Made by a program: the position numbers and the translations under genes
Notes under the pieces: model-generated
What the model saw: only the letters and a program-made list of their open reading frames with translations
The model's database searches: none
What the model was told of the DNA's origin: nothing
Assembly: GCA_018432315.1 (NCBI GenBank)
Contig: JAHDLB010000030.1
Span: forward strand, 124,001-188,000
Direction of reading: 5' to 3'
Source: Anaerolineae bacterium
Lineage (GTDB): Bacteria > Chloroflexota > Anaerolineae > Aggregatilineales > Aggregatilineaceae
DNA: 64,000 nt
Shown here: piece after piece, positions 1 through 64,000 of the stretch
Numbering within the stretch: position 1 is the first letter of the stretch
How the letters are laid out: the number at the start of each line of letters is the position of its first letter

Positions 1-1
1 T

Positions 2-1240
2 AACACCTATCCTTTCGATATCGCCCGCATCCGGGCCGACTTCCCCATCCTCGACCAGGAAGCGCACCCCGGCAAGCGGTTGGTCTTTCTCGATTCCGCG
101 GCCAGCAGCCAGAAGCCGCGCCAGGTCATCGACGCCATGGCCGCCTACTACACCCGCGACCATGCCAACGTGCATCGCGGCATTCACGTCCTCAGCGAGC
201 GGGCCACGGATGCTTACGAAGGCGCGCGCGAGAAGATCCGCGCGTTCGTCAACGCCCGGTCCCACCGCGAGATCGTCTTCACGCGCAACACGACCGAGAG
301 TGTTAACCTCGTCGCCGGGTCGTGGGGCCGCGCCAACCTGGGGCCGGGGGACGTCGTCGTGTTGAGCGCGATGGAGCACCACAGCAACATCGTCCCCTGG
401 CAGATTCTGGCGGCGGAGCGCGGATTCACCATCCGCTACATCCCCGTCACCGGCACGGGCGAGCTCGATCTCGACGCCTACGCGGGCTTCCTGCGCGACG
501 ACCCCGTGAAGCTGGTGAGCGTGCTGCACGTGAGCAACGTGCTCGGCACGGTGAACCCGGTCACGGAGATGATCCGCGACGCCCACGCCGCCGGCGCGCT
601 GTTCATGATCGACGGCGCCCAGAGCGTGCCGCACCTGGCGGTCGACGTCCAGGCGCTGGACGTCGATTTCCTGGCGTTCTCGTCGCACAAGATGGCCGGC
701 CCGACCGGCCTGGGCGTTCTCTACGGCAAGCGCGCCATCCTCGAAGCGATGCCGCCGTACATGGGCGGCGGCGAGATGATCCGCCGCGTGACGCTGGAAG
801 GCAGCCAGTGGAACGACCTGCCGCACAAGTTCGAGGCGGGCACGCCCGCGATTGCCGAAGCGGTCGGCCTGGGCGCCGCCGTGGATTACCTGGGCGCGCT
901 GGGCATGGATAACGTCCTGGCCCACGAACGGATCATCGTCGAATACGCGATGGACCGGCTGGCGGAGGTGCCCGGCCTGACGATCTACGGGCCGGACACG
1001 GACCGGCGCAACGGCGTCACGACCTTCACCCTCAAGGACATCCACGCCCACGACGTCGCCCAGCTTCTCGACGCCGAGGGGGTGGCGATCCGGGCCGGGC
1101 ATCACTGCGCGATGCCGCTGCACCAACACCTGGGCGTCCCAGCCACCGCGCGCGCCAGTTTCTACGTCTACAACACGAAAGCAGATGTGGACGCGCTGGT
1201 CGAAGCGATTTACAATGCTCGCAAGCTGTTCCGTTTCTAA
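2..1240 (+). CDS. sufS: SufS-type cysteine desulfurase (5' end outside window)
   Basis: PLP-dependent cysteine desulfurase that takes sulfur from cysteine for iron-sulfur cluster assembly. The frame is open from the first base and codes a typical SufS N-terminus (RIRADFPILDQE, then LVFLDSAASSQKP), so the true start lies before the window; the TTG at 80 is internal. The PLP lysine lies in SSHKMAGPTG (codon 689-691). The active-site cysteine lies in RAGHHCAMPL (codon 1106-1108), and the RAGHHC form fits the SufS/CsdA group rather than IscS. The C-terminus is complete. SufU follows 9 bp downstream, the usual pairing in bacteria that use SufU as the sulfur acceptor. SufB, SufC and SufD would be expected to the left, outside the window. 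Confidence 0.96.
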   Translation, partial: NTYPFDIARIRADFPILDQEAHPGKRLVFLDSAASSQKPRQVIDAMAAYYTRDHANVHRGIHVLSERATDAYEGAREKIRAFVNARSHREIVFTRNTTESVNLVAGSWGRANLGPGDVVVLSAMEHHSNIVPWQILAAERGFTIRYIPVTGTGELDLDAYAGFLRDDPVKLVSVLHVSNVLGTVNPVTEMIRDAHAAGALFMIDGAQSVPHLAVDVQALDVDFLAFSSHKMAGPTGLGVLYGKRAILEAMPPYMGGGEMIRRVTLEGSQWNDLPHKFEAGTPAIAEAVGLGAAVDYLGALGMDNVLAHERIIVEYAMDRLAEVPGLTIYGPDTDRRNGVTTFTLKDIHAHDVAQLLDAEGVAIRAGHHCAMPLHQHLGVPATARASFYVYNTKADVDALVEAIYNARKLFRF

Positions 1241-1249
1241 GGGAAAACC

Positions 1250-1648
1250 ATGGATCTGTATCTCGACAATATCATCGACCACGGGCAGAACCCGCGCAAT
1301 TTCGGCCCGCCGCTCGATCCGGCAGATATCGACTATGCCGACGATAACCCGTTCTGCGGCGATCATCTGCACCTCACCGTCCAGCTCGACGACGAGGAGC
1401 GCGTGAAAGCTGTGTCCTGGGAGGGCCAGGGCTGCACGATCAGCCAGGCGTCTGCTTCCATGCTCGGCGAGGAGATGATCGGCAAGACGCTCGACGAATT
1501 GAAGCACTTCGACAAGGAAGACCTGCTCGACCTGCTCGGAATCCAGCTCAGTCCCACCCGGCTCAAATGCGCGCTGCTGTCGCTAAAGGTGCTCAAGGCG
1601 GGCGCCTACGGTCTGCACACCTGGACCGGCGACGAAAGCGAGGAGTAG
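1250..1648 (+). CDS. sufU: SufU iron-sulfur assembly / zinc sulfur-transfer protein
   Basis: Sulfur acceptor that works with SufS, 132 aa, cytosolic. The ligand set of the IscU/SufU fold is present: C36 and D38 in NPFCGD, C62 in GQGCTISQASASM and C107 in RLKCALL. The order C-D-C-C with an insert before the last cysteine matches SufU rather than IscU. ATG at 1250 follows an AAGGGA-like ribosome site and lies 9 bp after the sufS stop, so the two are almost certainly cotranscribed. Length is close to the family norm (about 140-150 aa), and no key residue is missing. Confidence 0.94.
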   Translation: MDLYLDNIIDHGQNPRNFGPPLDPADIDYADDNPFCGDHLHLTVQLDDEERVKAVSWEGQGCTISQASASMLGEEMIGKTLDELKHFDKEDLLDLLGIQLSPTRLKCALLSLKVLKAGAYGLHTWTGDESEE

Positions 1649-1657
1649 CCGGAGTCC

Positions 1658-3028
1658 GTGACCAGACAATTACCCACCCACACGGCGGACGACCTGCGCG
1701 TCGTCATCGAACATGCCAGAGACGAAGCGGCCCACCGGCACGGCAATTACGTCGACGTCGAGCACCTGCTGTTGGGCCTGCTCCGCCACGACGCCGGCCC
1801 GGTTCATGACCTGCTGGCGCGCCACGAGGTCGATCCCACCGCGCTGTACGACGACGCCGCCGCCTCGGTGGGGATGCGCCGTGCCGAGCCCGCCGAGGTG
1901 CGCGACTTCAGCCGCCAGGGCCGCGAGGCGATGGATCGCGCCGCCCGCGAAGCGTCCGCGCTCGGCCACTCGACGTTGGGCAGCGGGCACCTGCTGCTGG
2001 GGCTGATGGGCGAGCCAGACGGCGCGGTGCACGAGGTGCTGACCGGCCTGCCCTTCGCCGCGGACGACGTGCGCGCCGAGCTGCGGGCGCGGGGCAATCC
2101 CAGCCCGTCCAAACAGCCCGCGCCGTCCTTCCCCTCGCCGGACCGGCCTGAGTCCGCCCCCGGCGAACAGGCGGAGATCGTGCTCGTCCCGTTCCGCCCC
2201 AGGCGGCAAAAATCCCGGCAGGCCGACGCGCCCCGCCAGACCAACCGCCACTGGATCATCCTGGGCGTGGCGCTGCTGATCGCCTACCTGGCATTCGTGC
2301 TGCCGGGCAACTCGATGTTCACGTTCGTGCTCGTCCTGGGCGGGTGGGTCTTCTCGGTCACGCTGCACGAGTTCGCCCACGCGTTCGTCGCGTACCTGGG
2401 CGGCGATCACACCGTCAAGGACAAGGGCTACCTGTCGTTCAACCCGCTGAAATACACCCACCCCATGCTGAGCATCGGCCTGCCGCTGCTGTTCCTGGCG
2501 CTGGGCGGCATCGGCCTGCCGGGCGGCGCGGTGTACATCGAGCGCCACCGGCTGAGGAGCAAGTGGTGGGGCGCGGCTGTCTCCGCTGCCGGCCCGGCGG
2601 CGAACCTGCTGCTGGCGCTGGTGCTGGCGGCGCCGTTCGCGTTGGGGCTGGTCGACACGAACGTGATCGAGTTCGACCTGGCCGGGTGGCCGGTCGAAAC
2701 GTCGGGGCTGTGGGAGAATTCGATGCTGTGGTCGGCGGTGGCCTTCCTCGCCATGCTCCAGATCACGGCGGTCTTCTTCAACCTGCTGCCCATCCCCCCG
2801 CTGGACGGGTTCGGCATCCTGGAGCCGTTTCTCGACGCGCGCACGCGGAACCAGCTCCGCCAGCTTGGGACGTATGGCCTGCTGCTGATCTTCATCATCC
2901 TGTGGACCCCGCTCGGCAGCGAGTTCTGGTCGATGATCTTCGACGTCACCGGGCTGATGGACATTCCCGGCTGGCTGATCAGCGAGGGTTTCAGCAACTT
3001 CATGTTCTGGCGCAACCCGCCACAATAA
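1658..3028 (+). CDS. Clp N-terminal domain fused to M50 family zinc metalloprotease
   Basis: 456 aa. Residues about 10-145 form two ClpA/ClpB N-domain repeats (HGNYVDVEHLLLGLL near 28-42, LGSGHLLLGLM near 107-117), normally a substrate or adaptor docking module. A Pro-rich linker (148-195) leads to a membrane peptidase with about five to six hydrophobic segments. HEFAH (237-241) is the M50 zinc-binding HExxH, and NLLPIPPLDG with D383 supplies the third ligand motif of the site-2-protease/rhomboid-like M50B group. The reaction inferred is intramembrane or membrane-proximal proteolysis. GTG at 1658 follows CCGGAG and sits 9 bp after sufU, so it belongs to the suf transcript. Combining a Clp N-domain with M50 without any AAA+ module is unusual. 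The substrate cannot be told from sequence. Confidence 0.85.
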   Translation: MTRQLPTHTADDLRVVIEHARDEAAHRHGNYVDVEHLLLGLLRHDAGPVHDLLARHEVDPTALYDDAAASVGMRRAEPAEVRDFSRQGREAMDRAAREASALGHSTLGSGHLLLGLMGEPDGAVHEVLTGLPFAADDVRAELRARGNPSPSKQPAPSFPSPDRPESAPGEQAEIVLVPFRPRRQKSRQADAPRQTNRHWIILGVALLIAYLAFVLPGNSMFTFVLVLGGWVFSVTLHEFAHAFVAYLGGDHTVKDKGYLSFNPLKYTHPMLSIGLPLLFLALGGIGLPGGAVYIERHRLRSKWWGAAVSAAGPAANLLLALVLAAPFALGLVDTNVIEFDLAGWPVETSGLWENSMLWSAVAFLAMLQITAVFFNLLPIPPLDGFGILEPFLDARTRNQLRQLGTYGLLLIFIILWTPLGSEFWSMIFDVTGLMDIPGWLISEGFSNFMFWRNPPQ

Positions 3029-3058
3029 CTCTCATCCAGACGAAAGGAGAACATCATC

Positions 3059-3373
3059 GTGCCACGCTTCGTAACAGTCGCCAAGACGAGCGAGATCGGT
3101 CCCGGCGAACGCGACGTATTCGGCGTCGATGACCTGTGGATCGCGGTCTTCAACGTCGGCGGGACGTACTACGCAATCGAGGACGTCTGCACCCACGACG
3201 ACGGCCCGCTGGCCGACGGCGAGCTGTACGGCTACGAGATCGAATGCCCGCGTCACGGCGCGCGCTTCGACATCCGCAACGGCAAGGTCACGCGCCTGCC
3301 CGCCGTCGTCCCGGTGCAGTGGTTCGAGGTCCGCGTCGAAGGCGACGAAATTCAGATCGGGCTGGACGAGTGA
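3059..3373 (+). CDS. Rieske-type [2Fe-2S] ferredoxin
   Basis: 104 aa soluble Rieske protein. The two cluster loops are intact: CTHDDGPL (Cys-x-His) and CPRHGARF (Cys-x-x-His). There is no membrane segment or catalytic oxygenase domain, so it resembles the small ferredoxins of the NirD/biphenyl-dioxygenase-ferredoxin type. GTG at 3059 is chosen because AAAGGAGA lies 8-9 bases upstream. Such small Rieske proteins are often placed next to sufS-sufU, and this one lies in the same transcript. It may be an electron donor or a client of the Suf pathway; the redox partner is unknown. Confidence 0.88.
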   Translation: MPRFVTVAKTSEIGPGERDVFGVDDLWIAVFNVGGTYYAIEDVCTHDDGPLADGELYGYEIECPRHGARFDIRNGKVTRLPAVVPVQWFEVRVEGDEIQIGLDE

Positions 3374-4092
3374 TGATTCTGTTTCGATATGACCCCACGC
3401 TGCTGGAGCAGTATCCGGACATCGTCGGCGGGGTGATCCTGGCGCGCGGCCTGACCAATGGACCCACCCCGCCCGCCCTGGCCGAAGCCTACCGGGCGGA
3501 ACAGGCCGCCACGGTCCAGCGCATCGGCGACACGCCGCTGTCGGACCTGCCCAGCCTGGCGGCATGGCGGCGGGCGTTCTCCGCGTTCGGCGTCAAACCC
3601 ACGCAGTACCGCAGCGCCGCCGAAGCCCTGCTGCGCCGCCTGACCAAGAAAGGCGACATCCCCAACGTCAACCTGCTGGTCGACCTGGGCAACCTGGTCA
3701 GCATCCGTTACGCGCTGCCGGTGGCGATCTTCGACCGGCGCGAATCGACCGGGACGGTCACCGTGCGGTTCGCCGCCGGTGACGAGCGCTTCACCGACCT
3801 GGGAACGGACGACGTGGCGAACCCGGCCCCCGGCGAGGTGATCTTCGTGGACGAAACCGGGCTGGTCAGCGCCCGGCGCTGGTGCTGGCGCCAGAGCGCG
3901 CAGAGCGCCGCCAGCGAGTCGACCACCGAAGCGCTGATCACTGTCGAGGCGCATCACGACGGGGGCGAGCACGACGTCCGCGCCGCGCTGGCCGACCTGC
4001 AGGCGCTGCTGGGCGAGCACGTGCCCGGCGCCAAGCTTCACGCCGATGTGCTCTCAGCGGCCAACCCGGCCTTCACGGTCAGCGACGGCTAG
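3373..4092 (+). CDS. Stand-alone B3/4 domain protein
   Basis: 239 aa, cytosolic. The sequence fits the B3/B4 domain first seen in the beta subunit of phenylalanyl-tRNA synthetase: ALLRRLTKKGDIPNVNLLVD followed by LGNLVSIRYALPVAIFD is the characteristic core. No synthetase catalytic domain is present. Stand-alone B3/4 proteins are thought to bind tRNA or edit, but the function is not established. ATG at 3373 overlaps the stop of the Rieske gene (TGATG), giving translational coupling; a GTG three bases earlier is an alternative. It is the last gene of the plus-strand suf-linked run and converges on the pfkB-family gene with a 9-base gap. Confidence 0.8.
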   Translation: MILFRYDPTLLEQYPDIVGGVILARGLTNGPTPPALAEAYRAEQAATVQRIGDTPLSDLPSLAAWRRAFSAFGVKPTQYRSAAEALLRRLTKKGDIPNVNLLVDLGNLVSIRYALPVAIFDRRESTGTVTVRFAAGDERFTDLGTDDVANPAPGEVIFVDETGLVSARRWCWRQSAQSAASESTTEALITVEAHHDGGEHDVRAALADLQALLGEHVPGAKLHADVLSAANPAFTVSDG

Positions 4093-4101
4093 GCGGCGGC
4101 G

Positions 4102-5022
4102 TCACTCCGGACGCGAGACGCCCAGATCGGCGCACAGCCGGTCCAGGCCCGGCCCGTCGAGGAACCCTTCGGCGGCGCCCGTCGCGCCGATCTTGTAGGA
4201 CGCGAACACCATCGCCCGGCGGATAGCCTCGTAGGGGTCGCCCGTCTGGTGGAACACGTGCACGAAGCACGAGAACAGCGCGTCCCCCGCGCCAATCGTG
4301 TTCACCACGGGCCGGGTCGCCGCCGCCGGGACCCGCTCGATGAAGCCGTCCGCTTTGACGGCCAGCAGCGCCCCCTGCGCGCCCAACCCCACCACGGCCA
4401 CCGGCGTCCCATAGCGATCCCACAACCGGCGGACCCACGCTTCCGGCGCGCACGGCAGGCGCTCGTCGCTCATGAACAAGACATCCGCCGCCGCCATGAA
4501 ATCGCGGTCGTACTCCGACTCCAGGTCGCTGATAGCGTGCACGTCGGTGGCAACCGGCACGCCTCGTGCCCGCATGATCGCCAGGAACGGGCGCGAGAAA
4601 TTGACGTTGCACAGGGCGGCCAGCGTCGCGCCCTGAGCCGCCTGCTCGAACAACGCGGGCGGGTACGCGCGCTCCTGGACGTCTTTCAGGTCGACGTTGA
4701 TCATGCGCCGCCCGTCGGGGTCGTAGAGGATGGCCGAGCGCGGCGTCTGTTCCAGTTCCGCCGCGATGAACGTCGCGGGCAGGCCGTCCCGCTCCAGCGC
4801 CTCATAGACCAGCCGCCCGCCCATGTCCCGCCCGATCAGCGACAGGAAGCGGGGCTGGCTGCCGAGGGTGTGCAGCGCCTTCGCCACATTATAGCCCACG
4901 CCCGACACGGTCGCGTTCACGCCGAAAAACGGGTACCGGACCGGCGTATAGGCGATTGGAAAGCCGTCCACCTGCACGGTCGTCTCGATGTTGATCAGGC
5001 CGGATACCAGGATCGCCGCCAT
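4102..5022 (-). CDS. PfkB-family carbohydrate kinase
   Basis: 306 aa, ribokinase fold. It transfers phosphate from ATP to a sugar or nucleoside. The N-terminus ILVSGLINIETTVQV and GVGYNVAKALHTLG match the substrate-binding start of the family, and NTIGAGDALFSCF near the C-terminus is PfkB signature 2 with the catalytic Asp and the anion hole. Substrate cannot be assigned. ATG at 5022 is preferred because GGAG lies 8 bases upstream; a GTG nine bases further upstream (5031) is the alternative. It reads alone on the minus strand behind the terminator of the baeRF gene, and a TGATATACT element at 5094-5102 may be its own promoter. Confidence 0.88.
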   Translation of the reverse strand: MAAILVSGLINIETTVQVDGFPIAYTPVRYPFFGVNATVSGVGYNVAKALHTLGSQPRFLSLIGRDMGGRLVYEALERDGLPATFIAAELEQTPRSAILYDPDGRRMINVDLKDVQERAYPPALFEQAAQGATLAALCNVNFSRPFLAIMRARGVPVATDVHAISDLESEYDRDFMAAADVLFMSDERLPCAPEAWVRRLWDRYGTPVAVVGLGAQGALLAVKADGFIERVPAAATRPVVNTIGAGDALFSCFVHVFHQTGDPYEAIRRAMVFASYKIGATGAAEGFLDGPGLDRLCADLGVSRPE

Positions 5023-5063
5023 GCGCGCCACTCCATCTCACTCGAATGAACGCTCGCCGGAAC

Positions 5064-5088
5064 GAAAAGAGCGCGGGTTTCCCCGCGC
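5064..5088 (-). terminator. Intrinsic terminator downstream of baeRF gene
   Basis: On the minus strand GCGCGGG (5077-5071 region) pairs with CCCGCGC across a GAAA tetraloop, a perfect 7-bp stem, followed by TCTTTTCGTT. It lies 41 bases after the stop of the baeRF gene and before the pfkB-family gene. Confidence 0.75.
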
Positions 5089-5093
5089 CCACC

Positions 5094-5102
5094 AGTATAT
5101 CA
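5094..5102 (-). promoter_or_regulatory. Candidate extended -10 promoter of pfkB-family gene
   Basis: TGATATACT on the minus strand, an extended -10 (TGnTATACT). No good -35 is visible at 17 bases. The start would fall near 5087, so the transcript would begin at the terminator hairpin of the upstream gene. Confidence 0.4.
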
Positions 5103-5128
5103 CGCTCTCGGGTGAGAAGCGCCCGGCC

Positions 5129-6292
5129 TCAGTAGCGGAAGATCGCCGCCATGCTCGTGCCGCCCGGCACCGTCCCCTTCTCGACGACGTACACCTGCCC
5201 GCTGTTGGAGAACGTGTAAGTCACCGCCAGGTCGAGCAAGTCCTGGTCGCCCGGCTGCATCTCCGGATGGACGTGCACGGTGTCGTCCCTCGGGTTGAAG
5301 CGGCCCCACGCCCGCGCGCCCCACTCGACGAAGAGCGTCGCCACGCGCCCGCGATGCGCCGCCAGGACGATATCGCTCAGCTTGTTGGACGCGCGCGGAT
5401 CGTCGCGCCCGGCGAGCTTTTCGTACTGCGCCGCCTGCTCGCCCTGGGCCTTGGCGAACACCGGCTTGACCAGCTTCCAGGCTTTCGCGTGGAGTTCCTT
5501 CGCGCTCAGCGTGTCCGGGTTGCCCGTGATTCCGGCGTCGAGCAGGTGTTGATAGGTGTTGGCCTCGTGGTAAATCGGCAGCAGGTAATCGACGCCCGCC
5601 AGCACCAGCGGGATTTGCTTGTCGGCGATGAGATCGCGCAGTCCCCGGTCCACCTTGTGAAAATAGCGCAGGATGTCCTGCTTGAGGTCTTCGTCGCCCA
5701 TGCCATGCCCGTGATAGATCGGGCCTTGCGAGCCGCCGCCCGGCGCGCCGGAACCCACCGCGCGAAACTGGAGCTGGCGCTCTGGCTGGTCGGCCCCCAG
5801 CGCCTCGGCGAGGCTTTCGGGCACGCCCTCCAGGTTGACCTCGCTCACGCTGTCGCGCGAGCCTTGCAGCAGCCGCACGTTCTTCTGGCTGAGCGCCAGC
5901 ACATAGAACTGACCGTCACCGCTCAACAGTGGAAGCAGCGGCTTGACGTGAAAGCGCGGTTTCACCGAAACCTGCTCCTCGAAGCTGAGCGGCAGCCGGA
6001 AGGTGACCATCTGCTCTGGTGCCACGTACACCGCCAGCCCCTCCCCGACTCCCCGCCAGAAATCGGGATCGTCGAGCAGGGCGACGGCGGGCTGCAGCAG
6101 TTTGTCGATGTCGGGCGTCCGCTTCCCCAGTTTGCCCAACTGCTCTTCCGCCGATCGCAGCAAATTCTTGAACCGGATCGGGTTCTGCTGAACCTCCGCG
6201 CCCGCGCGAACGGTGGGCATCAGGATCGACACACACCATTCGGCTTCCGTCTCGATTAACGTGTTCAGGTCGCTCACGGTCAAAAGATCCAT
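5129..6292 (-). CDS. Bacterial archaeo-eukaryotic release factor family 3 (baeRF3-like) protein
   Basis: 387 aa, cytosolic. The N-terminal run CVSILMPTVRAGAEVQQNPIRFKNLL is typical of the baeRF_family3 group, distant relatives of eRF1 and Pelota. The middle holds HGHGMGDEDLKQDILRYFHKVDR and the C-terminal part has ILVL-like LVLAGVDYLLPIYHEAN, corresponding to the eRF1 middle and C-terminal folds. I see no GGQ peptidyl-hydrolysis motif in the expected place, as in most of this family. A role in ribosome rescue or RNA surveillance has been proposed for the family but is not proven. ATG at 6292 is chosen because AGGAAAGGAG precedes it at good spacing; a longer frame upstream is antisense to the MOSC gene. 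A terminator follows at 5064-5088. Confidence 0.82.
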   Translation of the reverse strand: MDLLTVSDLNTLIETEAEWCVSILMPTVRAGAEVQQNPIRFKNLLRSAEEQLGKLGKRTPDIDKLLQPAVALLDDPDFWRGVGEGLAVYVAPEQMVTFRLPLSFEEQVSVKPRFHVKPLLPLLSGDGQFYVLALSQKNVRLLQGSRDSVSEVNLEGVPESLAEALGADQPERQLQFRAVGSGAPGGGSQGPIYHGHGMGDEDLKQDILRYFHKVDRGLRDLIADKQIPLVLAGVDYLLPIYHEANTYQHLLDAGITGNPDTLSAKELHAKAWKLVKPVFAKAQGEQAAQYEKLAGRDDPRASNKLSDIVLAAHRGRVATLFVEWGARAWGRFNPRDDTVHVHPEMQPGDQDLLDLAVTYTFSNSGQVYVVEKGTVPGGTSMAAIFRY

Positions 6293-6354
6293 GTTTGGCT
6301 CCTTTCCTTGTTCAGACTCTAAGCGATTCGCGGGCAATATGCCATAGCCAGCCC

Positions 6355-6924
6355 TCACGCCGGATAGGGCATCAGGACCGGAATCTCGGCCCGGGCGCTG
6401 TCCCCCTGAACGATGACGCCGGGGCGCTCCACCCAGGCGACGATCCCGCGCTTGTGGATGGCCGCCTTGGGGAACAACTGGGTCAGCCCCTCCGCCTCCG
6501 GATAGGCCGCCTGGATTGCGGCGCCGGCAATCGTGCACGGGCCATTTTCCCCTTCCACGACCAGCACCGCCCCGCTCTCGAAGAACAGCCGCGTCGACGG
6601 CGGCAAGATGCTCAACGACGGAATCCCCTCCAGCAGCACGTTCGCGCCCAGCCATTCCGGCTCGATCGCCGGAACGCGCATCGCCGCGGCCACCGCGCCC
6701 AGTTCTTCGACCGACACCAGCGACACCTGCCGCGAATTCCGGATCTCGGTGCCGCGTGGATAGTACGGCGTACGTCCTCCGGAGAGCATTGTCACCCCGG
6801 CGTGGCGATCCCCTTCGACGCCCGCCATGGTGAGCGTGATCGCTGGCTGGCGCTGCGCCTCGATTGCGTCGCGATCGGGCGCGACCAGCACCGCCTGCAC
6901 CCGCCCTGTTATCGTTCGCTTCAT
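6355..6924 (-). CDS. MOSC domain protein
   Basis: 189 aa, single MOSC domain (sulfur-carrier domain of molybdenum cofactor sulfurases). GVEGDRHAG near the start is the typical family element, and NGPCTIAG holds the conserved cysteine thought to carry sulfane sulfur. There is no N-terminal desulfurase or beta-barrel domain, so this is a stand-alone MOSC protein like YiiM. Stand-alone MOSC proteins in other bacteria reduce or sulfurate N-hydroxylated compounds or cofactors; the substrate here is unknown. ATG at 6924 follows AAGGAG at good distance. The baeRF gene lies 62 bases downstream on the same strand and may be cotranscribed. Confidence 0.85.
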   Translation of the reverse strand: MKRTITGRVQAVLVAPDRDAIEAQRQPAITLTMAGVEGDRHAGVTMLSGGRTPYYPRGTEIRNSRQVSLVSVEELGAVAAAMRVPAIEPEWLGANVLLEGIPSLSILPPSTRLFFESGAVLVVEGENGPCTIAGAAIQAAYPEAEGLTQLFPKAAIHKRGIVAWVERPGVIVQGDSARAEIPVLMPYPA

Positions 6925-6936
6925 GCTTCAGTCTCC

Positions 6937-6966
6937 TTGTGGCAATTGCCCCACCTGTGGCACAAT
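6937..6966 (+). promoter_or_regulatory. Candidate promoter of HhH membrane protein gene
   Basis: TTGTGG (6937-6942), 18-base spacer, CACAAT (6961-6966) preceded by TGG, an extended -10 form. It lies in the short divergent gap between the MOSC gene and the HhH gene, 36 bases before the GTG start. TGTGGCA occurs twice in this gap (6939 and 6957). Confidence 0.3.
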
Positions 6967-7002
6967 AAGGGATGGTATGGATCAACGGGAGGAAAGCGGA
7001 CC

Positions 7003-7986
7003 GTGAACGTGCGCGAAAAACTTACACCGACCGAACAAGCCCTGGCCTGGGTGATCGGCCTGGGGATATTGTTGGCGATCATCGCCCTCATTCTATTTGG
7101 GTTAGACATTGTCGACAACGATGATATTACCATCAGCCTGCTCATCGTCGGGCTGGCGATCGCCATCCTGGGCATTGGCGCCTGGTTGATCCTGGTCCGG
7201 CCCTGGACCGAATTCGACGATCTGAAAACGCCCCTATACACCAATCAGGGCGAGCACGCCCACGGCGAGGCGGCAGCGGAGCCGGTCGCCGAGGTGGAAG
7301 CCGCCGCGATCGAAGCCGCCGAAGCCGCTCCCGCGCCGGAAGCTGAAGCCGAGCCGCTCCCCACCAGGGCCGCAGCGGAGCCGGTCGCCGGGGCGGAAGC
7401 CGCCGCGATCGAAGCCCCCGAAGCTGCCCCCGCGCCGGAAGCTGAAGCCGAGCCGCTCCCCACCAGGGCCGCAGCGGAGCCGGTCGCCGGGGCGGAAGCC
7501 GCCACAGCCGAAGCTGCGCCAAAGCCCACCGCTGGCCGGGCGGACGACCTGACCCGCATCGAGGGGATCGGCCCCAAGACCGCCCAGGCGCTGTCCGCTG
7601 CCGGGATCACGACTTACGAGCAGGTCGCGTCGACGCCGGCAGAGGCGCTGCAAGCCGCCGCGCACGAGCACGGCTCCCGCGTGGTCACCGCCGATGGCTG
7701 GCCCGAACAGGCGCGCGCGCTGCTTGGCGAGGGCGCGCAAGACGATCTGACCGTCGTCGAGGGCATCGGCCCCAAGTCGCAAGAGGCGCTGTACGCCGCG
7801 GGCATCCGCACCTACGCCGCGCTCGCCCAGGCCGCGCCGGACCTGCTGCGCGAGATCCTCGAAGCCGCCAGGCTGCGGCTGCTGGCGCCGGACACGTGGC
7901 CGGAGCAGGCCGGTTATCTCGTGCGGGGCGATCTCGACGGGCTGCAGGCGCTGCAAGAGTCGCTCAAAGGCGGGCGCCGGGCCTAG
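7003..7986 (+). CDS. Membrane-anchored helix-hairpin-helix repeat protein
   Basis: 327 aa. Two membrane helices at about 13-35 and 43-65 form an N-terminal anchor. A low-complexity Ala/Glu/Pro linker follows, about 85-175, built from a 33-residue repeat (99 bp at DNA level). The C-terminal half carries two helix-hairpin-helix units, DDLTRIEGIGPKTAQAL (about 181-197) and DDLTVVEGIGPKSQEAL (about 245-261), each followed by a helical pair ending in a YEQVA/YAALA segment, as in DUF4332/RPL21-associated HhH modules. HhH units of this type bind nucleic acid or act as interaction modules. GTG at 7003 follows GGAGGAAAG. Its stop shares the bases CTAG with the stop of the convergent glycosyltransferase gene. 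Biological role unknown. Confidence 0.82.
   Translation: MNVREKLTPTEQALAWVIGLGILLAIIALILFGLDIVDNDDITISLLIVGLAIAILGIGAWLILVRPWTEFDDLKTPLYTNQGEHAHGEAAAEPVAEVEAAAIEAAEAAPAPEAEAEPLPTRAAAEPVAGAEAAAIEAPEAAPAPEAEAEPLPTRAAAEPVAGAEAATAEAAPKPTAGRADDLTRIEGIGPKTAQALSAAGITTYEQVASTPAEALQAAAHEHGSRVVTADGWPEQARALLGEGAQDDLTVVEGIGPKSQEALYAAGIRTYAALAQAAPDLLREILEAARLRLLAPDTWPEQAGYLVRGDLDGLQALQESLKGGRRA
7264..7505 (+). repeat. 99-bp in-frame tandem repeat (about 2.4 copies)
   Basis: A unit starting GCAGCGGAGCCGGTCGCC recurs at 7273, 7372 and 7471, exactly 99 bp apart. The second and third copies are nearly identical from about 7331-7404 and 7430-7503. It codes the 33-residue A/E/P linker repeat of the HhH protein. 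Recent duplication and copy-number change between strains are likely. Confidence 0.9.
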
Positions 7987-9680
7987 AACTCGCCGGGCAG
8001 CCCCGCCGCGAAACGATCGACCCCGGCGCAGCGGTAGACCATCACCCGGCCCAGAACGTCCTGCACCCGGCATGAACCGGTCACGTAGGCGAAGAACGGT
8101 TCCAGCGCGGCGATAGCGGGCCGGTCATTCGCGTCGCGCCACAACTGCCGCACGGCGGGATCGATCGGCGGCACCCACGGCCCATCGACCATGCCGGTGT
8201 CCACAATCAGGGCCGGGGGATTCGCCTCCAGCGCCGCGACCATGTCCCGCACCTGCGCCTCGGTCGTGTAGCCATCAATGATCAGCGGATAGCTGTAGTG
8301 ATAGCGGACCGGGCTCATGCGCCCGGTCTGGAAGTTCACCTGCGCGCGCGCGCCCCACACCAGCACGCGGTCGTCCGGTCCCGTATGCCGCGCCACGTAG
8401 TCGGACAGCCAGGTTTCGCGCGCCGGCTCGCGCACCTGCCACCCCGCGTTGGACAACTCGCGGATCGTCACACCCACCGGCTGGGCCGCCGCAGCGACCA
8501 GGGTATACGCCACCGCACCCGCCACCCATCCCGCGCCACCGCGCTGTGCGCCCCGCCAGGGCAGCCCGCCCCGGACGATCACGTCCAGGCCCGCCGACGC
8601 CAGCAGTGCCGCCGAGGCCGCCAGCGTGATGTAGTAGTGGCGGTATTCGCGCCCGGTGACGTTCACCAGCACCAGATCGACCAGCAGCGTGACCGCCGCC
8701 CAGACGATCACCGCGACAGCCGCGCTCTCGCGGGCGCCCGTCGTGAGGGCTGCGCGGCGGCGCCGGACCACGTCCGCCAGCGCGAACGCGAACAGCGGAG
8801 CCAGCGGGCCCAACGCCGGGATCACCTGGCTCTCCGTGAGCGTGCCGATCACGGACGCCCACACCGGGGCGGGCTCCTCGTTCGCCCACGCGTGATAGGC
8901 AAACGGGTGCACGAGGGTCGCGTCCAGCGCCAGCCCCAGCACGCCGTGCGCGGCGAAATACGCCGCCACCGCCCCGACGCCCACCACCCCACCGGCAACG
9001 ATCGCGCCCAGCCACGCCCAGCGCTGCGGCGCGCGAATCACCGGGTGGCCGCTAAGCAGCAGCGCCGGCACGAACGCCAGGGCCACGCCAACCGAGGTCT
9101 GCTTGATCAGGAAAACGAGGCTCGCCGCCAGCCCGACCGCGAAACCGGCCCGCAGGCCGGGCCGCGCCAGAAATCGCGCCCCCAGCGCCAGACACAACAC
9201 CTGGGGCAGCAGGGCGAAACTCTCGGTGAAATTGCCGCCCGATGCGAAGCCGGGATGCCGCGCCAGCAGGGCGAACGCAATCCCCCCCACGGCAGCGACG
9301 GTCCCACGCCGGGTCACGTTCCACAACAGGCCGGTCATCACCAGCGCGGTCAGCCAGATCGTCAACAGCTCGCCGATCCACAGCGCCCACTGGCCGCCCC
9401 CAAACGCCCACAAAAACAGCGCGTCGAGGTAATACGCGCCCGGCGTTTTGTTGTCCCACGCATCGCGGTACGGCAGGCCGCCATCCCGGATGACCTGCCC
9501 GATGGTGGCGTAAATCGCGTTATCGCGGCCCTGGTTGTCGATCGAGGGCGCCATCCGCAGCGAGGCGAACAGCACCACGCCGAACAACGCCGCGCCCACC
9601 AGGAGCCACAGCGCCGCCTGCCCAGTCCCCCGGTCAGCCCGGACGCGCAAGCGGTGAAGCGTCAGCACCTGCTCCTTCAT
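7983..9680 (-). CDS. GT39/PMT-like polytopic glycosyltransferase
   Basis: 565 aa with about ten to twelve membrane segments and a short C-terminal outer domain. The first loop GRDNAIYATIGQVIRDGGLPYRDAWDNKTPG is a form of the PMT_2/ArnT loop carrying the catalytic acidic residues in C-type (lipid-phospho-sugar dependent) glycosyltransferases. Expected reaction: transfer of a sugar from a polyprenyl phosphate donor to an acceptor outside the membrane. The sugar is unknown. It is about the same length as the next gene upstream (9847-11493) and shares DGGLPYRDAWDNK, so the two are tandem duplicates. The stop overlaps that of the convergent HhH gene. ATG at 9678-9680 has only a weak purine stretch (GAGAG) upstream. 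Confidence 0.85.
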   Translation of the reverse strand: MKEQVLTLHRLRVRADRGTGQAALWLLVGAALFGVVLFASLRMAPSIDNQGRDNAIYATIGQVIRDGGLPYRDAWDNKTPGAYYLDALFLWAFGGGQWALWIGELLTIWLTALVMTGLLWNVTRRGTVAAVGGIAFALLARHPGFASGGNFTESFALLPQVLCLALGARFLARPGLRAGFAVGLAASLVFLIKQTSVGVALAFVPALLLSGHPVIRAPQRWAWLGAIVAGGVVGVGAVAAYFAAHGVLGLALDATLVHPFAYHAWANEEPAPVWASVIGTLTESQVIPALGPLAPLFAFALADVVRRRRAALTTGARESAAVAVIVWAAVTLLVDLVLVNVTGREYRHYYITLAASAALLASAGLDVIVRGGLPWRGAQRGGAGWVAGAVAYTLVAAAAQPVGVTIRELSNAGWQVREPARETWLSDYVARHTGPDDRVLVWGARAQVNFQTGRMSPVRYHYSYPLIIDGYTTEAQVRDMVAALEANPPALIVDTGMVDGPWVPPIDPAVRQLWRDANDRPAIAALEPFFAYVTGSCRVQDVLGRVMVYRCAGVDRFAAGLPGEF

Positions 9681-9846
9681 GACGGACTCTCGTTGTCCTG
9701 CGTGTAGGTATGCCCAGCGGCCACCAACATCCCCGGCGCCGGAAAGGACCGGCTCAATAACAACGCGGCGCGAGAGACAGACTCACGCCGCGGCAGCGAT
9801 TTTACATGGTTGGATGGGTACGAACGAATCAGGCGCCAACCGGGCG

Positions 9847-11493
9847 CTATGGCTGGCAGCGATAAATGGCCGTCTGCTCGATCTCCTGCACGAAGGTGCA
9901 GTATTTGGCGACCAACTGGTAGATCGGGCCGAGGTTCGCCACGTCGCGCCGCCCGCCCATCGCCCACCACTCGCGGCGGCGATCCGGGTCCAGCGGTGGG
10001 ATGCGGTCGCCGTCGATCATGGTGCTGTCGAGAATCAGGGTCGGCAGGTTCATCTCCAGGTCGCGCGCGATCTGCCAGATCTCCTCTTCGGTCGTATAGC
10101 CCGGCACGATCAGCGGGTAACCGTAGTGATAGGGCATCGGGCTGTTGCGGTCGGACTGGAAGTTGATCGCCGTCGTCGCGCCCCACACCAGCACCGTGTC
10201 TTCGGGCGTGGTGTTCTCCATCACGTACTCGGTGAGGGTCTTGTTGCGCACCGGCCCGGCGATGTCCCAATCGACCGTCCACAGGCGATAGATCGTGCCG
10301 CCAATCGCGCCACCCGCCACCGCCAGGAACAGGTACAGCCACAGCGCCGCGCGCCCCACCCGGCCCAGCAGGCGCGTGGGCGTCCCGCGGCCCACGATGA
10401 CCGACACGCTGAAGACGATCAGGATCACCATCGACGGCAGCAAGGTCACGTAATAGTGGCCGTAGCCGCGGCTGGTCGGGTTGGTGACGATCAGGTCGGC
10501 GAAGAAGGTGAGCGCCGCCCAGACCATGAGCGTCTGCGTCGACGTCAGCCCGCGTCGCGGTCGCGCGCGGCGGGGCAGGATCTGGCGCACTGCCGCGACG
10601 ATGCCAATCAGCAGGAACGGCAGCAGCGGCCCGATCACGACCGGCGCCGTGCTGGCGGTCAGCGTGTGGATGATCGTATCGACGAACGACACCGGCTCGC
10701 GGCTCACCCAGTTGTGAAACGCCATTGGGGCGATGAACGTCGCATCGACCGCGTCGGCCAGCACACCCTTGACCAACAGGTACCCGGCCACCCCGGCCAG
10801 GCTCGACAGCCCGCCGAGAATCGTCGCGCCCAGCCATGCCCAACGCTGTTTGGCGTGCACAATTTCGTGGCGGCTGAGCACGATCGCCGGGATGAAAGCG
10901 ACCGCCATACCGATGGTCGTCTGCTTGGTCAGGAAGGCCAGCCCGGCGGAGATCCCGACCGCAAACGCCGACAGATTTCGCGGGCTGCGCAGGAACTGGT
11001 ACCCCGCCCAGAAGCAGATCATCTGGGGCAGCAGCGCGTAGACCTCGGTGAAGTTCGTGTCGGATACCAGCCCCGGATGGCGCACCAGCAGCGCGAACGC
11101 GCCCGCCCCGATCCAGGCCATGCGGCGCTGGCCGTATACCTGGCCCAGCAGCGCGAACAACACGCCGCCCGTGACGAACACGGTGATCGTCTCGATCAGC
11201 CAGATCGCCCAGCGATTGGCCCCGAACAGCAAGAACGCCAGCGCGTCGATGTAGTACACGCCGGGCGGCTTGTTGTCCCAGGCGTCCCGGTACGGGAGGC
11301 CACCCTCGGCGATGACTTTGCCGGTGTACGCGAAAATGCCGCTGTCGCGGCCCTGCTCGATCACCGTCGGCGCCAGTTGCAGCGACGGGGCCACTGCCAG
11401 GGCCAGCAGAATGAGCGCGATTGCCAGGCGTGCCTTGAAACCGGGGCGCCTGCGCCGTTTTTCGACCGGCAGAGAAATAGCTGGATACGTCAT
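9847..11493 (-). CDS. GT39/PMT-like polytopic glycosyltransferase, tandem paralogue
   Basis: 548 aa polytopic membrane protein. Its loop GRDSGIFAYTGKVIAEGGLPYRDAWDNKPPG closely matches the neighbour at 7983-9680, and both share RHPGL/F-NFTE and FL(I/T)KQT segments and a similar C-terminal outer part starting near YTTE. The family (PMT_2, GT39-like) uses polyprenyl-phosphate sugars as donors. A gap of 166 bp separates the two paralogues, with no clear terminator, so they may be cotranscribed. AGGAG lies about 14 bases before the ATG at 11493, rather far. A TGCTATTCT element at 11530-11538 may be its -10. Confidence 0.85.
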   Translation of the reverse strand: MTYPAISLPVEKRRRRPGFKARLAIALILLALAVAPSLQLAPTVIEQGRDSGIFAYTGKVIAEGGLPYRDAWDNKPPGVYYIDALAFLLFGANRWAIWLIETITVFVTGGVLFALLGQVYGQRRMAWIGAGAFALLVRHPGLVSDTNFTEVYALLPQMICFWAGYQFLRSPRNLSAFAVGISAGLAFLTKQTTIGMAVAFIPAIVLSRHEIVHAKQRWAWLGATILGGLSSLAGVAGYLLVKGVLADAVDATFIAPMAFHNWVSREPVSFVDTIIHTLTASTAPVVIGPLLPFLLIGIVAAVRQILPRRARPRRGLTSTQTLMVWAALTFFADLIVTNPTSRGYGHYYVTLLPSMVILIVFSVSVIVGRGTPTRLLGRVGRAALWLYLFLAVAGGAIGGTIYRLWTVDWDIAGPVRNKTLTEYVMENTTPEDTVLVWGATTAINFQSDRNSPMPYHYGYPLIVPGYTTEEEIWQIARDLEMNLPTLILDSTMIDGDRIPPLDPDRRREWWAMGGRRDVANLGPIYQLVAKYCTFVQEIEQTAIYRCQP

Positions 11494-11529
11494 CGAATCG
11501 CAGATTTCTCCTAGAGTACGCGAACGTTC

Positions 11530-11538
11530 AGAATAGCA
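11530..11538 (-). promoter_or_regulatory. Candidate extended -10 upstream of tandem glycosyltransferases
   Basis: TGCTATTCT on the minus strand, 37 bases before the ATG at 11493. No convincing -35 was found. Confidence 0.3.
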
Positions 11539-11639
11539 ACGGGGGAAGGATGAATCCAGGCTGACACGAGATCAGCAAGCGGCGTAAGTCTTCCCTCACG
11601 CCGCACCGCTTATGCCCGAATCATACCATCAAGCCGCCC

Positions 11640-12629
11640 CTATTTCAAGAGTGCAGCTACGGCCTCGCGCTCTTCTTCCAGCTCGCGCGCGGAAATCATC
11701 AGCTTCTCGCGTGCGAAGTCGCTCAGGCTGCCCACCGGCAGCACCTCGACCGTGCCGCCCGCTTTGGTCCGCATGGGGAACGAGTACACCAGCCCCTCAG
11801 GAATGCCGAACTCGTTGCCGTCCGACAGGATGGCCGCGCTGAAGCGCTCGCCTTCCGGCGTCGGGTTCACCATGCTCTGCAGGTGGTTGACCACCGCGTT
11901 GGCGGCGCTCGCCGCGCTGCTCTTGCCGCGCGCGTCGATGATCGCCTTGCCGCGCTGCTGGATCGTCTTCAGGAACTCGGTTTCGAACCAGGTCCGGTCC
12001 GGAATCACGTCCAGCGCGGCCTTGCCGTTGATTCGCGCGTTCTCGAAATCGGGGTACATCGTCGGGCTGTGGTTGCCCCACACCACCAGGCTCTGCACGG
12101 CGGTCACCGGCACGCCCGCCTTCTGGGCGACCTGGGCCTTGGCGCGATTTTCGTCGAGCCGGGTCATCGCCATCCAGCGATCCGCCGGCACGTCCGGCGC
12201 GCTCTTGAGGGCGATCAGCGCGTTGGTGTTGCACGGGTTCGCCACGACCAGCACGCGGACGTCGCTCGCGGCGCGGTCGTTGATGGCGCGCCCCTGCTCG
12301 GTGAAGATCGGCGCGTTGTCCTTGATCACGTCGGCGCGTTCCATGCCCTTGCCGCGCGGCTTGCCGCCGACCAGGATCGCCCAGTTCGCGCCGTCGAACG
12401 CGACGTTCGGGTCGCTGGTGGCGACGATATCGCTCAGCAGCGGATAGGCGCAGTCCTCCAGCTCCATCACCACGCCGCGCAGCGCATCGGCGGCCTGGGG
12501 AATTTCCAGAATCTGCAAAATGACCGGCTGGTCCGGGCCGAACGCCTCACCGTTGGCGAGACGGAACAACAGGCTGTAGCCAATCTGGCCTGCGCCGCCG
12601 GTTACTGCAACGCGAATCGGTGTCTTCAT
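11640..12629 (-). CDS. mdh: Malate dehydrogenase
   Basis: 329 aa, cytosolic. It interconverts malate and oxaloacetate with NAD(H) in the TCA cycle. The dinucleotide fold starts [11 protein letters not shown] (GxGxxG variant of the animal-cytosolic/bacterial MDH type). R92 and R98 in [11 protein letters not shown] bind the substrate carboxylates, D159 lies in TRLDENRA and the catalytic H187 in [12 protein letters not shown]. Full length, no missing residues. The sequence layout ([14 protein letters not shown]) is that of the cytosolic-type MDH rather than the lactate-dehydrogenase-like MDH found in some Chloroflexi. GAGGGA precedes ATG 12629. It diverges from the metallophosphoesterase gene. 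Confidence 0.96.
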
Positions 12630-12759
12630 CGGTTGACTCCCTCAGGTGCATGCATGAGAAACCAAAAAGCTTTGTCCTAAATAGTATGGCTTCAAATCAT
12701 TCATTCTCGCCAAAACGGCCAGATTACGCAAGTCGCCGGCCCAGGCGCCACACGGTTTG

Positions 12760-12768
12760 TGGTATACT
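12760..12768 (+). promoter_or_regulatory. Candidate extended -10 promoter of metallophosphoesterase gene
   Basis: TGGTATACT, a perfect TGn extended -10, 41 bases before the ATG at 12809. A perfect 10-base palindrome TTGTATACAA (12787-12796) lies between it and the gene and could be an operator. Confidence 0.45.
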
Positions 12769-12808
12769 GGCTGGCCGATAGTTCTATTGTATACAAACAG
12801 GTTGATAG

Positions 12809-13807
12809 ATGTCCATGACGGACCGATTCGTAACCCTCACGCACGGGACGGCGCTCGTCGTGACCGACCTGCACGGCGATCTCGACGCGTTCGCCCGCTG
12901 CGTGGACCTCTTTCACACCCTGCGCGAGCGCGGCGAGGCGCAGCGCCTGATCTTCCTCGGTGACCTGATTCACGGCTATGGCCCGCTCGACCGCGACGGC
13001 AGCCTGACCATGATCCTGCGCGTCATCAAGCTGCAAGAGGAACTCGGCCCCGACACGGTGATGATGCTGCTCGGCAACCACGAGATGCCGCACATCTACG
13101 GTATCACGCTGGCGAAGGGCGATATGGAGTTCACCTCGCGCTTCGAGAACGTGCTGGGCGAGCACCGCGACCGCGTGCTGAGCTTCTTCAAGTCGCTGCC
13201 GCTCGCCATCCGCACGGCGGCGGGCGTCATGCTGACCCACGCCGGGCCCGCGCTGGACGCCATCCGCCACGCCGACACGCTGCGCCACTTCGATCACCAG
13301 ACGCTGCTCGACCAGGCGGACGCCACGCTGGCCCAGGCGCCGGACCTCGCGCCGCTCTACCGACAGTATGGGGGCATCCACGGCGCGCCCTACGACGAGC
13401 TGGCGCGGCACTTCCTGGCCGTCGATGGCCCGGACGACCCGCGCTATCCGCACCTGCTGCGCGGCTTCATGATCTCGCAGCAAAGCCCCGCGTTCGCGGC
13501 CCTGTGGGATGCGCTGTTCACGCAGAACGAGTATGGCCTGACGCCGACGGCGTACGTCACCGGCTGCCAGGAATACCTGCGCGCGTTCTCGGCGGGCGCG
13601 CCCGTCCCGCAGACCGTCGTCGTGAGCGGGCACATCGTCACCCAGCACGGCTACGCGCTCGTCAACCGCTACCACCTGCGCGTGTCGAGCGCGGCCCACG
13701 CGCGCCCGCGCGAGGCGGGGATGGCCCTGCTGCTGGACTGCGCCGTCCCGGTCAAATCCGCCGACGAGCTGCTTCGCAACCTAATCGGCGTTTTCGACGA
13801 GCGCTGA
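12809..13807 (+). CDS. Calcineurin-like metallophosphoesterase
   Basis: 332 aa. All blocks of the two-metal phosphoesterase fold are visible: TDLHGDLDAF (D-x-H), FLGDLIHGYG (GD), LLGNHEM (GNHE), LTHAGP and VVSGHIV (GH). The overall order resembles PPP-type serine/threonine phosphatases and the ApaH/PrpE group. Substrate could be a phosphoprotein or a dinucleoside polyphosphate. ATG at 12809 or the second ATG at 12815 is possible; AGGTTG is the only purine-rich stretch. The histidine phosphatase follows 20 bp downstream with a good ribosome site, so the two phosphatases form a likely pair. Confidence 0.87.
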   Translation: MSMTDRFVTLTHGTALVVTDLHGDLDAFARCVDLFHTLRERGEAQRLIFLGDLIHGYGPLDRDGSLTMILRVIKLQEELGPDTVMMLLGNHEMPHIYGITLAKGDMEFTSRFENVLGEHRDRVLSFFKSLPLAIRTAAGVMLTHAGPALDAIRHADTLRHFDHQTLLDQADATLAQAPDLAPLYRQYGGIHGAPYDELARHFLAVDGPDDPRYPHLLRGFMISQQSPAFAALWDALFTQNEYGLTPTAYVTGCQEYLRAFSAGAPVPQTVVVSGHIVTQHGYALVNRYHLRVSSAAHARPREAGMALLLDCAVPVKSADELLRNLIGVFDER

Positions 13808-13827
13808 CTCTCACCGACGGAGGCCCC

Positions 13828-14460
13828 ATGACGACCCGCGTATTGTGCATTCGACACGGCGAGACGGCCTGGAACGCGACCGGGCGCTGGCAAGGTCACG
13901 CCCCCGTCCCGCTGAACGAGGCCGGGCTGGCCCAGGCCCGCCAATTGGGCGCGTACCTCGCCGCCCGCGCGCTCCCCATCCGCGCGATCTACAGCAGCGA
14001 CCTCAAGCGCGCCATGCAGACTGCCCAGGCCATCGGCGGCGCGCTCCGCATCGAGGTGCAGCCCGACCCGCGCCTGCGCGAGGTGGACCTCGGCAACTGG
14101 CAGGGCCTGACCCACCAGGAAGCGGAAGCCTGGGACGGCCAGCGCTACGCCGCGTACCGCGCCGACTGGTACGACACGCCGCCGCCCGACGGCGAATCGC
14201 GGAACCAGCTCAAGGCCCGCGCCCGCGCCGCGTTCGACGACATCACCGCCCGCCACGCAGGGCAGACGGTCGCGCTGGTCAGCCACGGCGGCACGCTGGG
14301 CATGTTGATCGAGAGCCTGTTCGGGCAGATCGAGCGCCCCACCCTGTTCAACACGTCGATCACGGTCATCGAGCGCCCGGACGGATCCGGGCCGTGGGCG
14401 CTGGCGCGCGTGGCCTGGACGCCGCACCTCGACGAGGCGCCGCTGGGCGAAACGTGGTGA
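13828..14460 (+). CDS. Histidine phosphatase family protein (phosphoglycerate mutase-like)
   Basis: 210 aa, cytosolic. RHGETAWN at the N-terminus holds the phosphoacceptor histidine, YSSDLKRAMQTA the second arginine block, EVDLGNWQGL the typical proton-donor region and VSHGGTLGML the second catalytic histidine. These define the branch-2 phosphatase group (PhoE, CobC, GpmB-like), not a cofactor-dependent glycolytic mutase. Exact substrate unknown. GACGGAGG precedes ATG 13828. It lies 20 bp behind the metallophosphoesterase gene. Confidence 0.9.
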   Translation: MTTRVLCIRHGETAWNATGRWQGHAPVPLNEAGLAQARQLGAYLAARALPIRAIYSSDLKRAMQTAQAIGGALRIEVQPDPRLREVDLGNWQGLTHQEAEAWDGQRYAAYRADWYDTPPPDGESRNQLKARARAAFDDITARHAGQTVALVSHGGTLGMLIESLFGQIERPTLFNTSITVIERPDGSGPWALARVAWTPHLDEAPLGETW

Positions 14461-14522
14461 AGCCCAGCGGCGGCACAGGTGAGAGAAAAAACACGCCAGG
14501 ATGTGTACATTGAGCAGGTTCA

Positions 14523-15179
14523 GTGGAACAAGCCTCATTCATAAAGTCGGTGCTTAGGAACCACGCGTATGCCCGTCTACGGCACTGGCCCCTGGTCATT
14601 GCGTTGCCGCAGTTCGCACTTGTTTTGTCGTATCTCCAATACCTCTATGTAGATGGCGCCTTTATTTGGTGGGCACGATCAACCTTTTACAATGCATTCA
14701 GCTTCGCATTTTGTTTTGTTCCCATCAGTCTGCTCATAATCTCTGCGTGGTTTCTGCGATTGATCGCTGGAAAAAACTCGACTCGTTCATCACTCCTCAG
14801 CGCTGGAATCAGTCTGGTTTTGCTGGTCTGGGTCAACTTGAGCATGTGTGCCATAACCGCGTTCACGTTCTTCGGAGATTATCGGTATCACGACACGGCA
14901 CGGTTTGACGATCACGTATTCCGGCTGGACTCGGAGTGGAAAGTTGGCGTAGGCGGTGATTCAAGGACGGTATTTTCCCTGCTGAAATGCGATCGCATTG
15001 GCCTGATCTGCGAGATTGTCTATCTTTACGAGTACATTAACGAAGATGGCAGTTTGCCGATAAGCGACCACGAATATCGCGCGATCGAGGCTTCGCTCGT
15101 ACCAGATTCCCAGGCGCATAGTATTACGATGGAAATCGATGGACAGAGCATGCACACACAATTGCTGAAACCAAAATGA
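14523..15179 (+). CDS. Orphan three-helix membrane protein of atypical base composition
   Basis: 218 aa, not recognised. Three membrane helices lie at about 20-42, 55-80 and 88-114, followed by a polar C-terminal domain of about 100 residues that should lie on one side of the membrane and contains two cysteines (KCDRIGLICE). Codon use is clearly AT-richer than the neighbours (many ATT, TTT, AAA and TTG codons), which suggests recent transfer. The proposed start is GTG 14523, with AGCAGG just upstream; a downstream start cannot be ruled out. No homologue family is suggested by motif. It is isolated between the phosphatase pair and pckA. Confidence 0.65.
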   Translation: MEQASFIKSVLRNHAYARLRHWPLVIALPQFALVLSYLQYLYVDGAFIWWARSTFYNAFSFAFCFVPISLLIISAWFLRLIAGKNSTRSSLLSAGISLVLLVWVNLSMCAITAFTFFGDYRYHDTARFDDHVFRLDSEWKVGVGGDSRTVFSLLKCDRIGLICEIVYLYEYINEDGSLPISDHEYRAIEASLVPDSQAHSITMEIDGQSMHTQLLKPK

Positions 15180-15338
15180 TGTTCGGGAGCCTTGAGACAG
15201 TACGCTTGGGTGGGCGATTCGCCCCGCTTCCGCTACACTAATCATAGGGTTCATAACGTGTAAGCAGCGTCTGATTTGGGTCTACCTATCGCGAAGAGTA
15301 TTCCCTGTCTGCCTTCCAGGGAGGAAAGGGGAGTCGCC

Positions 15339-16943
<1,605 letters not shown>

Positions 16944-16964
16944 TTCCCGCTCAGCGCTTCCTGG

Positions 16965-16993
16965 CGGGGGAGTCTTCGCACTCCCCCGTTTTC
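16965..16993 (+). terminator. Intrinsic terminator of pckA
   Basis: CGGGGGAGT (16965-16973) pairs perfectly with ACTCCCCCG (16980-16988) across a 6-base loop, followed by TTTTC. It is 21 bases after the pckA stop and just before the stop of the convergent acetyltransferase gene. Confidence 0.9.
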
Positions 16994-17000
16994 GATCTCC

Positions 17001-17969
17001 CTAGCCCGGCGCGCCCTGCCGGAACGTCTTGTGGTGGATGAGATACGTCTTGCGCGCGCTCATGCCCACCCGCTCGTAGAGCGCGACGGCGTTCGAGGTG
17101 TTCTCCGCGTCGACCTCCAACTCGACCTCGGCGAAGCCGCTGGCCCGCAGCCGCCCGAACATCTCGGCCAGCATCGCGCGCGCCAGCCCGCGCCCGCGCC
17201 ACGCCTCGCGCACGCCGACGGTATCGATCCAGGCCGCGCCCGGACGCTCGCTCCCCCATGGGCGAGCCAGGCACAGCCCGGCGATCGACTCACCAGTGAC
17301 GGCCACCAGCCACAGCGCCGGGTCGATCGCCTCACCCAGGCGGAGATGCGTCCACACCTCGTAGGGAATGTCCATGTAACCCCAGTTGTCGCGGAAGATG
17401 TCCTGTTCGGCCTCGTAGACCGCCCGCGCATCGCGCTCCACCGCGAACGGGCGCCAGCGCACGCCGTCCGGCAGGGGCTGCGCCTCCGCCGGGCCATCGA
17501 GCGCCCGGTGCATGAACCACGACCGGCGCACGATCGCGTAGCCGTGCCGGGCCAGCAGCGCCCTCGCCCCGGCGTTGGTGTCGCGGCAGTAACGCGTGCA
17601 GGACAGCGGTAATTCGGGCGGCACCTCGGCCTGGCCGCGTTCCACGTGGCGCGCATCGGCGGCGGCCAGCAGGCGCGTCCCGATCCCCTGCCGCCGGTAG
17701 CCCGGATCGACGTAGCCCGTGCCCCACCCCTTGCCCACACGCGGATCCAACTCGGCGGTGCAGTACCCGGCGACGGTGTGCCCCGCGACGACCGCGACCA
17801 GGCAGTTGCTCTCCGGATTCATGTAGGGTGCTTCGAACCGGTCGCGCAGTTCGTCCTCGGTGGTGGTGTGATCGTCGCCGTCCGCCACCACGGCGCGATT
17901 CGTCACGGCGACCAGTGCCGGCAGGTCCGCCCACCGGAACCGGCGAATCTCGACTGTGCCTCTATTCAT
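17001..17969 (-). CDS. Two-domain GNAT acetyltransferase
   Basis: 322 aa with two GNAT folds in tandem. The first has YVDPGYRRQGIGTRLL (acetyl-CoA loop, about 90-105), and the second has VGVREAWRGRGLARAML (about 255-271) with the closing block NTSNAVALYERVGM. The two-domain layout resembles mycothiol synthase MshD and other paired GNATs, in which often only one domain is active; here both keep the R/Q-x-x-G-x-G/A loop. Substrate unknown. ATG 17969 is chosen because GGGAG precedes it; a longer frame upstream lacks a ribosome site. It converges on pckA and lies 52 bases downstream of the small Gln/Pro-rich gene. Confidence 0.85.
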   Translation of the reverse strand: MNRGTVEIRRFRWADLPALVAVTNRAVVADGDDHTTTEDELRDRFEAPYMNPESNCLVAVVAGHTVAGYCTAELDPRVGKGWGTGYVDPGYRRQGIGTRLLAAADARHVERGQAEVPPELPLSCTRYCRDTNAGARALLARHGYAIVRRSWFMHRALDGPAEAQPLPDGVRWRPFAVERDARAVYEAEQDIFRDNWGYMDIPYEVWTHLRLGEAIDPALWLVAVTGESIAGLCLARPWGSERPGAAWIDTVGVREAWRGRGLARAMLAEMFGRLRASGFAEVELEVDAENTSNAVALYERVGMSARKTYLIHHKTFRQGAPG

Positions 17970-18021
17970 CGTGTCTCCCGTCCCGCTCGAATGCGAGCAG
18001 GCTGGTATGTGCAACCTCACC

Positions 18022-18294
18022 TCATCGCCGGTTCCGAAGGAAGCGATTGAGCAGCAGCCCCAGGACCCACTGAAACAGCCCAGCGAACCCCTGCGGGCTC
18101 GAAGACGCCGGCGGCGGCTGTTGTTGGAACATCTGCTCGTACTGCTCCGGACCCTGGCTTTGCTGGCTGGGCGCCTGCTCCGGCTGAGCAGGCTCTTTTC
18201 GCTCCCGCCCTGGCAACCCGGGCGCTTTGTCAGTCTGATCTGGCTGGTCGGCCTCGTCGTCGTCCCGCTTGGGTAACCCGTGCATCAGACCCAT
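18022..18294 (-). CDS. Small Gln/Pro-rich protein of unknown function
   Basis: 90 aa, no recognised family. The first 65 residues are polar and of low complexity: charged (RDDDEADQPDQTDK), then rich in Gln, Pro and Glu with repeats of QQ and PP. The last 25 residues form a hydrophobic/basic helix (FAGLFQWVLGLLLNRFLRNRR) that could insert into or lie on the membrane. ATG 18294 is preceded by GAGGAG at good spacing, and the codon pattern is that of the chromosome, which supports a real gene. It could be a small membrane-tethered linker protein. It may share a transcript with the acetyltransferase gene 52 bases further on. Confidence 0.6.
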   Translation of the reverse strand: MGLMHGLPKRDDDEADQPDQTDKAPGLPGRERKEPAQPEQAPSQQSQGPEQYEQMFQQQPPPASSSPQGFAGLFQWVLGLLLNRFLRNRR

Positions 18295-18384
18295 CGTAGA
18301 CTCCTCACTCCGGCGTTGCCGGCTGGCGGCTTGCGCCGCGCGTCACGACATGGCCTCATCATAGCACCAAAAGCCAGACGCAGG

Positions 18385-18419
18385 AAAAACAAAAGGGCCG
18401 CCCCAGGCGGAGCGACCCT
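18385..18419 (-). terminator. Intrinsic terminator of ppdK
   Basis: On the minus strand AGGGTCGC pairs with GCGGCCCT (one G-T pair) around a GC-rich inner hairpin and is followed by TTTTGTTTTT. It lies 27 bases after the ppdK stop. Confidence 0.85.
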
Positions 18420-18445
18420 CTGTGAACTCATAGTGTGCAGAGCGA

Positions 18446-21133
<2,688 letters not shown>

Positions 21134-21302
21134 TCATGACTCTCCTAGCTAATAGGCAGAACAAAATCCACACTGTCACAGAGCAACCTGGAGGATTATG
21201 TCCAAGCACTTCGAACGACGACAGTGAAAAAACACACACGACCGGGTGACGGGTATCACCTATTGGCGGCAGTGCGCCACCATTTGCCCCGCAACCTGGG
21301 CC

Positions 21303-21308
21303 ATTATA
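21303..21308 (-). promoter_or_regulatory. Candidate -10 of ppdK promoter
   Basis: Perfect TATAAT on the minus strand about 170 bases before the ppdK start. TTGTAG lies 20 bases further upstream, one to two bases too far for an ideal -35. Confidence 0.35.
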
Positions 21309-21388
21309 CCGATATCCGGCCAAGTTATCTACAAGATTTGGATCATTTGACAGGCCGGCTGGCGTCGGCAAACCGTAGTCCTGCGCAC

Positions 21389-21417
21389 TTGACATTCCCC
21401 GCCTTACGCGCCATAAC
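21389..21417 (+). promoter_or_regulatory. Candidate promoter of beta-propeller/SH3 gene
   Basis: Perfect TTGACA (21389-21394), 17-base spacer, CATAAC (21412-21417). It lies 50 bases before the ATG at 21467. Confidence 0.5.
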
Positions 21418-21466
21418 TTAACCGCACACCGTTTAGTGATATGGACCCGAGCGAAGGAGCTTCGTT

Positions 21467-22762
21467 ATGGTTACGCTTTTTCAGCGACCGCGCCCCGTCC
21501 TTTCCCTGCTGCTGATCTTCGCCGTGCTGGCCGCGCCGGGCATGGCGATCGCCCAGGAGGGCTCCACCCCCTCGTTTTCGGTCCCGCCTGGGGCGGTCCT
21601 GGTCGGGGATGATGCCGGCCTGGTCACCTTTCTCGCCGACGGATCGGAGCGAACGGTCGTGATCGAGAGTGCGGACTCCGGCTGCTGGCTGCGCGATGGC
21701 GTGTGGAGCCCGGACGGAAGCCAGATTCTGTATACGCGCATCTGCGGCGGGTCGTCGCCGACCGACTGGCACGCCACCAACGAAGACGGCGAGCCCGATC
21801 CCGCGCGCACGGCCAGCGTGTTCGTGTTCGATCTCGCCACCGGCACCAGCACCGAGCTGGCGCCCAACGACGGCGCGTACCAGGACTACGCCGGAGACTG
21901 GCACCCAGACGGCGACCGCGTCGTGATCTATTCCAACCGCAACCTCAACCGCTATAACCTGTACACGATCGACCTGGACACCGGCGACGCCACCCAGATC
22001 ACCGATTTCGAGAGCGACCTGGGGCGCGTCACCTACGACCCGACGGGCCAGTACCTGCTCTACAACCGCTACATCGCCGACACGTCCGGCATCCGGTGGG
22101 AGGTGCGCGCGCTGGACACAGCCACCGACACCGAGACGTTCGTCGCCGCCGGCATGACGCCCCACTGGAGCCCCGATGGGCAGTGGATCGCCTACGCGAC
22201 GGAGGGCGACACTGCCGACGTGTTCGTCATGCCCGCCGCGTGCATCTACGACGAGACGGACTGCAACGCGAACGACACCGCGCACAACATCACCCTCACG
22301 CCCGTCGTCAGCGAGCGCGAGCCGCTGTGGAGCGCGGACCAGACCCAGCTCGTCTACCTGCGCGATACCAGCCCCGAACCGGCCAACGAAAGCTGGGACC
22401 TGTTCCGGCACGAGCTGCGCACCGGCCTGCTCCAGAACCTGACCAACACGCCCGACGTGAGCGAGCGCGTGAGCGACTGGCAGCCCGGCGACGCCGATCC
22501 GGTTGACGTGGCGAGCGTGCTGCCGGTGGTCGTGCGCGTGATCACCGCCACGGCCAACCTGCGCGAAGGCCCCTCGACCAACACCGGCATCGTCGGCACG
22601 CTCAACAGCGGCCAGGTGGTGTACGTCCAGGGCGTGAACGTCGCGGGCGACTGGTACCGCATCACCCTGCCTGAAGACGGCGCCGCCGCCTGGTTGTTCA
22701 CCGACCTGACCCAGCTCGTGTCCGGCGACGTGGAGGGGCTGCCGGAGGTCGCCGCCGAATAG
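21467..22762 (+). CDS. Secreted WD40-like (TolB/PD40) beta-propeller protein with C-terminal SH3b domain
   Basis: 431 aa. An N-terminal signal peptide (RPRPVLSLLLIFAVLAAPGMAIA, cleavage after AIA near residue 28) directs export. The body carries TolB-like propeller blades with the PD40 signature: GVWSPDGSQILYT, DWHPDGDRVVIYS, YDPTGQYLLYNR, HWSPDGQWIAYA and LWSADQTQLVYL. The end (about 350-420) is a bacterial SH3 domain with ATANLREGPSTNTGIVG and GDWYRI. Such proteins act as extracellular or wall-associated binding scaffolds; the ligand is unknown. GAAGGAG precedes ATG 21467, and a TTGACA promoter lies upstream. A hairpin at 22783-22805 follows the stop. Confidence 0.85.
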   Translation: MVTLFQRPRPVLSLLLIFAVLAAPGMAIAQEGSTPSFSVPPGAVLVGDDAGLVTFLADGSERTVVIESADSGCWLRDGVWSPDGSQILYTRICGGSSPTDWHATNEDGEPDPARTASVFVFDLATGTSTELAPNDGAYQDYAGDWHPDGDRVVIYSNRNLNRYNLYTIDLDTGDATQITDFESDLGRVTYDPTGQYLLYNRYIADTSGIRWEVRALDTATDTETFVAAGMTPHWSPDGQWIAYATEGDTADVFVMPAACIYDETDCNANDTAHNITLTPVVSEREPLWSADQTQLVYLRDTSPEPANESWDLFRHELRTGLLQNLTNTPDVSERVSDWQPGDADPVDVASVLPVVVRVITATANLREGPSTNTGIVGTLNSGQVVYVQGVNVAGDWYRITLPEDGAAAWLFTDLTQLVSGDVEGLPEVAAE

Positions 22763-22782
22763 GCCCCGTTTCGAGCACTGGC

Positions 22783-22815
22783 GCGCCCCGTGACCAGCGG
22801 GGCGCTCGATTTCCC
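22783..22815 (+). terminator. Probable intrinsic terminator after propeller gene
   Basis: GCGCCCCG (22783-22790) pairs with CGGGGCGC (22798-22805) across 7 bases. The following tract TCGATTTC is only weakly T-rich. Confidence 0.5.
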
Positions 22816-22851
22816 GCGACGCACAGCGCGGGCGCAGATCGGGAGGCCGCT

Positions 22852-23226
22852 ATGACCCGACGGATACCCATCGGCGCCATCGACGATTTTCCCCGCGGCC
22901 AGATCCGCCAGGTCGGCGCACACGGCACGGTCGTCCTGGTGGCGCGCCTGGAGGATGGCGCCTTCTGCGCCGTACTGGACGAATGCTCGCACATGGCGCT
23001 GCCAATCGGCGAGGTCCCGCTGGAGGGCACGACCATCACCTGCCCCCACCACCGGTCCCAGTTCGACCTCTGCACCGGGCACAACCTGGACTGGGTCCGC
23101 CAGCGGGGCGGGATCACGCTGCCCCGGTGGGTCCGGCGGCTGGCTGACCGCGGCGAGATGCCCCGGCCCCTGACGACCGTGCCGGTCGTCGTCGAAGGCG
23201 ATGCCGTCTACGTCGAGCTCGAATGA
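22852..23226 (+). CDS. Rieske-type [2Fe-2S] protein
   Basis: 124 aa. The cluster loops are CSHMALPIG (Cys-x-His) and CPHHRSQF (Cys-x-x-His), followed by a longer than usual segment with tryptophan and arginine residues (DWVRQRGG to RWVRRLADRG) that separates the cluster domain from the last beta strands. No membrane segment. It differs from the suf-linked Rieske protein at 3059, so the two are not recent duplicates. ATG 22852 follows GGGAGG. It sits 57 bases before the sulfur carrier and thiolase genes on the same strand, which may indicate an electron-transfer role linked to tRNA thiolation, but this is only context. Confidence 0.83.
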   Translation: MTRRIPIGAIDDFPRGQIRQVGAHGTVVLVARLEDGAFCAVLDECSHMALPIGEVPLEGTTITCPHHRSQFDLCTGHNLDWVRQRGGITLPRWVRRLADRGEMPRPLTTVPVVVEGDAVYVELE

Positions 23227-23258
23227 ATGAATTATTATGATAAAGATCGTTTTTTCGT

Positions 23259-23264
23259 TATACT
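23259..23264 (+). promoter_or_regulatory. Candidate -10 of ttuB-ttuA operon
   Basis: TATACT 19 bases before the ATG at 23284, inside an unusually AT-rich patch (23221-23265). No clear -35. Confidence 0.3.
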
Positions 23265-23283
23265 CGCGGTCGGGAGGTGTGCT

Positions 23284-23517
23284 ATGGTCGAACAACAACA
23301 AAGGCGCTCGACGCCGGCTGAAGACGAGGTGATCCTGACCTACCGCCGCAAGACGTTCACCGTCGCGCCGGGAATGACCGTCCGCGATGCGATCACCCGC
23401 TGCGGGCTGAGCCCGGAAGCGACGCTGGCCGTGATAGACGGCGAGCTGGTCACCGACGAGGTCGTGCTGCAGGCGGGCGACCGGGTCAAGCTGCTCGCCA
23501 CCATTTCGGGAGGCTGA
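23284..23517 (+). CDS. ThiS/MoaD-family sulfur carrier, TtuB-like
   Basis: 77 aa ubiquitin-like beta-grasp protein ending in ATISGG. The C-terminal Gly-Gly is the site that is adenylated and thiocarboxylated. The core pattern (TVRDAITRCGLSPEATLAVIDGELV and GDRVKLLATISGG) is that of ThiS/MoaD/TtuB. It ends two bases before the TtuA-like thiolase gene, which makes TtuB (sulfur donor for 2-thiouridine in tRNA) the best reading over ThiS or MoaD. ATG 23284 has GGGAGGTG upstream; an earlier in-frame ATG at 23227 lacks one. An activating E1-like enzyme is not in the window. Confidence 0.82.
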   Translation: MVEQQQRRSTPAEDEVILTYRRKTFTVAPGMTVRDAITRCGLSPEATLAVIDGELVTDEVVLQAGDRVKLLATISGG

Positions 23518-23519
23518 TC

Positions 23520-24497
23520 GTGGCGCGCGGCAAACACCCGTTGATGAAGTGCCGCCACTGCGACGCGAAAGCGGTCGTCAACATGCGCCAGCACAAGCTC
23601 GCGCTGTGTGGGCCGCACTTCGTCGAGTGGGTCCACAAGCAAACCGAGCGGTTCATCGAAAAATACAACATGTTCACGCGCGACGAGCGCGTGTTGGTCG
23701 CGGTCAGCGGCGGCAAGGACAGCCTCGCCCTGTGGGACATCCTGCTCGCGCTCGGCTACCGGGCCGACGGGCTGTACATCGGGCTGGGCATCGATGGCGG
23801 CCTGAGCTACAGCGACGAGTCGCACCGCTACATCACGGAATTCATCGAGGCGCGCGGCGGGGACCTCACCCTGCACACCGTCGACGTGGCGGGCATCTAC
23901 GGTGCATCGATCCCCGATGCCGCCCGCCTGACGCGGCGCGGGCGCGAGAAACCGTGCTCGGTGTGCGGGCTGAGCAAGCGCCACATCATGAACCGCGTCG
24001 CGCGCGAGCACGGCTACGACGTGCTGGCGACCGGCCACAACCTGGACGACGAGGCCGCCGTGTTGTTCGGCAACGCGATGGTGTGGTCGGTGGATTACCT
24101 CTCGCGCCAGGGACCGGTCCTGCCGCCGTCGCACCCCGGGCTGGCGCGCAAGGTGAAGCCGCTGTTCCGCTTCTACGAGCGCGAGATGGCCGCCTACGCC
24201 ATCGTGCGCGGCATCGAGTACATGTACGACGAATGCCCGCACGCCACCGGCGCCACGACCATCCGCTACAAAGAGCTGCTCAACCAGCTCGAAGAGTCCA
24301 GCCCCGGCATCAAGCTCCAGTACGTGCTGCGCTTCCTCAAGGCGCGCGAGCAGCACGGCCTGTTTGCCCAGGTCCGCGAGCAGCTCGATCTCCGCACCTG
24401 CCCGACGTGCGGCCAGCCCACCACCAACGACGGCGCGTGCAGCTTCTGCCGCATGTGGGAGCGCGTCAACGACCGGCGGATCGAGCAGGGGCTGTAG
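23520..24497 (+). CDS. ttuA: TtuA/Ncs6-like tRNA 2-thiolation enzyme
   Basis: 325 aa. It adenylates and thiolates a tRNA uridine; in Thermus TtuA makes 2-thio-ribothymidine at position 54. An N-terminal zinc site ([10 protein letters not shown] with CGPHF) comes first, followed by the PP-loop SGGKDS at about 63-68. C146 and C149 (KPCSVCG) together with C239 (YDECPH) match the three-cysteine [4Fe-4S] site, and TGHNLDDEA is the family's conserved block. A second zinc site at the end has CPTC and CSFC. This layout is TtuA/Ncs6, not TtcA or TilS. GTG 23520 has GGGAGG upstream and follows the carrier gene by 2 bases. Which tRNA position is modified (34 or 54) is not visible. Confidence 0.87.
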
Positions 24498-24511
24498 CGG
24501 CGCGCGTGCGG

Positions 24512-24517
24512 TATACT
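24512..24517 (+). promoter_or_regulatory. Candidate -10 upstream of pepF
   Basis: TATACT in the context GCGGTATACTGG, nearly the same as the element before 12809 (GTGGTATACTGG). It lies 56 bases before the pepF start. Confidence 0.3.
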
Positions 24518-24573
24518 GGTCGCGTCCAGGCGACCCGCGCCTGGCGGACCCGCACACATTACAGGAGATGGTC

Positions 24574-26388
24574 ATGTCCGAAACGGCTCTCCCCCCGCGC
24601 AGCGCGATCGCGCCGGAACACACGTGGAACGCGCCCAGCGTCTTTCAGACGGTCGACGACTGGCACGCCGAGTACAAGGCCCTGATGGCCGACCTGCCGG
24701 GCCTGGGTGCCGCGTACCAGGGCCGGCTGGCGGACGGTCCCGGCACGCTCGCCGGTTTTCTGGATGCCTACGAAACCCTGTACGGGCGCGTCGGGAAGAT
24801 CGTGGTCTATGCCAGCATGATGAGCGCGGTCGATTCCGCCGACCAGGATGCTGCCGCGATGGCCGGGCAGGCGATGGGCGCCTACAGCCGGGTCCTGGCT
24901 GCCGCCGCTTTCGCCGAGCCGGAGATCCTCGCCATCGGGCAGGACACCATCGCGGGGTGGCTCCGATCCGAGCCGCGCCTCGCGCCCTACGCGCACTACT
25001 TCGACAACGTCTTCCGCAAGCAGGCCCACGTGCGCGCCGCGGAGGTCGAAGAGGTGCTCGGCATGCTGGCCGACCCGTTCAGCAGCGTCGCCAAGACCGC
25101 CAGCCTGCTCGCCAATGCGGACATCCAGTTTCGCCCGGCCACCACGCGCGACGGGCAGACGCTGTCGGTCGAGCAGGGCAACCTGCTGAGCCACCTGCTC
25201 AGCGACGACCGGACGCGCCGCCAGACCGCCTGGGAAAGCTACACGGACGGGTATCTGTCCTTCAAGAACACGTTCGCCAACAATCTGGCGACCACCGTCA
25301 AGCAGGACGTGTTCATGGCGCGGGCGCGCCGCCACGCCTCGGCGCTGGAGTCGGCGTTGTTCCCGTACAACATCCCGACGGACGTGTTCCACCGCCTGAT
25401 CGACACCTTTCGCCAGCACCTGCCCACGTGGCACCGCTATTGGGCCATCCGCCGCCGGGCGCTCGGCGTCGAGACGCTGCACCCGTACGACATCTGGGCG
25501 CCGCTGACCGCCAACAGGCCGCACATTCCCTATCCCCAGGCCGTGGATTGGATCAGCGACGGGCTGGCGCCGCTGGGCGAGGACTACGTGGCGGCGCTGC
25601 GGCGCGGCTGCCTCGAGGAACGGTGGGTCGATATCTACCCCAACAAGGGCAAACGCCAGGGCGCATTTTCCAGCGGGTGGAAGGGCACGCACCCCTTCAT
25701 CATGATGAGCTACAACGACACGCTCAATGCGTTGAGCACCCTCGCCCACGAGCTCGGCCACTCGATGCATTCCTACCTGGCGTGGCAGCACCAGCCGATG
25801 GTCTATTCCGACTATTCGCTGTTCGTCGCCGAGGTCGCGTCCAACTTCAACCAGGCGCTGGTCCGGGCGCACCTGCTCGCCACCCAGCCCGACCCGGACT
25901 TCCAGATCGCCGTGATCGAAGAGGCGATGTTCTACTTCCACCGCTATTTCTTCATCATGCCCACGCTGGCGCGCTTCGAGCTGGAGATGCACGAGCGGGT
26001 CGAGCGCGGCGAAGGGCTGAGCGCCGACAGCCTGATCGCGCTGATGGCCGACCTCTTCGCGGAAGGCTACGGCGGCGAGGTGCACGTCGACCGCGAGCGC
26101 ACCGGCATCACCTGGGCGACGTTCAACCACCTGTACGCCAACTTCTACGTGTTCCAGTACGCGACCGGCATTTCGGCGGCGCACGCGCTGGCCCAGGGCG
26201 TGCTGGACGGTAAGCCCGGCGCCGTCGAGGACTACCTGAGCTTTCTCAAGGCCGGGGATTCCCGCTATCCGCTGGACGCGCTCCAGCTGGCCGGGGTCGA
26301 TATGCGCACGCCGGAGGCAGTCGAGACGACGTTCGGCGTGCTGGCGAGCTACGTGGACCGCCTGGCCGGGCTGGTCGAGGCGCATTAG
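24574..26388 (+). CDS. pepF: Oligoendopeptidase F family zinc peptidase (M3)
   Basis: 604 aa, cytosolic. It cleaves short peptides in protein turnover. HELGHS (zinc ligands H392 and H396, catalytic E393) is followed by the third-ligand region [11 protein letters not shown], both standard for M3B. The substrate-binding GTGFP-like region is represented by YNDTLNAL before the zinc helix. Full length for the family. ATG 24574 is preferred over ATG 24568 because AGGAG lies 6 bases before the former and directly touches the latter. It stands alone between the ttu pair and the transporter gene. Confidence 0.93.
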
Positions 26389-26411
26389 CTCTACGTTGGC
26401 GGCGGGTTGTA

Positions 26412-26420
26412 TGCTACAAT
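26412..26420 (+). promoter_or_regulatory. Extended -10 suggesting a leaderless transcript
   Basis: TGCTACAAT ends 7 bases before the ATG at 26428, so the transcript would start on or next to the start codon. No ribosome site is present before that ATG, which fits leaderless translation. Confidence 0.45.
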
Positions 26421-26427
26421 AGCGCCC

Positions 26428-27147
26428 ATGAACGCACGCGACACCCGCTCCTACCGCTATTACGATCTCGTGATGGCGCTGTTCGTCACGGTCCTGCTGA
26501 TCAGCAACCTGTTGAGCAGCGCCAAGATCGTCGATCTCAAGACGGCGCTCGGCCCGATCGATCTGGCGTTCGACGCAGGGACGCTCGTCTTCCCGATCAG
26601 TTACATCTTCGGCGACGTGCTGACCGAGGTCTACGGCTACCGGCGCTCGCGCCGCGTGATCTGGGTTGGCTTTGGCGCGAACGTGCTGCTGGGCCTTTTC
26701 GTGTGGGTCGCCGGGGTCCTGCCCGGCGAGGCCGAATGGCGCGAGTACGCCGGGCAGGACGCCTACGACGCGATCCTCGGCGGCGTCAGCGGGCTGATCG
26801 TCGCCAGCCTGGTGGCCTATTTCATGGGCGAGTTCTCCAACAGCTACGTCCTGGCGCGGATGAAGGTCTGGACCGGGGGCCGCTGGCTGTGGACGCGCAC
26901 CATCGGCAGCACGCTGGTCGGGCAGGCCGTCGACACGACCGTCTTCATGCTGATCGCGACGGCGCTCGGCGTCTTCCCGCCGGAGATTCTGCTGTCGCTG
27001 ATCGTGACCAACTACATCCTCAAGGTGGGTTTCGAGGCGCTGCTGACCCCGTTGACGTACCGCATCGTGAACGCGCTCAAAGCCGCCGAGCACGAGGACT
27101 ATTTCGACCGCCACACCGATTTCAACCCGTTCAAACTGGGTGTATAG
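26428..27147 (+). CDS. Queuosine precursor transporter family protein (YhhQ/VUT)
   Basis: 239 aa inner membrane protein with about six helices. The start YYDLVMALFVTVLLISNLLSSAKIVDL, the segment DAGTLVFPISYIFGDVLTEVYGYRRSR and the end GSTLVGQAVDTTVFMLIA are the conserved blocks of the VUT_1/YhhQ family, which imports queuosine precursors (preQ0/preQ1) in bacteria. The exact ligand is inferred. ATG 26428 has no ribosome site but an extended -10 sits 7 bases upstream, so translation is probably leaderless; a TTG at 26407 is less likely. The acidic/aromatic tail HEDYFDRHTDFNPF is typical. Era follows 36 bases downstream. Confidence 0.9.
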   Translation: MNARDTRSYRYYDLVMALFVTVLLISNLLSSAKIVDLKTALGPIDLAFDAGTLVFPISYIFGDVLTEVYGYRRSRRVIWVGFGANVLLGLFVWVAGVLPGEAEWREYAGQDAYDAILGGVSGLIVASLVAYFMGEFSNSYVLARMKVWTGGRWLWTRTIGSTLVGQAVDTTVFMLIATALGVFPPEILLSLIVTNYILKVGFEALLTPLTYRIVNALKAAEHEDYFDRHTDFNPFKLGV

Positions 27148-27183
27148 CCAGCGCCGCGCTGGTGCCTTTCGCGAGGACAATCC

Positions 27184-28143
27184 ATGACCGACCAACCCGA
27201 TGACCTGCTCGCCCAGCTTCCCGACGAGGACGCGCTGCCCGAAGGCCACAAGAGCGGCTTCGTCGCCGTGATCGGGCGGCCCAACGTGGGCAAATCGACC
27301 ATCATGAACGCGATCCTGGGCGAGAAGATCGCCATCGTCAGCCCCAAGCCGCAGACGACCCGCCTGCGCCAACTGGGGATCTACACCCGCCCCGACGTGC
27401 AGATTGTGTTCGTGGACACGCCGGGCATTCACAACCCGCGCACGCCGCTCGGCGAGTTCATGGTGTCGGTCGCGGTCGATGCCCTGCGCGATGCGGACGT
27501 GATCCTGTTCGTGGTCGATGCCAGCGAGCCGCCCACCCACGAAGACCGCAGCATCGCCAACCTCATCCACAAGGCGCAGGACGTAACGCCGGTCATCATC
27601 GCGCTCAACAAAACCGACCTCGCGACGGACCCCGACCAGCTCGCCGCCAACCTGGACGCGCACCGCGCGCTGGTGCCCGTGGCCGAGGGCCTGCCCACCG
27701 CCGCCCTGCACGACCAGGGGATCGACGAGGTGCTCGCGCACCTGGTCGCCCGGCTGCCCGAAGGCCCGCGCTATTACCCGGAAGACCAGCTCTCGGATAT
27801 CACCGTGCGCAACATCGTCGCCGAGATCGTGCGCGAGAAGGTGCTGATGAACCTGGAGCAGGAAGTGCCGCACGGCGTTGCGACCGAGGTCAACGAGTTC
27901 AAGCAGCGCAGTGAGGACATGACCTATATCAGCGTCACGGTGTACGTCGAGCGCGATTCGCACAAGGGGATCGTGATCGGCAAGGGCGGCAAGATGCTCA
28001 AGACGATCAGCCAGGAAGCCCGCGAGGAGATCGAGAAGTTCCTCGAAACGCGCGTCTACCTGGAGCTGTGGGTCAAGGTGCTGAAAAACTGGCGGCGCGA
28101 CGAAAACGCCCTGCGGCGCCTGGGCTATCGCATCCCGCGCTGA
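27184..28143 (+). CDS. era: GTPase Era
   Basis: 319 aa, cytosolic, membrane-associated. It is a GTPase that binds the 3' end of 16S rRNA in 30S assembly. G1 GRPNVGKST, G2 region KPQTTR, G3 DTPGIH and G4 NKTDL are all present. The C-terminal KH domain has IVIGKGGKMLKTISQEAREEIE and ends with the common WRRDENALRRLGY. Slightly longer than usual due to a 15-residue acidic N-terminus. ATG 27184 has GAGG upstream. It is followed 17 bases later by the GNAT-Nudix gene. Confidence 0.97.
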   Translation: MTDQPDDLLAQLPDEDALPEGHKSGFVAVIGRPNVGKSTIMNAILGEKIAIVSPKPQTTRLRQLGIYTRPDVQIVFVDTPGIHNPRTPLGEFMVSVAVDALRDADVILFVVDASEPPTHEDRSIANLIHKAQDVTPVIIALNKTDLATDPDQLAANLDAHRALVPVAEGLPTAALHDQGIDEVLAHLVARLPEGPRYYPEDQLSDITVRNIVAEIVREKVLMNLEQEVPHGVATEVNEFKQRSEDMTYISVTVYVERDSHKGIVIGKGGKMLKTISQEAREEIEKFLETRVYLELWVKVLKNWRRDENALRRLGYRIPR

Positions 28144-28160
28144 GATCGAGTCACGCTGCC

Positions 28161-29030
28161 ATGCGCGTCCAGATCGCTCAACTGCAGGACATCCCGGCCT
28201 GGCTGGCCCTGGCTGCCGAAGTCGAGGCGCAGTTCGGCCCGCTGGTCGACAACCCCGGATTCGTGCGGGCGTTGGAGAAGAACATCGCGCGCGAGACGGC
28301 GTTTTGCGTGCGCGAGGACGACGGGCCGCCCGGCGCGCCGCTGATGGGCGGGCTGCTGTTCTCGCAGTGCCCTCCCCAGTACGAGATCGATTGGCTGGCC
28401 GTCGCCCGCCGCTGGCAGCGCTGCGGCGTGGGCAGCGCCCTGGTCGGGCACGTCTTCGCGCTGGTGGAGCCGCCCGGCGAGATGGTCCTGCTGACCTTCG
28501 CCGAGTCAGTCCCGGAGGGCGAGGCGGCGCGGCGCTTCTACGCGACGTTCGGCTTCCGGCCCGCCGAGCCCGGCCCGCGCAACTCGGCCAACATCCCGAC
28601 GCAGGTCTTCCGCCGGACGTTCGGCCACACGCCCACCGTCCGCGCCGTCATCCAGCGCGGCGACCGCGTGCTGCTCACCCAGCACCACTACCTGAATCCG
28701 GAGAACCACGGGAAATGGTCGCTGCCCGGCGGGCGCGTCGATCCGGACGACGACAGCCGCCAGGCGACGCTGCGCCGCGAGCTGCGCGAGGAGTTCGGCG
28801 CGGAGATCGACATCGTGCGTTTCCTCGGCACCTTCACGCACAGGATGCGCCCGCACCACATCTACCTCGCCCGCCTGCGCGACAACGGCCCGCTGCGCAT
28901 CGACACCAGCGAGATCGCCGCCGCGGAATGGTTCACCGCCGGCGAGGCGCAGGCCCTCGGCGCCGAGGGGCGGCTGTTCGCGCCGTTCATCCTGGAGGCG
29001 GTGCTGGCCGCCCAGGCGCCGCCACCCTGA
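28161..29030 (+). CDS. GNAT-Nudix fusion protein
   Basis: 289 aa. Residues 1-145 form a GNAT acetyltransferase domain: DWLAVARRWQRCGVGSALV is the acetyl-CoA loop and ARRFYATFGF the closing block. Residues about 155-285 form a Nudix hydrolase: GKWSLPGGRVDPDD then ATLRRELREEFGAE is the Nudix box, with the first Glu of the Gx5E consensus replaced by Asp. The Nudix part probably hydrolyses a nucleoside diphosphate-linked compound; the acetyl acceptor is unknown. ATG 28161 lies 17 bases after era with no strong ribosome site. It converges on ribF with a 9-base gap. Confidence 0.83.
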   Translation: MRVQIAQLQDIPAWLALAAEVEAQFGPLVDNPGFVRALEKNIARETAFCVREDDGPPGAPLMGGLLFSQCPPQYEIDWLAVARRWQRCGVGSALVGHVFALVEPPGEMVLLTFAESVPEGEAARRFYATFGFRPAEPGPRNSANIPTQVFRRTFGHTPTVRAVIQRGDRVLLTQHHYLNPENHGKWSLPGGRVDPDDDSRQATLRRELREEFGAEIDIVRFLGTFTHRMRPHHIYLARLRDNGPLRIDTSEIAAAEWFTAGEAQALGAEGRLFAPFILEAVLAAQAPPP

Positions 29031-29039
29031 TGGACGCTC

Positions 29040-29984
29040 TCACCGTTTCGGCGTGGGCAGCCGCGAGAGGATCTCGCGCGTTTTCTCCACGTCGCGCGCG
29101 ATCTGCTCGATCAGCGCGTCGATGTCGTTGTACTTTTCTTCGGGGCGCAGCCGAACGATCACGTCGAAGTCCAGCGTTTCGCCGTAAATGTCGCGGTCGA
29201 AATCGAGGATGTGCGCCTCGGCCCGCACGATCTTCCCGTTGAACGTCGGGCGGTTGCCCACGTTGGCCGCCGCCATGAACGTCTCGCCGTCCAGGTGCAC
29301 CCACCCGGCATAGACGCCGTTCTGCGGCAGCACCTGCTCCACCCACACGTCGATGTTCGCGGTCGGGAACCCGATCGTCCGGCCCCGCCCGTCACCGTGG
29401 ATGACGGTGCCGCTCAGCCGGTACGGGCGGCCCAGCCAGCGGTTCGCCAGCTCGATGTCGCCCGCCTCCAGCGCGGCGCGAATGCGGCTGCTGTTGATAA
29501 TCGTGCCGTTGTCGTCGTTGGTCACCAGGTCAACCACCTCCAGCGTGAAACCCTTCGTCGCGCCCTGCTCGCGCAGAAAATCGACGTTCCCCTCGCGCTT
29601 GTACCCCAGGGCAAAATCGCGGCCCACCCACAGCTCGCGCAGGTTCAGGTGCGCCAGGAGCTGGTCGACAAAATCCGCCGCGCGGATCTGCCGGACGCGG
29701 TCATCGAACGGGTGCGAGATCACCCACTCGATCCCCAGGCGGCCAAGCGCTTCGGCACGTTGGTCCGGCGTCGTCAGGTAGTACCGGCCCGACGCGCGCC
29801 CCAGCACGACGTCCGGGTGCGGAAAGAAGGTGAGCACCGCCGGCACGCATCCCTGAGCCCTGGCGGTTTCGACCAGCCGTTTCAACAGATACTGGTGCCC
29901 CAGGTGGACACCATCAAACATCCCGACGGCGACGATCGTCGGCCCGGCGGGATGCGCATCAGCCAATGAATACACATGTTGCAT
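29040..29984 (-). CDS. ribF: Bifunctional riboflavin kinase / FAD synthetase
   Basis: 314 aa. It makes FMN and FAD from riboflavin. The N-terminal adenylyltransferase domain has VGMFDGVHLGHQ and FFPHPD; the C-terminal flavokinase domain has GTVIHGDGRGRTIGFPTANI. Full length and typical. It is the last gene of the nusA-infB-truB run, a common location for ribF. ATG 29984 has GGGAG about 10 bases upstream. A TTGCCT-16-TATTGT promoter (30025-30052) may give it separate expression. Confidence 0.96.
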   Translation of the reverse strand: MQHVYSLADAHPAGPTIVAVGMFDGVHLGHQYLLKRLVETARAQGCVPAVLTFFPHPDVVLGRASGRYYLTTPDQRAEALGRLGIEWVISHPFDDRVRQIRAADFVDQLLAHLNLRELWVGRDFALGYKREGNVDFLREQGATKGFTLEVVDLVTNDDNGTIINSSRIRAALEAGDIELANRWLGRPYRLSGTVIHGDGRGRTIGFPTANIDVWVEQVLPQNGVYAGWVHLDGETFMAAANVGNRPTFNGKIVRAEAHILDFDRDIYGETLDFDVIVRLRPEEKYNDIDALIEQIARDVEKTREILSRLPTPKR

Positions 29985-30024
29985 ACCGGATCGGCTCCCT
30001 TGTTAGGCAGAAAGTCTGGTTAGA

Positions 30025-30052
30025 CAATAGCAAACATGGTCCTCAAGGCAAC
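30025..30052 (-). promoter_or_regulatory. Candidate internal promoter of ribF
   Basis: TTGCCT, 16-base spacer, TATTGT preceded by TGC (extended -10) on the minus strand in the 58-base gap between truB and ribF. Confidence 0.3.
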
Positions 30053-30927
30053 AATACTTTGCGCGGTTTCCACCGGATGCCGCGCCGTTCCAGGATTGCG
30101 AAAAACCGGCCTGCCGGATCATACGCCCGCGCCAGGTCGCCCGCAAATTCGCGCGCCTCGTCGACCGGGATCAGCCGCCCGTGCCGGATGTCCTCGGCTT
30201 CAGCGGCGGTGAGGTCCACGCGCGGATGCTCCGCCAGCGCCATATCGGGCGGCAGCAGGTAGTCGCGCCACGTGTCCGACGCCATCGCCGCCTGAAAATC
30301 GTCCCAGGCCACAGCATCCTCGACGGTGAACGGCCCGCTGGCCGCCCGCTCGAGCGCGGCCAGGTGCGCGCCCGTTCCCACGGCGCGGCCCAGGTCGTAC
30401 GCCAGGCTGCGAATGTACGTCCCCGCCGAGCACTCGACGCGCAGCGTGGCAAAGGGCGGCTCCCAGGCGGCCATCTCCAGGCGGTAAATCGTCACCGGGC
30501 GCGCGGAACGCTCGACTTCCTGCCCGGCGCGCGCCAGATCGTAGAGCTTGTGCCCATCCTGCTTGATGGCGCTGTACATCGGCGGGACCTGCTCGATCTC
30601 CCCGCGAAACGCGCCCAGCGCGCCCTCGACCGCCTCGCGTTCGAGCGGCGCGTCGCTCTGCGCCGTGACGGTTCCGCCGGCGTCGTAGGTGTCGGTTTCG
30701 ATCCCGAAGCGCACCCGCGCCACGTACGTCTTGCGCGATCCCATCGCGTACTGGCTCAGGCGCGTGGCGGCCCCCACGCACACCACCAGCACGCCGGTCG
30801 CCATCGGGTCGAGCGTGCCGGCGTGCCCCACTTTTTTCACGCGCGTGCCGCGCCGCACCGCCGCCACGATGTCGTGACTCGTCGGCCCGGCGGGCTTGTC
30901 GATGTTCAACAGTCCAAACGCTTCCAT
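30043..30927 (-). CDS. truB: tRNA pseudouridine55 synthase
   Basis: 294 aa, cytosolic. It converts U55 of tRNA to pseudouridine. GLLNIDKPAGPTSHDIV is the N-terminal block, and GHAGTLDPMATGVLVV holds the catalytic Asp in motif II. RVECSAGTYIRSLAYDLG is motif III. Normal length. It starts 3 bases after the nrnA stop with GGTGGA inside the end of nrnA, so translational coupling is likely. Confidence 0.96.
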   Translation of the reverse strand: MEAFGLLNIDKPAGPTSHDIVAAVRRGTRVKKVGHAGTLDPMATGVLVVCVGAATRLSQYAMGSRKTYVARVRFGIETDTYDAGGTVTAQSDAPLEREAVEGALGAFRGEIEQVPPMYSAIKQDGHKLYDLARAGQEVERSARPVTIYRLEMAAWEPPFATLRVECSAGTYIRSLAYDLGRAVGTGAHLAALERAASGPFTVEDAVAWDDFQAAMASDTWRDYLLPPDMALAEHPRVDLTAAEAEDIRHGRLIPVDEAREFAGDLARAYDPAGRFFAILERRGIRWKPRKVLLP

Positions 30928-30930
30928 GCG

Positions 30931-31911
30931 TCATTCCACCAATGGCCTGCCGCGCCGGACCGCATCTTTCAGCAGCTCGATCACGCGTGGGACCAGCGTC
31001 GCCAGCGGCTCGCGCACGGTGGCGCCGGACGCCAGCTTGTGCCCCCCGCCGCCCAACGACACGGCCACGTCGGCGGTATCGAAGCCCGGCACCGCCCGGA
31101 ACCCGATCTCGATCGCGCCGTCCGGCTTTTCCTTGAACACCGCCGAGATATGCGCGCCTTCGGTTTGGGCGAGCATGCTCACCAGCCCGGCGTCGTCGTG
31201 TCCCGGATACGCCGCCGCGCGGAACGTCTCCTGGGTGATCGCCGCCCAGATCACGTGATCTTCGAGCCGGACGGTCGGCAGCACCTTGGCCCACAGCCGC
31301 AGCGCGGCGTACGACTGGCGATTCACCGTTCGCTGGACGATCTCGGCCAGCGACGCGCCGAACGCCATCAACTGCTGCGCCTTGCCGAGCGTCTCGCTGG
31401 TCACGTTGTCCGTGCGGAAGCACAGCGTATCGGTCACCAGCCCGGTCAGCAGGCAGAACGCGATCGTTCGGTCCAGTTCGATCCCCATCCGGCGAAGCCA
31501 GTCGAACACGCCTTCCGCCGCGGCCACCGTGTCGAGATCGACCAGGTTGGCCTGCCCGAACAGGGTGTTCGTCCGGTGATGGTCCAGGTTGATCAGCGGC
31601 GCGCCGCTTTGCAAGGCGACCTGCCCCACCTGGCCCATGCGCCCTTCATCCCCACAATCCACGGCGATGATCAGATCCGCCGCCACGCCGTTCAACGCCG
31701 GCTGCACGGTGTCCGCGCCCGGCAGAAATGCCAGCTCGCCCGGCACGCCATCATCGACCGCTGTCAGCACGTCCTTGCCCTGGTGCTGCAAGGCATGCGC
31801 CAGCCCCAACATCGAGCCGATGGCGTCGCCGTCCGGCCCGACGTGCGTCAGCACGACGATACTCTGCGCTCCGGCCACCAGGCTGGCAGCCTTATCCCAA
31901 TCCATCGTCAT
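30931..31911 (-). CDS. nrnA: DHH-family oligoribonuclease / pAp phosphatase (NrnA)
   Basis: 326 aa, cytosolic. It degrades short oligoribonucleotides and 3'-phosphoadenosine-5'-phosphate. THVGPDGDAIGSMLG, VDCGDEGRMG and NLDHHRTNTLFG are the DHH metal motifs, and GGGGHKLASGAT is the DHHA1 nucleic-acid-binding motif. It overlaps rbfA by 20 bases and is followed by truB, the usual order rbfA-nrnA-truB. ATG at 31911 or the third-codon ATG at 31905 can serve as the start. Confidence 0.94.
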   Translation of the reverse strand: MTMDWDKAASLVAGAQSIVVLTHVGPDGDAIGSMLGLAHALQHQGKDVLTAVDDGVPGELAFLPGADTVQPALNGVAADLIIAVDCGDEGRMGQVGQVALQSGAPLINLDHHRTNTLFGQANLVDLDTVAAAEGVFDWLRRMGIELDRTIAFCLLTGLVTDTLCFRTDNVTSETLGKAQQLMAFGASLAEIVQRTVNRQSYAALRLWAKVLPTVRLEDHVIWAAITQETFRAAAYPGHDDAGLVSMLAQTEGAHISAVFKEKPDGAIEIGFRAVPGFDTADVAVSLGGGGHKLASGATVREPLATLVPRVIELLKDAVRRGRPLVE

Positions 31912-32263
31912 CCGAACTCTGATCCTCCTCGGGGGGAATCTCCAACTGGTCCAGCAACTCGTCGATCCGCTCGCCGTGTTCTAGCGCCACGTCCCAATGA
32001 AAATGCAGCACCGGCGTCTTGCGGAAGCGGGTCCTCACCGCCAGCTCGCGCCGCAAAAACCCGTTGGCGCGCTCCAGCCCGGCCATCACCGCGTCGCGAT
32101 CGTCCAGGGCATGCACGTACACGTCGGCATACTCGATCTCGCGGTCGACGGTCACGTCGGTGACGGTCACGCCCGCCAGCGCGGGATCGGTCACTTCGGT
32201 CATCAGCAGTTCGCTCAAGATGTTGTGAATCAAGTGAGCGGCGCGTTCCTGTTTGATCGTCAT
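31892..32263 (-). CDS. rbfA: Ribosome-binding factor A
   Basis: 123 aa KH-fold protein needed for 16S rRNA maturation. The N-terminal RAAHLIHNILSELLMTEVTDPAL and the C-terminal RTRFRKTPVLHFHWDVALEHGERIDELL are the conserved blocks. It has a short acidic tail. ATG 32263 has a strong GGAGGTGG site. Its end overlaps the start of nrnA by 20 bases. Confidence 0.94.
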   Translation of the reverse strand: MTIKQERAAHLIHNILSELLMTEVTDPALAGVTVTDVTVDREIEYADVYVHALDDRDAVMAGLERANGFLRRELAVRTRFRKTPVLHFHWDVALEHGERIDELLDQLEIPPEEDQSSDDDGLG

Positions 32264-32284
32264 CGTCTATCCACCTCCATCCCA

Positions 32285-33211
32285 TTACAGACCGGCCTGA
32301 AACGCCTCCAGCGCCGCGCCAACGGCCTCGCGCGGCCCGGCGTGTGGCTCCCAGCCCGCCGCACGGAGTCGCTCCGTCGCCAGCGGCTGGCCCTGATACA
32401 GCGATCGCACCCAGCCGGGCGGCGTACGCTGCCCGCCCCAGCGCCAGCGCCACCACGCGCGCAGCGTCACCCACGCCAGCGGAACACAGGCGCCCGTCTG
32501 GTCGACAAGCGCGGCCAGCTCCCCGAACGTCAACGCGGCCCCCGCCGCAACGTTGTAGGCGCCCGTCAGGCCGTGGCGCAGCGCGAACACGATCGCCTCG
32601 ACGAGGTCAGCCTCGTGCACGACCGGCAGGCGGCGATGCTCCAATCCGCACGCCAACACCGGCCCCTGCGCGAAATGCCGGACCAGCGCCTGCTGGCTGC
32701 TCCCCACCGGCCACGCCGTTCGCAGCCGGGCCACCGCCATATCGGGGATCGCGGGGAGCATCACTCCTAGTATATCCTCGATTCGCGCCCGCGCCCGCGC
32801 ATACGCCCCGCTCCGGTAGCCCTGCACTGGCGCCGTCTCCGGCACCGCGCCGGGCGGCTGGGGGCCGTATAACGCCGCGCTGTTGACCGCGATCAGCCGT
32901 GGGACAGAAGTCGCGGCGAGCGCCCGCACGAGGGCCTTCGTCCCCTCGATGCGCCCCTGCTCGCCCCCGCGCCGGCGCCAGGGCAGCGGCCAGCCCATGC
33001 CCGCCAGGTGAATCACGGCGTCGGTGTCGCGCAGCAGCCCGGTCCATTCCGGCTGGCGCAGGTCGGCCCGCACGAAGGCCATGCCGGGCACCGGCGGAAA
33101 GCACGCGCGCGCGTCCAGCCCGGTCACGGACTCGACGCCGGGGTCGGCCAGCAGGCGCTCGGCCAGCAAGCGCCCCATGCCTCCCACCACCCCGGTGATC
33201 AACACGCGCAT
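32285..33211 (-). CDS. NAD-dependent epimerase/dehydratase (extended SDR)-like protein
   Basis: 308 aa Rossmann protein inserted between infB and rbfA. LITGVVGGMGRLLAERLL is the TGxxGxxG nucleotide site, ADLRQPEW and DAVIHLAGMG are further SDR blocks, and NSAALYG is the serine region. The expected catalytic YxxxK is replaced by YARAR in SGAYARARARIED, so activity may be altered or the protein may be a binder. Substrate unknown; relatives act on nucleotide sugars or quinones. Gap to rbfA is 21 bases, gap from infB is 85 bases with a hairpin, so it is in the operon. ATG 33211 follows GAGGGGG. Confidence 0.8.
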   Translation of the reverse strand: MRVLITGVVGGMGRLLAERLLADPGVESVTGLDARACFPPVPGMAFVRADLRQPEWTGLLRDTDAVIHLAGMGWPLPWRRRGGEQGRIEGTKALVRALAATSVPRLIAVNSAALYGPQPPGAVPETAPVQGYRSGAYARARARIEDILGVMLPAIPDMAVARLRTAWPVGSSQQALVRHFAQGPVLACGLEHRRLPVVHEADLVEAIVFALRHGLTGAYNVAAGAALTFGELAALVDQTGACVPLAWVTLRAWWRWRWGGQRTPPGWVRSLYQGQPLATERLRAAGWEPHAGPREAVGAALEAFQAGL

Positions 33212-33230
33212 GATACCCCCTCATACAGCA

Positions 33231-33259
33231 CTCAGGCCAGGAAACGCCCCTGGCCCGAG
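33231..33259 (-). other. Intercistronic hairpin between infB and SDR gene
   Basis: CTCGGGCCAGG pairs with CCTGGCCTGAG (one mismatch) across a 7-base loop on the minus strand. No T-run follows, so it may mark RNA processing or stability rather than termination. Confidence 0.5.
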
Positions 33260-33296
33260 AAAACGCGCTGGTAACCCGTCGCCGTCGCGGTGCGCG

Positions 33297-35084
33297 TCAG
33301 TTCACCCGTTCGCGCACGTAGAACTCGATGCGGTCGCCCTCTTCGAAGTCGTTGAACCCATCCAGGCGGATGCCGCACTCGAAGTCGGTCCGGACCTCGC
33401 GCACGTCGTCCTCGAAGCGCTTGAGGCTGCTCACGCCCAGGTTCTCGGCCAGCACCTTGCCACTCCGCACGACGCGTGCCTTGGCGTTGCGCCGGGCGAT
33501 GCCCTCCAGAATGTACGACCCAGCGATGTTGCCAACCCGCGGCACCCGGATCACGCGGCGCACTTCGGCCACACCGATCGCCTTGTCGGCGTATTCCGGC
33601 TCCAGCATACCATGCAGTGCCAGCTCCACGCTCTCGATCAGCTTGTAGATGATGTCGTAGGTGCGAACGTCGACGCCCTTGCCCTCGGCCAGACGCGCCG
33701 CCATCGGGTCGACCTCGACGTTGAAGCCGAGGATCACCGCGTCGGACGCGCTCGCCAGGTTGACGTCGTTCTCCGTGATCTCGCCCACGTCGGCGTGCAG
33801 CACGCGAACCTTGAGATCGCTGGTCGCGAGATTCTCGATCGACGTAACGACCGGCTCCAGCGACCCATCGACGTCCACCTTGACGATGATCAGGAGTTCC
33901 TTCGTCTCACCGGCCTTGAAGCGCTCGAATACGTCCTCCAGCGAGAATCCGGCAGCCGGGCGCGCTTCTTCGGCCTGGCGCGTGTCGCGGCGCTCCTGCA
34001 CGATGACGCGGGCTTCCTTGATTCCCTTGATCACTTCGAACATGTCGCCCGCGTGCGGCGGCTCGTCGAGGCCCATCACGGTCACCGGGCGCGAGGGCCC
34101 GGCTTCCTTCACCTGCTTGCCCAGCGGATCGAACATGCCCTTGATGCGCCCGTAGGCCACGCCCGCCACCACGATATCGCCGGTGCGCAGCGTGCCGTTC
34201 TGCACGAGCAGCGTCGCCACCGGTCCGCGCCCAGATTCCATCCGGCCTTCCAGCACGGTCCCGGCAGCGGTGTGATGTGGGTTAGCACGAATGTCGGTTT
34301 CGTCGGCGACCAGCAGGATCGCCTCCAGCAGGTCATCGATGCCCTCTTCAGTCTTGGCACTCACCGGCACCACCAGCGTATCGCCGCCCCACTCGTCGGT
34401 TTTCAGTCCCACGTCGGCGAGCTGCTGTTTGACACGGTCCGGGTTGGCGTTGGGCCGGTCGATCTTGTTGAGCGCCACGACGATCGGCACGCGCGCCGCC
34501 CGCGCGTGGGCCAGCGCCTCGCGCGTGGTGGGCATCACGCCATCGTCCGCCGCCACCACCAGCACGGCGATGTCGGCTCCCTGCGCCCCACGCGAGCGCA
34601 TGGCGGTGAACGCCTCGTGTCCCGGCGTGTCGAGAAACGTGATCGTGCGGTCGTCGAGCGTTACCTGGTAGGCCCCGATGTGCTGGGTGATCCCCCCGGC
34701 TTCGCCTTCCTGGACGTGCGTCTTGCGGATCACGTCCAGCAGCGACGTCTTGCCGTGATCGACGTGGCCCAGCACGGTCACCACCGGCGGGCGCGGCACC
34801 ATCGAGGACGGGTCTTCATCGGCATACAGGCGCCGCCACTGGGGGACATCGGCCTGCGCCTCGGCGGCCTCCGTCTCCGGCGCGCTGACTGGGCGCGCCT
34901 CGAACCCCATGCCGTCGACGACGATCGCCGCCGTGTCATAGTCGATCTGCTGGTTTATCGATGCCATGATCCCGTTGCTGATGAGTTCCTTCATCACGTC
35001 GATCGGGCTGGCATCCATCAAATCCGCGAGCTCGCGGACAGTTATGAAATCAGGTACTTCGAGTATCTGTTTTTGTTGGGCCAT
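33297..35084 (-). CDS. infB: Translation initiation factor IF-2 (short form)
   Basis: 595 aa, cytosolic GTPase that places initiator tRNA on the 30S subunit. The N-terminal IF2_N piece ([26 protein letters not shown]) is short, and the long linker found in enterobacterial IF-2 is missing. G1 GHVDHGKTS (about 101-109), G3 DTPGHEAF and G4 NKID are intact, and the C-terminal domains end in FYVRERVN. The ATG at 35084 gives the usual N-terminus but has no ribosome site. A strong AAAGGAGG lies about 45 bases upstream, 9 bases before an in-frame CTG, so an alternative longer form is possible. A nested hairpin lies in the 163-base gap after ylxR. Confidence 0.95.
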
Positions 35085-35167
35085 AGAATCAGCGGTAATC
35101 CCGTACTTTGCCGGCAGAACCGCCAACCTCCTTTCGTCAGACTGGCCAAGAGCGAGTGAACAGTCTC

Positions 35168-35225
35168 CCCCAGACATCAGCACGGCAGGGAGTCGCTGCG
35201 ACTCGCCCCGTACCAATGTCTGGGG
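35168..35225 (-). promoter_or_regulatory. Nested hairpin element in the infB leader
   Basis: CCCCAGACAT (35168-35177) is perfectly complementary to ATGTCTGGGG (35216-35225). Inside, ACGG pairs with CCGT (35182-35185 / 35208-35211) and GAGTCG with CGACTC (35190-35195 / 35199-35204) around CTG. This makes one long three-part helix between ylxR and infB. No T-run follows on either strand, so a plain terminator is unlikely. A regulatory leader or protein-binding site for infB expression is the best guess. Confidence 0.6.
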
Positions 35226-35247
35226 AAAACTATCGATGATAAGGAAT

Positions 35248-35544
35248 TCAGGCTTCCGGTGTTGGCCGGGCTGCCCGGAGACGTTCTCGATCTGCTTCGG
35301 TGAGTGTCGTGCGCAGCGCCTTCGCCAACACGTCAGTCTCTAGCGCACGATCCCAACACGCTGGTTGGTCGCACAAGTAGGCACCCCGGCCACTGCGCTT
35401 GCCGGACGGATCGACCTGGACACCGGCATCCGGAGTCCGGACGAGCCGGGTCAAAGACCGCTTGGAGGCAGTGGTGCGGCAGACAACACAGGTCCGCTGG
35501 GGAACATGCCGCCGCCGCTGTGGCTGTGTGCCCTGTCTGCTCAT
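35248..35544 (-). CDS. ylxR: YlxR/RnpM family RNA-binding protein
   Basis: 98 aa, DUF448 family. [12 protein letters not shown] near the N-terminus and [18 protein letters not shown] are the family hallmarks. YlxR (RnpM) binds RNA and has been linked to RNase P in Bacillus. It sits between nusA and infB as in most bacteria, 12 bases after nusA. The ribosome site before ATG 35544 is weak (GGGGCGAG), consistent with coupling to nusA. Confidence 0.93.
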
Positions 35545-35556
35545 CTCGCCCCAAGG

Positions 35557-37539
35557 TTATTCGATGAAGTCGTCCCATTCGCCGCGCTGGCGGCTGCCCT
35601 TGCGGCGGCGCTTGGCGACCACTTCGCCGCGTTCCTCGTCGAACACGAGCTGGCGGCGTTTGCGCTTCGATTTCCGGCGCTTGGTCGAGTCGTCGAGGTC
35701 GCCGTCCTCGAACAAGTCCTCTTCCGGCTCGGTGAAGCGCGGTTTGCGAGCCGGCTTATCGTGCGGCGTCTCGTCCACCCCGGCAGGCGCTTCGGCTTCA
35801 GGCTCCGGCTCCACAAAGGCGGGCGGCACGGGTTCGTCCTCGCTCACCACAAGCTCATCCGCAGCCGCGACCGGCTCAGGCTCCGCTTCCAATTCCGGTT
35901 CGGGTCCCGCCTCAGCCGCCTCTTCGACAGCCTCGGCAGCAGCCGGCTCAGCCAACTCAGCCTCCTCGACAGCCGCTTCCGCTTCTTCGGCGAGCGCTGT
36001 CTCTGCCGCTTCGGCCTCCTCCGCCGCTTTGGCTGCCGCACGCTGGGCAATCACCAGGTCGTCGAGCGCATACCGGATGGCATCCATCGCATCGTCGCCC
36101 GCGCCGCCCTGCTTGAGCATCCGCTCCAGCACGTCCTCTTCGGACAGCAGGCGGACCATCAGCTCGCCCACATTCTCGATGCGCGACAGCGCGCGGTTGA
36201 TGTCGTCGTCGAGTTCGAGCTCTTCGATTTCCATCGTGAACGCCCGATCGGGCACCAAATTCCGCACCCGATCCATGACCGTCCGGCGCTCGGACCGCGC
36301 CTCTTCGCGGACCTCCAGCAAGCGGCGCTCCGCCACCTTGACGAAATCGGTCAGCGTGCGGAATTCCTCCGGCTGGACCGGGCGGCTGGCCGCCTTCTTC
36401 TCCATGATGCGGTACACTTCCGCGATCACGTCGGGCATTTCTTCTTGTAGCGCGGCCAACGGTGGCTCGTCGAGCACCTCAAACGCTTCGGTAGCCGACT
36501 CGGACACGCTCTTGATGTCGATCCGCCAGCCGGTCAGCTTGGCGGCCAGCCGTGCGTTCTGCCCCTCGCGGCCAATCGCCAGCGAAAGCTGGTCGTCCGG
36601 CACGATGACCGTGGCAGTCCGCCCCGTGTCCAGGTCTTCTTCGAGCAGCATATCGCTGACGCGCGCCGGGCTGAGCGCCTTGGCGATGAAGATCGCCGGA
36701 TCGGCGTTCCACTCGATCACGTCGATTTTCTCGTCGCTCAGTTCTTTGACGATGTTTTGGATGCGGATACCGCGCATCCCCACGCACGCGCCCACCGGGT
36801 CGACGCCTTCTTGCAGCGCCGCCACCGCCACCTTCGACCGGTGACCGGCCTCGCGCGCGATGTTCTTGATCTCAACCTGGCCGTTGTAGATTTCCGGCAC
36901 TTCGTATTCCAGCAGGCGGCGCAGCATGTTCTTGTGCGCCCGGCTGACCACAATCTGCGGGCCGCGGCTGTTCTTCTTGACCTCGGCCACGTACGCGCGC
37001 ACCTTGTCGTGCGGGCGATAGCGCTCGCCGGGGATCTGCTGCGTGCGCGGCATGATGGCCTCGGCGCGCCCCAGGCTGAGTGTGATCGCGCCGCTGGTAA
37101 CGCTCTGGACGGTCCCGGTCACCAGGTCGCCCTCGCGCTCGACGAATTCGTCGTACAGCGACTCGCGCTCGGCCTCGCGGATGCGCTGCAAAATCACCTG
37201 CTTGGCCGTCTGCGCGGCGATGCGCCCAAACGTCCGGGTGGTTTCGACCGGTACCATCACCGTGTCGCCAAGCTGCGCGTCGGGATGATGCTGGCGCGCC
37301 ACTTCGAGCGCCACTTCAGTCTGCTCGTTTTCGACCGTCTCGGTGACTTCCTTCTCGAGCAGAATCTGCGAGCCGCCCGTCGGGTCGATGATCGCCTCGA
37401 CGTGCTGGTTGGACGAGATATTGGTGTCGCGCCGGTACGCGGATACGAGGGCCTGCGACAGGGCCTCGAGCACCACCTCGCGCGGCAGCGCACGCGTTTC
37501 CACGATTTCGTTAAAAGCCAGGGTGAAGTCACTCTTCAT
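35557..37539 (-). CDS. nusA: Transcription factor NusA with long acidic/basic C-terminal extension
   Basis: 660 aa. RNA polymerase-associated elongation, pausing and termination factor. The N-terminal domain (1-130) starts [23 protein letters not shown]. It is followed by an S1 domain ([21 protein letters not shown]), KH1 ([21 protein letters not shown]) and KH2 ([27 protein letters not shown]). A helical region (about 350-490) is followed by a tail of about 165 residues: Ala/Glu-rich, then acidic, then strongly basic ([21 protein letters not shown]). The tail is much longer than in Bacillus-type NusA. The ATG 37539 has no clear ribosome site; the 5' side shows AGAAC three times in tandem. 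rimP, usually just upstream, is absent. Confidence 0.95.
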
Positions 37540-37625
37540 GGTTCTGTTCTGTTCTGTCCTGCTACTGGACTATCATGCTGTCGATGGGACGATGCGACCT
37601 GCGAAAACTAGACCATATACAACGA

Positions 37626-37646
37626 AAAGTGGGGGGGGCCCACTTT
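37626..37646 (-). promoter_or_regulatory. Perfect hairpin in the nusA leader
   Basis: On the minus strand AAAGTGGG pairs with CCCACTTT across a C5 loop, an 8-bp perfect stem, followed by TTCGTTGTATATGG. It lies between the candidate promoter (37676-37704) and the nusA start, so it may attenuate or be autoregulated; a weak terminator is also possible. Confidence 0.55.
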
Positions 37647-37675
37647 CCGCTTCGCGTCTTCAACTAGGTAATCAA

Positions 37676-37704
37676 AGTATACCATGCTCCGGTCCCCTGC
37701 GCAA
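37676..37704 (-). promoter_or_regulatory. Candidate promoter of the nusA operon
   Basis: TTGCGC, 17-base spacer, TATACT preceded by TGG (extended -10) on the minus strand. The leader to nusA would be about 130 bases and includes the hairpin at 37626-37646. Confidence 0.5.
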
Positions 37705-37824
37705 GGGAGATTTTCCGGCTGTGGGGCGCGTCGGCGGGCCAGCCCTGTACCCTCCACCGCAGGTAGTGTACACTGAGAGCAGCGACAGTGACCGAATTGC
37801 GAGAATCAACCGGGGAGGAATCTC

Positions 37825-37989
37825 ATGGCGGCTGAAACGATCATCGTTCTGGCAGTCATCGCCGCGCTGCTCGTCGCAGGCGTAATCTACTTCCTGAAGC
37901 AGACCACCGGCCAACGGGGAACCGTCCGCAACTGGGGCGCGCGCCACTACGAGGACACGAGCGGGGACCACGACCGCGCCGATCGCTAG
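37825..37989 (+). CDS. 54-aa single-pass membrane protein
   Basis: 54 aa, no known family. One membrane helix at about 4-24 (ETIIVLAVIAALLVAGVIYFL) is followed by a charged cytosolic or outer tail (GQRGTVRNWGARHYED, then TSGDHDRADR). GGGGAGGA stands 5 bases before ATG 37825, one of the better ribosome sites in the window, and the codons are those of the chromosome. It diverges from nusA with a 285-base gap. TACACT at 37769-37774 could be its -10. It converges on proS. Too short for most gene finders. Confidence 0.65.
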   Translation: MAAETIIVLAVIAALLVAGVIYFLKQTTGQRGTVRNWGARHYEDTSGDHDRADR

Positions 37990-38015
37990 CGCGCGCCAGG
38001 ATGTCCGCGCGGAGA

Positions 38016-38055
38016 CTCCCCGAACCCCCGTTCAGGCGGGCCGGGATTCAGGGAG
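38016..38055. other. Imperfect hairpin between convergent genes
   Basis: CTCCCcGAA (38016-38024) pairs with TTCaGGGAG (38047-38055), with a GC-rich inner part. It lies between the stops of the 54-aa protein gene and proS. There is no T-run, so a terminator role is uncertain. Confidence 0.3.
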
Positions 38056-38081
38056 CCGTTGGCGCGGGTTTGGGCGGCGCG

Positions 38082-39815
38082 TCACCTGCGCGGCGCCCCC
38101 GCCGCCCTCACCTGCTCGACCGTCCAGTGCACCGCCTCATCGAGCGGCACGACGAACCGATCCTTCGACTGCCGCCATTTGACCTCGACGCCGTTTTGCT
38201 CCAGCGCCTTGTTGCTGACCGTGATCCGCAGCGGCAGCCCGATCAGGTCGGCGTCGGCGAATTTCACGCCTGCGGACTCGGCCCGGTCGTCGAGCAGCAC
38301 TTCCACGCCGGCGGCGTCCAGGTCCGCGGCGATCCGCTGCGCCAGCTCGACGTGTTCCGGCGCCTTGCCGAGCGTCACCAGGTGCACGTCGAACGGGGCC
38401 ACGCTCCGCGGCCAGATAATGCCCCATTCGTCGTGGTGCGTCTCGATGATTGCGGCCATCAACCGCTCCAGCCCGATCCCGTAGCTGCCCATCACCACCG
38501 GCTGGGCGACGCCGTTCTCGTCCAGGTAGGTGACTCCCACCGCCTCGCTGTAGCGCGTGCCCAGCTTGAAGCAGTGGCCCAGCTCGATCGCCCGCTCGAC
38601 GCGCAGCGCCCCCTGCCCGCAGCGCCCGCAGGTCGCGCCGTCGAACGCCTCCGCGATGTCAACCTCCAGGTCCGGCTCGAAATCGCGCGGGACGTTCACG
38701 CCGGTCAGGTGATAGCCGTCCTCGTTGGCCCCGGCGACGAAATTCGCGCCCATCCGCGCCGACCGGTCGGCCACGACCAGCGCCGCATCGCCCAGGCCGA
38801 TCGGGCTGGCGTAGCCCGGCACCGCGCCCACCGCGCGTATCTCGTCGTCGGTGGCGGGGCGCAGCGCGGCCCCATCGAGCGCGTTCGCCAGCTTGACCTC
38901 GTTCACTTCCAGGTCGCCGCGGATCACGACGAAAACGAATTGGTCCCGCTCGCCTTGACGCTCGGCCACGAAGAACACCGCCTTGAGCGTCTGCGCGGTC
39001 GGCACGCCGATGAACTCCGCGACCGCCTGGATCGTCTTGCAGTCTGGCGTGGCGACCTTCTGCACCGGCTCCGGCGGTGCGGGCGCGTCCTGGGCGATGG
39101 TGAACGCCGCCGCCTCGACGTTCGCCGCGTAGCCGCACCGGTCACACTGCACGAAGGCATCCTCGCCCTGGGGATGGCGCAGCACGAACTCGTGGCTGGT
39201 GCGCCCGCCCATCGCGCCGGTGTCGGCCTCCACCGGCACGACCGGCACCCCGGCCCGCTCGAAGATCGCGTGATACGCCTGGTAGATCCGGTCGTAGGCG
39301 CGGTCCAGCGCGTCGTAATCGACGTCCAGCGTGTACGAGTCCTTCATGGTGAACTCGCGCAGGCGGATCAGCCCGCCCCGCGCGCGCGGCTCGTTGCGGT
39401 ACTTGGTCTGGATCTGGTAGACGTGCTGCGGCAGGTGCTTGTAACTGCCGATCTCGCGCGCGGCCAGCATCGCGACGATCTCCTCGTGCGTCGGCCCCAG
39501 GGCGAACTCGCGCCCGTTATCCGACGCGAACCGCTGCAGGACCGGCCCGAACGAGTCCCAGCGACCGGTCGCCTGCCAGATCTCGGCGGGCTGCACGACC
39601 GGCATCCGGATTTCCTGGCCCCCGGCGGCGTCCATCTCCGCGCGCAGGATCGCCTCGATCTTGCGCAGCACGCGCCAGCCGAGCGGCAGCATGGCGTAAA
39701 TCCCCGCCGCCACGGGGCGCACCAGCCCCGCCCGGATGGCGAGTTGGTGGCTGGCGAGCTCGGCATCCGCCGGGGCGTCGCGCAGGGTGCGTGAGAACAG
39801 TTCCGAGATTCGCAT
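38082..39815 (-). CDS. proS: Prolyl-tRNA synthetase (bacterial type)
   Basis: 577 aa, cytosolic class II synthetase charging tRNA-Pro. Motif 2 is in KYRNEPRARGGLIRLREFTMKDSY, and motif 3 in VMGSYGIGLERLMAA. The YbaK-like editing insertion sits at about 235-390, marking the bacterial long form. The C-terminal anticodon-binding domain has GVKFADADLIGLPLRITV. ATG 39815 is chosen because AGGAGG lies upstream and it begins with the usual MRISELFSRTLRD; the longer upstream frame runs back into a terminator. The leader carries a promoter, a short leader peptide and a terminator, which suggests attenuation. Confidence 0.96.
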   Translation of the reverse strand: MRISELFSRTLRDAPADAELASHQLAIRAGLVRPVAAGIYAMLPLGWRVLRKIEAILRAEMDAAGGQEIRMPVVQPAEIWQATGRWDSFGPVLQRFASDNGREFALGPTHEEIVAMLAAREIGSYKHLPQHVYQIQTKYRNEPRARGGLIRLREFTMKDSYTLDVDYDALDRAYDRIYQAYHAIFERAGVPVVPVEADTGAMGGRTSHEFVLRHPQGEDAFVQCDRCGYAANVEAAAFTIAQDAPAPPEPVQKVATPDCKTIQAVAEFIGVPTAQTLKAVFFVAERQGERDQFVFVVIRGDLEVNEVKLANALDGAALRPATDDEIRAVGAVPGYASPIGLGDAALVVADRSARMGANFVAGANEDGYHLTGVNVPRDFEPDLEVDIAEAFDGATCGRCGQGALRVERAIELGHCFKLGTRYSEAVGVTYLDENGVAQPVVMGSYGIGLERLMAAIIETHHDEWGIIWPRSVAPFDVHLVTLGKAPEHVELAQRIAADLDAAGVEVLLDDRAESAGVKFADADLIGLPLRITVSNKALEQNGVEVKWRQSKDRFVVPLDEAVHWTVEQVRAAGAPRR

Positions 39816-39840
39816 GGTTGGGTCCCTCCTGATCCAAACA

Positions 39841-39876
39841 AAAAACCGGCGCCGGGAAATCATCCGAGCGCCGGTT
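39841..39876 (-). terminator. Intrinsic terminator directly upstream of proS (attenuator candidate)
   Basis: On the minus strand AACCGGCGC pairs with GCGCCGGTT (9 bp) and an inner CGG/CCG pair around the loop, followed by TTTTGTTT. It ends about 25 bases before the proS ATG. Because a strong promoter lies 120-150 bases upstream of it, it should act on the proS leader itself, not only on the gene before. Confidence 0.85.
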
Positions 39877-39908
39877 GGCTGCGCGTTGCGAGTGCCGCTA
39901 CGCAGACG

Positions 39909-39986
39909 TCACCTGACGGACCTTCCTCGACGGGCGGGCCTTCTATGGACGCTGCTAGGGGCGGGAATGCACATCATGTGTTTCAT
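39909..39986 (-). CDS. Putative leader peptide of proS
   Basis: 25-aa frame MKHMMCIPAPSSVHRRPARRGRSVR and stop, starting 7 bases after the -10 of the proS promoter, so translated leaderless if real. It contains three proline codons (CCC, CCT, CCC at positions 8, 10 and 17) and six arginines. It ends 33 bases before the terminator stem. The proline content is suggestive, not decisive. Confidence 0.35.
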   Translation of the reverse strand: MKHMMCIPAPSSVHRRPARRGRSVR

Positions 39987-39993
39987 GTCCCTC

Positions 39994-40022
39994 ATAGTAC
40001 GCGAGATCGACGCCCGTGTCAA
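39994..40022 (-). promoter_or_regulatory. Promoter of proS
   Basis: Perfect TTGACA (40017-40022 on the minus strand), 17-base spacer, TACTAT (39994-39999). It reads toward proS and lies at the very end of the upstream Agl23/NHL gene. Confidence 0.6.
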
Positions 40023-40026
40023 TCGC

Positions 40027-43000
40027 TTATCCCGCCGCCGCCTCGGTGACCGTCTCGGTCGCTTCTTCGGTGACGATCTCTGTTGCGTCCTCGGTGGCGA
40101 TCTCGGTTCCTTCTTCGGTCGCTTCCGCCGTCATGTCCGGGAGGGCGTTGCCCTCCTGCGGCGCCAGCGGGAGGACGTCGCCGCTGAGCTCCGGCGGCGG
40201 GAAGATGAACACCCGGTCCTGCTCGGCATCCACGACGAAGATCCGCCCCGTCTCGTCGACGGCCAGCCCGGCTGGCGAGCGCAGCCCCAGCTCGCCCGCT
40301 TCGAGATTGTCCGGCTGGTTGAACGAGAGCACCGGCGTGCCTTCCAGGTTATAGGCGACGATGCGGTGCCGGTCGTCCATGTCGGTCACGTAGAGCAGCG
40401 TGCCGTCCGGGCTGAAGTCGATGTATGGGCGGTTGAACGACTGCCGGTTCTGGAACCACATGTTGACCGGCCACTCGCGCAGCGGCTGCCCGTTCAGGTC
40501 GAACACCTGGACGCGCTTGTTCCACGCCTCGGCCACGTACAGCTCGCCCGTCACCGGGTTGAACGCCAGCCCCACCGGCTCGTCGAGCTGGCCGGTGCCC
40601 GATCCGCCGGCCCCGATGTCGCGCAGGAAGTCGCCTTCCGGCGTGTACACGCGGATCCGCTTGCCGCCGGTGTCGGCCACGTACACGTTGCCGTCCGGCC
40701 CCAGCGCGATGTCGCGCGGGCCCCAGAACGCGTCCGGGGACGAGTCCTGCGAGGGGATCCCCTCGTGGCCCCAGGCCCGCAGCAGTTCGCCTTCCGGATC
40801 GAATACCGCCACCCGGTTGTTCCACGTGTCGGCCACGTAGACCGTGCCGTCCGGCGCGACGTCCACGCCCCACGGCTGGCGCAGCAGCGCGAGTCCGTCG
40901 CCGCTGTCGGGCGCGTCGCCGATGGTTCGCACGAGCGTCCCGGCGGCGTCCATCACCACGATCCGGTTGAGGTCCGCATCGGTCACGTAGATCAGCCCGT
41001 CCGGCCCGACGTCGACGCCGCGCGGCCCGCTCAGGCCCACATCCTGGCCGACTACCGCCTCGGCCTGGACGTCCTGGTACACCTGGTCTTCCGGATACTC
41101 CGGCTCGCGGATGTTCACCGTGGCCGCGCCGATTCCCGCGTCCCACACCTGGGCCGCGATCTGCTTGTCCACGAAGAAGTACATCCGGTCCGACACGGGC
41201 CAGTTGTTGACGGCGAACCGGGTATCGGAACTGCACTCGGCCACCACGGCGCGCTCGCAGGCCGCCCGGTAACTGTCCTGCTCGCTCTCGGTCTGGCCCC
41301 AGGCGGCTTCGTCCTCACAGCGCGACTGCTTGCCCTCGATACACATCGCCTGCCCGTAGGTGCTGTAATCGCGATTCCACCAGATATCGAACATGCCCTG
41401 GCGATAATACTTGGCCGCGATGTTGCTCGGGTCGACGCTGAAGACGTTTGCCACCCGATCATACGTCAGGTTGAAGTACTCTTGCATCGGCCACCACAGC
41501 CGGATATAGCCGAATTCGTAGTAGCGGTCGCCCAGGATGCGCCGCACGTCCCCGGCCTTCTTGCTGCCGACGACGACCGTCTTGGCGCCGTCCAGCGAGG
41601 ACGGATCGACGCTGCCCGCCTCGCCGCGCAGGAATCCGTAGTTGGGATAGTCGCGGAAATACCACGTGTACGGCCACGACGACTCGTCGTCGAACACGAT
41701 CCGCATGTTCGCGCCTTCGTTGGTGATCGTCGCGATGCGGTCGATCTCGTTCAGCACGGTCTTGATCGCCGGGCCGGCGTGGGCATACACCAGGAATTCG
41801 GTCGCGTAGTCGTAATTGACGAAGCTCGCCATGTACGCCGCGCGCGCCGTCAGCACGCTCAGCATCACCGCGCCGGAGACGATCGCCATCCGGCCCAACT
41901 GCCCCAGGCCCATCCGCCGCCCGAACCGGCCCACGACGTACAGCACGCCCAGCAAGATCAGCAGCGCCGCCAGCCAGCTCCCGCTGGCGACCAGGTCTTC
42001 GATCTCGCGGCCCCGGAACGGGCCCTCCGTCCCCAGCGTCATCGTGACGACCTGCGCCAGCGCGAGGAACGCCAGCGGGAACGCCGCCACCAGCAGCAGC
42101 CAATCGCCGGACGTCATCGCCCGCCAGCGGATGCCCGTCACGACCTTGCCCAGCCACCACCCGGCGGCCAGGATCAGCGGGACGGTCAGGTGCGTGGTCA
42201 GCCAGGGCATTTTTTCGCCCGCCAGCGTCAGGGCCAGCAGAATCGTCACGGCCCAGTATCCCACCAGCGCCACGAACGGGAATTCGCCCAGCCATTCCGG
42301 GTGCAGGGTGCGATGGACGCGCTCCTCTGCCGGGTCGTAGGGCGCCGCCAGCCGCGCGGGCAGGCCGAACAGCCGCCGCCGGTCGGGCGCTTCCTCGCCT
42401 TCGATGCCTTCGACCTCCTCGTCGATCACCTCGTCACCGGCATCGATCACTGCCGGGTCCGGATCGAGCGCCGCCGCGTTCGCCACATCATCGGGATCGT
42501 CCTCGGGCGCGTCAGCGGCGTAGGCTTCGGCCAGCCGCGCCCGCCGGACCGCTTCCGCCCGTTCGCGGCGCCAGCCCCACAGCGACGACATGCCGAAGAT
42601 TCCGGCCAGCGACGCGCCGATCAGCGGCAGAAACTCGTACACGGGAAGCTGCGTCAGCACGTAGTAGTACTGCGGCTGGCTGCCCCGCCGGACGCCTTGC
42701 TGCTCCAGCCAGTAGCCCAGCGAGCCGATCATGCCGGTGACCAGGCCGTACTGGTTGCTGAACACCGTGGTGAAAAACAGCGCGAACAGCCCGATGAACA
42801 CCGCCGCCGCGGGCAGCCATCGCTTCCAGTTCCACGAGATCCCGACCACCGCCGACACCATGATGAACGGCACGACCGCGGGCAGCGTGGCTTCCAACGT
42901 GTCGCGTCCGGCGACCGAGTTCGGGTTGTAGTCCTCAAGGTTGTAGCCCGCCCAATAGAGCGGGAACGCCGCCAGCCAGGGCAAGATCAGCGTCCCGATC

Positions 43001-44544
43001 ACGATCAGCACGTCGAACAGCGGCTGGCGGTTCAGGAAGTCCCACCAGTGCGTGAGGTAGCGTGTGCCCAGCACGACGAGCGTCGCCAGCGTGCCCAGGA
43101 CCCACGCCACGACGATTGGCGTGTTGTCGTACTGGCCGTCGTCGGCGTGGGCCGTCGCGGTCGGATCGGCGGCGAAGGGCTGGGCCGACCCCTCTTCGAC
43201 GAAGCTGCGCCGCTCGAACAGCACCAGCACGCTCACCGTCACCAGCGCGATCAGGATCACCAGCAGGATCTCGCGCCAGGGCAGCGGCAGGTAGCCGGGG
43301 AACCGGAAGACCGCCGTCAGGAAGACGACGAACAGCAACAGCAGCACCGGCACGCCGATCCAGGTGACCATCCGGACGAACATCGCGCTGTCGAACCGGA
43401 CCGAGATCGCGTATTCCTTCGAGGCGTTCGGCCCGTACGTCTGGTCGTATTCGCTCATGACCGAGCGCGTCGTCCAGACCGTGTCCGGCTTGATGACGTC
43501 CAGCACGCACACGATCAACAGCGACACCAGCACGCCAATGACCAGCCCGGCCACGATGATCATGAACGCCGATTTGCCGTTCGACAGCCCCCGCATCAGC
43601 GCCAGCGCGGCCCCATTGCGAGACTGGCCCGCCCCGGCCATCCGGCCCCGGACGAAACCGGACACGGCCAGCGGCAGATACAACGCCAGGAACAGCGGCA
43701 GGTCGAACCACCAGCCCTCCGGCACCCACAGCGAGGCGCGGATCGCGTAGCGGATGAACTCGCCGAGCGGCACCGCGATCACGACCGCCAGGCCGAATAA
43801 GAGGATGTGGCCCAGGATCATCTGGAGCCGCGGGGCGTGCCAGCCGCCATCCGACGCCGGGCGCCGCTGCACGCCGATATCCTGCAGCATCCGCATCACC
43901 CAGTACAGCGTCATGAAGCTGCCGAACAGCGCGATGTAGATGAACGCGACTTCCTTCGAGGCCAGCATCCCCAGCAGCGCCCCGGCCAACACCCACAGCC
44001 AGGCCGCGCGCCGGGGCCGGTCGTTGTCGAGATAGCGCAGCATGGCGTACAGAACGACCAGCGCGAAGAAGATCGTCGGGATGTCGTGGCGGATGTAGCG
44101 GCTGTAATACAGCAACTGCGGCGAGATCAGCAGCAGGACCGCCGTGATCACCGCGCCCACGTGCCCCAGCCAACGCCGGAACAACGCCGGGAACATGACG
44201 ATCCCCACGCCCAACAACGCCGGGTAAATGCGCGAGGTGAAGTCCGTATCGCCGAACAGGAAATAGGACAGCGCCGTCATGTGGAACAACAGCGGGCCGT
44301 GCATCAGCGGCGTGTGGCTGAACTCCCCGAACTCGGTGAGCCGCCACGAGTAATAGGTATGCAGGCTCTCGTCGTGGCTCATCACCCGCGTGCCGAGATC
44401 GGCAAACCGCGTGACCAGCGCCAGGACCAGGATCACCGCGTAGGCGATCGCTTCCCAGTTGAGCGCGTAGGCCCGCGTCAGGACGCGCGTGAATGCCTGT
44501 TCGTGTGAGTCCGGGGGAGAATAGATCTGCTCGCGTGTCGCCAT
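40027..44544 (-). CDS. Agl23/TIGR03663-type membrane glycosyltransferase with C-terminal NHL propeller
   Basis: 1505 aa. The N-terminal two thirds (about 25-905) carry some 18-20 membrane helices. The first loop SHDESLHTYYSWRLTEFGEFSHTPLMHGPLLFH is the mark of the TIGR03663 group, related to PMT/GT39 transferases and reported to occur in genomes that also have Chlor_Arch_YYY proteins. An outer domain (about 910-1165) follows. Six or so NHL blades (about 1170-1455, with PRGVDVGPDGLIYVTDADLNR and similar repeats) come next, then a Thr/Glu-rich tail with TEIATEDATEIVTEE repeats. Likely a polyprenyl-phosphate-sugar dependent transferase with an outer sensing or docking propeller. The ribosome site is weak. 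It is the last gene of the long minus-strand operon. Confidence 0.85.
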   Translation of the reverse strand: MATREQIYSPPDSHEQAFTRVLTRAYALNWEAIAYAVILVLALVTRFADLGTRVMSHDESLHTYYSWRLTEFGEFSHTPLMHGPLLFHMTALSYFLFGDTDFTSRIYPALLGVGIVMFPALFRRWLGHVGAVITAVLLLISPQLLYYSRYIRHDIPTIFFALVVLYAMLRYLDNDRPRRAAWLWVLAGALLGMLASKEVAFIYIALFGSFMTLYWVMRMLQDIGVQRRPASDGGWHAPRLQMILGHILLFGLAVVIAVPLGEFIRYAIRASLWVPEGWWFDLPLFLALYLPLAVSGFVRGRMAGAGQSRNGAALALMRGLSNGKSAFMIIVAGLVIGVLVSLLIVCVLDVIKPDTVWTTRSVMSEYDQTYGPNASKEYAISVRFDSAMFVRMVTWIGVPVLLLLFVVFLTAVFRFPGYLPLPWREILLVILIALVTVSVLVLFERRSFVEEGSAQPFAADPTATAHADDGQYDNTPIVVAWVLGTLATLVVLGTRYLTHWWDFLNRQPLFDVLIVIGTLILPWLAAFPLYWAGYNLEDYNPNSVAGRDTLEATLPAVVPFIMVSAVVGISWNWKRWLPAAAVFIGLFALFFTTVFSNQYGLVTGMIGSLGYWLEQQGVRRGSQPQYYYVLTQLPVYEFLPLIGASLAGIFGMSSLWGWRRERAEAVRRARLAEAYAADAPEDDPDDVANAAALDPDPAVIDAGDEVIDEEVEGIEGEEAPDRRRLFGLPARLAAPYDPAEERVHRTLHPEWLGEFPFVALVGYWAVTILLALTLAGEKMPWLTTHLTVPLILAAGWWLGKVVTGIRWRAMTSGDWLLLVAAFPLAFLALAQVVTMTLGTEGPFRGREIEDLVASGSWLAALLILLGVLYVVGRFGRRMGLGQLGRMAIVSGAVMLSVLTARAAYMASFVNYDYATEFLVYAHAGPAIKTVLNEIDRIATITNEGANMRIVFDDESSWPYTWYFRDYPNYGFLRGEAGSVDPSSLDGAKTVVVGSKKAGDVRRILGDRYYEFGYIRLWWPMQEYFNLTYDRVANVFSVDPSNIAAKYYRQGMFDIWWNRDYSTYGQAMCIEGKQSRCEDEAAWGQTESEQDSYRAACERAVVAECSSDTRFAVNNWPVSDRMYFFVDKQIAAQVWDAGIGAATVNIREPEYPEDQVYQDVQAEAVVGQDVGLSGPRGVDVGPDGLIYVTDADLNRIVVMDAAGTLVRTIGDAPDSGDGLALLRQPWGVDVAPDGTVYVADTWNNRVAVFDPEGELLRAWGHEGIPSQDSSPDAFWGPRDIALGPDGNVYVADTGGKRIRVYTPEGDFLRDIGAGGSGTGQLDEPVGLAFNPVTGELYVAEAWNKRVQVFDLNGQPLREWPVNMWFQNRQSFNRPYIDFSPDGTLLYVTDMDDRHRIVAYNLEGTPVLSFNQPDNLEAGELGLRSPAGLAVDETGRIFVVDAEQDRVFIFPPPELSGDVLPLAPQEGNALPDMTAEATEEGTEIATEDATEIVTEEATETVTEAAAG
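40031..40130 (-). repeat. Short Thr/Glu-coding tandem repeats
   Basis: Degenerate 12-bp and 24-bp units coding (T/E)(I/V)(A/V)TE(D/E)AT at the end of the Agl23/NHL gene. This is a low-complexity C-terminal tail, probably a wall-spanning or surface spacer. Confidence 0.6.
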
Positions 44545-44559
44545 TCAATCACTATCCCA

Positions 44560-44997
44560 TCAATCAAACAGTTTCACGAAACGGTAGCCCGTCGCCGTGT
44601 AACCTAGCTGTTCGTAGAATTTGTGCGCCTCGTCCTTGCGCCCGAAGCCGCTCACCAGCCACGTGCCCAGACACCCGTGCTCGCGCGCCAGGTCTTCGGC
44701 GAAGGCCATCAGCGCGCGGCCAATTCCTCGCCGCCGGGACTCCGCGCCGGTCACGATGACCGACACCTCGCCATAGCGCCCCACGCGTTCCAGGCACTCG
44801 CGCAGGCGAAAGCCCAGCACCCCGCACACAGCGCCGTCCGTCTCGCCCACGTACAGCCAGTCGATCGGGCTGCGCGCCGCCCACTCCAGGCGTTCGCGCA
44901 TCTCGTCGGGCGTCATGGGCTGCCCAGTGAGCTGGCCCAGCAGCGCGCACGCCGCCGGGACGTCGTCCGGCGCCATCTCCCGGATCGCCAGCGTCAT
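44560..44997 (-). CDS. GNAT acetyltransferase
   Basis: 145 aa, single GNAT domain. RRRGIGRALMAFAEDLA is the acetyl-CoA loop, and EAHKFYEQLGYTATGYRFVK is the C-terminal block typical of small N-acetyltransferases close to the aminoglycoside 6'-type. Acceptor unknown. Gaps to its neighbours are 14-15 bases, so it belongs to the glycosylation operon, where it could acetylate an amino sugar; this is inference from position. Confidence 0.83.
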   Translation of the reverse strand: MTLAIREMAPDDVPAACALLGQLTGQPMTPDEMRERLEWAARSPIDWLYVGETDGAVCGVLGFRLRECLERVGRYGEVSVIVTGAESRRRGIGRALMAFAEDLAREHGCLGTWLVSGFGRKDEAHKFYEQLGYTATGYRFVKLFD

Positions 44998-45011
44998 TCG
45001 CCCGCCCCCGG

Positions 45012-45593
45012 TCAGTTCGTGCCGGGGACACCCAGGCCCGCTTCGGGCGATACGGTCGCCTCGGGCATGGGCGCCGGGCTGGCGCCGACCTCGACCGCAA
45101 ACGCGACCGTCGCCCGCGGAGCCCCCGCATCGCTCGCGGCCAGGACCATCCCCCAGGCGGGCGGATCATCCGTGACGCCGGGTGTGGGCGACGCCGTGCT
45201 GATCGGGCGCGGCTGGAGCGGCGCGGCTTCGGCGCGAATGCCGCTTTCGACCAGCAGCGGCACGGCAATCGCGATGACGACCAGCATCGCCAACACCACG
45301 CTCACGCCCGGCAGCCAGTTCGGGGGCAGCCCCCGCCGCGTCGGCGCGGCGCGCGCCGGGCCAATCTCCTCCCACACGTCCATCCACACGTGGCTGAGCT
45401 GGCCGGCGCTGGCCTGCCCGAAATGGGCGAATTCGCGCTGCACGTCCGCCGCCAGCCGTTCTTCGCGGGCCAGCGCGGCGCGGCACGCCGGGCAGGTGCG
45501 CACGTGGTTGATCACCACTGCGCGCTGGGCCGGGCGAAGCTGGTCGCTGACGTATCGGGTCAAAAGGTGAGTTACGTGACGGCGTCGCATCAT
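45012..45593 (-). CDS. Membrane anti-sigma factor with zinc-finger (ZAS) domain
   Basis: 193 aa. The N-terminal anti-sigma domain has H30-x3-C34-x2-C37 (INHVRTCPACRAAL), the zinc-binding anti-sigma signature. One membrane helix lies at about 94-115, followed by a Pro/Ala-rich outer segment of about 75 residues. It should hold the ECF sigma factor encoded 30 bases upstream until a signal outside the membrane releases it. Two adjacent ATG codons (45593, 45590) are possible starts. Confidence 0.87.
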   Translation of the reverse strand: MMRRRHVTHLLTRYVSDQLRPAQRAVVINHVRTCPACRAALAREERLAADVQREFAHFGQASAGQLSHVWMDVWEEIGPARAAPTRRGLPPNWLPGVSVVLAMLVVIAIAVPLLVESGIRAEAAPLQPRPISTASPTPGVTDDPPAWGMVLAASDAGAPRATVAFAVEVGASPAPMPEATVSPEAGLGVPGTN

Positions 45594-45623
45594 GTCATTC
45601 TCGAGTCACGTCCAGCACGGACG

Positions 45624-46259
45624 TCAAATACTCCACAGTTCTTCCAGGGCGGCGCGATCGGCGGCGCTCATCGCCTCGCGGAGTTGTTCGTGCGCCAGCC
45701 GGATGCGGCTCTCCGCGGTCTTTTGCGGGCACCCGATGATCTCCGCCATTTCGCGATAGGTCAGCCCGTGCCCGTAGCGCAGCGCGACCGCCTCGCGCAG
45801 CCGCGGCGACAGCGTGTGCAGCGCCTGCGCCAGCGATTCGCGCACGTCCTGCCACGCGGCCCGCGTTTCGGGCAGCTCGTCCACCGGCGCGGGCGGCTCG
45901 ATCCCGATGTTCAACAGGCTGCTCAGCGCCACCGTCGGCAGCCACTTGCGCCGCCGGGCGTTACGGCAGCGGCTGAGCGTGATCGTGTACAGCCACGTCC
46001 GGAAGGCGCCGCGCTGCGGATCATAGCGGTCCAGGTTCCGGAAGGCGTAGACCATCGACTCCTGCAGGACGTCTTCCGCGTCCTGTTCGACCAGCAGCAC
46101 GCTGTACGCCAGCCGGTACAGGCTGGGTGCGTAGCGCTCGTACAGCGCCGCGAAGGCGGCCTGCTCGCCGCGCAGACTCCGCTCGATCAGCTCCGGCAGA
46201 TCCGGATCGTTGGCGGTCCGTGCCCCGTTCGGGGAGTTTCGTGTGTTCATGTTGCTCAT
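45624..46259 (-). CDS. ECF-type RNA polymerase sigma factor
   Basis: 211 aa. Region 2 (about 28-100) has FAALYERYAPSLYRLAYSVLLVEQDAEDVLQESMVYAFRNLDRYDP, and region 4 (about 140-200) has LSPRLREAVALRYGHGLTYREMAEIIGCPQKTAESRIRLAHEQLR. The domain order and size are those of group 4 sigma factors. The cognate anti-sigma gene follows. It sits inside the glycosylation operon between two membrane proteins, so its activation may control that locus. ATG 46259 has a G-rich site (GGGGTG) upstream. Confidence 0.92.
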   Translation of the reverse strand: MSNMNTRNSPNGARTANDPDLPELIERSLRGEQAAFAALYERYAPSLYRLAYSVLLVEQDAEDVLQESMVYAFRNLDRYDPQRGAFRTWLYTITLSRCRNARRRKWLPTVALSSLLNIGIEPPAPVDELPETRAAWQDVRESLAQALHTLSPRLREAVALRYGHGLTYREMAEIIGCPQKTAESRIRLAHEQLREAMSAADRAALEELWSI

Positions 46260-46278
46260 TTCTACACCCCGCCCCCCG

Positions 46279-48249
46279 CTAATCCTCAGTCACTTGCTGC
46301 ACGCCATACACATCCTTGCGAACCCACAACATCACCTGCTCGGATGGGACCGGCTTGAGGCGCGAATCGCCCCGGTACAGCCACATCAGCCCGTCGCGCC
46401 ACGAGAGGCTGTCCGTCGCCCACATCCGGCGCAGGATCAGGTCTTTGCCCACGTAATCGGCGCCCATCGCCGGCTGAGGGACGGTCACCGGCATGACGAC
46501 CGCCGCCGTGCTGACCTCGGACCCCACGCCGCGCACGAACACCGTGTTCGGGAAGCTGCGCAGCGCCCAGGCCAGCGCGCCATCCCCCGGCGCCTGGGCC
46601 GTCACGCCGATCAGGTGCGGCGTGCCTGTCGCGCGCAGGCTCATCTCCTGCAGCGTGTCGCGCAGCTCGTCCATATCGTGCGTCACCGGGTCCACGTACC
46701 ACAGCTCGCGCGGGTCGTCGTAGGCTTTGAACGCCGCGCGCCCGCCCAGGCCGAAGCCGAACACCAGCAGGTAAGCCAGCGTGCCCAGCGCCAGCCCGCG
46801 CCACGCGGCGCGCGCGCCCCACAGGCTGCCCGCCAGGAAGAACAGCACGCCGTTGAGCAGCAGCACCAGCACGGTCACCAGCAGCCGCAGCTGGATATTC
46901 CCCAGGATGAACGCGAACACCGGCGCACCCTGGATCGTCACCACGTCGCCCTGGGCCGAGTTGCGGCTGTAGACACCCTCCAGCAGCTTGCGCGCCAGCG
47001 CGCCCAGGTCGGTCACCTCGGCGGGCAGATCGACCAGCAGGAATTTGCCGAGCAGCACCGCGCTCACGCCGATCGCCATCCACAGCGCACACGTCACCAC
47101 GCCGTGCAGCGGGACGCTCCAGCCCGGCACCTGCCACACCAGCCCGGCGCGCTCGGCCAGCCAGCCGACGATCGCCAGCCCGACGAGGATCGTGAGCGGC
47201 AGCGTCAGCCACAGCGCGTAAGCCGCGTCCGCGCCGGTGTACACCAGCGACCACACGACTCCAGCCAGCGCCCACCCGGCCAGCGCCCGCTCGAAGAACC
47301 CACCGACCCGCACGGCGCGATAGCTCGCCAGCAGCCCGGCCAGCATGATCCCCGGCTCGTAGCGCAGCGCGATCCACAGCGGGAAGGCCAGCGGCGCGCC
47401 TTCCAGCCGCGTCAGAAAGCCCTGGGCGCCGTTCCACACCAGATGCCCGATCGCCGTTACGCCGGACGGCAGCCAGAAAAACCCGGTCCCGATCACCAGG
47501 ACGGCGAACCCGGCGGCCAGCGCCCCGTTCGCCCACGGCCACGCCCGCCACAGCTCGCGGATGGCGCGGCCCATGTCCGTCTCCGGATCGTCGTCGGTGA
47601 TCCAGGCGAACCACACGCCGAAGGCCAGCGCGGCCAGCGCCAGCAGTCCCGCCGGCTCGACGAGCAGCGCCATCGTTGCGAAGGCCGCCGTCGCCGCCAC
47701 CGCCCAGGCGGGCGCGCGCGTCTCCACGAAGCGCAGCACCAGCCACGGCCCGACCACCGCCAGCAGCATGGTCCACACCACCGGGCTGGACGTGCGCGCG
47801 GCGAGCAGCGCCACCGGCGAGATCGTCAGCAGCAGGCTGGTCACCAGCGACGGCAGCGGGTTCACGTAGCGCCGCCACAGCAGCGGCGACAGCGTGAGCA
47901 GGACGCCGCCCAGCGCCGCCGGGAAGCGGGCCGCGAAGTCCCCCTGCCCCAGGAAAGTGAAGCCGAACAGGTGCAGCGCCTGCGTCAGCGGGCTGCGCGC
48001 GACCAGAGTCTCGCCGGGCACGTCCAGGTCGATGGCGCGCAGCACGGCCAGCGCCTCGCGGGCTTCGGCGTCGTTCAGCGGGGCGTGATCGAGCTGCGCG
48101 AACCGCAGCGCCAGCGACGCCACCGCCAGCGCCACGTAGAGCGCGACTTCCAGCGTGATCCAGGCGTGGATCGCGGGAAGCGCCCGCTCCTCAGGGCCGG
48201 CGGCGTGGTCGTCCGCCGTGATCGGCATGTCGTTAACGCTCGCGCTCAT
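46279..48249 (-). CDS. PMT/GT39-like polytopic glycosyltransferase
   Basis: 656 aa with about ten to twelve membrane helices and a short outer C-terminal domain. The first loop HAPLNDAEAREALAVLRAI carries the acidic D-x-E pair of lipid-phosphate-sugar transferases. Later segments FPAALGGVLLTLSPLLWRRY are typical of PMT_2. Sugar and acceptor unknown. ATG 48249 is preferred because AGGA lies 6-7 bases upstream; a GTG directly before it (48252) is the other option. It lies 15 bases after the DUF2298 gene and 19 bases before the sigma factor gene. Confidence 0.83.
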   Translation of the reverse strand: MSASVNDMPITADDHAAGPEERALPAIHAWITLEVALYVALAVASLALRFAQLDHAPLNDAEAREALAVLRAIDLDVPGETLVARSPLTQALHLFGFTFLGQGDFAARFPAALGGVLLTLSPLLWRRYVNPLPSLVTSLLLTISPVALLAARTSSPVVWTMLLAVVGPWLVLRFVETRAPAWAVAATAAFATMALLVEPAGLLALAALAFGVWFAWITDDDPETDMGRAIRELWRAWPWANGALAAGFAVLVIGTGFFWLPSGVTAIGHLVWNGAQGFLTRLEGAPLAFPLWIALRYEPGIMLAGLLASYRAVRVGGFFERALAGWALAGVVWSLVYTGADAAYALWLTLPLTILVGLAIVGWLAERAGLVWQVPGWSVPLHGVVTCALWMAIGVSAVLLGKFLLVDLPAEVTDLGALARKLLEGVYSRNSAQGDVVTIQGAPVFAFILGNIQLRLLVTVLVLLLNGVLFFLAGSLWGARAAWRGLALGTLAYLLVFGFGLGGRAAFKAYDDPRELWYVDPVTHDMDELRDTLQEMSLRATGTPHLIGVTAQAPGDGALAWALRSFPNTVFVRGVGSEVSTAAVVMPVTVPQPAMGADYVGKDLILRRMWATDSLSWRDGLMWLYRGDSRLKPVPSEQVMLWVRKDVYGVQQVTED

Positions 48250-48264
48250 CACTCATCCTGTCGT

Positions 48265-51060
48265 TCAATTCGGCGCCACGCGGTACACGGCCACGCTGCC
48301 GCTCTCACACACCGGCTGCAGCACCTGGGCGAATTTCTCCAGCCCCATCGCGTATTCGCGCTGCAACCCCTCGTCCCCGCCGGCCAGCTCGTTGACCATC
48401 TGGCGCTCGGCGTAGCCCACGACGATATAATTGATCCCGTAGCGGTCGATCAGGCTCCAGGCGCGGTCCCAGTCCTGCGTCGTGTAGATCTCCCCCACGT
48501 CGGTCGCCCGGTCGCGCGGTTGGCCGTTTTCCAGGCGATGGTCGGTCACGCGCGGGTAGGACTCGCCGCGCCACTGCCGCTCGTGGTTCTGCCAGCCGAT
48601 CAGCGTCGGGATGCCGGTCAGCCCGCTGAACCGCGAGCGCTGCGGCTCGTAGGCCCCGCCCGGCGCTTCGAGCAGCACGGCGTCGCGCTCCGGCCCCAGG
48701 TCCAGCAGGCACTGGATCGCGGCGTACTCCTCGCTGTTGACCATCTGCGGCACCCCGTCCAGCGTCAGCGGCGGCAGTTCCGGGCAGATCTCGCCCGCGG
48801 TCGAATCGCAGGCCGCGATCTGTTTCTGGGTGCGCAGCCGCCCGGTATCGACCAGCGCCCGCCCCCGCATCGCCAGGACGGGATAGGCCATCCCCGCGAC
48901 GAACAGCACGGCGACCACCGCGCCGAACGCCACCCGGCCCGCCCGCACGCGCGCGGACAGCGGAGCCGGACTCGCCGCCCCGCGCCGGGACGTGCCCGCG
49001 ACAGGCTGGCCGCCCGCCAGCACAGACCACACCGCAAACGCGCTCGCCAGGCTGAAAACCAGCCAGCCCTGGTAGTATAACTTAAAAACGGTATTGATCC
49101 GCACCGCGAAATTGTCGCGCAGGTAGACGAAGTCCGGCGCGAAGGTCAGCACGGCGCCCGCCCCGGCCAGCAGCAGCGCGAACCCGGTCGCCGGGCTGTA
49201 GGTGATCGCCCGCACCCAGACCACGCCATCCTCGCGGATCTCGCGCTGCTCGACGTCGACCTCGGTCACCGAGCGAACTGCCGGGCGCGCGAACAGCCGC
49301 CCAACCACCAGGTAGATCATGACCAGCAGCGCGAGTTCGCTCGGCAGGCCGGACAGCCGCCGAGCCAGCACGTCCGGCACGATCTCGCCCAGCCCGCCGG
49401 AGCCATTCACCACGGCGTAGACCGCGCCGCGCACGTCGTCCCGGCCCCAGACCGACACGCCGAGCGCCGCCGTCACCACGATCGCGGCGCAGGCGGCGAA
49501 CGTCAGCCCCAGCAGGCCCGCCTGCCAGTGAAAGCTCCGCCCGGCGCGGCGCATCTCGACGATCAGGAAGACGAGCAGGATGACCAGGAACGTCCCGAAC
49601 TGCAGGAAGAACTGCTGCCACTGCGTCGGGTAGATCACGTTGGGCAGCACGCCGCCCGCCTGCGACGTGAAGCTGATCAGCCACGGCAGGTAGAAGACCA
49701 GCGTCAGCCCGCCCACGATCGCCGCAAAACGGACGATCCCGATCAGGTCGTCGCGGTTCAAGGTCCCGGTGCCGCTGCGCACCAACCGCCGCAGCGCCTC
49801 CGCGCCGACCAGCAGCGGCAGGTAGATCGCGTCCCACGAGTTCATGAACACCATGCCGCCGACCCAGATCGCGTACAGCGGGTACTCGTAGCGGGCCAGC
49901 GCGCGCCCGCCGAGCACGAGATTGAGCGCCAGCCCCAGCGCCAGCACGGCGAACGGCAGCGCCAGCACGTGCGGGTGAATATCGGACAGCACGAAACTGA
50001 AACTCGGAACTTCGGTGATCGGCTGGACGCCGATCGGGTCGCCGTTCAGGTCCCGGTCGTGCACGACGCGGCTGTACCGCCAGCCCAGGTCCCAGAAGCC
50101 CCACTCGTCCAGCGGCACCCGGTCGTCGTCCCAGTTGGGGACCGAATCGCCGTCGGTATCAACCGGGACGTCGATCAGCGCGCCGTTCTCGTCCATCACC
50201 GGCACCGTCCCGGCGCGACGTTCCACGTCCCAGAAATCGAAATAGGCCGCGTTCACCAGCCCCGGCGTATACCCGCGATAGGGGAACTCGACCAGCGCCG
50301 TGCCCAGGTTGCCCATCAGCGCCAGGAAGCACAGCCCCAGGGCGCCCGCCGCCAGCGCCGCCCGGACGCTCCCCGCGCGGAAGCGCCCCGCCGGGCCGCG
50401 TGACCGCACCATGTTGTACACCACGCCCAGCGCGCCGGTGCCGGTCAGCGCGAACGTCATGGCGATGGTGATGTTGAAGGCCACGCCGCTGCTCACGCCG
50501 CTCAAGTCGGCCAGCATGGCGGCGATCACGTAGCCGAAATAGTAGTAGCTGATCGCGTAGCCGCTCAGCCACGGGTCGCGCGGCGGAAACACCTCGCTGC
50601 TGCGGATGCCGTTGAGGAACATGATCTCCATCGGCTTTTCGGTACTTTGCATCTCCGGGTTGTGAGCGCGATACGCCGCCCAGCCGAACAGCAGCAGCAG
50701 GAACAGCGCCTCGGTGATGACGATCAGCCACAGGTTCTCGCGCGCCCAGGCGCGCACCGGCGGGCGGTCATCCCAGCGGAAGAACGCCACCAGCCCCACC
50801 GCCAGCACGGCGATCCAGGCGAAGACCATGCCGCCCGGCGTGTTGTGCAGCAGGCCCAGACTCGCCAGGAACCAGAAGACGAACCCGGTCAGCATGACGC
50901 CCGCCGCCCGCGCCAGCGTGTAACCGCGATCGGGCAGGCCGCCCAGGACGCGATACACCAGCGGCCACGCCGCCGCGCCGGCCAGCGTGACCAGCAGCCA
51001 CCAGCTCAGCACGTTGCCGCCTTCGCGGCCCAACCAGTCCACAACCAACGACCAATCCAT
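48265..51060 (-). CDS. DUF2298 / Chlor_Arch_YYY (TIGR03662) membrane protein
   Basis: 931 aa, strongly hydrophobic. STEKPMEIMFLNGI (about 139-152), FPPRDPWLSGYAISYYYFGYV (about 158-178, with the YYYxG hallmark at 172-176) and SFVLSDIHPHVLALPF (about 355-370) are the conserved blocks of the family. A loop near 301-313 has the pattern DTDGDSVPNWDDD, like a thrombospondin type 3 or EF-hand calcium loop. The end (about 740-931) is a soluble outer domain with INYIVVGYAERQ. Biochemical role unknown; polytopic layout and neighbours suggest a sugar transferase. ATG 51060. Confidence 0.87.
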   Translation of the reverse strand: MDWSLVVDWLGREGGNVLSWWLLVTLAGAAAWPLVYRVLGGLPDRGYTLARAAGVMLTGFVFWFLASLGLLHNTPGGMVFAWIAVLAVGLVAFFRWDDRPPVRAWARENLWLIVITEALFLLLLFGWAAYRAHNPEMQSTEKPMEIMFLNGIRSSEVFPPRDPWLSGYAISYYYFGYVIAAMLADLSGVSSGVAFNITIAMTFALTGTGALGVVYNMVRSRGPAGRFRAGSVRAALAAGALGLCFLALMGNLGTALVEFPYRGYTPGLVNAAYFDFWDVERRAGTVPVMDENGALIDVPVDTDGDSVPNWDDDRVPLDEWGFWDLGWRYSRVVHDRDLNGDPIGVQPITEVPSFSFVLSDIHPHVLALPFAVLALGLALNLVLGGRALARYEYPLYAIWVGGMVFMNSWDAIYLPLLVGAEALRRLVRSGTGTLNRDDLIGIVRFAAIVGGLTLVFYLPWLISFTSQAGGVLPNVIYPTQWQQFFLQFGTFLVILLVFLIVEMRRAGRSFHWQAGLLGLTFAACAAIVVTAALGVSVWGRDDVRGAVYAVVNGSGGLGEIVPDVLARRLSGLPSELALLVMIYLVVGRLFARPAVRSVTEVDVEQREIREDGVVWVRAITYSPATGFALLLAGAGAVLTFAPDFVYLRDNFAVRINTVFKLYYQGWLVFSLASAFAVWSVLAGGQPVAGTSRRGAASPAPLSARVRAGRVAFGAVVAVLFVAGMAYPVLAMRGRALVDTGRLRTQKQIAACDSTAGEICPELPPLTLDGVPQMVNSEEYAAIQCLLDLGPERDAVLLEAPGGAYEPQRSRFSGLTGIPTLIGWQNHERQWRGESYPRVTDHRLENGQPRDRATDVGEIYTTQDWDRAWSLIDRYGINYIVVGYAERQMVNELAGGDEGLQREYAMGLEKFAQVLQPVCESGSVAVYRVAPN

Positions 51061-51081
51061 CAGCGCCTATCCGCCGTCCAG

Positions 51082-54000
51082 TCAGCCATCCGCGCGCGCG
51101 GAGGCCGCCTCAGTCGCCGCGCCGGGGACGACCCGGTAAACCCGATCCATATACACGCTCTCCGCCGGACATGCCTCAATGTCGCCGGCGCTCGTGTCCA
51201 GGCACACCGGCGCCTCGTAGACCACCTCCAGCAGCCCGCGCCCGACCATCGTCTCGAATTTCGCCAACCCCGCCGCGTGCCCGGCGGACAGCTTGCCGGT
51301 GTCCGGGTTCAACTCAATGTCGTCGTAGAAAACGCGCTCCAGAATGCCCACGACGATATATTCGATGTCGTAATGCCGGATCAGCCCCAGCACCGCCTCG
51401 ATCCCAGCCTCGCCGTCGAGCGCGTAAAACGCCGCCGAGTTATTCTCGCGCGTCTGCACCAGCACGTCCATATTCGGCAGCGTGTGCTGCTGGCGCTGGT
51501 GGAACGTCCAGCCCAGCATGGTCGGCAGGCCGGTGTAAATGCTGATCCGCCCGCCCCAATGGTATTCCGACGGGTAGAGGTGCGCCTCCATCACCACCGG
51601 CGTGCCTTCGACGTTGTCCTGCAGCCAGCGGATCAGGTGGTAATCGCTCTCCAGGCTGAACCACACGCCATGCTCGCCGTGGATCGCGTGTTTCATGTAG
51701 GCCATGCCGTCCAGCGTGCGCGGCGTCTCGTCCCTGTTGAAGCGATCGAGAAAGCGCGCCTGCGTCGCCAGCAGCGGGTACAGCAGCGCCGCCGCCACCA
51801 GGATCATCAGCCCGGTCTGCCACGCGATCCGCACGCCGACCTTCCATTGGCCCGCCGTGCGCAGCATCCACGCCAGCGCCACGCCGCCCACCACGCTCAG
51901 CAGGAACCACACCTGCAGGTAGAACTTGAACACCGTGTTCTGCCGCCCGATGTCGCCATCCAGCACGACGACCTCGACGCCGATCGTGATCGCCAGCGCC
52001 AGCACGATCAGCGCGTAGACCGCCCGCAGCAGCGCGTTCTGGCGCGGCAGGAAGAACAGCAGCGCCGCCCAGGCGATCAGCGGCACGGCCACCTGCGCCG
52101 CCGGGACCTCGCGCACGCCGTAGACGATCGACCCGGCGAGGACGATCGCCATCCCGCCCAGCACCACCAGCACCGGCACGGCCAGCCCCTGGAGCTGCCG
52201 CACGGCGGTGTACCGCAGCCAGCGCGCCGACTGCCACACCAGGAACGACACTGCGATGAACAGGAACAGCCCGTGCACGTACAGGTAGACCCACAGCGGC
52301 GTGGCCTGGCCTTCCCACGGTTTGACCGAGTTGTACGCCGTGGCGAAATAGGCAGTGAACGGCAGCGCGACGACGAACGTCAGCCCCACGAACAGGACGA
52401 CGCGCCCGGTCCAGTCCACCAGCAGCCGCCGGTCGATGCCCGCCCGCAGCGCGATCAACAGCGCGACGTAGATCATCCCCACCAGCGCCAGCGCGCCCAG
52501 GACCCACAGCACGATGCTGCCCGCCGTCAGCGACGGATCGATCAGTTCTTCGCCCAGGCGCAGCCCGCGCCGCGTCTGCTGGTCGGCCTGCATCTGCTGC
52601 AGCAGGTAGAAGGCGATCCGCGCACCCACCGCCAGCGGGACCACGCCCACCAGCACCCACCACTCGCGGGCGCGACTGGGCCGCAGCAGGTCCCACAGCC
52701 GGTCCGCCAGGGGCGACGCGCGGCGCTCGCCCGGCGCACGGACCGCGCCGAGCCACGCGACGTACGTCAGGCCGGCAGCGCCCAGCAGCAGGTACGTGAT
52801 CCAGTCCCAGGAATTGGTCGGGCGCAGCAGACCCACCGCCAGCGCGCCGATCCCCAGCGCCAGCCCGGCTTCCCACCACGTCCTCAGCCGCCGCCCCGCC
52901 CCCAGGATCTCGGCCAACAGCCACGCCAGCGCCAGCAGCGTGACCGGCATGGCGATCAAGTGGGCGTGCAGGTCGCCGTAGAGGAAGGTGAAATAAGGCA
53001 TTTCGAGAATGGCGCCGCCCCCGGCATTGTTCGGCAGCTCGGCCAGAATCCGCGTGGGCGCCCAATACCAGCGGTGCGTCGCCATCGGTAGCTGCTTGCC
53101 GCCCAGCACGTCGCCCAGCCCCGCGACGAACGCGCTTACCTGCCGGCGCAGGTTGCCCAGCTCGTATTCCCACAGCCGGACCAGCGGCGGGTGGTTGATG
53201 TAGCTCTCGATGTAAGCGTCGGTGCGCTCCTGGGCCTCGCGCACCAGCTCGAACGTCTCCAGGTCGGTCGGCGCGTAGCCGTGCTCGTCGCGGAAATCCT
53301 CCACCGCCTCGGCGTAGAACCGGTCGTAGATCTCGGTGCGCCGCGGCTCGATCTCCTGCTGCCGCACCTGCGAAAACAGCGGCGGCTTGGTATAGCGCGG
53401 CGCGCCATTCTCGCCGGGCATGGCCGCGACGTTGGTCACGATCACGTGCACGGTGCCCAGGTTGCCCAGCACCATCGCCAGCACCAGCGCGGCCAGCCCC
53501 GCCAGCCAGGGGTTCCCCTTCGGCGCGCGCGGCTCGCCGCGAACGACCGGCGCAAGTAGCTCGGCTGCGATCGCGACGGGCTGCGTGTCACCATCCGCTG
53601 CCGGCTCGCCCGTTTCGGGCGCCGGGAGGAACTCGTCGCGCCGTTCGGGGCGCGGCACGACATCGACGCCGTCCCGCCGCGCCGCCACCCAGTTGTAAGC
53701 GATGCTGAACACAGCGGTGCCGGTCATGGCGTAGAGCGCGGGGATGATCAGGTTGTACGCCACCGACGGCTGAATCCCCAGCAGCTTCACCGGCGCGCCG
53801 ACGATCACGTACCCGAAATAGTAGTAGTTCATGTAGCCGCCGGCATACCACGGATCGATCGGCGGGAAGATCGTGCTGCGCAGCACCGCGTTGAAATAGG
53901 CGAAATCCATCGGCTTTTCGCCGCCGAAGGCGTTGTGCCACAGGTCCGGATTGCCCAGCCGCACCCACAGGAAGAAGGCGAACAGCAGCGCCGCCAGCCC

Positions 54001-57000
54001 TTCGAGCGCCAGCATATAGCGCCAGCCGCGCCGCACGTTCAGCCACCAATCGGCCCGCCGCCGCCACAGCAACAGCCCGCTCAGCGCGGCGAGCGCCAGC
54101 AGGATGATCGCGATGCCGGTCCGCGACCAGCTCGCCACCCCCAGCGTGCCGCCCACCCACGCGACCCACGCCACGATGAGCCAGGCGGCGGTCTTGGCGA
54201 GCGGATAGGCGCGGTCCGGCAGGGCGGGAAACGCCACGAACAGCAGCGGCCACGCCAGCCAGCCCGCGATCACGATCAGCGCCCACCACACGATCACGGC
54301 GGCGACCTCGCTCCGGTTGACCAGCGCGTCCAGGTCGAACAGGCGCGACCACGTGCCGCCCTCGCGCTGAGTGGCCCACTTGTCGTCGGGGAACTCGATC
54401 AGCGTCGGCGCCTCGGATGCCTGTTTGGCCCCCCACGGCACCACGCCCACCGGCTCCGGATCGACCACGTACCCGGCGTTGGCGGCGCTCACCGGGCGGA
54501 TCGAGACGCTGTCCAGGATCGCCGCCGTGTTGTCGTGGCTGTAGGCATCCGTCTTGGCGAAGACCAGCACCGCCGGGTGATCGTAGACGTGAAACGCCTC
54601 TTCGGCTTCCCAGTGCTCGTTCACCCAGCCCGGCAGGTCGTCGGTGGGCAGCGCCTGATCGCGGATCGTGATCGGCCCCAGGCTCGGCGGCGACTCGAAC
54701 ACTTTCACCAGCTCGTAGCCCAGCCGCCCATCGAACAGCGCGTCGTAATACGCCAGCGTCATCGGCCAGCGCATCGGCATTCGCGACAGCGAATCGTAGA
54801 AGCGGTTGCTGGTGATCACCAGGTAATCCGCCTGGTCGAGCGCGTTGATCATCGCGTCGCGCTTCTGCTGGTTATCCTCCAGGGACATCCACAGCTTGAT
54901 GCCCTGGTAATAGCCGCCGTAGACGCTCACCGCCGCGCAGTCCCACGACGACAGGCCGGACGGCAGATCGTCGCGGTAGATCACGTCGTCGGGGATGGCG
55001 CACACCGGCCACGGCACCGGGTCGTCCCAGTCGCCTTCCCACGCCACGACCGGCCCGGACGTGTACACCGGGTCGAGCGCCTCGACGACCAGCGTCGCCA
55101 TCTGGCGGCTGCCGCTCGCGTCCAGGCGGCGCACCTCCAGCGGCGGGTCCAGCTCCACGAGGCGCGGCTGGCCCAGCGGGTCGGCGTCGCGGTTGAAATC
55201 GTCGGTGATGCTCGCCGAGGCGACCTGTCCATCCGGCCCGACGACGCTCAGCCGGATCGTCTCCTCGTCCGCGTCGCGCAGAACGTCGCCCAGGTGCGGG
55301 ATCTCGATCGTCCGGATGGTGCCGTCGATCGGGATCGCGAAGGGAATCTCGTCGCGCCCGCCGACCGTCCAGTGCGTCGGCGTGGCCGGGATGTCGTCGC
55401 CGTACCCGACCAGGAACGGCTGTTCCGGCAGGGTGAAATCGATCGTGGCGTTCGACCCGTCGGCTACCTTCCGCAGCCCGACCGACACGTCGAAGAGGAT
55501 CGTCGTCTCGCCCTCGACGACGTTGTGCGTGAACATCACCGGCCCGCCCTCGACGGCGGTGATCTCCAGCACGTAGCGCGCCGCCTCGCCGCCAGAGGGA
55601 ACGGTCTGCGGCAGGATCACCTCGTCGCCCGGCTCGAAGGTGACCGACCGGCCATACGGCGACTCGCTCTCCGAGAAATCGGCGGTCACCGCGTCCTCGA
55701 ACACCATCTGCCGCCCCAGGGCCGGATCGTCGCGGAAGAGGCGCACGCGCACCGTCTCCGGCTCCGGGTCCTGGGCCGGGTCCCCGACGCGGTGCAGCAC
55801 GATCGCGGTGAGCTGCGCGTCGCCGCCCAGCGTGAAGGGATACGGCTGCTGTGTGGCCGGGTCGACCGCGCCTGGCAGCGTATCGAACGCGACCGACTCG
55901 CCCTGCTCCAGGTGCGCGATCGCGGGCGGGTTCGCCACGTACCCGCGCCCGATGTTCACCAGCTTGCGCGTGCCGCCGTCCGCCTCGACCCAGATGCCAA
56001 AATCGCCGGGCACCGTCTCCTGGAACCAGCGCGACGCGGCCACCCGCGTGAGCTGCTGGCGGTGAATGTTGTGGAAGGCGAATCCGTAGACGGTCGTGTA
56101 GCCGAGCACGACGATCAGCAGCCCGACCGCGCCCGCCAGCGCCAGCCGCTGCGCCGCAGCGGGCCGCGCCTGCCACCCGCGCCACGCCGCGCCCACCAGC
56201 CGGATCATCGCCCAGGCGGCGAACAGCGCCAGCGCCGGGTAGATCGGCAGGAAATAGCGCATGGTCGTCACCCAGCGCCCGCCCAGCCAGCCGAAGCAGA
56301 CCAACACCCACAGGAACGGGATCGCGTGACGGGTCCATTCGCGCCGCGCCCGGATCATCGACAGGCCGGCCCACGCCCAGGCCGCCCAGCTCACCACGCC
56401 CAGCGGAATGCCCAGCCCCCACAGCACGATGTTCCGCCACGGGAACAGGTACGGGGTCCGGTTCGCCCATTGGTGGTTGGGCGGCGCGTCCCAGTTGCCG
56501 GAGGTCAGGTGAGCCGCCTCGGAGACGTCGTCGCGCCAGCCGGGGTTGAATTGCAGCCCGAAGAGGCCCGGCCCCAGGAACGCGTGCGGCTGCAGCAGGC
56601 GGAACACGACGAACGACATCACCGCCGCCGCCATCACGCCGGTCAGCGCATACGCGACCAACCGGTTGCGCTGGACGCGCGGCAGGGCCCGGTCCAGCGC
56701 GGGCAGCGCCCGGATCGCCGCCGCCACGACAATGATCCCCGCCAGCGGCGCGACGTTGATCCGGCTGGCGACCGCGCCGCCCAGCGCGACGCCGAACAGC
56801 GCGTAATCGGTCAGCTCGGTCACGTCGAGGATCAGCAGGGCAATCGCTGCCGCGGCGACGAACAGCGTGGGCCGCGACGACAGCCCGCCGGCCAACAGGC
56901 CCACCACCAGCGCCATCCACATGATCCCGACCGACCCGACCGCCAGCGACTGGCTCCACGCGACCGGCAGCCCCATCGACTGGCGGCGCACCACGCCCGC

Positions 57001-58245
57001 CGCGACGAACGTCACCAGCACGGCCAGCGCGAAGATCGCGCTCGCGAACCCCAGCGCGATCAGGTCGTCGCCCAGGGCGAACTCGCGCGGCGCGGCCACG
57101 ATGAGCACCGTCCAGATCGCCAGGTACGCCGCCGACGCCAGCACGCCCGACGCCGCCACCAGCAGATCGCCCCATGCCCGCCCGCGCGCGGCCAGCACCC
57201 GGCGGGCGATCACCGTCGCCGCCAGGGCCAGCGCCGCGCAGATGCCCAGCGTCGCCAGCCCCAGGACCGGGTACTCCCGCGCGCCGGTTTCCCAGCCAGC
57301 GCCCACTGCCCACACCGCCAGGTACACCAGCGGGACCGGCCCGCGCCGGACGCTCGCGCCGTCCATCGCGCGCGCCGCCAGGTACAGCGCCAGCGTCACC
57401 CAGAACGTGGTGAACGCGTCCACCGTCCAGAAATGCGCCTGTTGGATCGGGAACGCGGCAACAGCATACAGCGCGGCGGCCAGCAGCCCGCTCCAGCGGC
57501 CATACAACTGCCGCCCCAGCAACAGCAGCACGATCACGGTCAGCCAGTCGGCCAGCGCCGAGATCGTCCGGCCCACGAGCTGGGCGCCGCTGTAGCCTTC
57601 CCAATGCGTCGTGATCGTGTGGCGCTGCGCGGCCTCTTCGTCGAACGCCTGCAGGAACGCGTGCACGTCCGCCGAAAGCTGCGAGCGCGCCACGCCCGCC
57701 GCGTGGACGGTGAACAGCGGGAACTCGCCGTAGACGTACAGCCCTTTGCCAATGTTGTTCGGGTTGAGCGGCGAGCAGTCGGCGTCGAAATACGGGCCGT
57801 GCCCCGCCGGGATCATGATCTGGTCCTCGCCCTCGCTGATCACGCGGGCCGGGTAGCGCTGCTCGCACCGTTCGCGGTGACGCTCCTGCTGCTCGACCGT
57901 CGAATCGGTGAAGTTCAGCGTGCGGCCAATCGAGCTCACCACGTCGGTCAGGAATCGCTCGTCGGGGTGCAGGTGCGTGTAATCGTCCCAGTTTTGCGCG
58001 TCGAATCGCAGCCAGCCCGCCACCCCCAGCACGATCGCCAGCAGCAGCGCAAACAGCGCGTCCGCCCGCTTGATTCGGGGGCGAACGCGGCCCGGCCCCG
58101 GCTCGTCGAGCACGACGAGCACGCGGCTCGCTTGCGCTTCTTCCGGCGCGGCCTCGGCCACCGCTGGCGACTCATCCCCGGCGGGCGTCTGCCAGTCTGG
58201 ATCGTCCTGAATTGGGTCTTCCAAAGGAGCGATATGGTCCGTCAA
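51082..58245 (-). CDS. Giant fusion: PMT-like transferase + outer domain + DUF2298/Chlor_Arch_YYY
   Basis: 2387 aa, the largest protein in the window. After a soluble acidic N-terminus (1-65) a PMT-like membrane domain runs to about 735, with the first loop DDYTHLHPDERFLTDVV holding the acidic residues. Residues about 745-1305 form a large extracytoplasmic beta-rich domain. From about 1310 a second membrane domain of the DUF2298 type follows, with GGEKPMDFAYFNAVL, FPPIDPWYAGGYMNYYYFGYV (YYYFG at 1474-1478) and FTFLYGDLHAHLIAMP, and then an outer end piece. No in-frame ATG is near; TTG 58245 with GGGA 7 bases upstream is the likely start. It directly precedes the single-domain DUF2298 gene, so both types lie side by side. 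Confidence 0.85.
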   Translation of the reverse strand: MTDHIAPLEDPIQDDPDWQTPAGDESPAVAEAAPEEAQASRVLVVLDEPGPGRVRPRIKRADALFALLLAIVLGVAGWLRFDAQNWDDYTHLHPDERFLTDVVSSIGRTLNFTDSTVEQQERHRERCEQRYPARVISEGEDQIMIPAGHGPYFDADCSPLNPNNIGKGLYVYGEFPLFTVHAAGVARSQLSADVHAFLQAFDEEAAQRHTITTHWEGYSGAQLVGRTISALADWLTVIVLLLLGRQLYGRWSGLLAAALYAVAAFPIQQAHFWTVDAFTTFWVTLALYLAARAMDGASVRRGPVPLVYLAVWAVGAGWETGAREYPVLGLATLGICAALALAATVIARRVLAARGRAWGDLLVAASGVLASAAYLAIWTVLIVAAPREFALGDDLIALGFASAIFALAVLVTFVAAGVVRRQSMGLPVAWSQSLAVGSVGIMWMALVVGLLAGGLSSRPTLFVAAAAIALLILDVTELTDYALFGVALGGAVASRINVAPLAGIIVVAAAIRALPALDRALPRVQRNRLVAYALTGVMAAAVMSFVVFRLLQPHAFLGPGLFGLQFNPGWRDDVSEAAHLTSGNWDAPPNHQWANRTPYLFPWRNIVLWGLGIPLGVVSWAAWAWAGLSMIRARREWTRHAIPFLWVLVCFGWLGGRWVTTMRYFLPIYPALALFAAWAMIRLVGAAWRGWQARPAAAQRLALAGAVGLLIVVLGYTTVYGFAFHNIHRQQLTRVAASRWFQETVPGDFGIWVEADGGTRKLVNIGRGYVANPPAIAHLEQGESVAFDTLPGAVDPATQQPYPFTLGGDAQLTAIVLHRVGDPAQDPEPETVRVRLFRDDPALGRQMVFEDAVTADFSESESPYGRSVTFEPGDEVILPQTVPSGGEAARYVLEITAVEGGPVMFTHNVVEGETTILFDVSVGLRKVADGSNATIDFTLPEQPFLVGYGDDIPATPTHWTVGGRDEIPFAIPIDGTIRTIEIPHLGDVLRDADEETIRLSVVGPDGQVASASITDDFNRDADPLGQPRLVELDPPLEVRRLDASGSRQMATLVVEALDPVYTSGPVVAWEGDWDDPVPWPVCAIPDDVIYRDDLPSGLSSWDCAAVSVYGGYYQGIKLWMSLEDNQQKRDAMINALDQADYLVITSNRFYDSLSRMPMRWPMTLAYYDALFDGRLGYELVKVFESPPSLGPITIRDQALPTDDLPGWVNEHWEAEEAFHVYDHPAVLVFAKTDAYSHDNTAAILDSVSIRPVSAANAGYVVDPEPVGVVPWGAKQASEAPTLIEFPDDKWATQREGGTWSRLFDLDALVNRSEVAAVIVWWALIVIAGWLAWPLLFVAFPALPDRAYPLAKTAAWLIVAWVAWVGGTLGVASWSRTGIAIILLALAALSGLLLWRRRADWWLNVRRGWRYMLALEGLAALLFAFFLWVRLGNPDLWHNAFGGEKPMDFAYFNAVLRSTIFPPIDPWYAGGYMNYYYFGYVIVGAPVKLLGIQPSVAYNLIIPALYAMTGTAVFSIAYNWVAARRDGVDVVPRPERRDEFLPAPETGEPAADGDTQPVAIAAELLAPVVRGEPRAPKGNPWLAGLAALVLAMVLGNLGTVHVIVTNVAAMPGENGAPRYTKPPLFSQVRQQEIEPRRTEIYDRFYAEAVEDFRDEHGYAPTDLETFELVREAQERTDAYIESYINHPPLVRLWEYELGNLRRQVSAFVAGLGDVLGGKQLPMATHRWYWAPTRILAELPNNAGGGAILEMPYFTFLYGDLHAHLIAMPVTLLALAWLLAEILGAGRRLRTWWEAGLALGIGALAVGLLRPTNSWDWITYLLLGAAGLTYVAWLGAVRAPGERRASPLADRLWDLLRPSRAREWWVLVGVVPLAVGARIAFYLLQQMQADQQTRRGLRLGEELIDPSLTAGSIVLWVLGALALVGMIYVALLIALRAGIDRRLLVDWTGRVVLFVGLTFVVALPFTAYFATAYNSVKPWEGQATPLWVYLYVHGLFLFIAVSFLVWQSARWLRYTAVRQLQGLAVPVLVVLGGMAIVLAGSIVYGVREVPAAQVAVPLIAWAALLFFLPRQNALLRAVYALIVLALAITIGVEVVVLDGDIGRQNTVFKFYLQVWFLLSVVGGVALAWMLRTAGQWKVGVRIAWQTGLMILVAAALLYPLLATQARFLDRFNRDETPRTLDGMAYMKHAIHGEHGVWFSLESDYHLIRWLQDNVEGTPVVMEAHLYPSEYHWGGRISIYTGLPTMLGWTFHQRQQHTLPNMDVLVQTRENNSAAFYALDGEAGIEAVLGLIRHYDIEYIVVGILERVFYDDIELNPDTGKLSAGHAAGLAKFETMVGRGLLEVVYEAPVCLDTSAGDIEACPAESVYMDRVYRVVPGAATEAASARADG

Positions 58246-58312
58246 AATGTCATCCCGACCCGTTCTTGAGCGTCGATCATCCTATCCAATACACGCGCGC
58301 CGGGGCCAATCC

Positions 58313-61300
58313 TCACCCGGTCACGCCTTCCAGGTCGCCGGCCTGGACGCGGTACACGTAAAACGACCCGGTTGCCCGGCCCCCTTCGGTGTCGTAGGTA
58401 TATTCGACCAGCTCGCTGACCCCGCCGGGCAGCGCGTCTTCCAGGTAGGCCCCCGTTTCGGCGTCCTGCGCGTTGTACATCACGAACAGGGGCCGGTCCG
58501 GATCGTAGGCGTAGCGCGTCCCGGCGTTGGCCCGGATCTGGCCGAACAGGTCGTCGCGCGTCACCAGCCCGTTGGGCCAGCGAATGTCGCCCGCCATCGT
58601 ACCGAGAATCCGGTGATCCAGCCAGTGCGGATAGGCCACCATGAACGCGTTGCCGTAGCTCCCCTCTCCCTGGGCGAACGCGCGCAGTGGCTTGGCGATC
58701 TCGCGGTACGGCTTCCAACTGGCGCTGTAGCTGAGGCGGTAGTGGGTGAAGTAGTTGTCCCAGTTGGGGCGGATGTCCTGCCACAGCACGCCCGCGACCA
58801 GAATCACCGCGATCGCCGCACCGGCAGGGACTACGCCCGCGACCCGCCACGGCGCCTGGCTCAGCCGCCAGCAGAGCGTCCCCAGCGGCAGCGCGGCCAG
58901 CAGGAACACGACCGGGATCGTGCCGCTGGCGCGGGTGAAGCTGGGATTCTCGATCGTGTAAGCGAGCGTCAGCGCCGAGGGCAGCAGCATCACCAGCCCG
59001 GCCAGCGGCAGCAACCACGCCACCGGATCGCGCCCTCTCAGCAGGCGAATGCCCCACATCACCAGCCCCAGGATCAGCAGGCCGCCGGGCAGCGCGCTCA
59101 GCGCCGGGCGGGCGTGCGCGTTGTTGATCCAGGCGCTGTCACCCTCCCAGTGAAACATGCTCAGGGCATCCTTCGCGTTCTGCTCGAACACCGCTCGCTG
59201 GTCCCAAAAGCGCTCGATCTGCTCGCCCAGCGGCGGGTCGTAGGGCACCGCCGTGCCCACTGCCGGGTCGAAGCGCACGAAGGCATCCTCGCCGAACAGC
59301 CTGCCCCGCGTCCGGTTCCAGAAGTCGTTCGGGTTGATCTCGCTGTAGTGGTACATGGGGATGAACACCGCCAGCGCGACGACCACTGTCGCCAGCAGCC
59401 CGCCGCCGGTCTGGAGCACGTGATCCGGCTGGCGGGCGCGCACGATCAGCGCCAGGATCGCCAGCCACACCATCGCGAACAGCGGCGTCAGCGAGCCCAG
59501 GCGCTCGCCCAGGTTGTGCAGGTTGGTATAGCCCGCCTGTTCGAGCACCTGCCCGGCGTACCAGTACACCAGCAGCGGCGAGGCCGCCAGCGCCGCGAAG
59601 CCGAGCACCTCCCCGGCGCGGCGCGCAAAATCGCGGGGCGTGCGGACGCCGCGCAGCAGCGCCAGCCCGGTCCCGATCAGCACGACGACCGGCAGCATCC
59701 GGTTGGCCTGGTAGAAGTAGACGCCCGCGCCGAGGACCAGCCCCAGCGCCACGTAATCGCGCATCCGGTTGCCGCGCATCGCCCGCGCCAGGAACCCGAT
59801 CGCCAGCGCGGTCGTCAGCGGGGTGAGCACGATGCGCAGGCCCAGCCGCGAGAGCATGACGTGCCACGTGCTGACCGCCACCAGCCCCGCCATGACCAGC
59901 CCGACCCAGTTCCCCAACTGGCGATCGCGCTCGGTGGCGCTGCCGATCACCTGCCGGGCCATCCACCACAGGGCCGGCAGCGTGATCAGGCCCTCGATCG
60001 CGGTTGCCAGCTTCAGCGCCCGGAAGCTGAACCCCGCGCCGAACCAGTCCGCGATGGCCGCGACCGCATACATCTGGAAGGCCTCGCGCCCGCCGTTGTT
60101 GGGGAAGAATACGCCGTAATAGCCCTCGCTGATGCGCAGCGCGTCCAGCAGCTTTTCGATGTGGTCGCTGGTCATTTCCGGCGGCGTGGAGTCGAGAGCG
60201 TGTAGCCGGAAGAGGGCGCCGACCGCCATGATCGCGAGCAGGGCCAGCCCCGTCCAGGTCGGGCGCAGCCGCGCCGCCAGCCGCCGGAGCGCCGCCGGAG
60301 CATCGAACGCGTCCCAGCGCTCCGGCAGCGTCCGCACGTCCACGGCCAGGATGATGACCCACAGGATGATGCTCGCGATCCACGCGGCAGCCCCGCCGGT
60401 CGTGAAGACGACGTCCGTCACCTGGTCGAGCGTGTCGCGCTGCACGTTGAGCGAATACGCCGCCGCCGAGAGCAGCAGCGCCACCGGCACCAGCATCAGC
60501 CGCGCCAGGTGTTCCGCCAGCCAGGCAGCCGAGCGGCCCGGCGCGCGGGGAGCGCTCTCCGCCACCACCGACCGGACGACGAACGAATCACGGTCACCCG
60601 CCGCCGCGCCGGGCTGGTCCTCAATCAGCAGTTCCGGCGTCACGTCGAGCGCGGGCGCGTTCGCCAGCACCAGCGCGATCCACAGGCCGAGCGCCAGAGC
60701 CAGCAGGGCGAGCGCAATCCAGCCGCCGCTCACGGCGGCCAGCCACAGCGCGGCCACGATCGCCAGCGCCAGCCCGCCGTTCCACGCCACGGGTCGCTCG
60801 CTCTGCTGAATGCGGCGATGCAGCCATTCGGCGGCGCGCGGAAAACGCCGCTGCCACCAGCCGCGCCCCTGAACGACCGCATGGCCCACCACCAGGGCGC
60901 TCGCCGCCAGCAGCCACAGGAACGCGCCGTTGGTGCTGCGCGTCACGTGCAGCGCCGGATCGAGCGTGGCCGCGTGCAGCACGGTCCCGCCGCGCAGCGC
61001 CAGCAGCACCGCCACCAGCAGCACGCCCGCCCCGGTCCACCACGCGCGCGCCTGGATCACCCCGCCCCGCGGAGCGGCCAGAACGGCGGGCACCGCCGCC
61101 GGTTCCGCGCCTGTCACCGCCGGCCACACGTCTCCCGCTTCCTGGTCTTCACCGGGGGTTTCGTCCCGGTCCTCGACTGCCGCCGGGGGCACCGCGTCCG
61201 CCGGCTCGCCGCCGTCGTCCTCGCCGGGCCAGGCGGGCGGCTCGGCCTCGCCCGCGCCGGGTTCCTCGTAGGTGAGCACCTGCCAGAACAGCCGCGCCGT

Positions 61301-61465
61301 CTCCGCCGGGCGCCAGAACAGGTACGCCAGCGCCTGCCCTAGCGACAGGTCCTCGAACACGAGATCGGTCTGAGTCGCGGCAGGCTCCGCCGCCGGGTGG
61401 CCGGCGCCGGGCTGTTCGTCCGCGGGATCGGCGGGGGGAGAGTCAGGTGTCCAGTTGTCGGTCAT
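58313..61465 (-). CDS. Long PMT/GT39-like membrane glycosyltransferase
   Basis: 1050 aa. The N-terminal 130 residues are acidic and Pro/Ala-rich, probably cytosolic and disordered. A first set of membrane helices (about 140-390) is followed by the PMT core, with the loop STPPEMTSDHIEKLLDALRI near 425-445 carrying acidic residues, SRLGLRIVLTPLT, and YFYQANRM. The C-terminal outer part has KPLRAFAQGEGSYGNAFMV. Expected to move a sugar from polyprenyl phosphate. It is 67 bases upstream of the giant fusion gene, the largest gap in the operon, so a minor promoter could lie there. Confidence 0.83.
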   Translation of the reverse strand: MTDNWTPDSPPADPADEQPGAGHPAAEPAATQTDLVFEDLSLGQALAYLFWRPAETARLFWQVLTYEEPGAGEAEPPAWPGEDDGGEPADAVPPAAVEDRDETPGEDQEAGDVWPAVTGAEPAAVPAVLAAPRGGVIQARAWWTGAGVLLVAVLLALRGGTVLHAATLDPALHVTRSTNGAFLWLLAASALVVGHAVVQGRGWWQRRFPRAAEWLHRRIQQSERPVAWNGGLALAIVAALWLAAVSGGWIALALLALALGLWIALVLANAPALDVTPELLIEDQPGAAAGDRDSFVVRSVVAESAPRAPGRSAAWLAEHLARLMLVPVALLLSAAAYSLNVQRDTLDQVTDVVFTTGGAAAWIASIILWVIILAVDVRTLPERWDAFDAPAALRRLAARLRPTWTGLALLAIMAVGALFRLHALDSTPPEMTSDHIEKLLDALRISEGYYGVFFPNNGGREAFQMYAVAAIADWFGAGFSFRALKLATAIEGLITLPALWWMARQVIGSATERDRQLGNWVGLVMAGLVAVSTWHVMLSRLGLRIVLTPLTTALAIGFLARAMRGNRMRDYVALGLVLGAGVYFYQANRMLPVVVLIGTGLALLRGVRTPRDFARRAGEVLGFAALAASPLLVYWYAGQVLEQAGYTNLHNLGERLGSLTPLFAMVWLAILALIVRARQPDHVLQTGGGLLATVVVALAVFIPMYHYSEINPNDFWNRTRGRLFGEDAFVRFDPAVGTAVPYDPPLGEQIERFWDQRAVFEQNAKDALSMFHWEGDSAWINNAHARPALSALPGGLLILGLVMWGIRLLRGRDPVAWLLPLAGLVMLLPSALTLAYTIENPSFTRASGTIPVVFLLAALPLGTLCWRLSQAPWRVAGVVPAGAAIAVILVAGVLWQDIRPNWDNYFTHYRLSYSASWKPYREIAKPLRAFAQGEGSYGNAFMVAYPHWLDHRILGTMAGDIRWPNGLVTRDDLFGQIRANAGTRYAYDPDRPLFVMYNAQDAETGAYLEDALPGGVSELVEYTYDTEGGRATGSFYVYRVQAGDLEGVTG

Positions 61466-61471
61466 CGCGGG

Positions 61472-62344
61472 TTATTCTGGCTTGCGCCCCTTCAGAGCGA
61501 GATTCACGGTACTGCGGCCCGGCGGCTCGTCGAGCTTGTTCGGGCGGTCGAACAGGTTCAACACCGCCACACCCAGGTTGATCGGATTCAACAGGCTGCC
61601 CCGGTTTTTGTCAAACGTGGTGCGTCCGGCAGCGTTCGACATCGCCTCCGGCATCAGACCGGACTCGAGCAGCGGCTTGCCCAGCCCATACACCAGGTTG
61701 TGAATGAACGGGAAACTGTAATGCGTGAAGGACCGCTCGGCCTCCACCATGAACCCGGCCCCCTCCGCCGCCGCGCGGAGCTCGTCGCGCTCGTACAGCC
61801 GCACGTGACCCGCCCAGATGCCCGCCAGCGGCCCGCGCCGGATCTTCGTATGCAGCACCGTCTCCAGCGTCTTGTTGATCGGGTCCCACCAGAACGGGTA
61901 GTTCGCGTGCGGCACCGTGATCGCCACCACGCCGCCCGGCTTGAGCACGCGCCGCACCTCGCGCAGCCCGGCCACGTCGTCGTCGATATGCTCCAGAATC
62001 TCGGACAGGATCACGCCGTCGAAATAGTCGTCGGGAAACGGCAGCGCGAAGATGTCCCCACGCGTCAGCGTGACGTCCGGCAGGTGACCGGCGTTGCGCT
62101 GCGCCTTGGCGATGATGTCGGCATCCAGCTCCAGGCCCACCAGCCGGCACGCGCTGACGTGGCGCACCATGTTCAGGTAAAAGCCGCGCCCGCACGCACA
62201 GTCGAGAATGCGCGCGTCGTCGGCCAGCGGCATCCACTCGAAGATCGTCTGCACCCGCTTCTTGAAGGCCATGTCAGCCTCGTTGCGGGTCATGTGCTCG
62301 ATGGTCCGGGGATCGACTGGGGTCACAGGGCGTTTCCTTCCCAC
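61472..62344 (-). CDS. SAM-dependent class I methyltransferase
   Basis: 290 aa, cytosolic. RILDCACGRGFYLNMV is motif I (SAM binding, with CACGRG in place of the usual GxGxG), LPFPDDYFDGVILSEILEHIDD covers motifs II-III and RVLKPGGVVAITVP motif IV. It belongs to the Methyltransf_11/25 group seen in lipid, quinone and sugar modification. GTG 62344 starts 4 bases after the glycosyltransferase stop; the internal ATG at codon 18 is an alternative. Context suggests it methylates a sugar or lipid intermediate of the pathway. Confidence 0.85.
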   Translation of the reverse strand: MGRKRPVTPVDPRTIEHMTRNEADMAFKKRVQTIFEWMPLADDARILDCACGRGFYLNMVRHVSACRLVGLELDADIIAKAQRNAGHLPDVTLTRGDIFALPFPDDYFDGVILSEILEHIDDDVAGLREVRRVLKPGGVVAITVPHANYPFWWDPINKTLETVLHTKIRRGPLAGIWAGHVRLYERDELRAAAEGAGFMVEAERSFTHYSFPFIHNLVYGLGKPLLESGLMPEAMSNAAGRTTFDKNRGSLLNPINLGVAVLNLFDRPNKLDEPPGRSTVNLALKGRKPE

Positions 62345-62348
62345 GCGC

Positions 62349-63536
62349 TCACCGCGACGACCGGCGCGCGGCCTGGCGCAGGTGCTTCTCGTACCGGTCG
62401 ACGGTCTCTTCCAGGTTGAACGTTTGCTCGATGTGCTCGCGCGACTTGCGGTACTGCTCGGGATGCTGCACGATGTCCACCACCGCCCGCCCGATGGCCT
62501 CCCAGTCCCCGCGCGGGACGATCTGGCCCATGCCGCTGGCCGTTACGGGGACGCGCCCGCCGGGCGTGTCCGTCATCACGACCGGCGTCCCGCACAACAT
62601 GGCCTCCACCTGCACCAGCGCGAAGCACTCGGTATCGCTCGGCATCACCAGCACGTCGCACGCCGCGTAGAAATTCGCCATGGCCTGCATGTTGGCAAGC
62701 TGGCCCAGGAAGACCAACTGGTCCTCATAGCGCTGGATCAGCGCCTGGTTGTTCTCCCACGTGTCTTCGTAGCGGATGTCGTATTCCCCGGCGAACACCA
62801 CGCGCGCCGTCGGGAACGTCTGGTTGATCACTTCGAGCGCGCGGATCAACAGGTCGGGCCGCTTTTCCTGCACGAACCGGCCCGCGTAGCCGATGATCGG
62901 CCCGCCGTTTTTCCGCCAGCGGGCGCGCAGCTCCGCCACGCGCTCCGGGTTCGGGTCCGGCACCTCGATCGGCGGGTAGATCACCGAAACGTTGTCCCGG
63001 AAGGGGCTGAGATAATAGCTGTGGTCGGCGTAATCGTGGCTGTAGGCGATCAGCCGGGCGGCGCGCTCGGCCATGAAGCGGTAATTCTGGAACGTGAACC
63101 AGCGCACGAAGCGGTTGAAGAATCCCTGCGGCAGGATCAAGTCGCCGTGATGCGTGGCGATCAACTGCTTGCCCGCCGCCCGCGTGAGCACGGTCATCAG
63201 CGCCGTTTCGAGCATGGGCGTGTGCAGCCACACGACATCGTGCTGCCGGATCAGGCCCCAGGCCGCGTACGGATAGGCGGGCATCACCATCCCGCGGCTG
63301 ATGCGCAGCGGCGCCCACAGCCGCACCAGCCGCACGCCGTTGATCGTTTCGTCGCGCGGCAGGTCGATGCTGTGGCGCGCGGCCAGGATGGTGACCTGGT
63401 GCCCGCGCTGGACGAGTTTCTCGGCGACCCGCTGCAAATGGATGGGCACGCCGGTGCGGTGTGGCAGGTAATATTGCAGCGCCGCCAGGATCTTCAGCGG
63501 TGGATCGCCGCGCTGCTCAGATAAACGCTCGGTCAT
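62349..63536 (-). CDS. GT4 family glycosyltransferase
   Basis: 395 aa, cytosolic, GT-B fold. The N-terminal acceptor domain has LPHRTGVPIHLQRVAEKLVQRGHQV; the donor domain has YAGRFVQEKRPDLLI and the E-x7-E block SDTECFALVQVEAMLCGTPVV. It transfers a sugar from a nucleotide or lipid donor, most likely to a lipid carrier or lipid on the cytosolic face, before flipping by the adjacent membrane protein. ATG 63536 has GGGAG upstream and lies 9 bases after the flippase-like gene. Confidence 0.9.
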   Translation of the reverse strand: MTERLSEQRGDPPLKILAALQYYLPHRTGVPIHLQRVAEKLVQRGHQVTILAARHSIDLPRDETINGVRLVRLWAPLRISRGMVMPAYPYAAWGLIRQHDVVWLHTPMLETALMTVLTRAAGKQLIATHHGDLILPQGFFNRFVRWFTFQNYRFMAERAARLIAYSHDYADHSYYLSPFRDNVSVIYPPIEVPDPNPERVAELRARWRKNGGPIIGYAGRFVQEKRPDLLIRALEVINQTFPTARVVFAGEYDIRYEDTWENNQALIQRYEDQLVFLGQLANMQAMANFYAACDVLVMPSDTECFALVQVEAMLCGTPVVMTDTPGGRVPVTASGMGQIVPRGDWEAIGRAVVDIVQHPEQYRKSREHIEQTFNLEETVDRYEKHLRQAARRSSR

Positions 63537-63545
63537 AATCTCCCA

Positions 63546-64000
63546 TCACGTCTGGCTGTGGAGGCCAGGGGCCAGCTCGGCGTCCCCCTCCGGCGCTCGC
63601 CCGCGCGCGCGCAAATTCTGGGCGGCTTGCATAATCTCGCCCAGGCCGACATTCTCCACCCACAGCCCGATCAAGCCCATCAGGATGTACGTCGCCAGGT
63701 TGACCACGTGCAGCAGCAGCGCAAATGCCACCGAGGGCGCGTCGCTGGCCTGGTCGACCAGCCCGGCCCCCGCCAGCCCAAACGCCACCGCCGCCTCGAA
63801 CGGCCCCAGGTTGCCCGGCACCGCCGGCACGGCCACCACGAACGACGCCAGCGCCACCATCGCCATCGACGCGGCCCAGGTCGGCTCGTCGAAGATGGCG
63901 AACAGCAGGATATAGCCCGCCACCACCGACGCCGCCCAGCCTGCCGCCGTCCAGCCGATGACCTGCAGCCCGGCGCGCGGCGACGACAGGCACAGCAGGC
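63546..64000 (-). CDS. Lysylphosphatidylglycerol synthase TM-region/YbhN-like membrane protein (5' end outside window)
   Basis: The last 151 residues are visible and the frame is open to the window edge. PAVPGNLGPFEAAVAFGL is the conserved PGxLGxFE block of the UPF0104/LPG_synthase_TM family, flanked by hydrophobic helices (VVAGYILLFAIF, MAMVALASFVVAV, FALLLHVVNLATYILMGLIGLW). A short polar tail of about 35 residues ends it. Related proteins are often found with GT4 transferases and are proposed to move lipids or lipid-linked sugars. The N-terminal part lies beyond the right edge. Confidence 0.85.
   Translation of the reverse strand, partial: LLCLSSPRAGLQVIGWTAAGWAASVVAGYILLFAIFDEPTWAASMAMVALASFVVAVPAVPGNLGPFEAAVAFGLAGAGLVDQASDAPSVAFALLLHVVNLATYILMGLIGLWVENVGLGEIMQAAQNLRARGRAPEGDAELAPGLHSQT

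Follow-up and report, generated by a model that had tools for sequence, protein, structure and literature searches.

Oligosaccharyltransferases (OSTs) of the STT3/AglB/PglB type carry a WWDYG-type motif in their C-terminal domain, and a GGAA-type -35 element is typical of ECF sigma factor promoters. Extracytoplasmic glycosylation is described, in the part of the report by Kelly et al. (2024, PMC11127046) available to us, as a three-component system comprising a polyprenyl-phosphate-sugar synthase, a flippase and a GT-C glycosyltransferase. Agl23 of Haloarcula hispanica, the reference for TIGR03663, suppresses the deletion of rft1 in yeast, and the purified protein moves lipid-linked oligosaccharide in liposomes, according to the accessible portion of PMC11182771. 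The view of the preliminary description that the function of the TIGR03662 and TIGR03663 families is not known is thus out of date for the latter. In the literature searched, DUF2298 is named in just two papers and TIGR03662 in none, and the available parts of the sources held no account of the cassette presented here.

This cassette lies in a stretch of 64,000 nucleotides (the window) from an Anaerolineae genome of 5.69 Mb in 66 contigs. We consider it fairly probable that it is a conserved, ECF-sigma-controlled cassette for the assembly or attachment of a glycan at the outer side of the cytoplasmic membrane. The predicted GT-C folds of two modules and a shared promoter-like motif are what is new beyond the earlier observation.

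Gene content and extent of the cassette

Gene calls and family scans confirm a row of 11 genes, all on the minus strand, from 40027 to 64625 with gaps of 4-67 bp, the last gene crossing the window edge. Read from that edge, the row begins with an LPG_synthase_TM flippase-like protein (63546-64000, the gene continuing to 64625 outside the window; PF03706, E 2.4e-41, L013:5546-6625), a GT4-family glycosyltransferase of 395 aa (62349-63536; PF00534, E 1.9e-28) and a class I SAM methyltransferase of 290 aa (61472-62344; PF08241, E 1.4e-20). These are followed by PMT1050 (58313-61465), a PMT-like membrane protein of 1050 aa and a GT-C candidate; a 2387-aa fusion (51082-58245) of a family-less GT-C half with a DUF2298/TIGR03662 half starting at about residue 1357; the DUF2298/TIGR03662 protein DUF2298-931 (48265-51060; 931 aa); and the PMT-like membrane protein PMT657 (46279-48252; 657 aa). 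An ECF sigma factor of 211 aa (45624-46259), a membrane anti-sigma factor of 193 aa (45012-45593), an accessory GNAT acetyltransferase of 145 aa (44560-44997; PF00583, E 9.7e-14) and an Agl23-type protein of 1505 aa (40027-44544), with a PMT domain and a C-terminal NHL beta-propeller, complete the row.

Past the window edge, at about 64.8-66.0 kb, there are two overlapping frames, of which the plus-strand one scores as coding. Its homologues in three relatives (G310, G329 and G345) also point away from the cassette, so the minus-strand gene row probably ends at 64625.

The profile searches found in the row TIGR03663, TIGR03662 twice, an ECF sigma factor and a zinc-finger anti-sigma factor. TIGR03662 (Chlor_Arch_YYY) scored 420.7 bits in DUF2298-931 and 434.8 bits in the 2387-aa protein, against an NCBIfam cut-off of 300.25; in the latter, DUF2298 (PF10060, E 9.7e-99) and TIGR03662 are the sole Pfam and NCBIfam matches. 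DUF2298 is widespread, being detected in 213 of the 301 Chloroflexota genomes sampled and in two archaeal control genomes. The Agl23-type protein exceeded the TIGR03663 cut-off (259.3 bits vs 126.25) and matched PMT_2 and NHL, the NHL match recurring in 30/30 sequences of its alignment (A4, the window's protein included). PMT657 stayed below that cut-off (35.4 bits vs 126.25) and passed that of PMT_2 (30.0 vs 26.1). PMT1050 failed the latter (19.9 vs 26.1), with 30 of the 33 sequences of its family matching PMT_2 at E<=0.01. Agl23, PMT657 and PMT1050 are GT-C candidates by their PMT/PMT_2 profile matches. The sigma factor has the ECF architecture, with regions 2 (PF04542, Sigma70_r2, 4.1e-19) and 4 (PF08281, r4_2, 1.4e-12), a TIGR02937 score of 103 bits and no region-3 match. 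Its neighbour belongs to the membrane anti-sigma class, having a zf-HC2 zinc finger (PF13490, 26.7 bits vs 22.2) and one hydropathy membrane segment at residues 89-123. Family scans of the 11 genes returned neither a polyprenyl-phosphate-sugar synthase nor an NDP-sugar enzyme, and do not support as stated the 'full set' for making, methylating, flipping and transferring a lipid-linked sugar announced by the preliminary description.

Conservation of the neighbourhood

The neighbourhood is strongly conserved. PMT657, ECF, anti-sigma and Agl23/NHL stand collinear, in this sequence, in 19 of 21 stretches selected within the same taxonomic order, of which the 20 relatives were hand-picked for carrying both families on one contig and are not a random sample; the arrangement was also found in a set of 80 loci. 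Since a codon-based gene caller missed ECF and anti-sigma genes in relatives of lower GC, the counts were taken from six-frame profile searches; as the fetched relatives also served to build these profiles, matches in those same genomes arise by construction. One family has the cassette in separate pieces, and there the ECF gene still adjoins Agl23. A chance association was rejected, the best ECF match standing beside Agl23 on the same strand in 21/21 genomes from four other families. The ECF, the anti-sigma and Agl23/NHL are best read as a separable core of the control unit. Among loci that have Agl23 in view, 3 of 41 lack the ECF, and 2 of the 21 stretches lack both ECF and anti-sigma, which indicates that the cassette is able to do without it. 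GNAT is not a core part, since a profile built from the window's family found it in 5/8 stretches of that family and 0/13 others; it occurs in 3 of 57 loci, a set from which 23 of the 80 had been dropped as too short on the right side.

Predicted GT-C folds and conserved acids

AlphaFold2 (AF2) models of two modules were submitted to structure comparison. DUF2298-931 (pLDDT 92.6) gave 40 GT-C matches with VIA Z of 7.4-16.0, STT3/AglB being nearest and the next match scoring 4.9. The N-terminal half of the 2387-aa protein (residues 50-1230, 54556-58098; pLDDT 89.4, pTM 0.86) gave 38 GT-C matches with Z of 9.8-22.1, followed by one at 7.8. Its membrane part extends to about residue 745, beyond which it is mostly beta-rich, and it holds W-DD and HPDE motifs. 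Both DUF2298/TIGR03662 and this family-less half are thus predicted, on these models, to have a GT-C glycosyltransferase fold. For DUF2298 the resemblance is remote, with Foldseek TM-scores by query of 0.26-0.33 (six matches at E<=0.001) and an rmsd of 7.3 across 483 residues for the best match. The 19 PDB sequences that a DUF2298 sequence profile retrieved at E<=1 include neither a solved GT-C nor an OST. PF10060 may, we presume, already belong to the Pfam GT-C clan.

The same comparison bears on the acceptor. The DUF2298 fold matches include AftA, AftB, AftD, Emb and PimE, and those of the N-terminal half include AftA, AftD and Emb; the extracellular beta-rich domains recall the CBM-bearing GT-C in the available part of PMC11127046. 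A cell-wall polysaccharide or lipoglycan, rather than a protein, could hence be the acceptor, with arabinan-like elaboration by AftA/Emb-type enzymes. The Z values of those enzymes lie below those of protein-modifying GT-Cs, a weak argument, and we regard such an acceptor as a real possibility with somewhat less than an even chance.

All six modules hold a conserved acid early in the sequence, after the first GT-C membrane helix, which from its position may be equivalent to the GT-C catalytic acid. In the 68 DUF2298 sequences of alignment A2, E141, M144, PPxDxW, ISYY..G and DxHPH are invariant. The fused DUF2298 of the 2387-aa protein conserves the E of GGE-P-M (18 sequences) and its N-terminal half D95/E96 (59 sequences), while D58-E59 and H82-G83-P84 of Agl23 (30 sequences) and D434/E437/D441 of PMT1050 (33 sequences) are invariant. 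These alignments left out 4 of 71 eligible DUF2298 sequences (A2), 2 of 60 N-terminal halves (A3), 10 of 39 Agl23 relatives, divergent for the most part (A4), and 16 of 48 PMT1050 relatives (A5). An earlier test of PMT657, on 18 sequences, had found no D/E that reached 95% identity within the first 260 residues; since 96% of 49 rows have D/E at residue 63, the loss of its acid was rejected.

Could these proteins instead be mainly flippases or scramblases, Agl23 and a DUF2298 partner exporting lipid-linked sugars for transferases encoded elsewhere? The in vitro activity of H. hispanica Agl23 and the NCBIfam label of TIGR03663, flippase activity-associated, speak for it. However, each module has a conserved acid and both modelled modules are predicted to adopt a GT-C fold, which suits transferases, and six modules would seem excessive for flipping alone; we find this account unlikely.

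An OST-like role, in which DUF2298 proteins of bacteria and archaea move a whole lipid-linked glycan onto protein, is suggested by their best fold matches, STT3/AglB (Z 16.0/14.4), and by residues 772-929, which match the C-terminal globular domain of AglB-S2 (3vu0; Z 12.6, rmsd 2.5 over 128 residues). However, WWD[YFW] was found in 0/68 DUF2298 sequences, and ArnT, DPY19 and Pmt4 trail by no more than about 3 Z units, so that the fold does not tell an OST from single-sugar transferases. We judge this role decidedly doubtful.

A promoter-like motif that tracks the ECF sigma factor

Several genes, among them those for the ECF and the 2387-aa protein, are preceded by a motif, TGAGGAW-N14-GTGTA. 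On the minus strand of the window, upstream alignment and motif scan place (T)GAGGAT-N14-GTGTA before the 2387-aa gene (58290-58314) and directly before the ECF gene (46263-46287); by upstream alignment, a variant, TGGGGAA-N14-GTGTA, lies upstream of LPG_synthase_TM (64670-64692, outside the window). The alignment evidence comes from the LPG_synthase_TM, 2387-type and ECF blocks. A standard sigma-70 promoter scan of 44400-64000 found none, shuffles giving a mean of 1.0.

The motif was scanned in 94 loci (the 80 loci, ten ECF-side stretches of family f86, and G000, G310, G329 and G345), near-identical MAG pairs such as L173/L184 being retained. Upstream windows, 4.5% of the sequence, received 58 of 69 matches, and ten controls gave 0-2. 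A T precedes GAGGA in 57 of the 58, which the pattern does not require, and the spacer is 14 in 49 of the 58, where 12-15 was permitted. The motif was originally defined on the sequences preceding the ECF gene in f86, and GGAT was admitted as a variant once the window's own sites had been viewed; as 8 matches belong to these f86 loci and 2 to the window's genome, 48 of the 58 are independent.

The site is present in 31 of the 42 loci with the ECF in view, and 29 of the 58 upstream matches precede the ECF gene itself. Five motif-bearing loci have no ECF in view, and all five genomes carry it on another contig; such checks covered 17 of 20 ECF-absent loci (all except L186, L191 and L193) and 3 of 18 cut loci. 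Genome-wide, 14 genomes with the ECF gave 68 motif matches vs 16 for the reversed pattern, and 18 genomes of the window's family, with a tighter spacer, 33 vs 3. In 11 genomes that yielded no ECF orthologue there was no excess (14 vs 18 reversed). In the split genome G359, a site occurs at all three unlinked pieces, namely ECF, 2387-type and LPG_synthase_TM-GT4-methyltransferase. Sites are absent at the 2387-type start in 17 of the 35 ECF loci where it is in view, at the cassette genes of the split genomes G306 and G355, and, for strict matches, anywhere in 5 of 18 genomes of the window's family.

Outside the cassette lie 45 of the 68 genome-wide matches; several fall within coding sequence (e.g. 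L225, L239, L267, L282) and were excluded as regulon members. Tentative candidates seen in single genomes are frr-uppS-cdsA in G345, a carbamoyltransferase/DAC locus in the window's genome and, in G355, a gene resembling a prenyl synthase by eye (L233).

These comparisons support the view that a candidate sigma promoter, common to several cassette genes, occurs together with the ECF, and we infer that this ECF reads TGAGGAW-N14-GTGTA. That the motif of a GT-C glycan locus is read by some other sigma factor or regulator, the ECF/anti-sigma pair being a mere neighbour, would accord with the 11 of 42 ECF loci lacking a strict site, but it is very unlikely given the ECF in all five motif genomes, the lack of excess where the orthologue is absent, the usual autoregulation pattern at the ECF gene and the ECF-like GGAA-type -35.

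The close gaps favour a single transcript and the internal promoter-like sites argue for several. The 'one transcript unit' of the preliminary description is not supported as stated, and the row is probably expressed, judging by these sites, as several transcripts under one control.

Proposed mechanism

The locus is best read as a regulon under ECF control that assembles a polyprenyl-linked glycan outside the cytoplasm. The computation shows how the genes are ordered, which families they match, what folds two modules are predicted to have, and that the motif is enriched and occurs together with the ECF; catalysis, substrates and signal we infer as follows. The cytoplasmic GT4 and methyltransferase would act on a sugar or lipid-linked sugar, and LPG_synthase_TM and/or Agl23 would export a polyprenyl-linked sugar. 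There, as many as six GT-C modules (Agl23, PMT657, DUF2298-931, PMT1050 and the two halves of the 2387-aa protein) could take sugars off polyprenyl carriers and add them to an acceptor on the surface, perhaps assisted by the extracellular beta-rich domains of the 2387-aa protein and the NHL propeller of Agl23. The membrane anti-sigma would hold the ECF until release, whereupon the freed sigma would drive transcription of the ECF gene itself, of the 2387-aa gene and, given a site, of LPG_synthase_TM and others. Control by an envelope signal may be surmised solely from the type of the ECF/membrane anti-sigma pair. The surface glycosylation or glycolipid pathway proposed at the outset thereby gains from the modelled GT-C folds, the conserved neighbourhood and the shared candidate promoter, shorn of its single transcript and complete gene set.

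A bolder scheme, to us a long shot, would make DUF2298/TIGR03662 a new OST-like GT-C class common to archaea and Chloroflexota, and the Agl23-NHL and ECF/anti-sigma of Aggregatilineales a feedback unit, in which the outer propeller responds to the supply of glycan or the state of the acceptor and sets the machine's expression via the anti-sigma, even where the genes lie apart.

Comparison with known systems

Two cassette genes score far above the TIGR03662/PF10060 cut-off and share the family invariants of the 68 sequences, yet this family is extended here by a predicted GT-C fold, a copy fused to a family-less GT-C half and an ECF-linked promoter. The Agl23-type protein agrees with Agl23/TIGR03663, the family of its H. 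hispanica counterpart, in its above-cut-off score, its own D58-E59 and H82-G83-P84 being invariant across 30 sequences, and differs in its NHL fusion (30/30 scanned) and ECF sigma partner, its flippase role being putative. STT3/AglB/PglB OSTs provide the best fold matches for both modelled modules, the C-terminal domain of DUF2298 included, whereas DUF2298 lacks WWD[YFW] and any sequence-profile match up to E=1. With the three-component system, as far as the available part of PMC11127046 describes it, the cassette shares flippase-type and GT-C parts and extracellular domains that possibly bind substrate; it differs in its many GT-Cs, the missing synthase and its own ECF regulator. As in other ECF systems with a zinc-finger membrane anti-sigma, sigma regions 2 and 4 stand beside a zf-HC2 protein with one hydrophobic segment, but the regulon is apparently centred on a glycan cassette. 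The predicted GT-C fold and the named candidate active-site acids make the function of DUF2298 directly testable, and a motif tied to one ECF offers a handle for the remaining pathway, namely the sugar-nucleotide and lipid-carrier genes, in the largely uncultured Chloroflexota.

A conserved cassette of membrane-protein genes

The gene row of the preliminary description is real and conserved, and is here extended by predicted GT-C folds and by a common promoter-like motif linked to its ECF sigma factor. The row of 11 genes occupies 40027-64625 of the minus strand, running 625 bp beyond the window edge, and gene positions and family scans bore out the boundaries, gaps and families first read from the sequence. 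The row probably ends at 64625, because a plus-strand frame beyond the edge (64777-65949) outscores the overlapping minus-strand ORF as coding sequence and has a homologue in three relatives that likewise faces away from the cassette. Farther past the row lie a PGM/PMM gene and a nucleotidyltransferase gene, both on the minus strand, and proS, nusA and infB lie downstream of the Agl23/NHL gene.

A sample of 301 Chloroflexota genomes of at least 80% completeness had TIGR03662 in 213, over the cut-off in 194. Among 101 genomes of the window's order, it was present in 98 (92 over cut-off) and TIGR03663 in 101 (93 over cut-off). Loci from the protein search carried labels such as Anaerolineae, Chloroflexi and Aggregatilineales. 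One labelled Bacteroidetes (L154) holds an Aggregatilineales-type cassette, LPG_synthase_TM through Agl23/NHL, and its label is probably a binning error.

The neighbourhood is conserved in related genomes: the order PMT657 (a 657-aa PMT-like protein), ECF, anti-sigma, Agl23/NHL was kept in 19 of 21 stretches, namely the window and those of 20 relatives picked for having both families on one contig. Neither ECF nor anti-sigma was found in the other two (G333, G348). To the right, 57 of 80 named loci extend at least 7 kb past the gene of the 931-aa DUF2298/TIGR03662 protein (DUF2298-931); PMT657 is present in 54, Agl23/NHL in 41, ECF together with Agl23/NHL in 38, anti-sigma in 36 and GNAT in 3, with Agl23/NHL lacking ECF in 3 and neither in 15. 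A 39th ECF match, in L135, was discounted as weak and lying elsewhere. On the left side, where 60 loci extend 8 kb, the 2387-type gene (encoding a 2387-aa DUF2298 fusion) is present in 58, PMT1050 (1050 aa, PMT-like) in 52, GT4 in 41 and the methyltransferase in 40. In L178, ECF and anti-sigma are located between the two DUF2298 genes.

Elsewhere in the order, 21 genomes from four further families have their top-scoring ECF match (50-71% identity, with the runner-up at 39% or below) adjoining Agl23 on the same strand. All 11 of these genomes that were examined in sequence have ECF, anti-sigma and Agl23/NHL in that order. The DUF2298 genes lie away from the ECF-Agl23 piece in 9 of 9 genomes examined from family f86; in the one genome examined from f87 (G307, locus L122), DUF2298, PMT657, ECF, anti-sigma and Agl23 are found together. 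As the trio is kept in split genomes with DUF2298 elsewhere, ECF, anti-sigma and Agl23/NHL form a separable module.

Predicted GT-C folds of the membrane proteins

The AlphaFold2 model of DUF2298-931, built with 67 relatives, reached a pLDDT of 92.6 and a pTM of 0.94. Foldseek matched it to six PDB chains at E<=0.001, comprising AglB, DPY19 and an OST-containing translocon chain taken to be STT3, with low query TM-scores (0.26-0.33). In a second comparison, the best 40 rows (Z 7.4-16.0) were GT-C-fold or AglB C-terminal domains, PIG-U and PimE being presumed GT-C, and the next row had Z 4.9. The best row aligned 483 residues at an rmsd of 7.3, and residues 772-929 resembled the AglB-S2 C-terminal domain (Z 12.6, rmsd 2.5, 128 residues). 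Searched by sequence against solved structures, the DUF2298 profile found no GT-C protein up to E=1, and the link therefore rests on the fold: DUF2298 is, as modelled, a GT-C fold. We did not file these proteins as oligosaccharyltransferases, because the WWD[YFW] motif occurs in 0 of 68.

Residues 50-1230 of the 2387-aa protein match no family. At E<=0.001, their AlphaFold2 model (pLDDT 89.4, pTM 0.86) retrieved from the PDB eight chains of OST or OST complexes and a ninth, of an insecticidal crystal protein, that looks like a chance match. The best 38 rows of the second comparison were GT-C (Z 9.8-22.1), including Pmt4 (Z 20.3, rmsd 3.5 over 411), and rows below these (Z at most 7.8) matched the beta-rich part. 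Agl23, PMT657 and PMT1050 are candidate GT-C proteins from their PMT matches. A conserved acid occurs in every module at about the position of the catalytic acid of GT-C enzymes, a likeness of position. All 30 Agl23 sequences scanned, that of the window among them, have NHL repeats, and one of the 30 also bears an FGE-sulfatase domain (E 5.1e-28).

A promoter-like motif that goes with the ECF

The common element, TGAGGAW-N14-GTGTA, was first recognised upstream of f86 ECF genes. Searching GAGGAW-N12-15-GTGTA over 94 loci (1.80 Mb) gave 69 matches, 58 of them inside upstream windows (-250 to +60 of cassette genes, 4.5% of strand-bases): 29 at ECF, 20 at the 2387-type gene, 4 at DUF2298-931, 3 at anti-sigma and 2 at LPG_synthase_TM. 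Ten control patterns (five shifted spacings, reversed, swapped, three scrambled) gave 1-15 matches each over the same loci, with 0-2 in upstream windows. Setting aside 8 from the f86 discovery stretches and 2 from the window's genome, source of the GGAT variant, 48 of the 58 are independent. Of the 58, 57 have a T immediately before the pattern and 49 a 14-base spacer; the W of GAGGAW stands for A in 41 and for T in 17.

The window has two sites on the minus strand, at 58290-58314 and 46263-46287, and a TGGGGAA variant lies past its edge before LPG_synthase_TM (64670-64692). Because the second site is at most 4 bases from the annotated ECF start, the ECF message may be leaderless or begin later.

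The site was present in 31 of 42 loci with ECF in view, 2 of 20 without ECF despite 6 kb in view, and 3 of 18 cut loci. Five loci carry the motif with no ECF in view, and the genome of each has the ECF elsewhere (54-68% identity; in the L174 genome the match spans 119 residues); L175 and L189 are probably cassettes interrupted by a contig end, because a PMT657 piece precedes ECF in their genomes. For 15 further loci without ECF, the genome has one in 4 and none at E<=1e-25 in 11. With a slightly looser pattern, nine of the ECF places located by this genome search (L285-L293) had a site upstream of ECF in six; L287 had one before anti-sigma only, and none was seen in L285 and L292.

Genome-wide, the pattern matched 68 times in 14 ECF-bearing genomes, with 23 matches at cassette genes (coordinates read manually), and its reversed form 16 times. 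With a tighter spacer, 18 genomes of the window's family gave 33 against 3, at least one in 13. No excess was seen in the 11 genomes in which no ECF orthologue was found (14 against 18 reversed). In the split genome G359, sites precede ECF, the 2387-type gene and an LPG_synthase_TM-GT4-methyltransferase piece, on three contigs. Against the link, the strict site was absent from 11 of 42 ECF loci, the 2387-type gene had no site in 17 of the 35 ECF loci showing its start, and G306 and G355 had no strict match at cassette genes. Taken together, the GT-C cassette is probably largely under its own ECF through this motif.

Sites away from the cassette

In family f83, sites (L252:5807-5831, 9651-9675; L253:6025-6047, 9849-9873; L254:3187-3211) also stand before a second gene of LPG_synthase_TM type in three genomes, identified by Pfam (G318), profile (G324) or sequence likeness (G311), and before a UDP-glucose/GDP-mannose dehydrogenase gene in two. 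These two genes would be a conserved off-cassette target. Behind the second LPG_synthase_TM-type gene comes an FAD-oxidoreductase-like one, identified by Pfam in G318 only.

In G345 alone, a site (L256:6317-6342) precedes frr, then uppS, which encodes undecaprenyl diphosphate synthase for the lipid carrier, and a gene of cdsA type. In the same genome, PMT1050 and the 2387-type gene are separated by an additional gene (L272; contig 2 near 531642), 605 aa per the gene caller and PMT-like by eye, with its own site 90 bp upstream. On contig 13 of the window's genome, a site that may be due to chance (L255:6958-6983) stands before a gene for an aspartate/ornithine carbamoyltransferase; farther downstream is a gene with a DAC domain (DisA-type).

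Relation to known systems

PMT1050 (58313-61465) and its aligned relatives share a conserved W-x-D-x-R-x-x-G in the C-terminal part (residues about 948-959), which reads WWDY in 5 of 33 and resembles WWDYG, the motif of STT3. No mention of TIGR03662 was found in the literature searched, where two papers named DUF2298, one of them in an appendix line for a Chloroflexi gene adjoining a PMT2/PA14 entry. Agl23 is treated in PMC11182771, which cites Lu et al. 2020, and was not found in the main text of PMC8993221. Three-component extracytoplasmic glycosylation with GT-C proteins is described in PMC11127046. The parts of the cassette are of known kinds; new are their combination and the assignment of DUF2298 to a fold.
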